From positions 35,156,332-35,220,331 of the forward strand of contig NC_135549.1 of NCBI RefSeq assembly GCF_964340395.1: a DNA stretch of 64,000 bases, written 5' to 3'. Under the pieces are notes generated by a model. That model was given only the letters and a program-made list of their open reading frames with translations, was not told where the DNA came from and did not search any database. Shown here one piece after another: positions 1 through 64,000 of this stretch. Every line of letters begins with the position of its first letter. Positions within the stretch are counted from its first letter, which is position 1. A program made the translations under genes and the position numbers. Source of the stretch: Glandiceps talaboti (taxonomy: Eukaryota; Hemichordata; Enteropneusta; Spengelidae).

Positions 1-778
1 TCCTCATATTAATATTATTTACTGTAATGTGATTTATTTTTGGAATAAAATTGGGTTACTAGTTTATATGGATGTTTTTATGCAATAATGAGCATGAAAG
101 GGCCATAACATTGGTGACAATAACAGTATTGGAGGGAAAAGACCATGATAGCTGGTGCATGGATGTTCACAGCTATGGTACATGGCTGTGAGAATAGCTG
201 TAATGGGGGTGTGAACACAAGGGCTGCTACATGGTATGATTCTATATATAGCTGGTACATGGATGTGCACAACTGTGTGCTAGGTATGTTGTGTACAGCT
301 ATGTTACATAGCTGTGAGAATAGCTGTAATTGGGATGTGAACAAAAGGACTGCTACAGGGTATGCTCTGCACAGCTATGGTACATTGCTGTGGGAATAGC
401 TGTAAAAGTATGCTGTACATAGCTATGGTACATGACTTTGAGAATAGCTTTAACTGGGATTTGGACAAAAGGGCTGCTACATAGTATGGTTCCAACATAG
501 CTGGTACATGGATGTGCACAGCTATGGTACTGGGGTGTACAAAATAATCATGACACAGAGGTGGTATGCACATCCATGTAACAGGCATGTTTTTCACAAG
601 AACTTAGCAGAGCTGTGGAAAATATATCCTGTAACAGGGATGCGGGGCACACAGCTAGTACATAGTTGTGCTCTTCCTAGCACTAGAGTGTGGCCACATC
701 CTAGCACTAGGATGTGCACAACCTAGTGCTAGGTTCCCTGTGATCATAGCGATGCCAGTTGTGAGATTTTTCCTGGGA
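1..778. repeat. Degenerate tandem repeat of about 115-130 bp
   Basis: Imperfect copies of a block containing the phrases AGCTGGTACATGGATGTGCA, GCTATGGTACATGGCTGTGA and GAATAGCTGTAA recur from about 145 to 560, with weaker relatives up to about 725. No coding signal: the open frames here follow the repeat and match nothing I recognise. It presumably lies in an upstream PQBP1 intron. Confidence 0.6.
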
Positions 779-780
779 AT

Positions 781-960
781 ATGTACACTGCCTATCCCAT
801 TCACACATACCTAAACATGTACACTGCCTATCCCATTCACACATACCTAAACATGTACACTGCCTATCCCATTCACACATACCTAAACATGTACACTGCC
901 TATCCCATTCACACATACCTAAACATGTACACTGCCTATCCCATTCACACATACCTAAAT
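781..960. repeat. 36-bp tandem repeat, five copies
   Basis: Five almost identical 36-bp units beginning ATGTACACTGCCTATCCCAT run end to end. The unit is a multiple of three, so frames stay open on both strands (12-residue repeats), but nothing suggests translation. Confidence 0.95.
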
Positions 961-2022
961 ATGTCATATTCTTAGAGCAATTATCTTCTCTTGCAACTAA
1001 AGTTCCAGCTGTTCATTTTCACATGTCTTTGAATGCATGTCTTTTGTTAGCCCCCTGAAAGAGGATGCTATTACAATGGGGTCACTGCTGTACTAAGACA
1101 TTTACATGAGGGCTACAAGTAAGAACTGTGAATATCTGTTTGTCTTTACTAGGCAAAAATAATGCATACATTTCCCAAACCTAGGAAGTACAAACACCAC
1201 TAACTGTTATTTTTATCTGTAGCATACTTGAACTGTTTGTAGACAATGGCATCAGATATTCAATTTGTCCAACTCCTGTGCATACCATTTATCATAATTT
1301 ACCAAAAAAACTGATGGAGCTATTTCGACCACTAGGTCACTTGTTCTGACAAGCAGACAAATCTGTTCATTAGATATCAGAAATATCATTTGAAAATGAT
1401 GTACTTGTTGAAATCCATTTGTAGTTTCCATCTTGGATAAGATAAGAGATCAGTAGGATACCATTTTGAATATCAGAGTAAAAACACTTGTGTATCTGTT
1501 TCATTGACACCTCAAAGATAAAAAAAAAAATGTTTTTCTAATCTGTGACAATGGCTGTATCACTGCATAGTTTGAATTAAATTACATGGTTTCAATTACC
1601 AAGGCTATCAAACAATACATGTATACCTCTGTTACAGCATTTTCAAAACGTGGAACATCCGTGTATGATATGTAGTGTCCTGAGCCCTTCATTTTTTTTG
1701 GGTCATCATAAATTTTGGTGGGACATTACAAAAATTGTTATCACCTCAATATACATAGGAAACTGACAAGGATAAGACCAATAATTGGACTTTTCAATTA
1801 CACATGTGAGTTTATGATTAATATTGCTTTTCATGGTGTGTTCATGTACATGTATGTTAGTTAGTATTGTCATGTGTAAACAACTCAATCTTAATACAGA
1901 TAAAATTGTAATTTGCAAATTCAAATCTACTATCTGTTTATAAATCTAAAATCCACATATTTCAACATTTTTGTGTTAATTTCACAATCCATGTAACTTT
2001 ATATGCATCTTTTCTTTGATAG
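961..2022. other. AT-rich non-coding stretch (PQBP1 intron)
   Basis: No exon, RNA gene or element was recognised. It ends in a pyrimidine-rich tract and TTTGATAG splice acceptor just before the PQBP1 exon at 2023. The upstream WW-domain exons expected for PQBP1 are not seen here and probably lie before the window. Confidence 0.5.
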
Positions 2023-2089
2023 GTCACAAAAAAGCAGACTCAGAAGAGTTGGATCCTATGGATCCCAGTGCTTATTCTGATACACCAAG
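2023..2089 (+). CDS. PQBP1: PQBP1, penultimate visible exon (internal)
   Basis: This 67-bp exon encodes a peptide containing EELDPMDPSAYSDTPR, which closely matches the conserved stretch EELDPMDPSSYSDAPR near the C-terminus of animal polyglutamine-binding protein 1, a nuclear factor tied to pre-mRNA splicing through the U5 15-kDa protein. The acceptor is TTTGATAG and the donor is AAG|GTTAGT. The exon ends in phase 2 and splices in frame to the exon at 8187, giving the expected R-G-G-W continuation. The N-terminal WW domain and the charged repeat region must be encoded upstream of the window. A minisatellite starts directly at the donor site. The identification rests on remembered family sequence but is strong because both exons match in order. 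Confidence 0.9.
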
Positions 2090-3040
2090 GTTAGTATGTG
2101 TCTAATATCCTGTAAGTATGTGTCTGAATATCCAGTACCAATGATAGTATGTGTCTGAATATCCAGTACCAATGATAGTATGTGTCTGAATATCCAGTAC
2201 CAAGGTTAGTATGTGTCTGAATATCCTAATTATGTGTCTGAATATCCAGTACCAATGATAGTATGTGTCTGAATATCCTAACTATGTGTCTGAATATCCA
2301 GTACCAATGTTATATCAATGATAGTATGTGTCTGAATATCCAGTACCAATAATAGTATGTGTCTGAATATCCAGTACCAAGGTTAGTATGTGTCTAATAT
2401 CCTGTAAGTATGTGTCTGAATATCCAGTACCAATGATAGTATGTGTCTGAATATCCTAATTATTTGTCTGAATATCCAGTACCAATGTTATATCAATGAT
2501 AGTATGTGTCTGAATATCCAGTACCAATAATAGTATGTGTCTGAATATCCAGTACCAAGGTTAGTATGTGTCTAATATCCTGTAACTATGTGTCTGAATA
2601 TCCAGTACTGTACCAATGATAGTATGTGTCTGAATATCCTAACTATGTGTCTGAATATCCAGTACCAAGGTTAGTATGTGTCTGAATATCCTAAGTATGT
2701 GTCTGAATATCCAGTACCAATGATAGTATGTGTCTGAATATCCTAACTATGTGTCTGAATATCCAGTACCAATGATAGTATGTGTCTGAATATCCTAACT
2801 ATGTGTCTGAATATCCAGTACCAATGATAGTATGTGTCTGAATATCCTAACTATGTGTCTGAATATCCAGTACCAATGATAGTATGTGTCTGAATATCCT
2901 AACTATGTGTCTGAATATCCTAACTATGTGTCTGAATATCCAGTACCAAGGTTATATCAATGATAGTATGTGTCTGAATATCCTAATTATGTGTCTGAAT
3001 ATCCAGTACCAATGTTAGTATGTGGCTGAATATCCAGTGT
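2083..3040. repeat. Minisatellite starting at the PQBP1 5' splice site
   Basis: Units of about 31-34 bp and a shorter form of about 19-20 bp, built on TATGTGTCTGAATATCCAGT and ACCAATGATAG, fill the first 950 bp of the intron. The array begins inside the exon end: the exon/donor string CCAAGGTTAGTATGTG occurs once at the true junction and four more times inside the array (near 2200, 2376, 2555 and 2666). Confidence 0.9.
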
Positions 3041-4380
3041 AGTCCAGTTGCCAGGCTACCCTACCTTGCATTGTCTTAGAGGGAAGGTTTTATGCTTGAT
3101 GTTTGTTCTCCAGGGCCAGAGAGTCCTGAACAAGAATCTGGCGGGTGCCACCCTGGCAGAGTTGAGCATTTTTTTTTAATTTGCATAAATCAAAAATGGC
3201 CGATTTATGTCAATTTTGGCCATCTAGTAGCACATATATACAATATTATCGTGTATAAATGAGTTTTATATTGCACACATCTTTACCTTAAAGTTGTAAA
3301 ATAGTACTGGGCTAAAAAATAACAAAGAAATCAATTAAAAAGTAATTGGTAATTAGCATAATTTGCATAAATTGCACATAATAACATTTTGATTTAATAT
3401 CAGGCATTATTTGTGATATATTCACAAAATTTGAATCATTTAACTATCATAAATGTTTCGAAGGAATGAAACAAGAAATATGATATGATGAAAATAAAAA
3501 GAAATATAGTAAAATAATCGGTAGTTTGCTTATATTACAAACAAATTATACTTGCAGCATATCAGTACCAGGCAGTATTGATTATTGTTTCACTAAATCC
3601 GAATCATGAACTTGAGTAATTATTTTAAAGGTATGAAATAAAGAAGGAATAAAGATAAGTTTGGAAATAAAAAATTAACAATTCATAAAAGAATACCTTA
3701 ATTTGCATAAAGTGCATAAATTGCATATCTGTAAATGATAAACCTAGCTTCATTGTGAGAACAGTCAGGACTGTTCTACAATGTCTATAAGGACAAGGCA
3801 GGTGATAGGGTACCCAGAGTTTTTTTCTATATTTTTCAGTATTTTCTTTGTAGTTTATATATGCCGGATTTAAATCTTACCTGCAACTATTGTTTTGTAA
3901 GATATAACGACTTAATCATAAAATCATACATTCTGCACAGTATTGAATCACCTGTGGTAAACATCTTTATGTAGCGGCATACTCAACACTGTTCAAACTT
4001 GGATAAAAATATTTTTATTTATATCATATGTCATAGTTCGAATACATGTTGCAGAAGCCCAAAGTGACTTGTATTTTATCAGCTAAATCATGTGTCTATG
4101 AGAAGTGTGGATTCACAAGTAGACAGTGCATTTGCAGAATTTGTTACTGAGATTTTCTAGTAATTTCTTTGTGTGAAATGCTCTGTTTAAATATTAGTAT
4201 GTGAGAAAACTCAAAAGCCAATAATATAAGCTTTTGTATGATATCTGTTGTGAAGGTCATTTCATCCTTTACCGATCATCAGAGTGAGGTCAAAGTTTTC
4301 CCGCGATTGCGTACAGGACTAAAATTGTAGGTATAGTTTCATGACAACAATTTTCTTTTTGAATGGTATCTCAGCTACAT
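3041..4380. other. AT-rich intron sequence, no feature seen
   Basis: Part of the PQBP1 intron. TTTGCATAA-type phrases recur loosely, but no exon, RNA or clear element end was found. Confidence 0.4.
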
Positions 4381-5375
4381 TTCTAGCTCCTGTATGGGAG
4401 CTGATGTCGGGGCACTGTCAGTCTGTCTGTGTGTCTGTTTGTCCAGAAATTTTGTTACATTGATATCTCAAAAAGTACCGAGGCAAATGTTCTGCAGTTT
4501 ACTATGTGGCATTGTTAGGCTGTAATTTAGTGCTGAATCGTTTTTAGGGAGAGTGACTTGCATAATTAATGCTAATTTGCATAATTAATGATTTTATAAA
4601 TGGGGCTATGCATGCAGAACGGCTGCACCAAATTCAATGAAACTTGCTACATCTACAGATCATACAAAGGTATAAAAGCACTAAAAGTTGTTAACTTGTG
4701 TCAAGTTAATTATGGCTAATTTGCATAATTAATGAATGTTTGTAACTAAGGTTATGCATTCTGAAGCGCTTTATCAATTTGATGAAACTTGCCACAGATA
4801 TTGATCATCCTGAGATATGATAGTTCATAATGAAATTTAGTGCCGTCAATTATATGCTCACTTGCATAATTAACAAACTTTGGCAATTGGAGCCTATACA
4901 AGAAAGGCTGCATCAAATTTTATGAAACTTGCTAAAGATATTGGCCGAGCAAAGAAATGATGGTATCGAGTCAATTAATTGCTCATTTGCATATTTGATG
5001 AACTCTTGCAATAAGGGATATATAGCCAGGACTGTACTGAATTCAAGTGAACTTGGTACAGATATAGATTACACAAAGGTATGACAGTACAGAAGGACAT
5101 TTCAAAGTCTTGTATCATTGTTCAGTTGCATATTTAGCTAAGTTTTGTAATTAAAAGGTAATGTAGAATGGCCGGCTGCACTTTATAATGAAAGGTGTGA
5201 GTGCGTTGCAGTCACTTTACTGATAGTGTTTGGTCGGAGTGGCTTGCATAATTAATGCTAATTTGCATAATTAATGATTTTACAAAATGGGGCTATACAT
5301 GCAGAAGGCTGCACCAAATTCAATGAAAGTTGCTACATCTATGGATCATACAAAGATATACGGGAGCATTTTCAG
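4381..5375. repeat. Degenerate intronic repeat with TTGCATAATTAATG monomers
   Basis: Diverged monomers of about 120-150 bp, each with TTGCATAATTAATG followed by a CAAATTCAATGAAACTTGCT-like phrase, recur near 4555, 4710, 4860, 4985, 5115 and 5235. The first and last are the most alike and share a GGGGCTATxCATGCAGAA phrase. The unit is not recognised as a named family. Confidence 0.6.
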
Positions 5376-5487
5376 TTCATCTTGGTTTTGTGATTTATTT
5401 CATTTGGGTATTTTTTTCATCCGTAGATCAATATCATAAATATTGGATGTATAATATAAAAAACCTAAACAGTTACAAAAACTTCAA

Positions 5488-6030
5488 ATGAAAGAACAAC
5501 TTAAACATCATGTAGAAACAAAATGGGGAGTGTGGGTAACAGAAGACATAGTTGATAGTATGGTATCACAGCTGACAAGGTGTCAACAACTAAAAGCAAT
5601 CAAGGATCAAATCAACTACCAAATCCAAATACTACAGTTTAATTTGCCAAACAAGAGATTGGCTAAGTGGCAAAAGAACAAAATAAAATTAACTGTGTGA
5701 CAGCTGGTGGAAAACTTAAAATCAATAATATGGCTAGATGTCAGAGCTACACCTACATATGTCAATGAAATAAATGAAAACCTAAAGAAAAGAAAAACCA
5801 GAAGTCAGGAGATGCAAACAAAATGAAGGAAGACAACACGGCAAACAGATAAACATTTTGGGATATGCAGTGTGCATCCTGGTATGCATGTGGCCGTAAG
5901 CATATGGGGAACATTGGTATGCTGGAGAGATTGTAGACATAGACACTGAAGATAAATAGCAGATGTACAGTTTCTCCAAAGGAAAAGTAAAAATTCATTT
6001 CATTTCAATGGCCCACTAGACAGGACAGAG
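5488..6030 (+). pseudogene. Decayed coding remnant, transposon-associated ORF (tentative)
   Basis: A 70-residue open stretch includes QLKAIKDQINYQIQILQF and is followed, past a stop, by residues resembling QLVENLKSII and then, in shifted frames, HVAV and GEHWYAGEIVDI. This order (a QLxFRKxVLQ-like helix, a QLxxNLxxLI helix, then VAVAYxxxWYxGxVxxI) resembles an uncharacterised protein family repeatedly found in invertebrate genomes and often linked to transposons. The stretch has several stops and frame changes and sits on the sense strand inside a PQBP1 intron, so it is read as a dead copy. The match is from memory and weak; it could also be chance. Confidence 0.35.
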
Positions 6031-6089
6031 ACAAAATTGACTGATTTTTAGGATTTTCTAATAAGCACCAATAGATGGACCATAAAGAC

Positions 6090-7760
6090 GGTTACACAAA
6101 AAAATTGGGGTCAAAGGTCATGCATAGTAATTTTGTGGCATGTGTGATTTTCGTAAATTTGGCGATTTTTTTTAAGGGCAGTTGTTTTAACAGAACTCAG
6201 TGTGGTAATGTATCTTACCATGTTGTACAACCGCAAACAAATTTGGGGTCAAAAGTCATCATTAACATGGAAACCGATGTAGGTGTCCAAATTTCGGGGG
6301 GTTTTTGGTCTAAAATGGGGAAAACTTATAGGGGAGGGTTCCAAAACAACCAAGTCGGAAAAAATACTTATATGGGTCATAGGATGTTTTTTTTAGTGGA
6401 ACTCACCTACTGAAAATTTGGTAAAACAGAATGACAGGAACACATGACAAGAAGCAACTTTCCTACTTTTAAGGGTTTTTTGAGTGTCAAAATGAAGTCG
6501 GTAGGAGCGAAATGTGCATTTTTGTCTTATAGTAGACCACTTTTTGGGTCTTCCGGATGGAATTTCGAGATCAAATTTACAGGGTATATTAATATAAATA
6601 TTTTGCTTACGTGTATCAAAATTTGAGGTCAAAAGTCCCTTCCAACCGATACTACATGTGACAACATGTGTAGGATAAGGGATTTTGAGGGTTAGTGACT
6701 GTTAAAGACACTTCTAGACATATGTTTTTGATGAAACTTGCAGTGTAGGTGTATAATGGGTATATTTAGTAGACAAAAAAAATTGGGGTCAAAGTTCACC
6801 ACTTACACAAATTCCAAGTTTGAAGACTTGTATAAACATAAAATGTCAGGTCAGGCCAAGTCGGCTATTGTCGATACTTTGACCTGTTAGGTCAGGTCAG
6901 GTCGCTTAAGATAAGGTCAAAGGTCAATCATGGTCGGTATGTGGGGCAATATACTTATAGGTCAAAATTATGTCAACTAAGGTCAAGGTCAAGGTCATGA
7001 ACTTTACAATCTGATATATCAGGTCAGGTCACCTAAGGTCAGGTCAAGCCAAGACATTTTGGACCTTCCTATGGAGCCTACATACCTTCAGAGTCAATGC
7101 CTATCCAAAGTCCTGGAGAGGTCAAATAAGGTCATCTAAAGTCATGTCAAGATACTATGACCTCTGCTACATTAGGTCATGTCACTTCAGATGAAATGGC
7201 ATAATTTTAAGTTATTCCTATATTTGGTTGAACATACCTATATGCTACATAATCAATGGGTCAAAGTTTGGGTCAAGTGGGGTCAGGTAAAGTAGTTACA
7301 TATCCTCAGGTCATTACCTGTGCAAATTCAGGTCATTCATCAACTTTTTGTTATGTTTATCTATGGGAAACCAAATGCATGTAGCAGAATTGCCGACCAA
7401 AATGTATGAGAGGGCAGGTCATTTTGGGTCATGTCAAGATACTTTGACCTAAGCTAGTACAAGTCAAGTCATTTTTGCTTTGTTGTGTCAATGTTCATTT
7501 GTAACTGTATACAACCTAGGATATGTCAAGGTACTAGCAAAAATGAAGAGAGGTGAACTGAGGTCATTTTATAGAAGAAAGTTGTGTCAGAAAAAGTCAA
7601 TTAACACTTGGTCAGAGCGAAATAGGTGATGTTCTTAGGGCAAACTAGGTATGCCATTCTTTAACATGGCGATTTTGCTATATCAAAAGATCAGTTTTCA
7701 CTGACTGGCCAATTGACCTAAGAGGTCAGCTGAGGTCAGGTCAGGCTATAAATAGATAGT
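6090..7760. repeat. AGGTCA-rich degenerate repeat in the PQBP1 intron
   Basis: The hexamer AGGTCA (or GGGTCA/AAGTCA) appears many times on the + strand, often in direct repeats: GGGGTCAAAGGTCA near 6108, AAGGTCAAAGGTCA near 6912, three abutting AGGTCA units near 6974, CAGGTCAGGTCACC near 7020 and GAGGTCAGGTCAGG near 7732. The hexamer is the nuclear-receptor half-site, but the pattern here looks like repeat expansion. No conserved gene is seen; the open frames at 6075-6632 follow repeat text. Confidence 0.6.
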
Positions 7761-8186
7761 ATTCTCATACCAACAGACTTGCAAAGATGGATGGGTAATA
7801 AATACTACAGCTAAATCTTTGGCAGTCATGGCCTGGCGCTCGGCAGGGACTCAGCTTTTTTCTGAGCTCAGACCGAGCAACACGTACATTTGTCAACCAG
7901 CAAATTTCTTGCGCCTGAAATGGTGCACACAGAAATCAAAAGTGCGGCAATCGTTATTTTTGTGTGCAAATTGTGCAATGGCGAGGCCTAGATCAAACAC
8001 TGTAGTTTTTATAATTAATTTGCAAATTAAGGGATATTAGGATATATCATGTATGATACTTTGATAGCTATAGCTAAAATTTTGCATTCCAACTATTATT
8101 GTGCGTAGGAACAAAAGGAACAAAAATGTGAAGGTTTGCCCTTACGGAAAGCATTCAGTTTCTATCTGATTTTTATTATCTGACAG
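7761..8186. other. End of PQBP1 intron, no other feature
   Basis: Ordinary intron sequence ending in a polypyrimidine tract and TCTGACAG acceptor used by the last PQBP1 exon. Confidence 0.5.
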
Positions 8187-8328
8187 AGGTGGATGGACAT
8201 CTGGTTTGGTAATGCAGGGTGAAGCCAAGACAGGAGTGGATACCACAGCCAATGGACCACTGTTTCAACAAAGGCCTTATCCAAGTCCAGGTGAAATTCT
8301 CAGACAAAACAAAGCAGCTAAAAGCTAA
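8187..8328 (+). CDS. PQBP1: PQBP1, terminal coding exon
   Basis: The exon encodes the C-terminus of polyglutamine-binding protein 1: after the splice-completed Arg it reads GGWTSGL, then [16 protein letters not shown] and QQRPYPSPG, and ends shortly after [11 protein letters not shown] with TAA at 8326-8328. In the vertebrate protein the matching order is GTWSTGL, NEAKTGADTTAAGPLF and [13 protein letters not shown]. This tail is the segment known to bind the spliceosomal U5 15-kDa protein. The acceptor is TCTGACAG at 8179-8186 and the phase agrees with the exon at 2023. Length and end point match the family, so the gene looks intact here. Confidence 0.93.
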
Positions 8329-8524
8329 TTAATTTGCTGTACAAATTGATGTTATAGATAACTTTGATGTCATTTCCTGAGGTTTATTTGCCAGTGGTCA
8401 TAGTCTTTTGACAAAGTATAGAAAAGAGATTTTTGATACCACTTACAATGAAAGTTCATATGAAATGTAATTTGTTTTTGTAAAGAGACCATTACATACA
8501 AACTTAAAATTTGTATCAATTTTA

Positions 8525-9490
8525 AACAAGAACATTTTTAGCACAACTGAACTGATAAGGTTCAGTAGTGCTATAGGCATGGCAGAGTGGCTGTCTGGGT
8601 GACCAGGGTGTGTGTGTATGTGTAAACAACCTAAACTTAAAAAAAACAACCACTGAACCGATTGCCATGATATTTGGTGGGTCCATTACCTTGGGTGTCT
8701 AGTTTGGAAATTTGTTCAAATCAAAATGATCTTACCACCAGTTTGTGATTTGGGTCAAAAAATGTGATATTTGGTCAAAAAAATTAAACTCAAAAACTAC
8801 TGGGCAAATTGGTCTGAAATTTGTTGGGAACATTCTTAGGGGTGTTTAGATTAAGAATTGTTCACAACATGACGTTTCCACCAGTGATATGGGCATTAGG
8901 GCTAAAAATGTGTATTTTTTGTCAAAAATCTTTAATTCCAAAACTGCTGAGCAGATTGAGCTGAAATTAAATGTGGATGCATCTGGGAGTGTATAAATGA
9001 AACATATTAAACATATAATGATCTCATCATTGATATGCAAATTAGGTGTTAGACATGTGAATTTTGGTGAACAATTTATATCTCAAAAAGTACTTTGTCA
9101 GTGAGACTGAAACTTGGTGAGATGTTTCTAGCAGTGTTATTCTGCAGATTTTTTTCAAAACATTTGGACACAATTGGCCCTAGCAACCATGACCATGGCC
9201 TTAGCAACAACAAAATGGCCCTATACATTTTTATATTTTGGTCAAATAACAACATCTGGTAGGCAAGTCAGTAAACATTTAAAAATGTATGCAAATGCCC
9301 CTAGCAACCATGACAATGCCCATGGCAACAGCTAAATTGTGGTGTATTTCACAAAGATTACGGATTCTCACAGTCAAGTGAACAAACATTCAAAAAGTGT
9401 ATGCAATATGCCTAGCAACAAGACTAAGCTCATGGCAACAGCCAAATGATCACAGATATTGCAAAGATAATAACAGGGATTAACAGACTA
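8525..9490. repeat. Dispersed repeat, copy 1 (unnamed)
   Basis: Begins with TTTTTAGCACAACTGAACTG and GATAAGGTTCAGTAG, and runs through phrases such as ATATTTGGT, TGGTCAAAAA and CCTAGCAACxAxGxC. The first part recurs at 10490-10800, and the last part (ATGCAAAxATxCCTAGCAAC, ATGGCAACAGCCAAATGATCA) recurs at 58136-58310. Confidence 0.6.
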
Positions 9491-9500
9491 GTGAATATTT

Positions 9501-9832
9501 AATATGTAATTTCAGCTTAGAACGTTTTTACATGTAATTTCAGCTTAGAACACTGTTACATGTAATTCCAGCTTAGAACGCTGTTACATGTAATTCCAGC
9601 TTAGAACACTGTTACATGTAATTCCAGCTTAGAACGCTGTTACATGTAATTCCAGCTTAGAACGCTGTTACATGTAATTGCAGCTTAGAACACTGTTACA
9701 TGTAATTCCAGCTTAGAACACTGTTACATGTAATTCCAGCTTAGAACACTGTTACATGTAATTCCAGCTTAGAACACTGTTACATGTAATTCCAGCTTAG
9801 AACACTGTTACATGTAATTCCAGCTTAGAACA
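9501..9832. repeat. 28-bp minisatellite, 12 copies
   Basis: Twelve near-identical units of the form ACATGTAATTCCAGCTTAGA plus ACRCTGTT. The earliest copies are the most diverged (ATTTCAGC), as is usual at the edge of an array. Confidence 0.95.
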
Positions 9833-10489
9833 TTTCAGCATAATTTTTTCTGAATTATCACAGACTTTACTATTTATGTGTGTGCATTTTGTTTGTGTGT
9901 TAGGAGGGGAACTATTACCATGGCACCATCCATCTGTCCATCCTTGCATGGATATGTTCATCCGTATCATGTCATTTCTCAGACATGCAATCTCTGATTT
10001 CTTTCAAACCTGGCACAAAGGTGACATGTCATGTGGACAAATGTTACAAATTTGACCATGGAAGGTTATATTTTAGGGATGGGATGTCTGTCTGTCTATC
10101 AGTGTCATCATGTTCTCAAAAAAGGCTCACTCAATTCAAATGAAATTTGGTGCACATATACCGGTACTTTTAGGTAATGTGTAGAATTAGGCAGGTTATT
10201 ATAATAATTATAACAATGGTTTAATTTCAACTCATAACAGTGACTGTTAATGGACAAATAAAATGAGTTACATGATTAAAAAGTCTGGAAAAAGACAAGG
10301 ACAATCAATACAAGAAACTAGGTGTAGTAAAAGATACATATATAAAGAAAAAATGGTAAACTATGAAACTAAAAGTTTTAAGACAGTTACAAATACACAA
10401 TTTGACAAGAAATAACAACAAAAATTACACAACAGATGCACTCTGATTCAACTTGATACAATACATGACAGGACAACTGTATTCCATAC
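9833..10489. other. Non-coding, no feature seen
   Basis: AT-rich sequence without a supported gene or element. Confidence 0.4.
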
Positions 10490-10800
10490 ATTTTTTTTAG
10501 CACAACTGATAAGGTTCAGTAGAGCTATAGGCATGGTTACAATATCAGTGTGTGTGCACGGATGACTTAAACTAAAAATGCGACCAACCAACTGCCTTGG
10601 TATTTGGTGAGGAAATTACTTTTAGTGTCCAGTTGGGAAAATGTTCAAAGTAAAATGATTGCATCACATTTTTGGTCAAAAAACTACTGAACAGATTGGC
10701 CTGAAATGTGTGAAGATTAAGATTTGTTCATGACATGATGTCAGTAATATGCAAATTAGGACTAAAAATGTCTCTTTTTGGTCAAAGTCTAATCAAGGAG
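10490..10800. repeat. Dispersed repeat, copy 2 (unnamed)
   Basis: Shares TTTTTTAGCACAACTGATAA, GGTTCAGTAGAGCTATAGGC, GCCTTGGTATTTGGTGAGG and TTTTTGGTCAAA with the copy at 8525, in the same orientation but shorter. Confidence 0.6.
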
Positions 10801-11070
10801 ATATAAATTCATTTCATGTCACCAACACTAGCTCCATACCAACACAAAATCTACAATAAATGCACAGGGGTGGGATAGAGATGGGAGTAAAATTTTAAAA
10901 CAACTAAATATAATAATAATAATACATGGTTTATTAAAAACAAAAATGTGGCCAAAATAAAATTGTCATATTGTTAAAAAACAAAAACAAAAACAAAAAA
11001 GAAGTTGATCAATAAAACGAGGCCTAAAAGTAGTAAAGTCAATAAAATAAAGTACTATGAATAAAGTTAA

Positions 11071-12385
11071 AATAGATCTCCTTGCCAAACAACACTGGAG
11101 AATTCACCTCAATTTGTCAGAAAGATCTCCTTGCCAAACAACACTGGAGAATTCACCTCAATTTGTCAGAGAGATCTCCTTGCCAAACAACACTGGAGAA
11201 TTCACCTCAATTTGTCAGACAGCTCTCCTTATCAAACAACACTGGAGAATTCACCTCAATTTGTCGGAGAGATCTCCTTGCCAAACAACACTGGAGATTT
11301 CACCTCAATTTGTCAGAGAGATCTCCTTGCCAATCAACACTGGAGAATTCACCTCAATTTGTCAGACAGATCTCCTTGTCAAACAACACTGGAGAATTCA
11401 CCTCAATTTGTCAGACAGCTCTCCTTGCCAAACAACACTGGAGAATTCACCTCAATTTGTCAGACAGCTCTCCTTGTCAAACAACACTAGAGAATTCACC
11501 TCAATTTCTCAGAGAGATCTACTTGCCAAACAACACTGGAGAATTCACCTCAATTTGTAAGAGAGCTCTCCATGCCAAACAACACTGGAGAATTCACCTC
11601 AATTTGTCAGAGAGATCTACTTGCCAAACAACACTGGAGAATTCACCTCAATTTGTCGGAGAGATCTCCTTGCCAAACAACACTGGAGAATTCACCTCAA
11701 TTTGTCAGAAAGATCTCCTTGCCAAACAACACTGGAGAATTCACCTCAATTTGTCAGACAGCTCTCCTTATCAAACAACACTGGAGAATTCACCTCAATT
11801 TGTCGGAGAGATCTCCTTGCCAAACAACACTGGAGAATTCACCTCAATTTGTCAGAGAGATCTCCTTGCCAAACAACACTGGAAAATTCACCTCAATTTG
11901 TCAGACAGCTCTCCTTGTCAAACAACACTGGAGAATTCACCTCAATTTGTCAGACAGCTCTCCTTGCCAAACAACACTGGAGAATTCACCTCAATTTGTC
12001 AGACAGCTCTCCTTGTCAAACAACACTAGAGAATTCACCTCAATTTCTCAGAGAGATCTACTTGCCAAACAACACTGGAGAATTCACCTCAATTTGTAAG
12101 AGAGCTCTCCATGCCAAACAACACTGGAGAATTCACCTCAATTTGTCAGAGAGATCTACTTGCCAAACACCACTGGAGAATTCACCTCAATTTGTCAGAG
12201 AGATCTCCTTGCCAAACAACACTGGAGAATTCACCTCAATTTGTCAGACAGCTCTCCTTGTCAAACAACACTGGAGAATTCACCTCAATTTGTCAGACAG
12301 CTCTCCTTGCCAACAACACTGGAGAATTCACCTCAATTTATCAGACAGCTCTCCTTGCCAACAACACTGGAGAATCCAAGACATG
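11071..12385. repeat. 49-bp satellite array, about 27 copies, with 11-unit higher-order repeat
   Basis: The unit starts AGATCTCCTTGCCAAACAAC and continues with ACTGGAGAATTCACCTCAAT and TTGTCAGAG. Variant units repeat at a distance of 539 bp (11 x 49): for example CACTAGAGAATTCACC at 11483 and 12022, and TTGTAAGAGAGCTCTCC at 11556 and 12095. Because 49 leaves one over when divided by three, all three + frames stay open for hundreds of residues; these frames are by-products, not genes. Confidence 0.95.
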
Positions 12386-12479
12386 AACGGACTAAGGAAA
12401 TGTAAATAAGCTTTAAATTTTTGTTGCCCCATACCTATTCAGGACTCTCATCTTATGTAGGTGTTTTGAAGCTCTGCTT

Positions 12480-12668
12480 ATAATCTCGCTTACATGTGTA
12501 TCCCATTTTAAGTTGTGGGTTAGATTGAGACCAAAGCATTTGTATACATTTACAACTTATGTCGCTTACATGTGTATCCCATTTTAAGTCGTGGATTAGA
12601 TTGAGACCTAAGCATTTGTATACATTTACAACTTATAATATCGCTTACATGTGTATCCCATTTTAAAG
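12480..12668 (-). repeat. LINE-derived 79-bp tandem repeat (block 1)
   Basis: Two to three copies of a 79-bp unit (CGCTTACATGTGTATCCCAT, then GTGGGTTAGATTGAGACC). On the minus strand the unit reads KWDTHVSDIISCKCIQ, a piece of the LINE reverse-transcriptase ORF whose longer fragment lies at 15955-16570. It has therefore been amplified outside its parent element. Confidence 0.75.
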
Positions 12669-12869
12669 TGTACATGCAAATGTACATACTTTTTTTCGTA
12701 ATTATGTTTATTTTGCCATAAAAATTAAGGAAATCGGGTTTGTAATAGTACAATATAATTCTAACATGAGAAATTGCGCGAAAAATGAGGCACTCTCGGC
12801 TCAGCCACAGAGCACCTTCAGGTAAGTACCTCTAATTTGCATATGGATAGGACGGGATTTGGAACTTTA

Positions 12870-13042
12870 TGACGTCAATGCAGGAACACAAACGCATTCG
12901 TCAGTGTATCTTTACATGCAAAGCCATTATGGTCGAACCAGAAGGTCAACTTCAAAACCCGTTTTCGCCAGAACCCGACATTGAATATTGGTCAGACTCC
13001 TTACAATACACTCCAGCATTAACATCTGATGGTGTGATTTAG
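12870..13042 (+). promoter_or_regulatory. Perfect CRE site upstream of a 37-codon ORF (tentative)
   Basis: TGACGTCA, the full cAMP-response element palindrome, lies at 12870-12877. An ATG at 12929 opens a 37-codon frame rich in Pro, Glu and Ser, with stop at 13040-13042. A GTAAGT donor-like site lies nearby at about 12815. This may be a 5' gene fragment, but nothing downstream confirms it. Confidence 0.2.
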
Positions 13043-13402
13043 CCAAATTCATTCGAACTGACCGCCAGCAGTAACGATAGTTCCTCTGGTAGTGAATGAG
13101 TGAGGAAGGTGTGGTCAACCACAGAGACTGAATGACACTGCTTTATAAGTTTTTTTCCGATGTAAATTTCACAGACAAATGTCGCCATGGCTAGTACACA
13201 TTATATGTAATAGTATACCTGTGTTTAAATATCCATCATGCAAGTTTAGTGCTTGTTTTCTGACTATGCCTTGCTGTCTTATACCGCATATTGTTTATGT
13301 CCTAGTGAAGCCGTGTTGTTTACATAAAGTGAAGGCTGTTATCAGCATCCTTTGTTGACATAACTATTCAATGGGTAGAAAACAGCTCCTGCAGACAATG
13401 TA

Positions 13403-13439
13403 ATCATGGAAGTAGAACCGGGGGTTCTACTTCCATGAT
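13403..13439. other. Short perfect hairpin
   Basis: Arms of 17 bp, ATCATGGAAGTAGAACC and its exact complement, with a 3-nt loop of G. No run of T or histone-type context follows, so no function is assigned. Confidence 0.6.
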
Positions 13440-13639
13440 GTAATCGAAACGAAAATTATCTAATATTTCCATACCCATCAAACATACAGAGATCGAATGA
13501 GAATGGTTTCAAGAGTTCCCCATAATATTCTCTCAAGTTGTTCAAATGTAGCATGTGTGGTAACAGTACATTCGATCTATGACCATTCAAAATCTTCGCG
13601 AAAGTAGACCCATAAATTCGTTAGAGCAGAACATTTTGT

Positions 13640-14300
13640 TTGATAACCATCCCTCTTGAAAGCTATGTGTACACATACTTTATTTCATTTTTTACTGCGT
13701 TCATAACCATCCACACAGTGACATGAAGTGGTTTCATCTTCTTTCAAAGCACGGCCCATGTTCACTGAAGCCGGCCGTACTGTGGTGTATTGTGTATTGT
13801 CTCCGACCATTTTTGTTTGAGTTTTTTTATGGATAGACATGTGTTACGTTGTGGATGTTATGTGACCTGGGAGCGTGAAGCTTAGTGCTGACTGTACTTT
13901 GCTGTGTCCATCCACTTTTGACATGTGATTGGCATGACACAGTAATTGTTCAGGTAGACAAAACAATGGAAACAAAAATAGCAACATTATAATGAGCGTT
14001 GCGTCTTTTTACTTTGATATGATTGCGACGATGTACATGTGATGTGTCACAATGAAAACGATTGACTCCCAGCAACATGGAAATCAAAACATACAATCGG
14101 ACTACGCATTGTTTAAAAACAAATGCTATCGTAGTGAAAATATTTTATGAAGCTAACTTGCTTTCTTGAAAACATCATTTCAAATTATTTCATTTGTTTT
14201 CCTTTTTTCGCTTTGATCATGGCTACACTGTTGGCGTGGAGAACCCCGGCCCCAGTCACATTTACCGGCTTTCACTGTATGGCATCACTGCCTTCACCCA
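13640..14300 (+). repeat. Dispersed repeat family R1, copy 1
   Basis: Shares ordered phrases with the copies at 17930, 18760 and 55795: CCATCCACACAGTGACA, GTTGCGTCTTTTTA, CAATCGGACTACGCATT, TTGCTTTCTT and CTTTGATCATGGC. It has no recognisable coding; the open frame at 14147 lies within the repeat. Confidence 0.65.
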
Positions 14301-15954
14301 ATATTACCTACTCAGTTATATCACTCGGAAATGTGTGTAGGGTGATCGTTTCACTGCGGGTGCTGCTGACAAAACATCAAGGAACCATTGTTGTCGGAAG
14401 ACTAAACTGGTACACCACAATATGTACAGTTACAGATAATACTATATGGCAAGCGTAATTAATAATTCATAAGTAAACATTACACAAAGGCTTAGAACGC
14501 TTTTGTAACATGTGGGACCTCGACACCTTTCGTGAGCTGGTTGAGGTGCCGAAGTTAGTCAAAGCACTGGGGGTTTAAGGCATTTGTAAGGGGGCAAGTA
14601 TTTTTGCGACTTTCTTGCCAATGCGCACAATATTTAGAGGTATGAATGCAATTTCATTTATTTTTATTGCAAAATAAACAAAATTATCAACCTTTACATG
14701 TACACTTTAAGTTGTGGGTTAGATTGAGACCTAAGCATCTGTATACATTTGAGGAGTATTTCTATGAAAAATAAGCACTGATTTCCTTTGGTAAATGGTT
14801 GCCTAAGTACAATGAATCCACAGATGTCTAAATCGCAAGCAATCATGGAACTGAGATGACGTGGGGAACGGTTATTTACATCTAGGGAATTACATAACAT
14901 ATCCATGGCCGATACCTGTATTTGAACTAAAACCTGTTCTGTATCTCTTTGTAACATCGTTATTATAATATATTGTTGCTAGCGGTTCGTTTATGGTATT
15001 CTCTTTCGATATAGCAACTTAACTTCTAGCAGGGAATTAGCTAGCAAGAGGTACTCTCAGAATCACTGCACAGGGACTAGACCAAGATATGACTACAAGA
15101 TGATTTATTGATCAGCACTGGCTCAAACACCACTTCAACACAGGTTCGGGAGATATAAAAATCTACCCAACAAGTCCCAAGCTACTATCCATCACTCCAC
15201 CCATATCTCTCTATATCTCTAGTTACAATAGTTATCCTATCTTATAGCCCAGAAAAGGGGCGTTTCTCGATATGCAACGCATATTAATATCACAACACAA
15301 TTCTTATTCTAAATCTGCATCCGGCGTCGAGACGTTTCAAACATCCGATTGGTTGGGAGTTTACTATATTTACATATGATCACATGATATTCAAATTATC
15401 ATTGCCACGCATCAATGTTCGTTGCCATCTTAACAAATACTTTCTATAACAATATATTCTTATGACAGTCAATGCCGACTATGAATGCATACAAATTCTA
15501 TTCCTTTGAAATTGTAATAAGTTTGTTTGACATTTAGCCGACATCGATGTCTCCAGACATCCAGTCTCTTCTTTGAAAGCTAATCTAATGGTTCCCTTTG
15601 TTTCAAGCCCAGCACTCTAACTTGAACTTGATACTATAACTAACAAAAGCTATAATAACATTACCGGAGATTAGGTTTTAGATACTTATTGTTCTCGCTA
15701 CTAATAGCATTTTCCATTGTTTCTTCTAATTGTATTCTTTTGTTATTCACGTGTCTTTGTACTTGATTGGAATGTTCCCTTTTGTAGTTATAATTGTGTG
15801 TTGGTTTTGCTAAAGTGCTTGGCCAAAAACAATAGGATCCATTATATCGATACATTTGTACTTCTGTATTAGAATTTCGCCTGTTTCCAAATTTATCAAC
15901 CTAAAATCAGTTAATATCTTTTACTATATTTTCATATAAAAAAATGTATGTAAC
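14301..15954. other. Non-coding, one stray LINE-derived unit
   Basis: A partial copy of the 79-bp LINE-derived unit (AAGTTGTGGGTTAGATTGAG) lies near 14708-14753. The rest has no supported feature. Confidence 0.4.
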
Positions 15955-16568
15955 AATATAATATCACTTACATGTGTATCCCATTTTAAGTAGTGGGTTA
16001 GATTGAGACCTAAGCATTTGTATACATTTACAACTAATAGTATCACTTACATGTGTATCCCATTTTAAGTTGTGGGTTAGATTGAGACCTAAGCATTTGT
16101 ATACATTTACAACTTATAATATCGCTTACATGTGTATCCCATTTTAAGTTGTGGGTTAGATTGAGACCTAAGCATTTGTATACATTTGTAACTTTTAAGG
16201 TCGATTGACCAATTACAAGGGGAGAAAGATGGACATCAGACCTTGAAAAACACAACCTCATTTCTTTGCATTTCTTTGGGTTTAAACTCATATTGTTGTA
16301 AGAAGACCACTCATGAATTCTCTTGAGATATGGTTGTAACCTAGACTTACTTGTATCATTGCAGTGAAAGCGTTCAGATACTGTGGTATCATCCATAAAA
16401 ATAAAGTTTGAGTTTACAGTGGAAACCTGGATATCATTAATCATCAAAATGAATAGAATAGGGCCGAGTTTTGTTCTTTGTGATACTCCAGCTTTGACAT
16501 GTTGCCATGTTGAGGATGAATCATTCAAAGCAACCCTTTGCTTCCTGTCTGTGAGAAAGTGAGCAACC

Positions 16569-16570
<2 letters not shown>
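15955..16570 (-). mobile_element. LINE fragment (reverse transcriptase) with tandem 79-bp tail
   Basis: The minus strand carries part of a non-LTR reverse transcriptase: FLTDRKQRVALNDSSSTWQ, then GVSQRTKLGPILFILMIND (the GxPQGxxLGP palm region), then FMDDTTVSE, matching the catalytic F/YxDD box, followed by NNMSLNPKKCKEM and YKCLGLNLTHNLKWDTHVSD. The 5' side ends abruptly at a (TTA)n microsatellite, and the 3' side dissolves into three copies of a 79-bp unit made from its own coding sequence (starting near 15962, 16041 and 16120). Endonuclease, thumb and tail are missing, so it is a dead fragment. Confidence 0.85.

Positions 16571-16609
<39 letters not shown>
16571..16609. repeat. (TTA)n microsatellite
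   Basis: Thirteen TTA units at the truncated 5' edge of the LINE fragment. Confidence 0.98.
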
Positions 16610-16610
<1 letters not shown>

Positions 16611-17929
16611 AAGTGAAGGGGTTTAAATAGTATATAATAATAAAGCATTGTGTGAGAGACAATTTAGAGGAATGGTGCCTGTTGGTCCTATTGTCAATAA
16701 AAGACAAAATACATTTTCCTTAGGAGGCAACATTTTGGGGCAATTTATGGCAATTACGATTTGGCAAAGGACAAAGGGTCACATTTTAGACCAAGCAAAA
16801 TCGAATATAATGCAAAGTGGACCCGTTTTAGACTCTTGAGTTCGAAAAAACCCTGATCCCATTTCAGACCAAATGACTTGAAAACGAACCCAAAAGGTCG
16901 GCACATCAATGTATACTCAAATAAGGGAGTAGCCCCCCCCCCCCCCCGATATTTGTCTGAACAGCTCGCATCATGACCAAGCAATATATTGTTCTGTTAT
17001 GATTTATAATGTTGCCGATAACATTCCCTGAAAACAATATTTGCAATGAGTCCTACTACATTTGTGTAATATTATTATTCCCAAAGCGCTGACAGGCGCT
17101 TAGAGCTGTGCGAGTGTGATAAAATTGAGCCAGGTTTTTGAGCTATTGGTACTTATTTTATTGTTCACAATATATTTGTGTGCCGTTGTGGTGGAGTCAA
17201 ATGATGTATCCTTTCGTTGCAAAACTTGGCCTCAGATTTCTGTTTGCTATGAAGACAGGTGTACTTGATATTTAAGGATCATTTACAGAAATAATAGTTA
17301 CCAACGCAACGTTAGATTTGTTTACGAATTACGTCGCTGTACCCATCATCAATGTCGCTTATCAGATGTCACACTAAATGATTGTGTTGCTTCCCATCAG
17401 AAAATTTAACTGAAGGTAAGGGAAATTTTGATCGTAACATATTCAGTCATGAAATCATCAGGTTTCTGGCAATTTCCATGACTTGTTTAGAAAGATTACA
17501 GTTCAATAATATTTGGAAGCAACAGCTTTGAAGTTAGCGCTAAACATTACGTGATAACAATCAATCCCAGTCAACCAGATGCACATGGTGGTATGTTTGT
17601 GCCTCATGTGTATGGTACCGGACGGACTAGCCTGTCTATCAGTGTCACATTTTGCTTCTTATCTTCAAGATGTTTTAAGAAAATGAAAATAGTCGTCTGA
17701 TCAACAGAATTTCTCTTCCACTGAAGTTTAGACAACATTTAGTTGTATTCTCATGTAAACGTCGTTGGTCATGCATGATATGTCACACTGACCTCGTTTC
17801 CTTCGACGTCTTTATGAAACTAGGTCAAGGGTTAAATTCACCGAGAACGAACACTTTCGCTACATTGCTAGTCTTGTTTTGCCACGTAATCATCAAATAT
17901 TTTCCAGATAATTATGAATAAATTTCTTA
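16610..17929. other. Non-coding; poly-C run
   Basis: A homopolymer of about 15 C lies at 16933-16947. The preceding 250 bp (CAAAGGGTCACATTTTAGAC, CTGATCCCATTTCAGACC) looks like an old dispersed repeat. No gene was seen. Confidence 0.4.
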
Positions 17930-18560
17930 TTTTACACTTTGGGATTTTTAGTTTTGTCTGATAACCAGCCACCTTGAATACTATGTACTCATTTTATTTC
18001 ACTTTCTCTTGATTGGGTTCATTACCATCCACACAGTGACACGAAGCAGTTTCATTGTCTTTCAAAAACGTACCCGTCCCTTTCGTACTGAAGACTTACT
18101 GTATATGGAGCGTGGTGTATCGTGTACGACTATATTTGCCTTGTATTAGTTGTAAAATGAAATAAAATTTGAACATGCTGAACAGAACTTTGGCCAGGCA
18201 TGTCTTATTTTTGTTTTATTTATTTATTTTTTTGTTTTGACGTAACTGTACTGTATTGTGTCTATATGAACCTGTGTTTGCCATGATCCAGGTACGTAGA
18301 CACAACAATGGCCGGCAACACTGAATTGCAACATCAGTACAGTGTTGCGTCTTTTTATGTTGATTTCGACAATGATTCATGCTATGTATCAAAATAAAAG
18401 CAATCGACTTTCCGTAGTCTGTTTGAAAGCAAGACAGACAATCGGACTACGCATTATTGTTCAAAAACAAAAACAAAACATTATCATGAAGCTGACTTGC
18501 CTTCTTTATATCAGTTCAAACACAATTTTCGATTTCACTTTGATCATGAGCCACAACCGG
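17930..18560 (+). repeat. Dispersed repeat family R1, copy 2
   Basis: The same phrase order as copy 1: GATAACCAGCCACCTTGAA, CCATCCACACAGTGACAC, GTTGCGTCTTTTTATG, CAATCGGACTACGCATT, CTTGCCTTCTTTAT and CACTTTGATCATG. Confidence 0.65.
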
Positions 18561-18759
18561 CCGGGGAACTCCTAAATCGGTCAGGGAACTCAGTTATATT
18601 TACATGCTTACTGGCTCGGTAAAGGTTATTATTGTGATGGGCAAGTATAGTGTGTATACTAGTATTTTTTTAGAGTGTTGTGTTTTTTGGTTCATTGTGC
18701 ACGATTGAAATAGAAACAGGTGAAATGCACATAAAATTGTAAGTGCTAATTCGTATTGG

Positions 18760-19170
18760 GGAAGGCAACGAGGTCAAGTCAAGTAATCTTTCAAAAAACT
18801 ACCCGAAACAGTGTGTCATGGTGCCGTATATCGTCTACCACTATTTTTGTCTCCTAAAATAAAATATAATTTGAACATGCTGAAGAGAACTATGGCTAGG
18901 CATGTCTTACAGTGCAATTTTTTGTTTCATTTATTTATTCATTTTGTTTTGATTTTTGATGTGGGAGCGTGAGGTATTCACTGCACTGTGCGTCTGTGCT
19001 ATGTCCATATGAACGTGTTTTCGCCGCGATGTGTGTAATTTTCCAGGTAGACACAACATCACTGTTGCGTCTTTTTAAATTGACTGCGTCAGTGGTACAT
19101 GGTATTGTATCAAAAAAAGCAATCAACTCTCGGTAGTCTGCTTGGAAGCAAGACAAACAATCCAGACTAC
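18760..19170 (+). repeat. Dispersed repeat family R1, copy 3 (partial)
   Basis: Shares TTTGAACATGCTGAA, GGCATGTCTTA, TGTTGCGTCTTTTTAAATTG and TCTCGGTAGTCTGCTTGGA with copies 1 and 2; the 3' part is missing. Confidence 0.6.
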
Positions 19171-19553
19171 CATGCATTACAAAATATTTGCAATGCCCCT
19201 TTCTGTTTTTAAGTCAACTTCGTGTAAATTTTAGCAACTTGTAAATTAATAATTATTCCTAGTCGTTCGGCAAAGTCATGTAAACAATAAACTAGTAAGT
19301 TGGTTGCTTTCATTGCCTATCATTTTGTGTATATGATGTGTGTACGGCACACCTCGTACTGCATGCTGCATACACACATAAATGCAGTGCACATAACATG
19401 CGTGATTCGCGTGATAACTATAGCTACATTGTAATACATTCTAGTGACGTCAGTCGTCTTGCACGCGCAAAATATTACAGTCGCCATCTTGATAATTCTG
19501 CACTTGTCAGCAATCTTCACGACTGAGAAATTCTGGATATTTATGCTAACAAG

Positions 19554-19824
19554 CTACAGAACATACAAAACAGTGTTGGGGGTAAAAGGTCAATCTTTAT
19601 TGACAACACAACTCTGCAAAGGCAGAAAAAAAAATTTCTTTTACACTGGCAAGCAAATATGCTTGAAAACAACAATGGCTGCTAACCATGCGGCAGCCTC
19701 GTACCAGCATAAAATGCCAATAAACGTAGTCTATTGTAAACTTTATGCTAACATTACAAACTACAGAACATACAAAACAGTGTTGGGGGTAAAAGGTCAA
19801 TCTTTATTGACAACACAACTCTGC
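19554..19824 (-). repeat. Split direct repeats of the DIRS-like element
   Basis: Two exact copies of a 64-bp sequence beginning CTACAGAACATACAAAACAG and ending ACAACACAACTCTGC flank a 143-bp spacer. They lie on the 3' side of the recombinase gene. Confidence 0.85.
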
Positions 19825-19880
19825 CAAACCCCCAACACAAGACTAACACTTACATACAATAGTTTACTAGCCACACCAAC

Positions 19881-20900
19881 CTAAATATTCATGGCTACTG
19901 ACATTGCCTTGACCGTTTTCTGTTTTGTTTCATCTTTAAAGTGAATATACCTCTCAAACGCATTGGATTTCCAGTCTCCTTGTTGTTTGATTAACAAAGG
20001 GGGGATGCCAATACTGAATGCAAAAGAGGCACCCCCTCTGCGAAAAGAGTGACCAGAATATTTTGTTGTGTCATAGCCCGCTGACTTCAACACAATTTTG
20101 AGTAATTTTACAAATTTGTCATGTGATAGGCACTGGAGCACCTGTTTTTGTCCGGTGGTTGCGTACATGAATAGTGGGTCGTCAGGCTTGGCCGACTGCG
20201 TATGAGAAAACATGGAATGTAAGGCCTCAACTGGGCAAAGTGGTGAGTTAGGAATGCTTGGAATGGGGATTTGCAAGATCCTTTGACCAAACTGAATTGT
20301 CTTAGTGTGTCTAAGGGTAAGGATAGCGCCCTCTGGTTTAAAGGCAACATCCTTCCTACATAGTGATTTACTTGGATCATGAACTTTAACAGATTTGTTT
20401 AGCAGGGTTGATTTTCTGGCAAATGTCACAAAAGCTACAATGCATGCACACCAGAATGTTACATTGACAGGGATGCTCATGTCTAACCGTTGATAAATAT
20501 CCTTTAAAATATATAGTGTTATTAGTAGTTTTTGCACTGGTGGTGTACCATGCAAACGATTGATGCCACGCTTTACCATATCTAGGAACCAGTTATTTTC
20601 CATGGGATTAGGCAGTCCTGATTCCTCGTGCATAATGCGAATAATATTTAAATAACAAGCAATGCTTGATGGTTTTAAAGTTCTTGAAAGAAAAACCGCA
20701 TATCTACAAATTGTCAATGTGTCAGCTGGTACTGGTTTGAAACCAAAGAAAAGACAAAAACGTAGGTATGTATCACGATGAGTTTTATATGTTTTCCTTG
20801 TAGATTCGGCATAAGCTGAACGTTTATATGCCATTATTTCCTGGTCCAGGGGTGTACTTGGTCCTGGAAAGGTCATGTAAAAGCAATTGATAACTCTCAT
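19881..20900 (-). CDS. Tyrosine recombinase of the DIRS-like element
   Basis: About 330 residues. The N-terminal part (YAESTRKTYKTHRDTYLRFC) resembles the SAM-like DNA-binding domain of tyrosine recombinases. The catalytic part carries GHSFRRGGASFAF (the H-x-x-R box), LIKQQGDWKSNAFERYI with the terminal Tyr in a WKSxAFxxYI context, and an upstream FARKSTLL that supplies the first Arg. Such enzymes integrate circular cDNA without target duplication. The frame overlaps the RNase H region slightly, as is usual in this group. Likely an Ngaro/DIRS relative; the exact clade is not decided. Confidence 0.88.
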   Translation of the reverse strand: MRVINCFYMTFPGPSTPLDQEIMAYKRSAYAESTRKTYKTHRDTYLRFCLFFGFKPVPADTLTICRYAVFLSRTLKPSSIACYLNIIRIMHEESGLPNPMENNWFLDMVKRGINRLHGTPPVQKLLITLYILKDIYQRLDMSIPVNVTFWCACIVAFVTFARKSTLLNKSVKVHDPSKSLCRKDVAFKPEGAILTLRHTKTIQFGQRILQIPIPSIPNSPLCPVEALHSMFSHTQSAKPDDPLFMYATTGQKQVLQCLSHDKFVKLLKIVLKSAGYDTTKYSGHSFRRGGASFAFSIGIPPLLIKQQGDWKSNAFERYIHFKDETKQKTVKAMSVAMNI

Positions 20901-21705
20901 AAGTCATATTTTTTGGCCACCAGGAACTAACTGAAATGGACTCCATGGCATATCTCTTTAGGAAGTCCATCGCAATAAAGTATTGTCTAATTTCATGCAA
21001 TCTTGACAAGGAGTCTGCTAAATTCTCTTTTGAGGGAACATAACGAGCAGTAATTTGAAAATTTGAGATGGCAGAGAGCCAGAAAATACCTCGTAACCAT
21101 GCCATAGCTGGTTTGTTATGGCTGGTACCAGAGTTAATCATATACATTGTTGCCATGTTATCTGTGTAGACTACCACATGTTTGTTTTTCCACAGATGAT
21201 GCCATCGCTCACATGCTAACACAACAGCATAAAGTTCCTTTAGTGTTATATGGTAACTTGCCACTTCTGGGAAATCCGCCGCCCAATTGGTGTAGAACCA
21301 GTCAGTTTTAAAGTACCCCGCGCCACTGATAATGCATGCATCAGTTGAAAATTCCTGTATGGGCAACGGTTGCTTTTCAATGAAAAAGGCCGTACCATTG
21401 AAAACATTACATAGGTCTTTCCACCACCTGATATCCGCTTTCGCCTGTTGATTGAGTCGCACATGGTGATGCTGCAGTCGCACCGAAGACATTAAATCAA
21501 TCAAACGCCTCACGAATGTACGCCCCCCACGTACCACTTTTGACGCCCAGCTCAATTTTCCGATAAGTTGCTGCAATTCACGTTTAGTCGCCCGTTTTTT
21601 GCCATCCCAAAGTGAGAGACTTTTGTTTAGTTCCGCTAGTTTTTTGTCATCGAATGACAGGGTTTGTTTACGGTGTTTATTTGTATGCCAAGAAATGTTA
21701 AACAC
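20824..21705 (-). CDS. RNase H region of the DIRS-like element
   Basis: About 290 residues. A tether or connection part (KLAELNKSLSLWDGKKRATK, LIGKLSWASKVVRGG, RWWKDL) leads to an RNase H fold: FSTDACIISGAGYF (first Asp), TLKELYAVVLACE (Glu), VVYTDNMATMYMIN (second Asp) and ENLADSLSR at the end. This is the usual DIRS RT-RH tail. It overlaps the tyrosine recombinase frame by under 80 bp. Confidence 0.85.
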   Translation of the reverse strand: MFNISWHTNKHRKQTLSFDDKKLAELNKSLSLWDGKKRATKRELQQLIGKLSWASKVVRGGRTFVRRLIDLMSSVRLQHHHVRLNQQAKADIRWWKDLCNVFNGTAFFIEKQPLPIQEFSTDACIISGAGYFKTDWFYTNWAADFPEVASYHITLKELYAVVLACERWHHLWKNKHVVVYTDNMATMYMINSGTSHNKPAMAWLRGIFWLSAISNFQITARYVPSKENLADSLSRLHEIRQYFIAMDFLKRYAMESISVSSWWPKNMTYESYQLLLHDLSRTKYTPGPGNNGI

Positions 21706-22451
21706 TGTGTAGGAGCAACAACCTTCTGTTGATTCACAGTGAATCCTAAGTCTCGCAGTAGTTTTAGTAATATACTGTATGCTTGATCACACATTGATTT
21801 ACAGTCTGCAACTATTAAGAAGTCATCTAAGTACACAATAGTTGCTTTGTAGCCTCTTCTTTTCATCATGCGCACCACACTTTGAGCAATTTTATTGAAA
21901 ATCTCTGGACTTTTTGCCGCACCGAACGGTAATTTTGCGTCAACCATGTAAGTCCAGGAGTTATCACCTTCAAACCAATATTTCAACCCTGTAGCCCGTT
22001 GGGAGTCCCTACTGATGGGAACATGCCTGTATGCTGATTTTAAATCAATTTTTGCCATGTATGAGTTTTTGTTGCAAAGTTTTACTGCTGAGTCTATTGT
22101 TTCATAAGAAAATGTCTCTGTAGTTGCTTTTGAGTTCACACCTTTGCCAGCTGGTCTGCTGCAATCATGAATAAGTCTAATTTTTCCTGGGTCTGACTTT
22201 GGAATAGTCCCTAAACTGCTGATCAGTATGGGTTTTTCCTGTGTCACAACATAGTTACCTTGTTTAATTTCTTCGCGTAATTGTTTCTCAACTGCTTGTC
22301 TAAAATTATCAGACGTGGCTGATTGGTAGTTTGCCCTATCAACTTGTTCCAATGGGCTACAGGGGTCAATAATATCAAATCCATGCTTGATTCCATGCAA
22401 AATAAAATTTCTGTCTGTATCAGCAGCAAGTTCTTGCTCCCACACATCCAA
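21636..22451 (-). CDS. Reverse transcriptase region of the DIRS-like element
   Basis: About 270 residues with the fingers and palm of a DIRS/LTR-type reverse transcriptase: LGTIPKSDPGKIRLIHDCS, KIDLKSAYRHVPISRD (motif A), KLPFGAAKSPEIFN (motif B) and ATIVYLDDFLIV (motif C, YLDD). It ends at LTFLGIQIN, which begins the connection to RNase H. A gag-like gene would be expected upstream but was not found. Confidence 0.88.
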   Translation of the reverse strand: MDVWEQELAADTDRNFILHGIKHGFDIIDPCSPLEQVDRANYQSATSDNFRQAVEKQLREEIKQGNYVVTQEKPILISSLGTIPKSDPGKIRLIHDCSRPAGKGVNSKATTETFSYETIDSAVKLCNKNSYMAKIDLKSAYRHVPISRDSQRATGLKYWFEGDNSWTYMVDAKLPFGAAKSPEIFNKIAQSVVRMMKRRGYKATIVYLDDFLIVADCKSMCDQAYSILLKLLRDLGFTVNQQKVVAPTQCLTFLGIQINTVNKPCHSMTKN

Positions 22452-22524
22452 ACAGTCTGTCAGTGGGCTAGTAACGTTGTCCTATGCACGAGTGGTTGCA
22501 TTTTGAAAATCGCGATGTCTAAAT

Positions 22525-22805
22525 TGGGCACTGTTGAATTTCAGAGTTAAAGTTTACAGAACTGTTGAACACTTGAATTTCAGAGTTAAAGTTTACGGAA
22601 CTGTTGAACACTGTTGAATTTCACAGTTAAAGTTTACAGAACTGTTGAACACTTGAACTTCAGAGCTTAAAGTTTACGGAACTGTTGAACACTGTTGAAT
22701 TTCACAGTTAAAGTTTACAGAACTGTTGAACACTGTTGAACTTCAGAGCTTAAAGTTTACAGAACTGTTGAACACTGTTGAATTTCAGAGTTAAAGTTTA
22801 CGAGT
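22525..22805. repeat. About 41-bp tandem repeat, seven copies
   Basis: Seven units contain AGTTAAAGTTTACRGAACTG plus TTGAACACTGTTGAATTTCA, with CTT/GTT variants that alternate. The array starts just beyond the 5' edge of the DIRS-like element. Confidence 0.9.
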
Positions 22806-22931
22806 TAACCTATATGGGATTCAAGCATGATGATATTGAATACTTGCCATGACATGATGAACAATAATAGAACTATATTGAGAAGAACTTTAATGCAAAC
22901 AAGATAAGTTTAAATCTAAGGAAAGGAGGGA

Positions 22932-23147
22932 TGTAGTGTATACAGAATACATATGACCTTTGACCCTTTGTAAAACAATGCATTGCGCCTGATTACGCGG
23001 GCAATCAAATATATGTTTTGACGACAAGGTATACGTTTAGGAACTTCATGTATTGTAGTAGTGCGTCTTAGTAGTCTGAGTAATAAACCAGTTTAATCCC
23101 ACACCCGAACGTGTCGAGGTTTTATAACGGATACCACACTAGTTACA
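22932..23147 (+). mobile_element. Possible solo LTR (old, tentative)
   Basis: A roughly 216-bp segment begins TGTAGTGTATAC and ends ACTAGTTACA (TG..CA), with AATAAACCAG about 65 bp before the end and GC-richer text after it, the usual LTR build. No clear target duplication was found, and no internal region is present. Confidence 0.3.
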
Positions 23148-24174
23148 AACCAATGCTGGTGTATTGAACATTGCCAAAGAATTGTCACAACATCACCTAC
23201 AGATAATATTGATCACTAATTTACAGATACAATGACCTTTTTTAAGTAACTGACCAATTATTAGAGAATATATATTTTGTTACTTGATGATGAAAAAAAT
23301 ATCAGCTACAGTTGTAATCTTAAACATTTTTAAAGTTTCCATGGTAATCAACAAGGTCTCATTAACCCCAAGAACAGAAAGGTACGAGCATGGGGAATAT
23401 GAACAATACATGTGATTACAAATTTGACATTGATATGAAGTGAAAAATTAGACCCTAGGTTTGTGTCTTTCCTTTCATGACAACATACATAAAAGGACAA
23501 GAAAATGTCTTCTCTCTATTAATAAAGTCTGTTTAGCATATCAAAGAAAATAACATTTTCTAATATCATATAATAAAATGTAATATAATATGTATTTTGG
23601 TAAATGAAGTTTGCTTGTTATAAATCTGTGTGCTCTTTATTATGAAAAATGAACATGGCAATTGGAGACAGCTGAACTGAAAGGTAAGTTTTGTGTAAAG
23701 GAATGTAATTTTAGTTTTGTAATTATAATTACATGATATACATCATTACATGTACCTATGTACTCTATAATATGAATACGCTTCGTATATTGCAAAATAT
23801 ATAAAGACTGAGATATTTTCTATCAAACATGAAAACCATCATCCACACACAAGATGATGTACTGTTATTTGGTTTTTGAAGAACACATAGCTTTGTAGTA
23901 CTTTGAATGCTGATATTTACCTGAGTTTTCCATGATAACTACACTTGCCATGATAAAAACACAATTTGTCACATGAAGTAAATAGAATGACTACAGTGCA
24001 TATTTTAAAAAAAGATAATTTTTCTTGTAACATAACAAGTACTATTACTGTGTTGGCAAGATTTCTGATTTGCACAAAGATTTATAGTGTCAAGTTTTAA
24101 TGTAATTTTCCTGAGTACAAATTGTGCTTTACACATCATGAAACAACTACTAAAACAACCACTAAAAAAATCTA
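23148..24174. other. AT-rich non-coding, no feature seen
   Basis: No supported gene, RNA or element. Confidence 0.4.
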
Positions 24175-24540
24175 GTCTAGTGCCATGACTAGTGCCATAT
24201 TACGTACTCAATGTACTCATTACTATCCCCAACGATATCATGTCTCAACGATCGCACAGATTTCTGTGCTACCTTATGCAGCATTCATATTAAACATTAT
24301 GACATCCATGTGATTTCAGTTTAAACAGACTTGGGGATGAGTCACCTTACAAACCTGAGAAGGTCTAAGACGTTTGGTGACATTAGGTCAATTTGTGATG
24401 ATTACTACTGACATGCGCTGTTTGTTCTTCGCTCACCATGGGGTTCAAACACACTTGACACCTTTCGTTGGGACATGGACTAGACATGGATAGTTATGAG
24501 TACATTGAGTATGTAATACGTACCAGTCATGGCACTAGAC
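24175..24540. mobile_element. MITE with about 50-bp inverted ends and TA flanks
   Basis: The left end GTCTAGTGCCATGACTAG and following TACTCAATGTACTCATTACT pair with the right end read backwards (AGTACATTGAGTATGTAATA, GGCACTAGAC). Both ends are flanked by TA, as for Tc1/mariner-type elements. There is no coding capacity over 366 bp. Confidence 0.65.
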
Positions 24541-26025
24541 TATAAAACATCATAAAGCTTAGAACAGTCAACTAATAAACTACATTTAGCACACTCTTTT
24601 CAGGCATTCTGTCAACAATTGTTGCTATGATATCTTTAGCCTTTGTCATGTGTTCCTTCTTCACGGTGATGCTATATCATACCGACACGGCGACAGTACA
24701 ACACCACCCCCTTACACTTGCATTGGTAGCCATGGTGCAAAACTTGGGACAGGATCCCCAGTAATACAGCTGTACAGAAAAACAGATTTATTGGTAAACA
24801 GTAATAGAATAAGTATGTTGTTAGTAAGTCAATTAAATAAACATACCATCAGAACATGAATCAAAGAGTACAAGTATTAGTAAACAGTCTGGTAGTTTCA
24901 TTGCTCGACAGTGTTACTTGCAGGTAATACTTTGGTCATTTGATTCAAACTTTGCTAATTAACTCTTAATATTTTGTCGTATTTTTTATGTTAAATTTGC
25001 TAAATACATGCAAGTAAAAATATTAAATATTATTAAATATCATAATTTTTTAACAGTAGAGTTGTATATAACACTTGACCACAACAGTTACAACTTTCTT
25101 TTTAAATTCAAGTCAATCTAGTGTGATTACGAAAAAATTGTTAGCATCACAGTATGACAAAGATGTAATACAAAATTATGACACTTATGTACATAACTAT
25201 TTTTCATAATTATGATTTTTGTCAGTAATTACATAAATGGAAATTATTTCACACAAAATAATTCGATGCATATTATTACATGTGAAGTTTACAGTCGACA
25301 AAATCAACAAAGGCCATAAAAGTAACACATGATTGGAAGGTAAAAAGGTGTGAAAGTAAATTTGTATTGATACAATAGTAACTAAAGTACATGTAACATT
25401 ATCCACTGGCAATAGCACTAGCATGTGGCATGCATGAAAAATGATGAATAAACATGAGATGAAAATTGAAATGAAATGAAGTGGAAAACAACAAAAAAAC
25501 AACGGAGCCCTTCTGGAGTTAATTTCTTCAAAGACAATGTGTAAAAGTCAGTATTGGATAGAAAACTGAGACCGGGGAGTTAGACCGAGAAATGGGAAAT
25601 TAAATTATTTGTAAGACTGGCCATAGGCGCGAAAATCATGCGATAATATCAGAACACAAGTAATAATTTTATATGACGTTGTTTTTCACTTAATTCTCTA
25701 TCAAATTGGGTTATTTTTTACGATCTAAACTTCAAGTAACCATGGAATATCACGCTTTGAATGTTGACTGTTATCCCTGCGACGGGAAATATGAACCACA
25801 CTCGATGTGAAGCTGAATGTACACTTACCGTACAATCTACGTTGTCAGTTGTTCGCGCTCTCAATTTCATCAACACTTTGCAGACAGACAGAAAAGGTCA
25901 CCCACAAGACATTGCGTAGGTCGCATAACCCGTATGTAACGCGATGACCTGCAGTAGGAAGTGTTTTCCTCAAGTTGACCGCAGTCTGGGCAGACCGACT
26001 ATTCGGACAGGGGGTGTACTCACGT
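24541..26025. other. Non-coding, no feature seen
   Basis: Short open frames at 24650 and 25197 have no recognisable domain. The stretch is AT-rich to about 25500 and more GC-balanced afterwards. Confidence 0.4.
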
Positions 26026-26324
26026 CACAATCGCTTGTAAACTGTTATTCCTTTCCTAAATGGTTTTATTCTTGTCTATGATGGTCCTAATACAGAACAG
26101 TGACGTTTTTATAGGGATTGGCGATATTCTTATAAAATCGGTAGCGATGTCATACCCCCTACATACATACAACATGTTATATGTATGTAGGGGGGTATGA
26201 CATCACTGCCGATTTTATAAGAATATCGCCAATCCCTATAATAACGTCATTGTTGTGTATTAGGACCGTCATAGACAAGAATAAAACCATTTAGGAAAGG
26301 AAGAACAGTTTACAAGCGACTGTG
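26026..26324. mobile_element. Fold-back MITE, hAT-like (8-bp target duplication)
   Basis: An almost perfect inverted repeat spans the whole 299 bp: CACAATCGCTTGTAAACTG at the left and CAGTTTACAAGCGACTGTG at the right, with matching inner arms (TAGGGATTGGCGATATTCTT and complement) meeting near 26175. The flanks are ACTCACGT and GCTCACGT, an 8-bp duplication with one difference, which points to hAT mobilisation. Confidence 0.85.
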
Positions 26325-27469
26325 GCTCACGTCCTAATATCTGATTCTTGTACTTTGAAAACTGTTGATACTTTGCTGGTCACGGTCAAATGCAAGCTGA
26401 CACATTTCAATAACGTACTCCGAAATCCTGTGAATTAGTAACTGTCAATTTACAGTATTGGCGTGGTGGGAAAGATAAACACACTCATTTCCACAAAATC
26501 CATGATTCAAACAAACCTGGTCCAGACAGAAAGATATCTCTGCAAGATGAATTCTTTACAAATGGTAACAAGTCTTCACAAAGAAATGATGTGTAAAGAA
26601 TGTGAGGATCATGGGGTGTTTCTATTGCCAGAATAAAGGGGATTAGCCATGAGCATGCAGTGTTTTGATTAGCTGAAGTATCAAGTTCAATGAGACTGAC
26701 CTCACGGTGAAATGCTGTTACAGTTGAGGTCAATCTGTTACCTTATTGTATTTGTCATAACAAAGAAGCCTTTTGGCCAGTCTCACTGAAATTGATACCG
26801 TCTGACATCAAAACTGCATGCTTGCAACGAATCCCCTGTAGTTGGGCAAAGAAAATGTTGTGGCAAGTATATTTAGGTGCAGCCAATGGGCAGAGTTGTG
26901 GTTTTCATTAACTATGTTGTTTCAGACCAAAAATGATGTTTTTAATAGAATCCCCCCCCCCCAAGAAAAATGTGGAGAGGGTGTTTAGCTGTTCTTATGT
27001 GCCCTCCCCCTGATGAAAGATATATACCACTACCCACCCAATATTGAGAATGACTTACCCACTCCCACCACTGAAATGTTTGTACTCTCTCCACTATACC
27101 AACAATTCATTTTGATGTACACAATGTTTTCCCCTCCCATTGTAACAAAATCGTGACTTCCCTGCCTTTATTCTTCCTTGTTTCCTCCTCTCGAGCTCTC
27201 CTGCTACTGATTGAAAAAATTGCCCACCCACTGAAAAATTACACAAGAAGAAATTCGTTGATTGCATCTGTATATTACTATTTGTGACTGCATTCATGGT
27301 ATCACTCACCAGTGTACTTTCTCACAGCTCCATCCATGTAAAAATTTCATTTTTAATATTTGATATTTATTATTTTATTTATATTGTATGGATTTGTACA
27401 TGTAAAATTACTATGAAGAGAATAATATATTGCAAACCATAAATTATATTTATTGATATATTACAAATT
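26325..27469. other. Non-coding, no feature seen
   Basis: Contains a short C-run near 26950. No gene is supported; the open frames at 26485 and 27094 show no known domain. Confidence 0.4.
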
Positions 27470-27479
27470 AATTTTGTGT

Positions 27480-28497
27480 TCCCACTAAATAAAGTGACAA
27501 GAAACAGATAAAACTGACTGTGCTTGGTTCTTATGAGTTCCTTTACTGACAATCCATTATTTTCAGGGCATTTGATTTCAACTAAACTTTAGTGATATCA
27601 ACACTGAGATCATCTAAATCGCCATCAATGCTACAACCTTGATGAGGTCTAACAATGTCAATCACAAACCCTTTTTGACAAACTTTCAACCCAACATGGC
27701 CATTCCTATTCATGTGTTTTACATATGCATCCCTAGCTGTGTCTTCAAGACCTAAACCTCGCCTGCACTGTGCTGGCATTGGTTTCCTATCATATTGCAT
27801 TATTTCCCTTACAAGGCAGTCTGGTGGTGTTGAATACTGCCGCTTATATATTTTACCAAAGTGTGATGAAGAAATCCTACCAACCCGATAAGCATACCAA
27901 TGTTTATTTTGTGACTGTCCCCTTGTATTTTTTTCTACTTTATCAATATCAGCTGCTGTGATTCCCATACCATTTTTAAATGTAACAAATTTATATTTCA
28001 TATCATCACTATGGAGATTACACTCATCACTGATATTTTCATCTCTTTCACATGACAACAATATTGTACTAGGACTTTTATTTTGGCTGGTATTTGTGAG
28101 AGCATGGGTCTGATTTGTTGGTTGATCTGTGTCTATAATGTCATTTGTATCGTCAATTGTTATCTCTGCCCCCAAGTGTCATCAAATGTAAGATCAACAA
28201 TGAAATTGTCTTGAGATGTCTGTATCTGATTAACTTGAGACAAAATTGTACACATTTCCTGAGTGACTGATTGTGGCCTATATCTGTCTAAAGCAAGACT
28301 ATTACAGGCTGACACTTTGACATCATTGTTTAGGAGCCTGTTCCTCAGATGCAATAGTTTATAGTAGTCCACCTTCTGCTGGCATGGCGACCTCCCATCA
28401 TGACCACTAGCTTCTCCTCCCCAGTCCCTTTTCTCTTTACCATGCTCTGGTTTATAAATTGGTATCTCTGACATGGGTTTAGGAGTAACTCTGGAAT
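27480..28497 (-). pseudogene. SWIM/YqaJ gene: YqaJ nuclease exon
   Basis: The exon begins after the acceptor CACATGATAG at 28498-28507 (minus strand), with SRVTPKPMSEIPIYKPEHGK in phase with the upstream exon. Further on comes the YqaJ recombinase/exonuclease domain: QNKHWYAYRVGRISSSHFGK, TPPDCLVREIMQYD, the helix GLGLEDTARDAYVKHM, and GCSIDGDL with the metal-binding Asp. Just past the point where the main frame stops, another frame reads LVEIKCPENNG, which is the E-x-K motif of the same active site. The reading frame is interrupted about twice, so this is probably a pseudogene, although assembly error at a G run is possible. The family is a metazoan SWIM+YqaJ protein of unknown host role. 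Confidence 0.75.
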
Positions 28498-29072
28498 CTA
28501 TCATGTGAAACAAAAAGTTACTGTTAGTGTTAGTGTTAGCAGACTGAATCATAATGGATATCTATAATTGTTATCAGGGTCTCTGCATTATTGGTTTCTT
28601 CTCATCAGATGTACAACCATTACAGGTTAGAAGAACAGTTTCATATTATCTTTTTAAATTGCTGTAAGATTCTGCATTTACTATTTCTTGCGAGACTTCA
28701 CAAATTTCGATTTTTATTCATTTTGTCTCGAATATGTAAAAAAATGTTTAGGGTTGGCATGAAAAACTAGTTGGGGTCAAGTAACTGGAACAAAACAATT
28801 ACGTTTCTTAGGCCTAATAAAATTCACTCTAAATGAAAAATAAAATGTTACCCCAGACTCATTCCCAAGTAATAGAACTGGCGTGGATAAAAATATCAAC
28901 ACTCATTCCCAAGAAATAAATTGGTATTGATGACAATATCAAACAAACATTAACAATTTATTGAGTCAGAAAATATAAAATATTTTAATAAATTGTTATT
29001 ATTTAAAAAATTGTCTGATATGGCTTGCTACAATATTGACATATTTGGGTAGTTTTCTGTTTTAAAACTAAC

Positions 29073-29203
29073 CCCTTTTGGCAATCCACTTGCAAAGAAC
29101 CTCTGTACAAGCAGGTCCCTCTACCAAATTTCGATAACCTTGTGCTACAAAATCTTCAAGAGCAAACAGTACTGCTGCAAAGTGACTGCAAGCTTCACCT
29201 AGA
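29073..29203 (-). CDS. SWIM/YqaJ gene: second SWIM exon
   Basis: This exon of 131 bp encodes LGEACSHFAAVLFALEDFVA, the C-x-H half of a SWIM zinc finger, then GPACTEVLCKWI, the usual Cys-containing tail in SWIM+YqaJ proteins. The acceptor GGCTTTGCAG and donor GGG|GTTAGT are canonical, and the phases fit both neighbouring exons (VAG|LGEAC upstream, KR|DSRV downstream). Confidence 0.8.
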
Positions 29204-29610
29204 CTGCAAAGCCAAGACAATTTGAAAAAAAAATAAAATCAGTTTTAAACACTTTCATATAAAAAAATTCACATGTTTGTATATGCCCATGTAGAGTCTA
29301 GAGCCAATGAAATAGTATATTGTTATTATGTAATAGAAAACTAACATTGATTTACATGCATGTAAACTCTTGATGTTGCTTGCAAACGGTTGAAAAAACA
29401 AACATTTGCACCATATTAACACTTGTTATTATATAAATATAAATCCTTCAATACAAATTACTGTGTCTTTTCATACTCTGAGAGAAAATCCCCTGAGAAA
29501 ATATTCAACACAAATGTAAGGAAAGGACTTCCCCACTTCCTACAACTTACTGTGGGTGATGCATGTACTCCCTAATATGCTACAACATTTTGACTTTGAA
29601 AATTACTTAC
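29204..29610 (-). other. Intron of the SWIM/YqaJ gene
   Basis: The intron between the two SWIM exons, with GTAAGT donor and TTTGCAG acceptor. No other feature was seen. Confidence 0.6.
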
Positions 29611-29869
29611 CCAGCAACACATTGACATGAACCACCGACCGGTTCCCATGCTTTGGTTAAAACGACGTACGTTTTGTATGTTACACCACTTCTTTGCGAG
29701 GCATTAACACTTGCTTTGACTATACAGAAAGTTTGACTATATTTGACATTGACTTCAATACTGTGTACGTGACCTGCACCCCACAATTTATACGCCTTCA
29801 ATGCCTTGTAAGCACGCATAGCCTCCCTGTCAAATGTTCTGTCATTCGAGGTATGTAATTCGCCCAAAA
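29611..29869 (-). CDS. SWIM/YqaJ gene: first visible exon
   Basis: About 86 residues from the acceptor GCCCGTACAG: the frame reads REAMRAYKALKAYKLWGAGH, then VHSIEV and KASVNASQRS, typical of the region before the finger. It ends in SCQCVAG, the first Cys pair (C-x-C) of the SWIM zinc finger, at a GTAAGT donor. The 5' end of the gene is not seen. The next bases upstream lead in about 250 bp to the left end of the Polinton, so upstream exons, if they exist, lie on its far side. Confidence 0.75.
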
Positions 29870-30112
29870 CTGTACGGGCAGAGTTACCAGTAGTGATAAT
29901 TCCTTAAAACCCAATCATAGCGGGTAGTATGTCATTCTCAATGACTTGTTAGTTAGTGATTCAAGACACTGAAATAATTATAAACAAAAACTTGACGGAA
30001 CTTTTTGATGTTTTCTTTATTCATGTTATTCAATATTGTTATAGACACCAGAATTGTTGCCTCATGCCATGGATGTATTAGTAATACATCCATCCATGCT
30101 CATGCCTTTGCT

Positions 30113-30118
30113 CTGGTG
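30113..30118. repeat. Polinton target-site duplication, left
   Basis: CTGGTG directly before the left inverted end; the same six bases follow the right end at 48398-48403. Six bp is the standard duplication for Polintons. Confidence 0.95.
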
Positions 30119-30372
30119 AGTAGTAAGTAAAAAGAGAAAGCTGGGCCACTTCTTTTTTAATCTATTATATAGTCAAATAAAGTCTCTTTCCTATATTAAT
30201 AAATTTATTAATATATCTATATAATCCGTTAAAAGACAAAATAAATCTTATTCGTAAAAATTGGCTAAAAAATGACTAAATTTGCTGTAGCTGTTATAAG
30301 TAAATTAATCGCATCCTTCAGTACCGCTATCGGTAGTGAGCCTCCTAGTGGTCACAGATCCTACCGGTGTTT
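30119..30372 (+). repeat. Polinton left terminal inverted repeat
   Basis: Pairs with 48134-48397, read inverted. It begins AGTAGTAAGTAAAAAGAG and ends near CCTACCGGTGTTT. A frame starting MTKFAVAVISKL opens inside it, reading inwards (30272-30562), and the same start occurs in the right copy. Confidence 0.95.
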
Positions 30373-30536
30373 GTTCAGTTTTAAAAAGATTTGGCGCCAT
30401 CATAAACGCCACCAACTAAACCTCACTATCTCTGGATATTCCGCATTCCATTTATCCCAAAATCGTTTTAAAATTTGGTTCTGTGAAAATGCTTCCATTT
30501 TCAACTCTGGTATTAACGCAGCTTGTCGATATTCTC

Positions 30537-31019
30537 CTAAATATAATAGAATTGCTTTATAATTACGCTAAAGTTGAGTGATCGCATGCTCCGGTATCGT
30601 GTTGGTTCTATATAAACTTTAGTTGAAACTTCATTAATTGATAAAAATATTATAGTAACAGTTCTTAAAAGATAATAATTTAGTTTATATTTTTTAAAAA
30701 CTTTTTTAATATGGTTTTTAGGGTTATAGACGCTTCGACTGTTGCTGCGACTTCTACTTTTTTGACTGCTTCGACTTCTTTGGTCATGTTCAAAGTTTTC
30801 ATCTACCCTTCGGAAAGGTTCGTATCCTCTATTTAATGAATTACAACAGTCAAAACAGTGAAACCTTCCATAGATCTTGCCACAAATGTTTTTACAAATA
30901 CTCGAAGGGTCCTCACGAGGGTGAAACTTCGTAAACTTTATATTGATTTTTTTACATATGTTACAATGTACGATGTTATACCAGTTTTTTCGTTTACTTT
31001 TTTGTTCATTAAATCGCAA
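30537..31019 (-). CDS. Polinton: Cys-rich small protein
   Basis: A protein of 160 residues. The N-terminal half has metal-binding spacing: HCNICK near 19-24, then SICKNICGKIYGRFHCFDCC near 40-59, consistent with one or two zinc knuckles. A basic Arg/Ser stretch (RSSQKSRSRSNSRS) follows near residue 83, and the C-terminus is basic and hydrophobic. It is the last gene at the left end. No homologue is recognised; a nucleic-acid-binding role is inferred from the Cys and Arg/Ser content only. Confidence 0.5.
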   Translation of the reverse strand: MRFNEQKSKRKNWYNIVHCNICKKINIKFTKFHPREDPSSICKNICGKIYGRFHCFDCCNSLNRGYEPFRRVDENFEHDQRSRSSQKSRSRSNSRSVYNPKNHIKKVFKKYKLNYYLLRTVTIIFLSINEVSTKVYIEPTRYRSMRSLNFSVIIKQFYYI

Positions 31020-31109
31020 TAAAGTTGTTTATATAATTGGCATTCCATTGTCGATTATAGTTAGTTACCAAATGCGTGTACCGCCACAAGTTTTATATTA
31101 TATTATATA

Positions 31110-31601
31110 TTATATTTTTTTTATTAAATAAACTAATAATATTCCACCACCAGCTAAATAAATGTATTGATATAACTTCATATCATCGGAAGGTTGGTAA
31201 TAGTCACTAAATTCGGGTTCATTTTTAAGACTGTTAAGACTGTCAAGACTGCCGAGTGTACCGCCGCTACCGCTACCGAAGGTAGGACTCTCTGTACTCT
31301 CTGGATGAAATTCAAGATATAAATTTAAATTTTGATCAGTCAGAACCAGATTTTGTCTCGCATGAACATCTAAATTTTTTTGTTTCGCTATAAAATCTAA
31401 TACTTTCTGTCTATGTTCCAACCATACTTCTCGATCTTTATTGAAATTCTCCAAAGCTAAATCATGTCTATTTAATTCTTTTTCATGTTCTTCTTTCATA
31501 TCATCGTCACCTGAAGCTGCCTTAGCTATATAACTACCTCCAACAAAGGCAGTTGCATTTAAAATAGCTCCACCAACTATCATCGCAACAGCTGCACCCA
31601 T
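31110..31601 (-). CDS. Polinton: conserved RHDLALE-type protein
   Basis: A protein of 163 residues. It opens with a Gly/Ala-rich hydrophobic segment (AAVAMIVGGAILNATAFVGG) that could enter a membrane. A coiled helix follows (HEKELNRHDLALENFNKDRE, EHRQKVLDFIAKQ), then NLVLTDQNLNLYLEFHPE and FSDYYQPSDDM, and it ends in a second hydrophobic stretch (YIYLAGGGILLVYLIKKI). This pattern is common to an uncharacterised protein found in many animal Polintons and is probably a virion membrane component. A Gly/Ser linker sits near residue 115. Confidence 0.75.
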   Translation of the reverse strand: MGAAVAMIVGGAILNATAFVGGSYIAKAASGDDDMKEEHEKELNRHDLALENFNKDREVWLEHRQKVLDFIAKQKNLDVHARQNLVLTDQNLNLYLEFHPESTESPTFGSGSGGTLGSLDSLNSLKNEPEFSDYYQPSDDMKLYQYIYLAGGGILLVYLIKKI

Positions 31602-31683
31602 TATGTATCAGTATGTATAAGTATATATACTGTCAAGACTATTAAGGGATACATTATTTTTTTAATATTATTTTTTTAATATA

Positions 31684-31935
31684 TTACATTCCTTTATAAG
31701 GATCAACCGGCAACATATTTCTTTGTTCCAACATATCTTTCTCTAATACTGCGGCACTTATAGCTATTGTGAGAGAAGCAAACTTCTTAAATGAAGTACT
31801 TGTTTTAGGACTGTCTGGAGCCATCTTCATAGTTTTGTCAAGTATAAAACTATTAGTTATTGTTAAAGCAGATAAAACTGCACCATCATATAGACCATTT
31901 ACAATTAGTTTAGTATAGTCCGTCATTGCTTTCAC
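31684..31935 (-). CDS. Polinton: small conserved hydrophobic protein
   Basis: A protein of 83 residues beginning MKAMTDYTKLIVNGLYDGAV, or at the internal Met of MTDYTK. The VNGLYDGAVLSALTI segment resembles short Polinton proteins with a xxGLYDGGVLxxxT motif. It is amphipathic with a second apolar helix (FASLTIAISAAVLE). A membrane-active virion peptide is plausible, but no function is known to me. Confidence 0.6.
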   Translation of the reverse strand: MKAMTDYTKLIVNGLYDGAVLSALTITNSFILDKTMKMAPDSPKTSTSFKKFASLTIAISAAVLEKDMLEQRNMLPVDPYKGM

Positions 31936-32035
31936 TGTCTTTCAGTATATTGCATATATATTATATAATATATAAAAATAAATGAAATAAAAAAAAAAAA
32001 AAAAAATTAATGTTTCATATCCTCGTTCCTTTCTT

Positions 32036-32542
32036 TTATTCCATTTCAAGTAGAGCTTGTGGAGCTTGCGGGGCACTATTTTTAACTGATTCATCCTTCG
32101 GTAATGTAGTTAATTGTTTAGACGCTTGCGGGTCTGGTGACGACTTGATGCTATACCCTTCGGAAAACCATTGTCTTTCGTGAACTTTATAATATAAACC
32201 AGCTGCTCCAATTACTAATGAACCAAGAGTTAATAAAACCATAGTCCTACCGATATTATGAAATTGCGAGCTTTCGTTGCTTTCAGTTGCCTCCGTTGAT
32301 CCCATTGATTTAACGTTATCGTTAACTCTATCGACTTTCATTTTTAATTTTTTTCGTTTTTTTGCTTCAGCTGAAATTATTGCTAATTTTTTTCCCCATT
32401 CAACTCGACCTGGATTTTTAGTTTTACCCTTCGGACTGTTTGTAGTAACAGTTTCATCCTTCGGTACTTGAGTTTCATCCTTTGGTACTTGAGTTTCTAC
32501 TTTGGGTTGTGTTACACTTGCTTCGACTTCTGTATCACTCAT
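32036..32542 (-). CDS. Polinton: basic single-pass protein, virion-core-like
   Basis: A protein of 168 residues. The N-terminus is acidic and repetitive (two copies of QVPKDET, encoded over copies of the CCTTCGG motif), followed by a basic NPGRVEWGKKLAII-type segment and AEAKKRKKLKMK. One membrane segment (TMVLLTLGSLVIGAAGLYY) lies near residue 113. The PGRVxxGKKLA phrase recurs in small basic Polinton proteins thought to be core proteins. The C-terminus is rich in Pro, Gln and Ala. Confidence 0.65.
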   Translation of the reverse strand: MSDTEVEASVTQPKVETQVPKDETQVPKDETVTTNSPKGKTKNPGRVEWGKKLAIISAEAKKRKKLKMKVDRVNDNVKSMGSTEATESNESSQFHNIGRTMVLLTLGSLVIGAAGLYYKVHERQWFSEGYSIKSSPDPQASKQLTTLPKDESVKNSAPQAPQALLEME

Positions 32543-32549
32543 TTTTACA

Positions 32550-32552
32550 TTA

Positions 32553-32610
<58 letters not shown>
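32550..32610. repeat. (TA)n microsatellite between Polinton genes
   Basis: A run of about 23 TA units within an AT-only spacer upstream of the 32036-32542 gene. It may also act as its promoter region. Confidence 0.95.
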
Positions 32611-32640
32611 ACTATATAATACAAAAAATATTTTTTTAAA

Positions 32641-32952
32641 TTACTTTAATTTTTTGAAACTCTTTTCAACTAAGTCAAGTTCCAAGTTGTTTTCAATATC
32701 TTGATCAAGTTCTTTAACAAGTTCTTGTGCATGTTGTCCCAAGTCATTACTCAAGTCATTCAAGTCATTACTCAAGTCACTTTTCTTGAGATAAGGGTGA
32801 AGAGTATATGTTTTAGACTCATGATAATATCTAAAAATAAAAATTTTATTATTATCTCCTCCAGTTAATTTTTTTGCGTTAACATCTCTGAGATCATCAA
32901 GTCCAAGTCCTTGAGATCTTCCAATACCTTGTTCAAAATTTGATGTCATCAT
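32641..32952 (-). CDS. Polinton: short protein with L-x-DL-x-DV module (fibre-like)
   Basis: A protein of 103 residues. After MMTSNFEQGIGRSQ comes GLGLDDLRDVNAKKLTGGDN, then NKIFIFRYYHESKTYTLHP. This is the compact module widely seen at the base of phage and viral fibre proteins (LDDLSDV, then a Gly-Asp turn, then a Tyr/Trp-containing strand). The rest is charged with Asn/Asp-Leu repeats (SNDLNDLSNDL) and an amphipathic helix. It is paralogous to the genes at 40800 and 41445, and a partial copy of its C-terminal half lies at 33045-33260. Confidence 0.65.
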   Translation of the reverse strand: MMTSNFEQGIGRSQGLGLDDLRDVNAKKLTGGDNNKIFIFRYYHESKTYTLHPYLKKSDLSNDLNDLSNDLGQHAQELVKELDQDIENNLELDLVEKSFKKLK

Positions 32953-33044
32953 TATAGTATGTAATATAGTTATACTATATATATATATGTTTAATACAAA
33001 AATATCTTAAATATTTTTTTTTTAAATTACTTTTTATACTTAAA

Positions 33045-33260
33045 TTATTTTATTTTTAATCAAGTCAATTTCAAGTTGTTTTCAATATCTTGATCAAGTT
33101 CTTGTTCATGTTCTTGATCAAGTTCTATAGCAAGTTCTCTAATAAGTTCTTGATCAAGTTGACTCAAGTCCGAAGGGTTATTAAAGTCATTCGAGTCCGA
33201 AGGGTTATTCTTTTCAGTCAAGTCACTTTTCTTAGGGCAAGTGTGTGTTGCAAAGTTACT
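33045..33260 (-). pseudogene. Polinton: partial copy of the fibre-like gene
   Basis: The minus strand encodes a stretch with KKSDL, then QELIRELAIELDQE and LDQDIENNL, clearly related to the C-terminal half of the neighbouring 32641-32952 protein (VKELDQDIENNLELD). It looks like the remnant of a tandem duplication inside the element. Confidence 0.6.
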
Positions 33261-33767
33261 TTAAGAGTGAAACTCTATATTATTTAAAATAGTGACACCA
33301 CCACTTGTCAATGCCAAAAGAGGGCCATAATTATATGCTAACTTTCCAGTAAGTTGTTTGAATTGACTCGTAACGAGAAAATTGTTTTTCAAGTCGTCAC
33401 TTAATTTATTCACATCATGTACTGGAAGCACAAGTCCTACTAATTTACTAATCCCAAATAAAACTCCATTTGCAATGTTGTCACTGACGAGAGAACTGTA
33501 AGTGCTTTCATATATCTTATAATATTTTTTAATTTCTTTATCGCTCGCTTTTTCAATATATTCGAGAGTGACATTTTTTCCTAAGAAAGCTTTTGATTGT
33601 CCAGCAGCAATGATACAAAGTAATCTTTCTCTGTACTTTACTATTGGAGATGCTTCCGGTCGGTGCGGGACTTGTTCCCTGCGGTCTGTTGTTACTGTTC
33701 CTACTGGTGTTGGTACCGGTAGGGTTGATTCAACTGGCTGTAAAATTTCTGCCAACGACTGTTCCAT
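33261..33767 (-). CDS. Polinton: unrecognised 168-residue protein
   Basis: The N-terminus is Pro/Val/Thr-rich (LPVPTPVGTVTTDRREQVPH). The middle contains YRERLLCIIAAGQSKAFLGK and a Lys/Glu-rich helix. The C-terminal half has weakly hydrophobic helices (ANGVLFGISKLVGLVLPV, YNYGPLLALTSGGVTILNNI). It lies between the fibre-like genes and the ATPase. A structural or membrane-associated virion role is only a guess. Confidence 0.55.
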   Translation of the reverse strand: MEQSLAEILQPVESTLPVPTPVGTVTTDRREQVPHRPEASPIVKYRERLLCIIAAGQSKAFLGKNVTLEYIEKASDKEIKKYYKIYESTYSSLVSDNIANGVLFGISKLVGLVLPVHDVNKLSDDLKNNFLVTSQFKQLTGKLAYNYGPLLALTSGGVTILNNIEFHS

Positions 33768-33933
33768 TTCACAAGTTTTATATTATATGTATGTATTAAA
33801 TATTTGCGTATTTTTAAAAAATAGTATATGATACCTAACTGAATAAATATCCATAAAATATTGGTAACATCATTGGTTAACATCGTAAACATCGTAAACA
33901 TCGTAAACTTTATACTAGATCGTTCCACTTTAG

Positions 33934-34516
33934 TTATACTAAATCTATACTATACGGTTGTCTTAAACGAAATACTAATTTACTATAAGGAGTATTTTTT
34001 AATTGTTTTATATATTCACTAATTTCTTCCTTATTTAATTCCATTCCATAGTTTTCAATTATTTCTTTAACATCATTTTTACTCGGTGTGTAATAAAGAA
34101 CTAGCGTGCCGATGTTTTCTCGAAATGTCTTAGCGATACTCGTAACATACGCTAATATTATCATGACGAGCTGAAAATGCTAACTTAGTTAAAATATTGA
34201 CACGAGATTTGACATCCTTTGTGAAAGCGCAGTCATCTACTATGATTAGACTTTTTGTATTTTTATAACACTCATACGCGAATTTAATAGTTTCATTTAT
34301 TTTTTCTATGTTGGGAATCATTATAATAATGTCTGAGTCTTTGTAAATACATTTTTTATCGTAAGCTTTATTGTTTATGAACATCGGACAGATTATGATT
34401 ATATAATCGAATACGTTTTTATAATACGTTTGTAATAGTTCCATAATGAACTCTGTTTTACCCGAACATGTCGGTGCACTAATAAGCATATTGAAAGGAG
34501 GGTCAAGCCAGATCAT
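33934..34516 (-). CDS. Polinton: packaging ATPase (FtsK/HerA-type)
   Basis: The gene region spans about 195 codons, the usual size. The Walker A loop is SAPTCSGKTEF near residue 15, Walker B is SLIIVDDCAF near residue 90, and the N-terminal WLDPPFNMLI matches the start of these genome-packaging ATPases of Polintons and related viruses. It would power DNA entry into the capsid. It lies next to the major capsid gene, as is typical. This copy does not look intact. Confidence 0.85.
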
Positions 34517-34589
34517 TTTAGAGTTATCCTCAGTATATACTAAGTATATACTATCCTATACTATCAATAATGTTAATAATGTTAAAATG

Positions 34590-35840
34590 TTAATATATAA
34601 TAGATTTTAATTTAGATCCTTCAATATTAAGCAAAGCATCACTTATAATGAAAATATTCGCGGTTATTCTTTCTTGCGGGTCTGTGGATTCTCGTTGAAT
34701 TTCCAGTTGAACCCCATCTTTTGTGTTCACGACTTTCAGACCACTACCATGATATCTATTATCCTTAAAACTTCTTAAATCAATAAACAAACAATATTTA
34801 TTTAATAGAAAGTTTTCCTCAGTTATTTTCTCTAGTTTATCGCAACAGAACTCGGATGACATGAAATAACGTCTGGTTTCTTCCCAAAATTTTCTAGGAG
34901 ATAATCCCTGTGCATACACTTTATTTGCGATACCTTCTATCGTTATTGAAACAGAATTAATACTAGGATTAAAGAATAATTCGGTATCTAATGCATTTTG
35001 TAGCTGCGGTGTACTGAATAATATAAAAATTCCTTTCAAGCTTCTACGTGGTACATTAATGTTCTGATTAATAATTGTTTCCGTACCGGGGAAGTTAAAT
35101 GTTCTCTCATGTTGAATATGTTCGTAAAGAACGCTTTTACCGCTGTTATAATAACCATTAATTTCCATAGCTAACTTTGAATCTCTTATCGTTTCATATT
35201 CAAGTTGAATGTTTTTTAAAGCATAATCCCAACTAGTCGTGTCTTCACTTACTGGGATTTTATTAACGGGAGTGAGAGTAATCTCCCATTCGATATGGCT
35301 TCCTAAGCTCGAAGGATATACGGCTCCATGACCATTCATTATAGGATGCAATTTCGCTAGATCGATCGCGTACTTTTTACCGTATGCCTTATGAAGTGCA
35401 CCCTCTTCTAAATAATTCCCGCCACCAACTCCATCGATATTATCGCTTCTCAATTTTCTGAGATTTTCTGACTGAATTCCATACAACGTTTTATTTGTTC
35501 TATCCGAATACAGATCTCTATACGTTTGTATTAAATTGTAGTTTGATAAATCCATTAATTTTGCCCCTTCGAATTTTAAAATTAAATTACTTACGATGTT
35601 AGCGGACAGGTTTTGAACAACGAAGTTCTTATTATGACCGTTTAGTTTAAGATCAAAAACGAGATTGAATTTACCCGTTAGAACAACAGTGTGTTCTAAT
35701 TTTGGACATCTGATATATAAAGTTTCACCGGGTTTTGCGCTATTTGGATTATTCGTTACAACGTGATGAGTTCGTTCTCCTTTACTACCGAGTGCGTTAA
35801 ATTTTGAGTAGTCACCTTGTAGTTCTCTATTGTAAGGCAT
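34590..35840 (-). CDS. Polinton: major capsid protein (double jelly-roll)
   Basis: A protein of 416 residues. Its size, position next to the ATPase and strand-rich pattern fit the PY-type major capsid protein of Polintons. Early strands (ETLYIRCPKLEHTVVLTGKF, NLVFDLKLNG) are followed by VSNLILKFEGAKLMDL. The second half carries the NVPRRSLKGIFILFSTPQL segment and ISPRKFWEETRRYF-like helix that in this family link the second jelly roll to its end (DLRSFKDN). The frame is open throughout. The assignment is by overall pattern, since no short catalytic motif exists. Confidence 0.75.
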   Translation of the reverse strand: MPYNRELQGDYSKFNALGSKGERTHHVVTNNPNSAKPGETLYIRCPKLEHTVVLTGKFNLVFDLKLNGHNKNFVVQNLSANIVSNLILKFEGAKLMDLSNYNLIQTYRDLYSDRTNKTLYGIQSENLRKLRSDNIDGVGGGNYLEEGALHKAYGKKYAIDLAKLHPIMNGHGAVYPSSLGSHIEWEITLTPVNKIPVSEDTTSWDYALKNIQLEYETIRDSKLAMEINGYYNSGKSVLYEHIQHERTFNFPGTETIINQNINVPRRSLKGIFILFSTPQLQNALDTELFFNPSINSVSITIEGIANKVYAQGLSPRKFWEETRRYFMSSEFCCDKLEKITEENFLLNKYCLFIDLRSFKDNRYHGSGLKVVNTKDGVQLEIQRESTDPQERITANIFIISDALLNIEGSKLKSIIY

Positions 35841-35937
35841 TTTTCTTTTACTATATCTATACTATATCTATACTATATATTATACTATATATTATACTAA
35901 AATACATTTCATTCATTCATTTATTTATTTTTTTTAG

Positions 35938-36696
35938 TTAAAATCCGTTCATACAGGTATATATCGCTATTGCAGTTGCCAACAGCCATACATGTTCAGC
36001 TATAAATCCTACAACTTGTCCCGCTGTTTTTAAAACGAATGACACGATAGTACCGATAATACCCGGCAACGCTATAGCTGCTTTATTACCTAACCATTTT
36101 AATACATCCGCAACACGTTTAATAACCGCTTTGACTGGACCACTACCACCGCTACCGCTGCCACTACCGCTACCGCTGCTACCAACGGGTGGTGATTTGA
36201 TGCCTAATGCAATAGCTATTGTAGTTATAACTAAACCGAGTGCTGTTGCCAATGAAACTATAGTAACTCCATTGCGTTTGAAAATAATCACCAGTTTATC
36301 TTTAATACTAAGATTCGAGTCTTTGAGTACTTCTTTCAAAGAAGATGTCTCAGCTAATTTATTGTGTAAAATATTAGTTTCTTTATTATATTTTAAGATA
36401 TGAATCTCAATTCTACCTAATTCCTTTTTTTCATCTTGCGTTAATTCTTCGATTTTTTGTCTATTTTCCAATTCTTTTTTTCTATTATACAAATCTTCTA
36501 AACTTTTGACTGCTGTATCAATTTCTTTACGCATGATTGTATATTCAGGATTGAGTTCATTCCATTCTTCAATTTTGTGTTCGATCTTACTGATTTCATC
36601 TTTATTACCTGCAGTGTCTCTTCTGAGAAAAGCTTGTTGGTCCCTTAATTGACCAACCATTGATGGTGTGAGATCTATAGCTTCGACTTCATCCAC
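35938..36696 (-). CDS. Polinton: conserved coiled-coil/membrane protein
   Basis: A protein of 252 residues. A long coiled coil occupies residues 20-115 (KIEHKIEEWNELNPEY, EDLYNRKKELENRQK). SIKDKLVIIFKRNGVTIVSL starts a hydrophobic region, a Gly/Ser linker (SSGSGSGSGSGGSG) follows, and the C-terminus KWLGNKAAIALPGIIGTIVS, FVLKTAGQVVGFIAEHVWLL forms two further apolar helices. This LPGIIGxIxSFxxKTAGxVVGFxAE tail is a hallmark of an uncharacterised protein seen in most animal Polintons and probably belongs to the virion membrane. Confidence 0.8.
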   Translation of the reverse strand: MDEVEAIDLTPSMVGQLRDQQAFLRRDTAGNKDEISKIEHKIEEWNELNPEYTIMRKEIDTAVKSLEDLYNRKKELENRQKIEELTQDEKKELGRIEIHILKYNKETNILHNKLAETSSLKEVLKDSNLSIKDKLVIIFKRNGVTIVSLATALGLVITTIAIALGIKSPPVGSSGSGSGSGSGGSGPVKAVIKRVADVLKWLGNKAAIALPGIIGTIVSFVLKTAGQVVGFIAEHVWLLATAIAIYTCMNGF

Positions 36697-36698
36697 AT

Positions 36699-37166
36699 TT
36701 ACCCTTCGGAAAGATCCGGCAGCAGCAGTGTCAACAGCAGTGTCCTATTAGCAGCTGCAGTACCAATTTTACTTTTTATCGTACTATAAGCTAAAAGTTT
36801 ACCGTTTCTCGTAATGTTTTTATTTGTTACATTATCATACAACTCTCCATCTTTTCCTACATGTGTTTTTAATTGTAATTCAGTTCTATTAACTGGCACA
36901 CCACTTTTTTGGATAACTTCATCGATAGTACCCTCCAATATTTTATTTTTTAATTCAAACAATTTAACTTCAGCAGGATCAACGAAATCTGTGGGTTCAA
37001 CTGTAGGATCAGTGAATGATGTTTCCTGCTCCATTAATTCAAAATCCAACGAATCTTGTTCGTAGTCATCCGCTGGTGTCATTTCCAAGTCTTCCGTATC
37101 GAAGGCTGTGTCATCTACATTAATATCGAAAGGATCAAAGTCAGTCATCTTACTAATGTTATACAA
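36699..37166 (-). CDS. Polinton: acidic N-terminus protein, unrecognised
   Basis: A protein of 155 residues, or 149 if translation starts at MTDFDPF. The first 65 residues are strongly acidic (FDINVDDTAFDTEDLEM). The rest is mixed alpha/beta (FELKNKILEGTIDEVIQKSG, HVGKDGELYDNVTNKNITRN). It ends three bases before the next gene's start. No homologue is recognised. Confidence 0.5.
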   Translation of the reverse strand: MYNISKMTDFDPFDINVDDTAFDTEDLEMTPADDYEQDSLDFELMEQETSFTDPTVEPTDFVDPAEVKLFELKNKILEGTIDEVIQKSGVPVNRTELQLKTHVGKDGELYDNVTNKNITRNGKLLAYSTIKSKIGTAAANRTLLLTLLLPDLSEG

Positions 37167-37169
37167 ATA

Positions 37170-37652
37170 CTATATAAATAAGTAACTTAAAAATATTATC
37201 CCGACTATTATTCCCATCGTTGTATATTCATGAACAACGTCACCGCCAGGGCTCTCACCATGCGCTGCTCCTAACGGTCCAACCGGTACCATTGCTTCGG
37301 CTGCTGGCGCTGTTCCTACCGGTACCATTGCTTCGGCTGCTGGTGATGCTACTGATTCTAGTCGTTGCACCGGATCATCATGGCCTTCCATTTCTTTTAA
37401 TGCCGATTCTTTTACGTCATTATTTATGTTGTTATAACCGAACTTCATATCTTCTGTCGCTTGTTGTAAAAAATTGTTATAACCCGCCACATTCATATTC
37501 AAATTTATAATCATTTTACTCGGGATTAACCATAAAGAAGGAGAAATGGCTAGATCTAACTTTACCCTCGTTGCATTAATTACATTTTGATAACGAGGTA
37601 TACTATCGTCCTCATTAATGCCTCTCGTCTCATCCTCGAGTAATGAAATCAT
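37170..37652 (-). CDS. Polinton: C-terminally anchored membrane protein
   Basis: About 160 residues starting MISLLEDETRG at 37652. The start overlaps the upstream gene's stop as ATGA (37649-37652), suggesting coupled expression; the longer frame upstream reads another gene. VKLDLAISPSLWLIPSKMII and NLNMNVAGYNNFLQQ lie in the middle. A repeat PAAEAMVPVG occurs twice before an Ala/Gly/Pro stretch, and the last 15 residues (GIIVGIIFLSYLFI) are a tail anchor. Function unknown. Confidence 0.6.
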   Translation of the reverse strand: MISLLEDETRGINEDDSIPRYQNVINATRVKLDLAISPSLWLIPSKMIINLNMNVAGYNNFLQQATEDMKFGYNNINNDVKESALKEMEGHDDPVQRLESVASPAAEAMVPVGTAPAAEAMVPVGPLGAAHGESPGGDVVHEYTTMGIIVGIIFLSYLFI

Positions 37653-38746
37653 TTTTGTCTCGTTTCTTGTCCAGCACCGCCAGAGTCTGCTATACTTACT
37701 CGCGTGTCTGCTTGACTTCCTAACACGCAATATACATAAGATTCGATCGATCGATTCAATCTTCCTAAACCCGCTTGCGTAAAACCCACGCTACTCGGTA
37801 AAACAAAATAATTGTACTGCTTATAATCGGGATTTTGAAATTTATACCAATGCCAACTTCTGCGAGCCTCATCTGGAGCATCAGGTAATTCAACCATTGT
37901 ATCTTGATATTTATATTGAATATCTTTTATATATGGTTTTTTCCACCACTCATAACCGACACCTATACCATTGTTTCCCGATGTGTCATACGTGAATCTG
38001 AAATATGTATTATAATCTAATCCGAATTCATCGCATATTTTATGATAAGACGGTAAGTCATATAAATTATCGATTTTATTAAAATTATCGGGTTCGTCGG
38101 GCAGTGGGCAAGAAAGTTCATTCAATATTCTTCTTATAGTAAAGTACACGTGAAATTTAAAAAATGATTGAATCTGTCTCGGAATATCATCATTACACAG
38201 ATGATCATGAATACTAACACCGCATCCGGTCGTAGCTAACCAAACAGCAAAATTCAATTGTTGATCCCAGTAACCCATATTTGGACCTTTCAACCATTTG
38301 TTAGCACTGTCTGCATTTTTATGAATTAATATATAGTTTTTGAATATATCTCTCAATTTTATATTGAATCGATCGGTTTTACTTACATAAACAACCATGT
38401 TAACTAATTTATCTCGTATATCCACGGATAACTTTTCATCAAATGGTTGATGTAGTGCATAGTTAGCATTTTGTGCTAGAGTAAATGTTTTTGGAAAGTG
38501 TAGCAAATTAGACTGTGACGACTGCTGCAGTGGTGGCTGCTGCGGCTGCATAGTCACAGGGGCTGAAGCAGCGGTATTTGCAGCGGTAACAGCAGCGGTA
38601 ACAGCAGCGGTAACAGCAGCGGTATTTGCAGCGGTAACAGCAGCGGTAACAGCAGCAACCTTTTTCTCTAAAAACAATTTATGTAACTGTTTATTTCCGA
38701 AGGGTGGCTTTGTTTTTTTCGTATCTGGTAATACTAATGACCACAT
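37649..38746 (-). CDS. Polinton: conserved structural-type protein (365 aa)
   Basis: Residues 30-60 are an expanded Ala/Thr/Val repeat (VTAAVTAANTAA). The conserved body begins near residue 85. Characteristic phrases are LNFAVWLATTGCGVSIHDHL near residue 165, FKFHVYFTIRRILNELSCPL, YHKICDEFGLDYNTYFR and GFTQAGLGRLNRSIESYVYC near the end. This is the set of an uncharacterised protein present in many animal Polintons, probably a virion component. The frame is open. Confidence 0.7.
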   Translation of the reverse strand: MWSLVLPDTKKTKPPFGNKQLHKLFLEKKVAAVTAAVTAANTAAVTAAVTAAVTAANTAASAPVTMQPQQPPLQQSSQSNLLHFPKTFTLAQNANYALHQPFDEKLSVDIRDKLVNMVVYVSKTDRFNIKLRDIFKNYILIHKNADSANKWLKGPNMGYWDQQLNFAVWLATTGCGVSIHDHLCNDDIPRQIQSFFKFHVYFTIRRILNELSCPLPDEPDNFNKIDNLYDLPSYHKICDEFGLDYNTYFRFTYDTSGNNGIGVGYEWWKKPYIKDIQYKYQDTMVELPDAPDEARRSWHWYKFQNPDYKQYNYFVLPSSVGFTQAGLGRLNRSIESYVYCVLGSQADTRVSIADSGGAGQETRQK

Positions 38747-38773
38747 TTTTCTAATACATATATATTAAAGGGT

Positions 38774-39130
38774 CTATATGAAACATACTAATAAATTTCC
38801 ATAATTATCTTGAAATATACGTCTGTTTCTAGTATCTTGTATTAATTTAAGAACCCAGTATTCATTTAAAAATTTAACCTCTTGATTGTCCTCTGTCTCT
38901 GGAAATAAATTTATGAATTCTATACGTTTAAAAAAATTCTTTTTTTCGACTTCTTTAGTAAAGGATAAAATAACCTGATATAAACTTTGATCTTTCAATT
39001 TTATTCCCGCATTTACAATTAATACGTGCATATTTTTTCTTCTCAAGTTGTCCCATTCTAGCTCTATATTAAAACCAAGGACGTCTCTGTACTTCTTTAA
39101 AAATTTAGTTATATTACGTTCTCCAAACAT
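38774..39130 (-). CDS. Polinton: unrecognised 118-residue protein
   Basis: Begins MFGERNITKFLKKYRDVLGF; mixed alpha/beta with HVLIVNAGIKLKDQSLYQ and NEYWVLKLIQDTRNRR. It sits between the 365-residue protein and the integrase with 26-27-bp gaps on each side. I considered an adenain-type protease, but the His, Asp/Glu, Gln and Cys pattern is absent. Confidence 0.5.
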   Translation of the reverse strand: MFGERNITKFLKKYRDVLGFNIELEWDNLRRKNMHVLIVNAGIKLKDQSLYQVILSFTKEVEKKNFFKRIEFINLFPETEDNQEVKFLNEYWVLKLIQDTRNRRIFQDNYGNLLVCFI

Positions 39131-39156
39131 TTTGTACTATACATTATTACATTACA

Positions 39157-40257
39157 TTATTTTAATTCTTTGATATTTTCAATCGGTTCCCAAGAATTGA
39201 ATTTATCGTCATATCCTAACCATTTTACCAATGCGTATTCATGGCCTTTGATTTTCTTCTTACGTAATATTTTTTCAATTTTGTGTTTCTTCGATTCTTT
39301 AGTCGTATCAATCGATAATTCTTGCTCATAAAACGTGCCTTCAATGTCTTCACCCGATAAATCTTCCAGAGTGTAAACAATAACGGGACCAAAGATAATT
39401 TGTTTGATTTTGAAAAGTTCACGCTTGTAGTTTGGTAGATATCCTTTGGCAAACACGTTCTTGTATTTAGAAATTCTCACGGTATCACCGATATTAAACT
39501 TCGGAGTTCCATATTCAACAGTGAGATAAGCACCGTACAAATTATACCAAACGATATTTTCATTCTTCGGTAACGATGCTTCCTTCGGAGTCATGTGGAT
39601 TGAATTGTGATAGGTATTGTTGTAACCATTCACTAAATGATCTAGTACGTCGATCCAATTTTTAGTTTGTTTATCGGTAAAATATTTATACATACGTGAT
39701 TTAAGTGTCCTGTTAAAACGCTCGACAACCGATGCCTTTTTATCTGACCGTGTACTAAACCACTCAATTTCACGATTTTCGAAGATATCTTTAACGTATT
39801 TATTATAAAATTCTCGTCCTTCATCAAACTGTATTTTATTCGGTTCACGGTCTTTAAAAATTAATTCAAAGGAGTCAGCCATTTCAATACCATGTTTTGA
39901 CTTGAGTGGTATCGCCCAGGCATACTTAGATAACACATCGATAACAGTCAGGATGTAACGATACCCCCGATTTTTACTCTGGTCATTAGGCATATCTACA
40001 ATGTCAGCTTGCCACTGATCATCGATTCCAGAAACATATACTTTGCGGTAAGGGAACTTTTTAATTGTCGGTTTGTGCATAGTGTAAACTTCTTGTTGTT
40101 CCAACCATTGTTTCAATTCCTTATACTTAATCACAGTATATTTAATTTTTTTAATTTTTTTTTGTTTCACATCGTCTTTGATTTTACGCCACAATTTTGC
40201 GATGCCGCTGTATGCTAAATCAGAATTATAATACAATTCTCGCAAATACTGATCCAT
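39157..40257 (-). CDS. Polinton: integrase with chromodomain
   Basis: A protein of 366 residues. The retroviral-type (rve) core shows QWQADIVDMPNDQ (first Asp), IQFDEGREFYNKYVKDIF (second Asp) and KKASVVERFNRTLKSRMYKY (catalytic Glu), so the D,D-35-E triad is present. An SH3-like part follows (YGTPKFNIGDTVRISKYKN). The last 55 residues form a chromodomain: EKILRKKKIKGHEYALVKWL and FNSWEPIENI. The chromodomain could guide insertion to marked chromatin. The enzyme joins the element ends and yields the 6-bp duplication seen here. The frame is open. Confidence 0.95.
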   Translation of the reverse strand: MDQYLRELYYNSDLAYSGIAKLWRKIKDDVKQKKIKKIKYTVIKYKELKQWLEQQEVYTMHKPTIKKFPYRKVYVSGIDDQWQADIVDMPNDQSKNRGYRYILTVIDVLSKYAWAIPLKSKHGIEMADSFELIFKDREPNKIQFDEGREFYNKYVKDIFENREIEWFSTRSDKKASVVERFNRTLKSRMYKYFTDKQTKNWIDVLDHLVNGYNNTYHNSIHMTPKEASLPKNENIVWYNLYGAYLTVEYGTPKFNIGDTVRISKYKNVFAKGYLPNYKRELFKIKQIIFGPVIVYTLEDLSGEDIEGTFYEQELSIDTTKESKKHKIEKILRKKKIKGHEYALVKWLGYDDKFNSWEPIENIKELK

Positions 40258-40278
40258 AGTGTATTATATTAGTAAACA

Positions 40279-40794
40279 TTATTTTTTGATTATTTTTGAT
40301 TTCGTACCACCCGATGGTCCGGTCTTACCAGTATCTGAATAACCATTCAGTTTGTAATACTTTAAATAACGTTCTAAAGGTGGAGTATAATTAGCTGATT
40401 TTTGCATTTCGAGAGACTTCATAAATACTTCTTGAATAAGTTCTTGAGGTGTTTCGGAGTAAATATTTGCTTGCGTATATGTTAGTAATTCTTTGAAATT
40501 CTTATATTGTACTTTTAATCGCGATACTTTATCCGATACTTTTAAGTTTAGGTTTACAACTGTAACGACTATAGGAACAGCTGCTAATAAACTAATAAAA
40601 ACAGGTATCGCTGGAACGGCAGCTAATGCACCAACTCCCGAAATAATTCCACTAGTAATAAGTATACCTTTATTAACACGACTTAATAATTTATAAGAAC
40701 GTCTATACGCACTACATACCCGAGTAAGATAATCGACTAAAGCTTTCAGGTCTTGTACCGTTTTAATATTTTGATCAATCATTTGCGGTATCAC
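40279..40794 (-). CDS. Polinton: membrane protein, unrecognised
   Basis: A protein of 171 residues. The N-terminal helix QNIKTVQDLKALVDYLTRVC is followed by a long apolar region (GILITSGIISGVGALAAVPA, IPVFISLLAAVPIVVTVVN) that could make two membrane passes, then a basic helix (DKVSRLKVQYKNFKELLTY). The C-terminus is Gly/Ser/Lys-rich. It starts 6 bp from the fibre-like gene. It could be a membrane-active capsid protein. Confidence 0.6.
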   Translation of the reverse strand: MIPQMIDQNIKTVQDLKALVDYLTRVCSAYRRSYKLLSRVNKGILITSGIISGVGALAAVPAIPVFISLLAAVPIVVTVVNLNLKVSDKVSRLKVQYKNFKELLTYTQANIYSETPQELIQEVFMKSLEMQKSANYTPPLERYLKYYKLNGYSDTGKTGPSGGTKSKIIKK

Positions 40795-40799
40795 TACAA

Positions 40800-41390
40800 T
40801 TATGCTATATATTTAAAAATATTATTTTTTAAAGGTTTGATAATCAAAGTGGAACGATAAGTTATTTTTGTATAACCACGATCGAAGACCGTAAAACTAC
40901 GAGTGACTTTAACCCTTTTTTTAGTATGAATTAATCGAGACACAGATGCCGGTATAATTTGTTTGTTTATAACGAATGTTGAATGAGATATTTTAATTTT
41001 ATCATCGAATTTTATATTAAAATTAATTATTGAGCTCTCTTCAATATCCTTAGAAATACTAGCGGAGTCTATAAAATGTTGAATGTGATAAGCTCCTGGT
41101 TGAATAAAGTAATCATTTGTATCACTATCAAATATTACCTTATCCGTGTTTATCATATGAGAAAATTCATTTACGAATAATCTAGCAATTTTTTTATAAT
41201 CTAATTCAATTATCGCAATCCCTGGCTCCGATATTGTACCGCTAGGCGTAGGCTTTGGAGGTGGAATCGGTTTTAATTTAAACGTATTATTTTCATATTC
41301 TAACTGATATTTAACACCTGGTATTGTTCTCTCTTAAATTTAAAATCCCTAAGATCTTTAAGAGATAAGTTGAGAGATTCATTCATTTTT
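40800..41390 (-). CDS. Polinton: third fibre-like paralogue
   Basis: The region opens with LNLSLKDLRDF, followed by a strand resembling YQLEYENNTFKLKPIPPP, matching the L-x-DL-x-D module of the genes at 32641 and 41445. The C-terminal 118 residues (INTDKVIFDSDTNDYFIQPG, HSTFVINKQIIPASVSRLIH) are strand-rich, as in receptor-binding heads. This copy does not look intact. Confidence 0.5.
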
Positions 41391-41444
41391 TTTATCTATT
41401 TTTTATTAATCATGTATATTAAATACTAATTTAAAAATACTAAT

Positions 41445-42464
41445 TTAAAATACTTTAAAACTGATAAGAATCATACGTTTCAAAGTTATTGTTTTGATAT
41501 CTATAAACTTTAACCCTTGTGTTATTGCGTATAACACTTCAGTTTCCTCTTCTTTTAACGTAGATAATACTTTATTTTTTGTAAAAGTAACGTTAATATT
41601 ATTGTTTTCAATATGAATTTCAATAGTTAATAATACACGTCGGTCACACTTTATTGAAATTCCATCTAAAAGAGTATCGTATTCACCCTCAGTATTTAAT
41701 TTAATACATTTAATAAAAATGGTACCTTTGGTTACTTTCTTTATATCATCCACTGCCACATCACTAGCACTAGACAATTTTAGTTTAGCCACATCAACAG
41801 GTTTCAAACCGAATGTTTTAAACTGCGTATCATAAAATATTTTAATAGTTCCTTCATCAATGTTATAACTAAAATACCATTCCCCTGAACCTGAATTAAT
41901 AATTTTTTGAAAAGTATTATTTGCCGTCATTATTGTTCTTATAGCATCCAATTTTAATTGCATTTTTGGATTCAACAGGTCTAGTCTAGGATCTGGTTCC
42001 AATGGTTCTGGTAAATAATGTCTGATATCAGCTAAACTAAATGTTTTATCATTGTCATTATAAACTGACACATAAGGAACTCGATCAGTTAAACCATGAT
42101 CGATAGTTAATGGTTTTTCAAGCATTTCGACATAATCTCGTGGTAAATCAAAAGTATAGAACTTGGCATCTCTGTTGCTATACGCAAAACCAAATGGTAT
42201 ATGATATTTTGTTACTTCTTTATATTCTTCAATCGTATCATCCACATCATTTAAATCTGCTAAATTATTAGTATGCTCGTGCGATTTAATTGCCGCTGGT
42301 TCTATATTAAATGATTTAGAACTATTTTTCCATTTTAAGACGAAATCTTTATTATTATTACGTCCGGTTAAATATGGTGTGGGTGTGTAAACATCTTTAA
42401 GATCATTAAGTTCAAGTCCTTGAGGTGTTATCATACCTAGTCCAAAATCTGATGGCGATGGCAT
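41445..42464 (-). CDS. Polinton: large fibre-like protein
   Basis: About 340 residues from MPSPSDFGLG at 42464. I prefer this start because it places LELNDLKDVYTPTPYLTG and NNNKDFVLKWKNSSKSFNIE near the N-terminus as in the paralogue at 32641, and leaves an AT-rich shared promoter before the + gene at 42535. The body is beta-rich and polar (SGSGEWYFSYNIDEGTIKIF, EGEYDTLLDGISIKCDRRVL), as for trimeric attachment proteins. A receptor-binding role is inferred from the module only. Confidence 0.6.
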   Translation of the reverse strand: MPSPSDFGLGMITPQGLELNDLKDVYTPTPYLTGRNNNKDFVLKWKNSSKSFNIEPAAIKSHEHTNNLADLNDVDDTIEEYKEVTKYHIPFGFAYSNRDAKFYTFDLPRDYVEMLEKPLTIDHGLTDRVPYVSVYNDNDKTFSLADIRHYLPEPLEPDPRLDLLNPKMQLKLDAIRTIMTANNTFQKIINSGSGEWYFSYNIDEGTIKIFYDTQFKTFGLKPVDVAKLKLSSASDVAVDDIKKVTKGTIFIKCIKLNTEGEYDTLLDGISIKCDRRVLLTIEIHIENNNINVTFTKNKVLSTLKEEETEVLYAITQGLKFIDIKTITLKRMILISFKVF

Positions 42465-42534
42465 ATTATACTCGCAAGCGTATTTATATAATTCGTATAT
42501 ATATATACTATACATGAAATGATATATTAAAACA
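42465..42534. promoter_or_regulatory. Divergent TATA-rich promoter region in the Polinton
   Basis: A 70-bp spacer between two outward-facing starts contains TATATATATACTATACATG and TATTTATATAA. It is the only divergent gene pair in the element. Confidence 0.45.
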
Positions 42535-43200
42535 ATGAAGTTGTATATAAACAAACAATCTAGTGATATTACTATCAATTTTACAGAAACGCTGGTTGGT
42601 TATAAACAGATACGATTATTAGAGTGTAAACTATATAATTCCTGGCATAATATTACGAAAGAAAACAATGAAATTGCTTTTACCGCTAACAATAAAACGT
42701 CAGTTAAAAAAGTAGAACCGGGTAATTACAATGTAGAAACATTATCGCAAGCGATTGGTAGATCGCAATTAATTAATTTTAAGAGAATTGTAGCAACGGG
42801 AAAAACACAAATGATACTCAGTGATAATGTTAAAGTAAACTTTTCAAAGCCTAAGAATTTTGCGAGATTACTTGGTTTTGAAAAGAAAGAATATATTTCA
42901 TCGGGTATTAGTCCAAACAAAGCAAATTTTCTTTCTGTGACTGAATACGTAGTCCATTGCGATATTATAGATACACCTACTAATTACATCAATGGGAAAA
43001 GGTCTGGTTATTTACAAATTTTAATGTTAGAGGACCAGGATGATATAGGAAAAGCTACCACTTATTCATTTCCCGATAATGTTCTAGTACCCATCAATCA
43101 AATGTATATATCTAATCTTCGAATTTGGATAACTGATCAAAATAACGTGCCAATAGCTTTTAATGGTCAACCAATTTCATTTCTACTCGAGCTAACTTAG
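42535..43200 (+). CDS. Polinton: minor capsid (PX/penton-type) candidate
   Basis: A protein of 221 residues, the only + strand gene in the element. RLLECKLYNSWHNI, KVEPGNYNVETLSQAI, ARLLGFEKKEY, VHCDIIDTPTNYINGKRSG and YISNLRIWITDQNNVPIAFN follow the order of a conserved beta-rich Polinton protein generally equated with the single-jelly-roll minor capsid protein that forms the vertices. The frame is open. Its stop lies 33 bp from the convergent polymerase stop. Confidence 0.65.
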   Translation: MKLYINKQSSDITINFTETLVGYKQIRLLECKLYNSWHNITKENNEIAFTANNKTSVKKVEPGNYNVETLSQAIGRSQLINFKRIVATGKTQMILSDNVKVNFSKPKNFARLLGFEKKEYISSGISPNKANFLSVTEYVVHCDIIDTPTNYINGKRSGYLQILMLEDQDDIGKATTYSFPDNVLVPINQMYISNLRIWITDQNNVPIAFNGQPISFLLELT

Positions 43201-43233
43201 AGCTTGCGAAGGTTACTAACGTTACTAAGGTTA

Positions 43234-46200
43234 CTAACAGTTACCATCCTTCCTCCCTTCGGTATCGGTCGCATCCTTCGGTAAATCAACGTGACCATAT
43301 GCTAACGTGTTATGATGATCGAGAACATAGCGTTTATCATTGAAGCAACTCAAAGAAGTCTTATTGATTGTATAACTACCGACCCGGTGATTTATCGATC
43401 GAATAGTGTTCATGGAATGCTTAATTTGTAAATTTTCAAAAAGGACAGTCTTATATTCTTCGTGAGTAATATTCTTTTTAATAACTATCTTTTTAATACC
43501 TTTTGCTTTCCGGGTTGACGAAGTTCCAACTAAAGTTTCTGTGATATAAGAATACATTTTACTTCGAAGTCCGATAAATTCGGTAATTGGTAAACCGGCG
43601 CATTCATCTTTCATTTTACCGATTACTCTTTTATTAAAACCAAAATAGTATGGACTCTCAGTTGAGTAATCACTATTATCGAACAGGTCTTTGTCTCGAT
43701 AGAAATCTTTATAGGGATCAACAGCGGTAATTTCATACATTAATGAGTCGGTATCTGTGAATAACAACTTTGCTAATGAACCATATTTTTCTTTGATATA
43801 GTTGTAATGAAAGTCATACATTAAAGTTTTAGACAAATCAAGAATACTCATTCCAACATATAAAGGTTGGTTTAGGGTTAATCTTTCCTTTTTGTTTTCA
43901 ACAGCAACCAATCCTTTAGTTATAATTTTTTGCGTAACGAACGTTGGTTTAGATACTAATTTTTTTATTTGTTTTTCCGTCGTACATAATTTTATATTAC
44001 GATGCTTACGTACATTCATCATGGTTCGTCCAAATACAGAGTTGTTCATTAGTTTGAAGAAATCTTTTTCGAATGCATTTTTAGCTTTCTTTCTTTTTTC
44101 CGTGTTAAATAAAATGTATTGCGACATCCACTTCGATTGATTAAACTCAATAGCTCTATGGATTTTAGTGACTTTTAACCGAGTGATAAATATTGTTTTA
44201 AGTTTTGAAAATGAAGTACGTAATTCCTTTTTGGTTTCAAAGTTGTAGTTAATTTCTCTATATTTCCGCATTTGATATTAAATAAGTCACGTATCTTTTT
44301 ATTATGCGGAGATAACATGTCTTCGGTAATACATAATCTCTCAGGAGCTAAAGGATAATCGTTGTGGAGATCGTGCAACTCATTAGGATACTCCAGATCG
44401 ACTTCAAGAATTAATCCACGTTCACTTTCATTGGTATAATTACTTAAAAAGTCTAAGTCTAGCTCACCAAGGCCATTTACATCAACCCATTTAAATTCAT
44501 CAGTTGGTAAAGATTGAACCATTGCCCAACCATACAAATTATTTGCGTCTAAATACATTATGTATTTTGATTCCTGGGTTGAGTCATAATCTTTCATATA
44601 TGGATTGTTTGCCTTTGCATGGCCAGCGGATATATAAGAGATACCACCACGAAGACCTTTTTCTATAAAGAGATGCATATCTATATCCTTTAATACATGT
44701 AATTCGAGATTAATTTTAGTCATTTTTAAGCAGACATCCCAAGATAATCCCGGAGCGCTGAAGTAATGACAAGGGTCGAGGTTATAGTATAGATTGCATG
44801 TTTTTCGAAATTTTCAAATACATCAGTTAATAAAAGTACATCAGTTTTAAGGTACAGATCATGATAATCACCCATGGTTTGCATATTAAAATGCTTCCAA
44901 ATATCTTGCGCATGTTTATAATCTTCATCGGTAATACCAGTCTCATTTAGTATAGAATAGAATGTTTCCTTTAGTGGAAGATTAACATCGTTAAATTTTT
45001 TTCAACGGAATCCATGTAGTCATAGGGGTATACACCCTTCCGTGTTAGTAATTTTAAGCTATTGGGCTTGTATTCCTGTTCCATGTATTTAAAACAATCC
45101 GTGTTACTGACGAGTTTTTCTAATGAAGCATTCAAGAAATTTAAACTATCTATGAAGACTAAATTAGTACCAACCATTATAGCCATAAACTTTTCCATAG
45201 AATGTGGGATAATACTAATCTTTTCATTAAAATTTTCAAGGGTTTGTACGATGAAATGACTGTCATATCCTTTTAAATTGTGGAATATAACGGGTATTTT
45301 CTTCGTTACTTGGAAATTAATATTACAAGATTCATGCGCTGAACCACGGTATTTACCGGTAATATGACAATGATCACGGACTCGTATATCAGTTTTCTTG
45401 TATGGTGTTTCACAAATATGACATTGCATCGCTTTTTGGAAACAGTTTTCATCACTCGTACTCATACACAGAGGCTTGTTAAAATGTCGTTGTTTAATAT
45501 CCTTACAATAATCAACTTCCGATAACATCATTTCCATGAATTTCTTGGATGCCTCTGGTCCTCTGTAAATAACACTTTTTTTACTAAATGTATCATCGTA
45601 ACAACAAACTAGTTTATAACCGAAACTACATATTTCATGCTTTTGGTAATGTTGCGTGAATTCCGTATTAATACCATTAGGATTATTCACTTTTTCGGTT
45701 ATAGATTCAAAATCTGCGTAAATAACAAATGGTGCATTTAATTGTTTTGGGTAATTTTTAAATGATAACCATTTATATTCTTCGGTTGGCAACCGTATAG
45801 CCTGCGTCTTGTTTATTTCGAAACAAATGGGAATATGTTTATTTAAAATCTCTACGGTTGAAAAATGCTGCAAACAATATCTACAAAAATGTTTTATTCC
45901 ATTATGTTTTGTTATACCGTGCATGAATCGATTAAAGTCTTTGATCCAAACGTAATGTTTTTGGTTATCACCACGAGTTATTAGTAGTAAATCAAGATGA
46001 TCTGCATCCTTCCCTTCGGTCGGTACCGCTTCACTAGTTTGTTTACTAACGTAAATTGGATATGCTTGTTTATTATGATTGTAACCAAATACGGAAATAG
46101 ATATATTATTTTGGTTTTCGATTTTAGGTATTTGTTTTATTGTTACTGGAAATGTGATTCCTCTATAATCTAAATCGTTAATATGTTGTTTGTATCTCGA

Positions 46201-46623
46201 TGGCCTATATTTATGATTTTCGACTGGAAACTTATACGCTAAATGACACCATTTAAAGCACTCATTATCGGTATTTTGAATGTTAATGAGGCCCTTCATT
46301 GGGTTTTGTAGTTCTTTCAGCAATTTTATATACGAGTTACCTCGTAAAGGTTCGTATCTTACAATATTTACATAAAAATTAAGCAACGTTTTTACTCGCC
46401 AACCAGAACCTTCACGTAGCCATTTAGCGATGTGTTCAAGAATTCTTTCGAAACTGACGCTCATTTGTTCGTCTATTTGATCGGGGTTTGTAATTACTAA
46501 TGGACTACTATTAAAATAACCATTATTTGTTATTTCAGTGTCCATATTGTTTACGTTACTACCGTTACTTGCGTTACTTGCGTTACTTGCGTTTAAGTTG
46601 TATTTAGCAAATTTTATGTTCAA
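43234..46623 (-). CDS. Polinton: protein-primed family B DNA polymerase
   Basis: The region is about 1,130 codons long, the usual PolB size. The 5' part holds a C2H2-like finger (HFCRYCLQHFSTVEILNKH), exonuclease motif I (FVIYADFESIT), a CxxC..H zinc site (CHICETPYKKTDIRVRDHCH) and exonuclease motif II (IFHNLKGYDSHFIV). The middle has polymerase motif A (IMYLDANNLYGWAM). The 3' part has motif B (FFKLMNNSVFGRTMMN) and motif C (LLFTDTDSLMYEI). It would copy the element by protein priming at the inverted ends. The region is not intact in this copy. It is convergent with the minor-capsid gene. Confidence 0.93.
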
Positions 46624-46662
46624 GGTTAATATTGCTTTTATTCCACCTTGATCTTCTAAATT

Positions 46663-47262
46663 CTAAAGTTCTTTTATTAAATATTTATTTTCAATTAATT
46701 GCGTATGAGGTTCATTCGCAGTAATATCAATTTCATACGACTTAACGTAGCCTCTAAAAGCTCTCTCGAGTTCACGGTATTTAGGTGGTATTAAAACACC
46801 ACCAACGTGACGATAGCCTTTATTAATAAAAGTTTGATATGTATCATTTCCTATTTTAATCATGCGTTTGGTAATAGGATTAATGATATATTGTTCCGTT
46901 AATGGTCGGAGGAGACCGCTAGGTACCGACCAATCTAAGATATTCTCAGGCAATGGCTGTAGATTGCCATTCCGTATAAGTTTATTATATACACGTCCAC
47001 CGACCGTTATCATTCGCTTAGTGAGTGGGTTCAAAATCTTTGTCATATAAACCTTAGGTAAATGTTGTAAATTACCATTCTGTAAAAGCTTATTGTATAC
47101 ACGTCCACCAACTGTTATCATTCGCTTAGTGAGTGGGTTCAAAATCTTTGTCATATAAACCTTAGGTAAATGTTGTAAACTGCCATTCTGTAAAAGCTTA
47201 TTGTATACATGTCCGCCAACTGTTATCATTCGCTTAGTGCGTGGGTTCAAAATCTTTGTCAT
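46663..47262 (-). CDS. Polinton: four-repeat '2-Cys adaptor'-like protein
   Basis: A protein of 199 residues. Three near-identical copies of a 36-residue unit (KILNPLTKRMITVGGRVYNK) and one diverged copy (INPITKRMIKIGNDTYQT) are followed by a unique tail (PPKYRELERAFRGYVKSYEI). The N-P-x-T-x-R-x-I-x-x-G-G-x-x-Y core is that of the 2-cysteine adaptor domain known from giant viruses and Polinton-like elements, though here the flanking Cys residues are absent. The near-identity of three copies points to recent in-frame duplication of 108 bp. Confidence 0.75.
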   Translation of the reverse strand: MTKILNPRTKRMITVGGHVYNKLLQNGSLQHLPKVYMTKILNPLTKRMITVGGRVYNKLLQNGNLQHLPKVYMTKILNPLTKRMITVGGRVYNKLIRNGNLQPLPENILDWSVPSGLLRPLTEQYIINPITKRMIKIGNDTYQTFINKGYRHVGGVLIPPKYRELERAFRGYVKSYEIDITANEPHTQLIENKYLIKEL

Positions 47263-47454
47263 ATTGTATATAATTACATATAATCAAAAAGATTTTAATA
47301 TTCAAATATAAATTTATTAGTTCAATTGCTTTTTTCTTCTTAACTTGTAAGTCTTAAAAACATTGAAAACTTGTTAAACTTACAACTTTTATTTTATGTA
47401 TGTATGTATATAAGGTATATAAGGCCCGTAGGGAAGAATAACCCTTCGGACTAC

Positions 47455-47790
47455 TTAATCTCTCTTAAGTTGTTTAATGCAATGTGTACTTCTATTTAAA
47501 TGTTGCTTTAAATGAGGTAAATAGTTGTACGCAAATCCACATTTACCGCAAGTAAACTCAGGAAAAACACGTCCGCATGTAAAACATGCATCAGGGTGTT
47601 CACGTTTTCTATTCTCGCAGGAATGTTTTATATTTAAATGTTTTAAAAAATTATATTTTTGTTTAAAACATTGGTTACATTTGTCACATTTGTATTCTGG
47701 TGCCGACCTACCACAAGTGGGACAGTTCTCTCGTATAAAACAAATCCGAAATCCAGAACGATTGTTTGACATTTTGAATTTAATATTCAA
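47455..47790 (-). CDS. Polinton: double zinc-ribbon/C2H2 protein
   Basis: A protein of 111 residues, possibly starting at MSNNRSG. Two similar halves each combine a CxxC pair and a C2H2-like finger: CPTCGRSAPEYKCDKC then a KHLNIKH helix, and CFTCGRVFPEFTCGKCGFAY then HLKQHLNRSTH. It is the gene closest to the right end and could bind DNA or RNA. No precise family is recognised. Confidence 0.65.
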   Translation of the reverse strand: MNIKFKMSNNRSGFRICFIRENCPTCGRSAPEYKCDKCNQCFKQKYNFLKHLNIKHSCENRKREHPDACFTCGRVFPEFTCGKCGFAYNYLPHLKQHLNRSTHCIKQLKRD

Positions 47791-48133
47791 GTATGTATAT
47801 ACATATCTATTATTATATGTTTAATTGAATAATCTGACATTGATAACCTTCGTTACCTTTGTAATCTGACCTGGAAACAGTATGTAGCGAGTGAAAATAT
47901 TTGTGACATGTTGAAACATATTTAGTGTGTTAGCTTAACCAACTTGCCCTGCTATGCAGCTACGCATAAACATTCCTGTGGTAACCTGAGGCGACAGCTG
48001 TGACCTGAGGCAACATTTCAATTAGAGACATGATACATTTAACTAATGTATGTGATTAACCGACAGCGTGACTGGCAAGACTGGCAAGACTGGCAAGACT
48101 GTATGTACATACATACTTATTATCTGTTTAAAT
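47791..48133. other. Polinton right-end spacer
   Basis: Non-coding stretch between the zinc-ribbon gene and the right inverted repeat. It contains about three and a half copies of a 10-bp unit CTGGCAAGA at 48068-48100. Confidence 0.6.
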
Positions 48134-48397
48134 AAACACCGGTAGGATCTGTGACCGCTAGGAGGCTCACTACCGATAGTGGTACCGAAGGATGCGGTTA
48201 ATTTACTTATAACAGCTACAGCAAATTTAGTCATTTTTTAGCCAATTTTTACGAATAAGATTTATTTTGTCTTTTAACGGATTATATAGATATAAAAAAA
48301 TATATTAATAAATTTATTAATATAGGAAAGAGACTTTATTTGACTATATAATAGATTAAAAAAGAAGTGGCCCAGCTTTCTCTTTTTACATACTACT
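48134..48397 (-). repeat. Polinton right terminal inverted repeat
   Basis: Inverted partner of 30119-30372, a little longer owing to an AT-run. It carries an intact CCGAAGG motif (48185-48191). Confidence 0.95.
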
Positions 48398-48403
48398 CTG
48401 GTG
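48398..48403. repeat. Polinton target-site duplication, right
   Basis: CTGGTG, identical to 30113-30118. Confidence 0.95.
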
Positions 48404-48577
48404 TATGCAAATGAGATGGAATGTCCAGAGACTGTCGACGAGTGTGAAGCTACCATAATAATAATATTTATTTTTATATACCGTAAATCCATAAAATGCT
48501 CTAAACGGTTCACAAAGTTAAAAAAAAGAAAAAGCACTTGACATTAAAACAATACTTCGATACATCTTAAAAGACAA

Positions 48578-49069
48578 TTAATTAAAAGCTTTGCGGAAGA
48601 GATGCGTTTTTAAACTTTTCTTAAAACAGTCAACGGTATTACACATTCTAATCCCAGTCGGTAAATCGTTCCATAGCCGCGGAGCAACATGGCTGAAGGC
48701 CCGTTTGTAGACGAAAGATGACCTCGTAAACGGAACCTCGAGCAAGCCCGAATCTGAAGAACGCAGACGACGCTTAGTATTTCTGGGTGTTAAAAGATCA
48801 ACAATGTACATAGGAGCAAGACCATGAAGTGCCTTAAAAACCAGTAGTAAAACTTTGAATTCAATTCTACACTCGATTGGGAGCCAGTGAAGTGATCTTA
48901 GAACAGGAGATATATGATCATACTTGCGGCAGCCAGACAATAGGCGAGCCGCGCTATTTTGAACGAGCTGTAGTTTCCGTAGTAAACACAAAGGAAGCCC
49001 AAGAAACAGTACATTACAATAGTCTAACTTAGAAAAAATGAAAGCATGAATGAGCCTTTCAAGTGACAA
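48578..49069 (-). CDS. LINE C-terminal region
   Basis: About 160 residues: HAFIFSKLDYCNVLFLGLPL, LQLVQNSAARLLSG, PVLRSLHWLPIECRIEFKVL, then LFRKAFN just before the stop. This is the conserved tail after the reverse transcriptase in CR1/L2-group LINEs. It is in a different frame from the reverse transcriptase, which it overlaps slightly, so this copy carries a frame change at their junction. Confidence 0.85.
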   Translation of the reverse strand: MSLERLIHAFIFSKLDYCNVLFLGLPLCLLRKLQLVQNSAARLLSGCRKYDHISPVLRSLHWLPIECRIEFKVLLLVFKALHGLAPMYIVDLLTPRNTKRRLRSSDSGLLEVPFTRSSFVYKRAFSHVAPRLWNDLPTGIRMCNTVDCFKKSLKTHLFRKAFN

Positions 49070-49082
49070 ACGTGGAAGAAAT

Positions 49083-50907
49083 TTACAAATGCGAGCTATA
49101 TTTCGTCAATTGGCTATCGAGAAAAACACCAAGATTTTTAACTACCGGCGCCGAATTCACGAGGGAGCCGCCGATTGCAACATTCACATGCCCGAGATGA
49201 GAAAGGGAATGCCTCGTACCAAAGCAGATGACCTCCGTCTTACTGTCATTCATCTTCAAACGGTGACTCAGCATCCAACACTGCACATGTACACCCCTAA
49301 TACAATCAGATATCTGAGCAATGGCGGGTACAGAGTCATCAACCTCGAACGAGATGTAAATCCCTGTGTCATCCGCATACAATTGATACGAAACACCGCG
49401 ATCAGTGAGCAGCTCAGCTAATGATGATGTGTATAAATTAAATAAAATGGGACCGAGTACACTCCCCTGGGGGACCCCACATTCCAATTTTTTGGTTGCT
49501 GACACAGTACCATTGAGAACTACACATTGATCACGGTTTGAGAGATAGGAAGAAAACCATGATAACACCTTTCCAGTAATGCCAATTGAACGAAGTTTGT
49601 GTAACAAAAGATCATGACTAACAGTATCAAACGCTGCTGACAAATCAAGCATGACAAGCAAAACAACTTTCTGTTGACCAATGGCACAAGCGATATCATT
49701 TTGTAATCGAAGTAGAGCTGTCTCAGTACTATGATATTTCTTATACGCAGATTGACGAGGTACATGTAAATTATTGATATTCAGATGGTTCTGTAATCGG
49801 GCCGAGACGACTTTCTCTATAATCTTAGATATAAATGCTAAGTTTGACACTGGTCGATAATTGTTTAAAACATCCTGATCCAATGATGCTTTCTTCAGAA
49901 TTGGGGTTACCATTGCCAGTTTCAGTCGATCAGGAAATTTCCCCATTGACAATGAAAGATTAATAATGTTCAGAAAAACAGTGAGCAGTGAAGAAATGCA
50001 GGCTTTAACCAATTTAGTGGGCAGTGGATCCATAACACTCGACTTGTTTGGGCAGTTCATCACGATGCGACGCACCTCATCAGCCGTAGCCGGCTCAAAT
50101 TCGCCCCATTTAGATGATTTAGTGTCCAAATCAGCGCCACAACTCTCTGGGGTAGTGATAACGTTGGTGTCGATTGCCGGGAATTCAAGCTGAATTTTCA
50201 CAATTTTATCTGAAAAGAATTTAGCAAAGGCCTCAACCTTCTCAGACGGGGTTGCATCCGATAATGGATCAGCACGAGTGTCCGAACCTAATAAATTCGA
50301 TACGGCGCGAAACAGACGTCTCGAATCAGATGTACTGTCCTCAATCATGCCCATGTAGAATTCCATTTTCGCTTCATCAATCATAGAGTTCACCTTGTCT
50401 CGCTCTTTCACAAACATCTGACGGTGTATCGTAAGACCCGAATCTCTCCACAACTTTTCATATCGTCTCCGTACTTGCTTCGCAACCCGAATGTCGTCAT
50501 TATACCATGGAGCCTCAGTTTTATGTGTGATAACACGGGTCTTCACTGGGGCATGTTTGTTAACAATGCTCTTCATGGACGTTGTGTATTTAGATACAAG
50601 GTGATTAAGGTCGTCAATAGAAGCTGTCTCTGAAACAAATTGGTCAATGTCTGCTGACAGGTTATCAAGTTTTATTTTTCGAATCTGGCGATACGATATT
50701 TCTTTGTCACTTACTCTAGTTGGTCTGATTATATTGATGACGAAAAATACTGGATAGTGATCAGGAAAACACATGTCTATTGGCTGTACATTGGCTAACA
50801 GGTCAGCATCGATAGAACGAGCAATGATCACATCCAGTGTATGGCCTTTGCGATGTGTTGCACCATTGACCAGCTGGACGAGGTCGAATGAATTAAGTAG
50901 ATCCAGG
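49083..50907 (-). CDS. LINE endonuclease end and reverse transcriptase
   Basis: About 605 residues of LINE sequence. It starts within the endonuclease (LDLLNSFDLVQLVNGATHRK, GHTLDVIIARS, FPDHYPVFFV). The linker is followed by the reverse transcriptase: NNYRPVSNLAFISKIIEKVV, SAYKKYHSTETALL, LVMLDLSAAFDTVSHDLLLH (motif A), ECGVPQGSVLGPILFNLYTS and SYQLYADDTGIYI (motif C, YADD). Residues before LDLLNSF in the open frame belong to the inserted segment, not to the LINE. Confidence 0.88.
50893..50907. repeat. 15-bp duplication flanking the insertion, left
   Basis: TTAAGTAGATCCAGG, repeated exactly at 52764-52778. Removing the intervening 1,856 bp and one copy restores the expected LINE endonuclease order FLDLL-NSFDLVQLV. 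Confidence 0.8.
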
Positions 50908-52763
50908 TTCGTCGTGAATTTGATCATAATTCGTATAAAACAAATTAAAAACTAAATAATTAAGCCCATGATTTATATGTTAGTGTATTTTAAAGTCTTA
51001 TAAAATAACTTTTATGATAGGAATGGGGAAGAGAAATGTCATTTTATGGAATGTAATTTAGGCTAATAAGCCGCTATGAATTATTAAATACGTTCATCAT
51101 TTACGACTCATACGAGTGTAAACAGTGTACACAGACCGCCATGCCTGGTGATGCCATGTGAGAATACATTGCTATTTTTGAATTCAACTGTTACTTTATT
51201 ATCCATCACTGGAAATTCTAATTTGGCAATTGTGAATTTTCCTGTACTTGCGGACCATAAATAACTGAAAATTCAGGTCGTAATTGTATACCAGATTTTA
51301 TGTTGTCTATCTCAACATGAAACCTTGTGATCTGCTCATTGATCAATGATAGTTTATTCAATACAATTGGCTCGGTCTACGGAAAAAAAAAAGCTGTATA
51401 ATTATCGCTAGGATCAACGGGGAGGAGACGAACGTCTAAAGTCACAAGTCGATATACTAGTATCAATATGCACAGGACCGGAGAATTTACGACCACTAAA
51501 TCGTTACAAACATTATGTTTGCTCAAATCATGGATGCCTCACTAGTACGTCAATGATCAAATATGTGACGCCATTCACAAGGAAGGACTACTTCCGTGAT
51601 AAAATATGATACTGATAAGAATTTGAGTTTTTGCGAACACATAGTAATTTCAAGAGAAAATACTAAAGGTGATAAAGCACAGACGATATACATAATATAC
51701 AAAAGAAATTAAAATAAAAAGAAAGCTAGAAAAAAATGGACACTGAAAGCTATGCAAGTGCAGACGAGTGACGTAAATACAGTAAATATACAATGTAACA
51801 CATCACTTGAGTAGTTTTCTTGGACAAAAACAAACACAGTGACTGCTAACGGAACCAAATCATGGCTGTATTTGTATACTTTATGACAATGAGTTTGAAT
51901 TTTATCCATTAAACCAAAGCCCTTGTTCAGTGTGTTTAAACCCTCGATTAGTCAAATGTTCGCAAGGACACCTCTCTCGTTTTGAACGAAGGTATCGCGA
52001 TTGTTACCTATGGAAATAGGCTACGGGGACCGGGTTTCGACACGTCTTCTCACTCAAAAATGCATGGGAAAATACAAACCCCCGGTACAAAACACATGAG
52101 AGAAAACAAAAAACAAACGAATATTTTAACGAATATAGCATATAAGAGCCCTTACCTGTTGCTAGCTTGGAATTCACGTCAAATATATTTCTTTTATGAC
52201 CTTGACCATGGCGTTTACTTGTAGGTACGTTATTTTTATGGCGACACGCAGGGTTTTCGCATACTATCTGAAACCAACTCCCGAGGCCCTGTATCGTTTC
52301 ACCAATACACGATGACAGCCGGAGGGGGAGACTGCACTCTGTGCATGCATCAAGGGCTTTTATAAGAACACCCAATTCGACCACCCTCCGACCTTTCATC
52401 CAAGTTGCTGATGTTGTTGACGTTGGTTCACTAAACTTTTCATCGGTTGTCCGGCCATCGACAACTACCTCCTCGGTGACAAAGTTTATATCACATTCTC
52501 TGGAGTAGGAATGGTCCCGTCCAATACATTTGGTAACTTCTCTAGAGGTTGACCACCGCCTTTTCACGACACTCTTAACTTTTTCTCGTCTTGCCTGCTC
52601 TGACTTGGTTTTGAAATTTCCGCGATTTTTACGTGCAGACGACATTTTGAATCGTTGTACGAAATCACTATGGTAACGTCGCAAAAAATCACGTTGACGT
52701 AAAATGGTGTGCACTGCGCGAACAATATGCGCAGTTGTTATTTTTTATAAGTATCATCCTTCC
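50908..52763 (-). mobile_element. 1.86-kb insertion inside the LINE carrying a Mutator-like exon
   Basis: Flanked by exact 15-bp duplications. No terminal inverted repeats and no poly-A tail were found. It contains the exon at 52156-52645 with its likely promoter (TGCGCA motifs near 52710 and 52731) and an intron-like remainder. The duplication length suggests retrotransposition-type target priming, but an unspliced donor argues against a simple mRNA copy. Confidence 0.55.
52156..52645 (-). CDS. First exon of a Mutator-like-domain gene
   Basis: About 163 residues from MSSARKNRGNFKTKSEQARR (ATG at 52643-52645) to a CAACAG|GTAAGG donor. The second half reads GRRVVELGVLIKALDACTEC, SLPLRLSSCIGETIQGLGSW, FQIVCENPACRHKNNV and IFDVNSKLATG, matching the N-terminal zinc-binding part of the Mutator-like transposase domain common in invertebrate genomes, with Cys pairs C-x2-C and C-x4-C. 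Later exons with the catalytic part were not found. It may be a domesticated gene, a transposon or a copied first exon. Confidence 0.65.
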
Positions 52764-53330
52764 TTAAGTAGATCCAGGAAACGCTTACCCTCTGAAGACG
52801 ATGGGTCATCCAGGTGAATATTCAAATCACCACATAGAATAAATCGGCTGAACTGTATATCATGAAGGATGGATTCAAATTCCTCCATAAACATCGCAAA
52901 AGAACTTCCGTTCTTTTTGGATGGAGGTGGATGATAAATGGTATGCACCATGACACAATCTTATATAATATGTAGCTCAACAGACAAAGCTTCGAAGGAT
53001 TTAGCAAGTGTAGGTGTTCCATTTCTCCTTGAAACACCAATACTATCCTTGTAGATAATGGCTGTACCTCCACCACGACCGTGCGTCGACTTCTCCTGTA
53101 TTTTATAAGCAGGGGGCAGGATCTCGGCTATGACCGGAGCATCACGGCAATCACCACTTAGCCAGGTCTCAGTTAGCATCAAAATGTCAAGATTGCGAGA
53201 GATGATGAAATCATGAACTAGAGTAGTTTTCTTGTTGATGGAACAAGGATTCAATAAGCAGGCTGTAATATTAATGTTCTTGTGACTTTGAGAAGGAAAT
53301 TTGTTGCACAATGGAACGTTAATCAAGTTC
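52764..53330 (-). CDS. LINE endonuclease (N-terminal and middle part)
   Basis: APE-type endonuclease pieces: ACLLNPCSINKKTTLVHDFI, LMLTETWLSGD (the TETWL motif), GRGGGTAIIYKDSI, then in a second frame FSRFILCGDLNIHLDDPSSS (the GDxNxH motif). It nicks target DNA for target-primed reverse transcription. A frame change lies between the two pieces, near 52.95 kb. Confidence 0.8.
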
Positions 53331-53349
53331 TGATGACATATAGTTCTGT

Positions 53350-53718
53350 TCAGATATCGACTAGTAAATGGTTTTGGACGTATCCTATGATGGGTTTAAT
53401 GGAGTCAAACCTGTCAGAGATTATCAAGTTGTCATTGTTAATACCAGCAGTTGTCACACGGTTGTTAATGCTCTTACCAAGCTGATAATTGGCAGGTCTT
53501 CGATGGCTGGACAGATGATGAGGTGTAAGAATAGTTTCGATAGGATGTGGCTTAAATCTGCCAGCTGTGCAACCCCCTTTAATATTCAGAGTTGTGCATA
53601 AATTAAGTTCTTTCAGTCTGTTCCATGTGTTACCATTCACTCTTAGTAATGAAGTATTGTTGACAACATACTTTCCAATGTTCATCAAGGTGGCAGCACT
53701 GTATGCTAATGAAGGCAT
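53350..53718 (-). CDS. LINE region upstream of the endonuclease
   Basis: About 120 residues with LCTTLNIKGGCTAGRFKPHP, the GGxRxGRxKxRPI-like linker that precedes the endonuclease in CR1/L2 ORF2, here weakly conserved. The 5' limit of the LINE is not certain. Confidence 0.45.
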   Translation of the reverse strand: MPSLAYSAATLMNIGKYVVNNTSLLRVNGNTWNRLKELNLCTTLNIKGGCTAGRFKPHPIETILTPHHLSSHRRPANYQLGKSINNRVTTAGINNDNLIISDRFDSIKPIIGYVQNHLLVDI

Positions 53719-53720
53719 GA

Positions 53721-54258
53721 CTCAAGTAATGGTAGCCTGGCAGAAAAGAGATAATGACAACACAAAAAATCCAAGACAGCTAGAAGGGGACAGCAATAAA
53801 GAACTTCTTAGGTGATGTAGACTGGTCGCCAAACATTCACGAGTAGGTGGCTGCCAAAGCAGAACCAGCAACTAGCATTAAACACATCAAAATCCGAAAG
53901 TACGAGAGCAATAAAAATGTTGAGTGCAGCATCAGCGCATCTCAAACCTGTCGAAAATATGTCACTTGGATAAGTCACGATGCACTCTCTGTGATCAATC
54001 GATAAAAATGTTGTAATTCTTTCCGAACATTTGCTTGAATTTCCACTTCTCAGAGAGCCTTACTCATTATAATGTTTGTTTATGTTGTATTTAAAGATTC
54101 AAACTCTATAAAAGCATCAAATTCTATGAATATTTAGACCGACGTATGATTTCAACGTTAATGCACGATAAATATGCGCAGACAGGCTGCGCAGACGAAT
54201 GTCCAGACTGTAGACTGTCGATTGTAAATATTGCAAAAGGTCAAAGGGTGTGTTCATA
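53721..54258 (+). promoter_or_regulatory. Upstream region of the poly-Q gene
   Basis: TGCGCAGAC and CTGCGCAGACG (NRF1-like half sites) lie at 54174-54197, about 65 bp before the ATG. No TATA box was recognised. The more distal part may still be LINE 5' sequence. Confidence 0.35.
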
Positions 54259-54423
54259 ATGGCCGCCGCCATGCAGCAGCAGTTGCAACAACAACAGCAG
54301 CAGCAGCAGCAACAACAACACTCTCAGTGGTTAGAGGACATTACCAGTTTTAACAGAGGGCCACAGTCTTTCTTGACGAAGAAAGGCTCCGATGAAGAGG
54401 GATTTGTTGTAGATATTTTACAA
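54259..54423 (+). CDS. Host gene with poly-Q N-terminus, first coding exon
   Basis: A 55-codon exon starting ATGGCCGCCGCC (MAAAMQQQLQQQ). A glutamine tract of about 15 residues, interrupted by one Leu, is followed by HSQWLEDITSFNRGPQSFLT and KKGSDEEGFVVDILQ. The donor is CAA|GTGAGT, phase 0. It joins in frame to the exon at 57611. I do not recognise the protein; the second part looks helical, as at the start of an armadillo/HEAT-type protein, which is only an impression. The longer frame upstream uses a non-ATG start. Confidence 0.75.
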
Positions 54424-55794
54424 GTGAGTTCTATATTATTGTTTTTTCCTCTGAATTGGATCGACGCTGGAAACGTAGGTCGACGAGGGTGCAGTGACGA
54501 ACCAGTTCGTCCCAAATTCAACTCGCCCCAGTGTCAACTCAACCCAATTTCAGTGCATAGGATTTCTGGGCTGACTGTTTGTTATAGTTTTCAGTATCTG
54601 TTACCATTTAAAGGTCTGGTTTTCCTACCAAAACAAGATAGGGATAAAGTTTCATCAAAAACCATGGATGTATTGGGGGAGACGGAAAGATTATGAAAGC
54701 CTCTTTGACCTACATGTATTGTACTATAGTATTGTACTAACGACAGTTGCCGACGACACGTATTTCGGGTCTTTTAAAGTCAAAGGTCCATCCAAGCATG
54801 GAGCCGAGGTAAATGTACAAGGGGAGACGGAGTCAGCACACTCATTCATCCTTTGAACACATGATAGTTACAGCTGTTTGCACAGCAATTTGCGTTTCCT
54901 GCTAAGTAACACCATATTTGTAATCATGAATAATTAATAAGGTAGTGTTGGCAAAGCAGAGACCCTTACTTACCCAATGCACAGACAAGAATATAGTGTT
55001 GCTGCTAGATGTTTGGGCTTTCTTTCGATACTATATGTGAACAAAGTTCACAGTGAGGGCTTGCCCGAACAGTCTAGCAAATGTCATTTTCAGACCGGAC
55101 ATTCCATTGAGATTAGTGGGTCGGGCCATGTATGCATATATATACTTTAATATATTCAATCTCTGCATGCAGGTGTTGACAAACATTTATGTCATTACTA
55201 TGTCTTATCAGTTTATGGTAATTATTTTTGATGAGTGTGTAGACTTGTCATTGACACATTTTAGTTAACGCATTGGTGTTTATTTTTATAAGGCCCTCCT
55301 TAAGATGAATATGCATGAAAAAATAGCTTTGTCCTCTGTTTGTGCTTGTCACTAATGTGGTTCTCTGATTGGCAGTTATTTATATCCTGATGACATTTGC
55401 TAGACCTTGGATGTTCCATCCTCGATAGTGATGTTTGGTTTTGTGTCGTATTCTATTGGAAGAACATCTGGGGTCTAGCAGATAGACTAACAAGAATACA
55501 CAGATTGGTAACAAACCTTCTCCCATTGTTTGATCATAGCTTCAGGTAAACATTACTCTATTGTCATGGAAATATCTTTCCACCGTGTGAATCTGCCCGA
55601 ATTCAATATAGTCTCACATAAATCAACAAACCACACGATACTACACGATATTTCGATGGGAAAGTTTGCTATCCTACTGACAGAATCATCAAATCAATAT
55701 TGGCACTTGAACTCTCATGAGAACTTGAAGCCGACTCAGATCAAATATCGTTGACATGTAAACACATACCGTCTCGTGTTGTCGACCGACACTA
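54424..55794 (+). other. Intron 1 of the poly-Q gene, first part
   Basis: No conserved coding or element ends were seen. The short open frames here lack known domains. Confidence 0.4.
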
Positions 55795-56160
55795 TATACA
55801 TAAACATATGTTTGGCATGATGCAGGTAATTTTCCAGTCACAGTAAGCACAACACTGTTGCAACAAAAGTTAGTGTTGTGTCTTTTTACGTTGATTGTGA
55901 CAGGGGTACATGTACATGCATGTTATGAATCAAAATAAAAACAAAAACAATCGACTCTCAGTACCATGCTGGAAAGCAAAACATACAATAAGACGACATT
56001 GTTTTCCAAGAAAAAGTACAATGATACTGAAGATATTTTATGATGTGAAGCTGGCTTGCCTTCTTTATTAGTTAAAACATCATTTTCAAAGCATTTTGTA
56101 TGTTTTCCGTTCTACAGTTTCACTTTGATCATGGCCACACTTGTACCCCTGTGGGAACTC
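55795..56160 (+). repeat. Dispersed repeat family R1, copy 4
   Basis: TAATTTTCCAGTCACAGTAA, GTGTTGTGTCTTTTTACGTT, CAATCGACTCTCAGTA, GCTTGCCTTCTTTATTAG and CACTTTGATCATGGCCACAC match the order of the copies at 13640 and 17930, about 40 kb away. Confidence 0.65.
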
Positions 56161-56933
56161 TGCTCCGGTAAATTGATTGGGGAACCCGCCTGTGTGTTCA
56201 TTTTGACATGAGTGATGAATACATAGACCATCATGTAAATGTTGGAAATGTTACGACTATTGAGTAAAGTATGTACTTTTCTGACGAAAATCCCAGAGTG
56301 TAACTTACTATAGAGCCGTAGAACACAACTTGCCCCATCGTCAGAATTTGTTGTACAGTGTGTAACAAATTCCATATTTCTGCATTTTAAAATCAAATAT
56401 GTTCAGTATATATTCATGATTTTGACCGTCCCAAACAAGCAAGTTTTACAAGGCAATAACTTGATTTTCAAGCTGTTTCCGCAGAAATTGTGAGCTTCTG
56501 GTTGAAAATAATGCTATCGGATCTTTGACCCTTACCGATGATGTGGTGCTGTTTAAACAACAAGACACCGATAGTACCCGAAGAGGGACTTTGGTAGCTT
56601 TCGGTGTAACGTTAAAAGAGCTAGAGACCCTTTTAGCGTATCCAAGGCTAGGTTAGAGCTGTTAATTCCCAGATTAACACCTCGAACAATAGCCATTACC
56701 TATCTGTCTATTCTTGTCTGTGCCCAATGTGAAAATGCCTGACTTAACTTTGATGGCAAGTAACTAATTTGGTGAGCGTGCATCCAGTAAACAAAATACA
56801 TTTGTACATGACAGGATTGCACACAATTTGAATGACATGTTATGTAGAGTTAAGGATGAGATACAGATTCGTTGGCTCACTTTTCCTTCATAATATTTCA
56901 CAATAAAGACAAGATAAATGCACCACATGTATA
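56161..56933. other. Intron sequence, no feature seen
   Basis: No supported gene or element. Confidence 0.4.
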
Positions 56934-57338
56934 TGTTACACCAAATCTGTGAAACTGCCCAATTCATGAAATGTGCAATGTCACTTTGCCCAGTTCATGG
57001 AATGGTCAACCTTATGCAAATGAGAGTATAGATTATGATCTAAAAGGGGCGGAATTTTTTGAACTGGGGTGTTGATTATCGAACTCTATTACAAAACACA
57101 AGCTAAATTATAATAAAATAAGAATTGTGAAGTGATGAGTTTGTAAATACATGATAATAAAATTGTTTGATTGATATTTATTTTGTGTGTGTCCTATACA
57201 ATATGCTCAGTTCATGTACTGGGCATATCTTATCATACCCACTTCATAACCAGGGCAACACGATTGACTACTTCATGAACTGGGCAAAGTTACCTACCGA
57301 TTTCATGAATTGGGCAATTTCACAGATTGGGTGTAACA
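56934..57338. mobile_element. MITE with about 70-bp inverted ends and TA flanks
   Basis: The left end TGTTACACCAAATCTGTGAA, with inner CCCAATTCATGAAAT and TTTGCCCAGTTCATG, pairs with the right end GGGTGTAACA and its inner arms. TA dinucleotides flank both ends, as in Tc1/mariner-type MITEs. It is 405 bp long and non-coding. Confidence 0.75.
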
Positions 57339-57423
57339 TACTGTTTGTATATATGAATATGAGTGTCTCGCTGGAGAGAACAGTGCTCGATGCAAATATT
57401 AATAGCAGAGCATTATAGTCTTA

Positions 57424-57600
57424 TTAAATATATATATATATAGCTTGAAGAAGGTGTGCTAGATGCACCGAAATTTTGTTTGTTAGTAATTTACCTTGGG
57501 ATTGGAAGTAAGGCTGACTTTGTACACTACCTGTTCATCAAGTCACCTTTATTTATATATATATAATATATTATATATAATATATATATATGTACAATTT
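57424..57600. repeat. TA-rich microsatellites around a short conserved-looking tag
   Basis: (TA)n runs at 57428-57441 and 57556-57590 flank GCTTGAAGAAGGTGTGCTAG and ATGCACCGAAATTTTG, a pattern resembling the end of some Penelope-like elements. This is a faint resemblance only. Confidence 0.3.
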
Positions 57601-57610
57601 TTCCTTTTAG

Positions 57611-57705
57611 GCATTGTTTTGTGAAAATATTAGAGAACTTGTCAAACTTCAGCTGTTGAACATCCTGCAAGAAAATTCACAGGTTTTATTAACAGACAAC
57701 ACAAG
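57611..57705 (+). CDS. Host poly-Q gene, second coding exon
   Basis: A 95-bp exon after the acceptor TTTTTCCTTTTAG encodes ALFCENIRELVKLQLLNILQ and ENSQVLLTDNTR, a clean amphipathic helix pattern. The donor is ACAAG|GTATTT, phase 2. The reading frame and phase agree with the first exon, and the lack of stops plus strong splice signals support it. Further exons lie beyond the minisatellite, outside the window. Confidence 0.7.
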
Positions 57706-58135
57706 GTATTTTGCCATTTAATATGTTGTTATCCTTGCACGTGAATATACCAATTGTCATATGCTTATACAAATTAAAGTTATTTTTTAGAATAAACAGA
57801 TTATTTGAATGACACTTCATGTACCTACAATGTATTTTGCTTTTATGGTACAGTATACATGTAATTGTCAGATTTTACCTTTTCTAATGGAAGGTTTTGT
57901 TGTTGTTGTTGTTAGGAATACAAGTTTCAAATTTCATATGACTGGGTACATACATTGATAATAAGAAAGTTCACATATCTGATCAAGCTTGTTAATATAG
58001 CTTTTAGTGTAGAATGTGAAATAAGCTCTTTAAACTTTTGCTGTGTACAAGAAATCTCTAACCTACTAGTATTGTCAATTAAAATCAGTTAAAAAATGAG
58101 GGGTCACATAGAAATTTTTGAAATAGAAGTCGAAT

Positions 58136-58310
58136 GATACCAAGGCAAGTGAGTAAACATTCAAAAATGTATGCAAACATACCTAGCAACAAGACCACGC
58201 CCATAGCAACAGCCAAATGATCATGCATATTGCAAAGATAACAACAGGGATTAATAGACAAATGAATAACTATTCAAACAATGTCTGCAAATATACCTAG
58301 CAACAAGGCC
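58136..58310. repeat. Dispersed repeat fragment related to 9250-9490
   Basis: ATGCAAACATACCTAGCAAC, CATAGCAACAGCCAAATGAT and AACAACAGGGATTAATAGAC match the end of the repeat at 8525-9490. Confidence 0.6.
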
Positions 58311-61300
58311 ACAGGAAGGGTTGAAGGTATACTAGAATATAGTGGTGGGTAAAGGAAGGGTTGTAGGTATACTAGAATATAGTGGTGGGTAAAGGAAGGG
58401 TTGTAGGTATACTAGAATATAGTGATGGGTAAAGGAAGGGTTGAAGGTATACTAATATATAGTGGTGGGTAAAGGAAGGGTTGTAGGTATACTAGAATAT
58501 AGTGGTGGGTAAAGGAAGGGTTGTAGGTATACTAGAATATAGTGGTGGGTAAAGGAAGGGTTGTAGGTATACTAGAATATACATGTAGTGGTGGGTAAAG
58601 GAAGGGTTGTAGGTATACTAGAATATACATGTAGTGGTGGGTAAAGAAAGGGTTGTAGGTATACTAGAATATAGTGGTGGGTAAAGGAAGGGTTGTAGGT
58701 ATACTAGAATATAGTGGTGGGTAAAGGAAGGGTTGTAGTTATACTAGAATATAGTGGTGGGTAAAGAAAGGGTTGTAGGTATACTGGAATATAGATGTAG
58801 TGGTGGGTAAAGGAAGGGTTGTAGGTATACTAGAATATAGTGGTGGGTAAAGGAAGGGTAGGTATACTAGAATATAGTGGTGGGTAAAGGAAGGGTTGTA
58901 GGTATACTAGAATATAGTGGTGGGTAAAGAAAGGGTTGTAGGTATACTGGAATATAGTGGTGGGTAAAGGAAGGGTTGTAGGTATACTAGAATATAGTGG
59001 TGGGTAAAGAAAGGGTTGTAGGTATACTAGAATATAGTGGTGGGTAAAGGAAGGGTTGTAGGTATACTAGAATATAGTGGTGGGTAAAGGAAGGGTTGTA
59101 GGTATACTAGAATATAGTGGTGGGTAAAGGAAGGGTTGTAGGTATACTAGAATATAGTGGTGGGTAAAGGAAGAGTTGTAGGTATACTAGAATATAGTGG
59201 TGGGTAAAGGAAGGGTTGTAGGTATACTAGAATATAGATGTAGTGGTGGGTATACTAGAATATACATGTAGTGGTGGGTAAGGAAGGGTTGTAGGTATAC
59301 TAGAATATAGTGGTGGGTAAAGGAAGAGTTGTAGGTATACTGGAATATAGTGGTGGGTAAAGGAAGGGTTGTAGGTATACTAGAATATACATGTAGTGGT
59401 GGGTAAAGGAAGGGTTGTAGGTATACTAGAATATACATGTAGTGGTGGGTAAAGGAAGAGTTGTAGGTATACTAGAATATACATGTAGTGGTGGGTAAAG
59501 GAAGGGTTGTAGGTATACTAGAATAAAGTGGTGGGTAAAGGAAGGGTTGGTGGTATACTAGAATATAGTGGTGGGTAAAGGAAGGGTTGTAGGTATACTA
59601 GAATATAGTGGTGGGTAAAGGAAGAGTTGTAGGTATACTAGAATATAGTGGTGGGTAAAGGAAGGGATGTAGGTATACTAGAATATACATGTAGTGGTGG
59701 GTAAAGGAACGGTTGTAGGTATACTAGAATATACATGTAGTGGTGGGTAAAGGAAGGGTTGTAGGTATACTAGAATATAGTGGTGGGTAAAGGAAGGGTT
59801 GTAGGTATACTAGAATATAGTGGTGGGTAAAGGAAGGGTTGTAGGTATACTAGAATATAGTGGTGGGTAAAGGAAGAGTTGTAGGTATACTAGAATATAC
59901 ATGTAGTGGTGGGTAAAGGAAGGGTTGAAGGTATACTAAAATATAGTGGTGGGTAAAGGAAGAGTTGTAGGTATACTAGAATATAGTGGTGGGTAAAGGA
60001 AGGGTTGTAGGTATACTAGAATATAGTGGTGGGTAAAGGAAGGGTTGTAGGTATACTAGAATATAGTGGTGGGTAAAGGAAGAGTTGTAGGTATACTAGA
60101 ATATACATGTAGTGGTGGGTAAAGGAAGGGTTGAAGGTATACTAAAATATAGTGGTGGGTAAAGGAAGAGTTGTAGGTATACTAGAATATAGTGGTGGGT
60201 AAAGGAAGGGTTGTAGGTATACTAGAATATAGTGGTGGGTAAAGGAAGGGTTGTAGGTATACAAGAATATAGTGGTGGGTAAAGGAAGGGTTGTAGGTAT
60301 ACTAGAATATAGTGGTGGGTAAAGGAAGAGTTGTAGGTATACTAGAATATACATGTAGTGGTGGGTAAAGGAAGGGTTGTAGGTATACTAGTATATAGTG
60401 GTGGGTAAAGGAAGGGTAGGTATACTAGAATATCCATGTAGTGGTGGGTAAAGGAAGGGTTGTATGTATACTAGAATATAGTGGTGGGTAAAGGAAGGGT
60501 TGTAGGTATACTAGAATATAGTGGCGGGTAAAGGAAGGGTTGTAGGTATACTAGAATATAGTGGTGGGTAAAGGAAGGGTTGAAGGTATACTAGAATATA
60601 GTGGTGGGTAAAGGAAGAGTTGTAGGTATACTAGAATATACATGTAGTGGTGGGTAAAGGAAGGGTTGTAGGTATACTAGAATAGAGTGGTGGGTAAAGG
60701 AAGGGTTGAAGGTATACTAGAATATAGTGGTGGGTAAAGGAAGGGTTGTATGTATACTAGAATATAGTGGTGGGTAAAGGAAGGGTTGTAGGTATACTAG
60801 AATATAGTGGTGGGTAAAGGAAGGGTTGTAGGTATACTACAATATAGTGGTGGGTAAAGGAAGGGTTGTAGGTATGCTAGAATATAGTGGTGGGTAAAAT
60901 AAGGGTTGTAGGTATACTAGAATATACATGTAGTGGTGGGTAAAGGAAGGGTTGTAGGTATACTAGAATATAGTGGTGGGTAAAGGAAGGGTTGTAGGTA
61001 TACTAGAATATACATGTAGTGGTGGGTAAAGGAAGACTTGTAGGTATACTAGAATATACATGTAGTGGTGGGTAAAGGAAGAGTTGTAGGTATACTAGAA
61101 TATACATGTAGTGGTGGGTAAAGGAAGGTTTGAAGGTATACTAGAATAAAGTGGTGGGTAAAGGAAGGGTTGTAGGTATACTAAAATATAGTGGTGGGTA
61201 AAGGAAGAGTTGTAGGTATACTAGAATATAGTGGTGGGTAAAGGAAGGGTTGTAGGTATACTAGAATATAGTGGTGGGTAAAGGAAGAGTTGTAGGTATA

Positions 61301-62918
61301 CTAGAATATAGTGGTGGGTAAAGGAAGAGTTGTAGGTATACTAGAATATACATGTAGTGGTGGGTAAAGGAAGGGTTGTAGGTATACAAGAATATAGTGG
61401 TGGGTAAAGGAAGGGTTGTAGGTATACTAGAATATAGTGGTGGGTAAAGGAAGGGTTGTAGGTATACTAGAATATAGTGGTGGGTAAAGGAAGAGTTGTA
61501 GGTATACTAGAATATACATGTAGTGGTGGGTAAAGGAAGGGTTGTAGGTATACTAGAATATACATGTAGTGGTGGGTAAAGGAAGGGTTGTAGGTATACT
61601 AGAATATAGTGGTGGGTAAAGGAAGGGTTGAAGGTATACTAGAATATAGTGGTGGGTAAAGGAAGGGTTGTAGGTATACTAGAATATAGTGGTGGGTAAA
61701 GGAAGGGTTGAAGGTATACTAGAATATAGTGGTGGGTAAAGGAAGAGTTGAAGGTATACTAGAATATACATGTAGTGGTGGGTAAAGGAAGAGTTGTAGG
61801 TATACTAGAATATAGTGGTGGGTAAAGGAAGGGTTGAAGGTATACTAAAATATAGTGGTGGGTAAAGGAAGAGTTGTACGTATACTAGAATATAGTGGTG
61901 GGTAAAGGAAGGTTTGTAGGTATACTAGAATATAGTGGTGGGTAAAGGAAGGGTTGTAGGTATACTAGAATATAGTGGTGGGTAAAGGAAGAGTTGTAGG
62001 TATACTAGAATATACATGTAGTGGTGGGTAAAGGAAGGGTTGAAGGTATACTAAAATATAGTGGTGGGTAAAGGAAGAGTTGTAGGTATACTAGAATATA
62101 GTGGTGGGTAAAGGAAGGGTTGTAGGTATACTAGAATATAGTGGTGGGTAAAGGAAGGGTTGTAGGTATACAAGAATATAGTGGTGGGTAAAGGAAGGGT
62201 TGTAGGTATACTAGAATATAGTGGTGGGTAAAGGAAGAGTTGTAGGTATACTAGAATATACATGTAGTGGTGGGTAAAGGAAGGGTTGTAGGTATACTAG
62301 TATATAGTGGTGGGTAAAGGAAGGGTAGGTATACTAGAATATCCATGTAGTGGTGGGTAAAGGAAGGGTTGTATGTATACTAGAATATAGTGGTGGGTAA
62401 AGGAAGGGTTGTAGGTATACTAGAATATAGTGGCGGGTAAAGGAAGGGTTGTAGGTATACTAGAATATAGTGGTGGGTAAAGGAAGGGTTGAAGGTATAC
62501 TAGAATATAGTGGTGGGTAAAGGAAGAGTTGTAGGTATACTAGAATATACATGTAGTGGTGGGTAAAGGAAGGGTTGTATGTATACTAGAATAGAGTGGT
62601 GGGTAAAGGAAGGGTTGTAGGTATACTAGAATATAGTGGCGGGTAAAGGAAGGGTTGTAGGTATACTAGAATATAGTGGTGGGTAAAGGAAGGGTTGAAG
62701 GTATACTAGAATATAGTGGTGGGTAAAGGAAGAGTTGTAGGTATACTAGAATATACATGTAGTGGTGGGTAAAGGAAGGGTTGTAGGTATACTAGAATAG
62801 AGTGGTGGGTAAAGGAAGGGTTGAAGGTATACTAGAATATAGTGGTGGGTAAAGGAAGGGTTGTATGTATACTAGAATATAGTGGTGGGTAAAGGAAGGG
62901 TTGTAGGTATACTAGAAA
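58311..62918. repeat. 40-bp minisatellite, roughly 110 copies
   Basis: The unit TAGTGGTGGGTAAAGGAAGG plus GTTGTAGGTATACTAGAATA occurs in a 40-bp form and a 47-bp form with an extra CATGTAG. Rare variants (GGAAGGGTAGGTATAC, GTGGCGGGTAAAGG, AATATCCATGTAG) recur about 1,909 bp apart (for example near 60522 and 62431), so part of the array is a large internal duplication. Open frames here are repeat artefacts. Confidence 0.97.
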
Positions 62919-63415
62919 ATTCTGGAAAATTATTTAACGTATAATTTGTCACGTGGTAAGCGATCACCTTTAGCTCAGCTCAGACTAGGTATTCTTCCTT
63001 TAAAAATTGAAACTGGTAGATTGTCTAATTTAGACAGAGAGGAAAGACTTTGTGATTTCTGTAAAGACGCAGTTGAAGATGAGATACATTTCCTTTTTCA
63101 CTGTGGACTTTATCATGAATTTCGAGAGTTTCTGTTTTCAAAAGCTAGGGAAATATCTCCTCACTTTGACACAAGAGACGTTGTCGAAAACTTAGATTTT
63201 TTAATGACAAACATGCCATTTGACCTAGCAAAATTTGTTAGCGATGCTTTTTGTAAGAGAAAGGAATTTATGTACAATGTTTAAATATGTACGCTTACTT
63301 ATTCATAAGTTAAAGATTTGTATTACTTTAGTGTCTTGTAAGCCCTAGGGGCTGGGTGTGGCTATGGGTAAGTCCACACATGACACTTTAATAATTAAAC
63401 ATAACAATATAACAT
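62919..63415 (+). mobile_element. LINE 3' end inserted in the minisatellite
   Basis: A 5'-truncated non-LTR retrotransposon. The frame 62946-63284 encodes the ORF2 C-terminus: LAQLRLGILPLKIETGRLSN and a C-x2-C-x8-H-x4-C knuckle (CDFCKDAVEDEIHFLFHC), ending with a stop followed by a 130-bp 3' UTR and an AT-rich tail. The minisatellite phrase ACTAGAA occurs at both borders, consistent with a short target duplication. It looks young. Confidence 0.85.
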
Positions 63416-64000
63416 AACTAGAATATAGTGATGGGTAAAGGAAGGGTTGAAGGTATACTAGAATATAGTGGTGGGTAAAGGAAGGGTTGTAGGTATACTA
63501 GAATATAGTGGTGGGTAAAGGAAGGGTTGTAGGTATACTAGAATATAGTGGTGGGTAAAGGAAGAGTTGTAGGTATACTAGAATATAGTGGTGGGTAAAG
63601 GAAGGGTTGTAGGTATACTAGAAAATACATGTAGTGGTGGGTAAAGGAAGGGTTGTAGGTATACTAGAATATACATGTAGTGGTGGGTAAAGGAAGAGTT
63701 GTAGGTATACTAGAATATACATGTAGTGGTGGGTAAAGGAAGAGTTGTAGGTATACTAGAATATACATGTAGTGGTGGGTAAAGGAAGAGTTGTAGGTAT
63801 ACTAGAATATAGTGGTGGGTAAAGGAAGGGTTGAAGGTATACTAAAATATAGTGGTGGGTAAAGGAAGAGTTGTAGGTATACTAGAATATAGTGGTGGGT
63901 AAAGGAAGGGTTGTAGGTATACTAGAATATAGTGGTGGGTAAAGGAAGGGTTGTAGGTATACTAGAATATAGTGGTGGGTAAAGGAAGAGTTGTAGGTAT
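63416..64000. repeat. 40-bp minisatellite, continued to window end
   Basis: The same 40/47-bp units as 58311-62918 resume directly after the LINE insertion and run off the window. Confidence 0.97.

Follow-up and report, generated by a model that had tools for sequence, protein, structure and literature searches.

CCTTCGG in a Polinton: an overrepresented heptamer as the probable core of a 9-bp insertion unit

Why should one heptamer, CCTTCGG, occur 16 times within a single mobile element? I considered this question in a window of 64,000 nucleotides (the whole stretch of DNA analysed), where an initial annotation had noticed the word scattered through a Polinton. It had counted 16 copies, and all 16 coordinates prove to be exact, every copy lying inside the element; the other 45.7 kb of the window contain none, as it had also said. 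Eleven copies are on the + strand and five on the - strand, a bias that is not significant (two-sided P 0.21).

Polintons (Mavericks) are distinguished by a 6-bp target duplication and by terminal inverted repeats. Here the duplication, CTGGTG, is found at 30113-30118 and 48398-48403, and the inverted ends extend about 254 bp (254 aligned bases with 5 mismatches and one 10-bp gap). The ORF at 39157-40257 encodes a retrovirus-like integrase (Pfam rve, 1.3e-08; chromodomain, 3.6e-10), and an A32-type packaging ATPase is recognizable at 34130-34516 (Pfam Pox_A32, 3.3e-10). In target duplication, inverted ends, integrase and packaging ATPase the element matches a Polinton. The polymerase ORF gave zero matches to polymerase profiles in Pfam, PHROGs and the PDB set; I take it to encode a protein-primed family-B DNA polymerase by its motifs YLDANNLYG, LMNN..FG and TDTDS, which are conserved among distant relatives. 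The ORF at 34590-35840, a candidate for the double jelly-roll major capsid protein, has no sequence match in Pfam, PHROGs or PDB, and an Rfam scan of 30000-48600 found no known structured RNA at gathering score.

The initial annotation had reckoned on fewer than about one copy of the heptamer in the element, and Markov expectations of 0.57 (order 1) to 0.67 (order 2) agree with this. Sixteen copies were attained in none of 100 dinucleotide shuffles of the whole window (mean 1.78, maximum 5) and in none of the Markov simulations of order 1 to 4 (300 each; maximum 9, at order 4), which excludes chance or composition as the cause of the excess. Codon or protein bias is excluded by a synonymous shuffle, which yields 1.24 copies as compared to 11. 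The two extended forms described earlier are indeed present, ACCCTTCGGA with 8 exact copies and 0 with a single mismatch, CATCCTTCGGTA with 4 exact copies and 3 singly mismatched. All 21 one-mismatch relatives of CCTTCGG together occur 24 times, with 17.4 expected. Present as well is the near-copy reported in the left end, CCTTCAG at 30315, counterpart of the right-end CCTTCGG at 48185. Seeding of the copies from the inverted ends was considered and rejected, the resemblances being short and confined to class B. Intervals designated as conserved genes hold 1 of the 16 copies in 6,858 bases, with a P of 0.006 that is biased, the intervals having been chosen by hand; they took in neither the tail nor the insert of the polymerase, both with copies, and I draw no conclusion from them.

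The copies may be compared with their counterparts in sister Polintons of the same genome (Table 1). At 7 of the 16 sites, one or more sisters are shorter by exactly 9 bp, as in TTTT[ACCCTTCGG]ACTG (occupied) versus TTTTACTG (empty), and the empty sisters vary from one site to another. At 9 of the 16 there is no clean 9-bp gap that spans the whole heptamer. The copy at 39582 is probably a coding coincidence, because CCTTCGG is retained in six of seven distinct covering sister places. The 9-bp unit is CCGAAGGGT or CCGAAGGAT (on the opposite strand, ACCCTTCGG or ATCCTTCGG), and in L054 such 9-bp units are nested inside older ones.

The initial annotation had made its reading depend on the presence of the word in sister Polintons, and there the result is mixed: some stretches are rich in it (12 in 6 kb), and the homologous stretches of L055, L056 and L058 contain none. 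Six more distant Polinton-type contigs carry 0, 0, 1, 2, 1 and 0 copies of CCTTCGG and no ACCCTTCGGA, showing no enrichment, which excludes a signal general to Polintons. Elsewhere in the genome, 28 of 92 listed matches to ACCCTTCGGA have a polymerase match no more than 16 kb away, a count taken from the first 100 of 201 matches, with the extent of one contig assumed.

Table 1. Positions of the Polinton, of its CCTTCGG copies and of other 9-bp inserts, with the state of each site in sister sequences (designated by L numbers).
Feature	Position	Strand	Sister sequences and remarks
Polinton	30119..48397	.	Holds all 16 CCTTCGG copies
CCTTCGG, ACCCTTCGGA form	30807..30813	+	In 3 of 6 covering sister stretches; rest differ, with complex gaps
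CCTTCGG, Gly/Ser-rich stretch	31276..31282	-	Word in 2 of 7 covering sisters; substitution in L065; 4 gapped
9-bp insert ATCCTTCGG, heptamer 32095	32093..32101	+	Exact 9-bp gap in L055, L058
9-bp insert ACCCTTCGG, heptamer 32157	32155..32163	+	Exact 9-bp gap in L053, L068
9-bp insert ACCCTTCGG, heptamer 32428	32426..32434	+	Exact 9-bp gap in L055, L058; occupied in L053, L054, L065, L068
9-bp insert ATCCTTCGG, heptamer 32458	32456..32464	+	Exact 9-bp gap in L058, L065; occupied in L053, L054, L068
9-bp insert, heptamer 33170	33168..33176	-	Exact 9-bp gap in L058; occupied in L065, L068
9-bp insert, heptamer 33197	33195..33203	-	Exact 9-bp gap in the nearest covering sister, L068
CCTTCGG, last codons of ORF 36699-37148	36703..36709	+	In 0 of 6 covering sisters; L064 reads CCTTTGG
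CCTTCGG near start of ORF 37649-38746	38697..38703	-	Outside all sister alignments
CCTTCGG in integrase ORF	39582..39588	+	Retained, ungapped, at 6 of the 7 distinct covering places; seventh reads CCTTTGG
9-bp insert TCCCTTCGG, heptamer 43256, tail of putative polymerase ORF	43254..43262	+	Exact 9-bp gap in L049; most other sisters have gaps of other lengths
CCTTCGG, tail of putative polymerase ORF	43275..43281	+	L049 lacks an overlapping 9 bp (43269); kept in L024; CCTCCGG in L068
CCTTCGG, stretch of putative polymerase ORF missing in 4 of 4 distant relatives	46013..46019	+	Sole covering sister, L067, carries a 27-28-base gap
CCTTCGG just beyond stop of zinc-finger ORF 47455-47772	47443..47449	+	Has 19 bases in common with the 33197 copy
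CCTTCGG, right inverted end	48185..48191	-	Left counterpart CCTTCAG at 30315
Other 9-bp insert ATCCGCTGG	37068..37076	.	Gap in L062, L068, L070, L072
Other 9-bp insert TCCTACCGG	37314..37322	.	Gap in L068
Other 9-bp insert CTCGCAAGC	42471..42479	.	Gap in L024, L062, L071; shifted by 2 in L032-L036, L046
Other 9-bp insert GAGCTTGCG	43200..43208	.	Gap in L026, L027, L029, L039, L067, L071

Taken over all the sister alignments, indels of 9 bp occupy 133 sites, as compared to 95, 49, 41, 31, 40 and 33 sites for lengths of 3, 6, 8, 10, 12 and 18 bp. If only non-tandem indels of at least 55% GC are considered, there are 47 sites at 9 bp and 13, 7, 5, 2, 5 and 5 at the other lengths. Adjacent tandem copies make up 22 of the 133 9-bp sites, and AT-rich indels are common (78 of the 133 fall under 55% GC), so part of the 9-bp peak is ordinary slippage. 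The peak is absent outside ORFs (9 sites at 9 bp, 9 at 8 bp), and filtering by reading frame may therefore sharpen it from a looser range of sizes. Thirty-nine GC-rich 9-bp sites could be placed on the window, 38 in ORFs and one in non-coding sequence, with codon phases of 17, 11 and 10 (P 0.32). The junction is unambiguous at 24 of the 39, ambiguous by one base at 6 and by two or three at 9.

The form of the GC-rich 9-mers goes beyond what composition would provide. Defining an inverted repeat as at least two GC pairs around a loop of 2-4 bases, I found it in 39 of 55, as compared to 16.8 in shuffles (maximum 27 in 500); with the CCTTCGG type excluded, the count is 27 of 42, as compared to 13.1 (maximum 22 in 500). 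Stems of the class are CC-GAA-GG, CGC-AA-GCG, CC-TAC-CGG, GCC-CT-GGC and similar sequences, and words recur among the 133 9-bp sites: CCGAAGG at 10, GCTTGC at 7 and CCGGTAGG at 5.

The alignments thus directly display presence and absence of 9 bp, words repeated at separate sites, a bias towards inverted repeats and the use of all three codon phases. The probable reading is that some Polintons of this genome have gained, at many positions, a 9-bp unit with CCTTCGG at its core, this unit being the commonest of a class of GC-rich mini-hairpins. Among the earlier suggestions, a small motif spread by recombination comes nearest, in that sister sites differ as exact 9-bp insertions; the initial annotation missed that the unit is 9 bp long, that other 9-mers of like build are also inserted, and that the heptamer is itself a mini-inverted repeat. 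Such inserts could arise if two or three base pairs allowed a single strand or DNA end to fold back, with a short stretch then synthesised and joined in. Alternatively, an existing hairpin word might be a hotspot of template switching, copied along with a few adjacent bases. Long single strands from strand-displacement replication would favour both routes, and inserts would persist where three additional codons cause little harm. They are probably without function for the element. Identical sequence at several sites suggests copying, which fold-back alone cannot supply. I put forward more tentatively, as a possibility, that in these Polintons earlier mini-hairpin units of 9 bp are the source from which new ones are copied, inserted by a process that is dedicated to this or specific to a polymerase. 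If that is true, the 9-bp mini-hairpin would be the smallest spreading DNA unit known to me, and the inserts would be a steady source of in-frame alterations to the proteins that a virus-like element encodes.

Ordinary host end-joining might also leave such inserts, as templated insertions made via polymerase theta, whose stem-loop synthesis begins from two base pairs and whose products can contain inverted repeats (PMC11292364). The likeness extends to short inverted-repeat inserts begun from two base pairs, but the available excerpt of that source describes neither a constant insert length nor the dispersal of a single word to many unlinked sites. Polymerase theta alone explains neither the single preferred length nor one word at ten separate sites, and in a small host-like control only 6 of 96 indel events are of 9 bp, none of the six with 5 or more GC of 9. 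I consider this origin unlikely. (The density of CCTTCGG in the control, 9 in 122 kb, is an unfair measure, since L015-L022 were retrieved by a pattern containing the word.) A selected recognition site was the initial working idea, dropped after the sister alignments, and the initial annotation had likewise suggested a packaging, priming, uptake or regulatory signal. A word serving packaging, replication, transcription or DNA uptake, and maintained unchanged by selection or molecular drive, would fit the excess of exact copies over one-mismatch forms (clearest for ACCCTTCGGA, 8 versus 0) and the occurrence of the word in both inverted ends, one decayed. Bacterial DNA uptake sequences are similarly short exact words on both strands, in genes and spacers, and exact copies likewise outnumber singly mismatched ones, which are few (PMC1939737). 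In the portion of that source available, however, they are said to accumulate through point mutation and biased uptake, whereas the heptamer is gained in 9-bp blocks. Because close sisters lack many of the sites, with zero copies in three homologous stretches, and orientation is not significantly biased, a signal is decidedly improbable. A short word may be overrepresented in a mobile element without being a signal.

Presence and absence by itself gives no direction, and the words could predate the split of the sisters, the gaps then being precise 9-bp deletions. Recurrence at separate sites and nested units favour gains, however, and the C12 copy (L055), which is outside the clade of eight, is also empty at 32095 and 32428; I rate deletion as very unlikely. 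The tree behind this comparison has 30 copies, for 16 of which the sequence beyond the polymerase locus was viewed (two partly or mostly masked), the remaining 14 being scored as not rich from the polymerase locus alone. Short inserts with an inverted-repeat centre could also resemble leftovers of terminal inverted repeats, and the recurring common core would suit excision footprints of one or more DNA transposons. This origin, too, is very unlikely: there is no constant target duplication, as the 24 unambiguous junctions attest, many distinct stems would require many transposon families, and no full transposon was noticed at heptamer sites in the sister alignments inspected. Finally, the near confinement of GC-rich 9-bp sites to ORFs and the several copies that encode PK(D/E/G) might bring to mind expansion of a tripeptide (e.g., Pro-Lys-Asp) in flexible regions of proteins. 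The spread of codon phases contradicts this, the copies translate variously as PKx, xEG, xFG and PSD, and synonymous shuffling falls far below the observed count, making a cause at the protein level extremely improbable.

Judged by their sequences, the 9-bp inserts are candidates for small palindromic insertion elements, with an inverted-repeat form beyond composition, CCGAAGG at 10 of the 133 9-bp sites, and empty sites in relatives; their mobility is putative. Like Rickettsia palindromic elements, double-hairpin elements and fungal mitochondrial GC clusters, they are short inverted repeats found in many places, some in frame. Those small palindromic repeats are several times longer and fold well, whereas the Polinton unit has only 9 bp and a stem of 2-3 pairs. 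One preferred length and a common inverted-repeat form in GC-rich insertions point to a definite molecular mechanism, and sisters within the same genome supply occupied and empty sites that make the insertion process datable and testable. If tied to strand-displacement replication, the inserts would record that mode of replication as a footprint in the sequence; if they come from host repair, they would offer a new reading of how Polinton-like DNA is mended. A search of the literature on Polinton motifs, repeats, 9-bp hairpin insertions and the heptamer, with most subscription journals outside its reach, found no such class.

The accessible text of PMC9835594 names two thermally stable DNA mini-hairpins, CGCGAAGCG and CCGAAGG, and the heptamer of the element is identical to the second. 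There they are a tool in aptamer design; in the element the folding of CCGAAGG is putative. Isolated copies of 10-12 bases fold weakly (-0.2 kcal/mol or none, for four forms from the element). Counted over the whole element, other GNA-type mini-hairpin words show no enrichment (6 versus 6.5 expected), and selection for mini-hairpins was not seen at that scale. In L013 the strongest word is a different one, GAACCCA, whose 11 copies form a single tandem array.

The heptamer CCTTCGG is the commonest word here of a class of 9-bp mini-hairpin insertions. The initial annotation had placed 16 copies in the Polinton and noticed none in the surrounding DNA; every coordinate is exact, and the remaining 45.7 kb of the window hold none. 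Its estimate that fewer than about one copy would arise by chance agrees with the roughly 0.6 computed for the element, and no Markov simulation (orders 1 to 4) attained 16. ORFs contain 11 copies, against 1.24 expected when synonymous codons are shuffled (largest value 6 in 500 shuffles), and the copies appear in both orientations and in differing reading frames. The word ACCCTTCGGA is present in eight exact copies and in none with a single mismatch. Several heptamers occupy protein tails, linkers and spacers; one within the polymerase ORF pieces belongs to a stretch absent from all four distant relatives, and two are in the tail past the conserved YGH end.

Sister copies from the same genome, aligned to the window, either have or lack exactly 9 bp at seven of the 16 heptamer sites (see the table). 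Left-aligned on the CCTTCGG strand, the inserts are ACCCTTCGG, ATCCTTCGG and, at 43256, TCCCTTCGG, while the opposite strand carries GTCCGAAGG at 33170 and 33197; most allow the reading CCGAAGGGT or CCGAAGGAT. The sisters carry different 9-mers at or close to some of these sites, and in sister L054 units are nested inside older units. The copy in the integrase, since it is kept ungapped in six of seven distinct sister places, would best be counted as coincidence.

Features of the window and their coordinates
Feature	Coordinates	Remarks
Polinton	30119-48397	6-bp target duplication and inverted ends
Heptamers, exact 9-bp presence/absence	32095, 32157, 32428, 32458, 33170, 33197, 43256	
Heptamer overlapped by 9-bp sister gap	43275	
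Heptamer in integrase	39582	
Other heptamers	30807, 31276, 36703, 38697, 46013, 47443, 48185	complex gaps, replacement, or few or no covering sisters
Polymerase region	43234-46545	ORFs 44971-46545, 44175-44723, 43234-44271
Related reading frames	32641-32952, 33060-33230, 41445-42515	Asp/Leu-rich or similar tails
9-bp-period tandem arrays	33879-33908, 34566-34595, 43212-43244, 46554-46593, 48070-48101	
Left flank ORF	27582-28175	similarity to viral alkaline exonuclease / YqaJ
40-bp satellite and 49-bp minisatellite	58313-64000 and 11074-12375	host flanks

Pairwise comparison among window pieces and sister loci, based on 1,108 local alignments (300 bases or longer, identity 80% or higher), counted indels only where the flanks were clean and merged sites by context. 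The 9-bp class has 133 merged sites, as compared to 95 of 3 bp, 49 of 6 bp, 41 of 8 bp, 31 of 10 bp, 40 of 12 bp and 33 of 18 bp. The 133 divide into 55 GC-rich and 78 other sites; adjacent tandem copies make up 22 of the total. Non-tandem indels with at least 55% GC number 47 at 9 bp, against 13, 7, 5, 2, 5 and 5 at 3, 6, 8, 10, 12 and 18 bp, respectively. Inverted repeats occur in 39 of the 55 GC-rich 9-mers (16.8 in their own shuffles) and, leaving aside the CCTTCGG type and counting each 9-mer once, in 27 of 42 (13.1 in shuffles). Words recur at separate sites among the 133: CCGAAGG, the heptamer on the other strand (10), GCTTGC (7) and CCGGTAGG (5). A small host-like control gave 6 events of 9 bp among 96, with no GC-rich one among them.

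Of the GC-rich 9-bp sites, 39 could be located on the window; 38 of these fall in ORFs, in codon phases numbering 17, 11 and 10 (P 0.32), so insertion is not codon-wise. There is no 9-bp peak outside ORFs (nine sites each of 9 bp and 8 bp, weak either way because non-coding sequence aligns poorly), and frame survival may thus be what trims a process yielding about 7-11 bp down to 9. Junctions are unambiguous at 24 of the 39 sites, ambiguous by one base at 6 and by two or three at 9, by my reckoning roughly as at random junctions. A further excess concerns CGGTA/TACCG, found 67 times in the element (21 expected) and 55 times in ORFs (23.6 by synonymous shuffle); some 9-bp insert junctions read TA/CCG, with the junction at the slash, and may account for part of it.

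The genome (590 Mb, 47 contigs) gives 128 matches to a polymerase piece, some of which are pieces of the same copy, and 201 to ACCCTTCGGA, which is rarer than the same word read backwards (557). Among the first 100 of the 201 matches listed, approximately 36 have a polymerase match no more than 16 kb away, 28 of these outside the window, in a zone making up about 0.5% of the sequence. Twenty sister stretches were retrieved. Heptamers number 12 in 6 kb of L054, 9 in 10 kb of L068, 6 each in L053 and L064, 5 in L065, 4 in L072, 3 in L069, 2 in L066 and 1 each in L062, L063 and L070. The other nine have none; two of these are partly or mostly masked, and three (L055, L056, L058) are homologous to the window's richest part. 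In a tree of 30 copies, five labelled motif-rich from partial sequence fall inside a clade of eight (support 99/97), not on one single branch there.

The inserts most likely arose when single-stranded element DNA formed tiny hairpins at which fold-back synthesis or template switching took place, and successful words would subsequently have been copied. A DNA mini-hairpin identical in letters to the heptamer is described as thermally stable (PMC9835594); the 10-12-base forms from the element fold weakly in isolation, and other mini-hairpins of the heptamer's type show no element-wide enrichment (6 against 6.5 expected). Polymerase theta, a less likely source, can initiate on two base pairs, with inverted repeats left in its products (PMC11292364); the stems fit this, but the preferred length and the recurrence of words do not. 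Among the candidates of the initial annotation, a small motif spread by recombination comes nearest, given the 9-bp presence and absence among sisters; a functional signal should retain its sites, yet many are missing in close sisters. A transposon footprint would require a constant target duplication, and none is seen.

The element's inverted ends show 5 mismatches in 254 aligned bases and one 10-bp gap; three of the five differences are at CpG, which is what decay in a methylated host should produce. With an observed/expected CpG ratio of 1.20, the element exceeds both its left flank (0.43) and its right (0.79). Pfam matches comprise an integrase with chromodomain, an A32-type ATPase and an endonuclease-VII-like stretch. 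The polymerase ORF, which I take to be such from its motifs, has no supporting profile match in the Pfam, PHROGs and PDB set searched. Relatives L009 and L013 have a single long ORF in this region, as compared to three in the window copy, whose frame looks interrupted. Metagenome-assembled (MAG) contigs L010, L011, L012 and L013, filed as Spirochaetes, Nitrososphaeraceae, Oligoflexia and Alphaproteobacteria, probably represent eukaryotic contamination; all four carry relatives of the Polinton polymerase, and two also have relatives of the integrase. The related reading frames within the element suggest small gene duplications, and five tandem arrays in it have a period equal to the length of the dispersed inserts.
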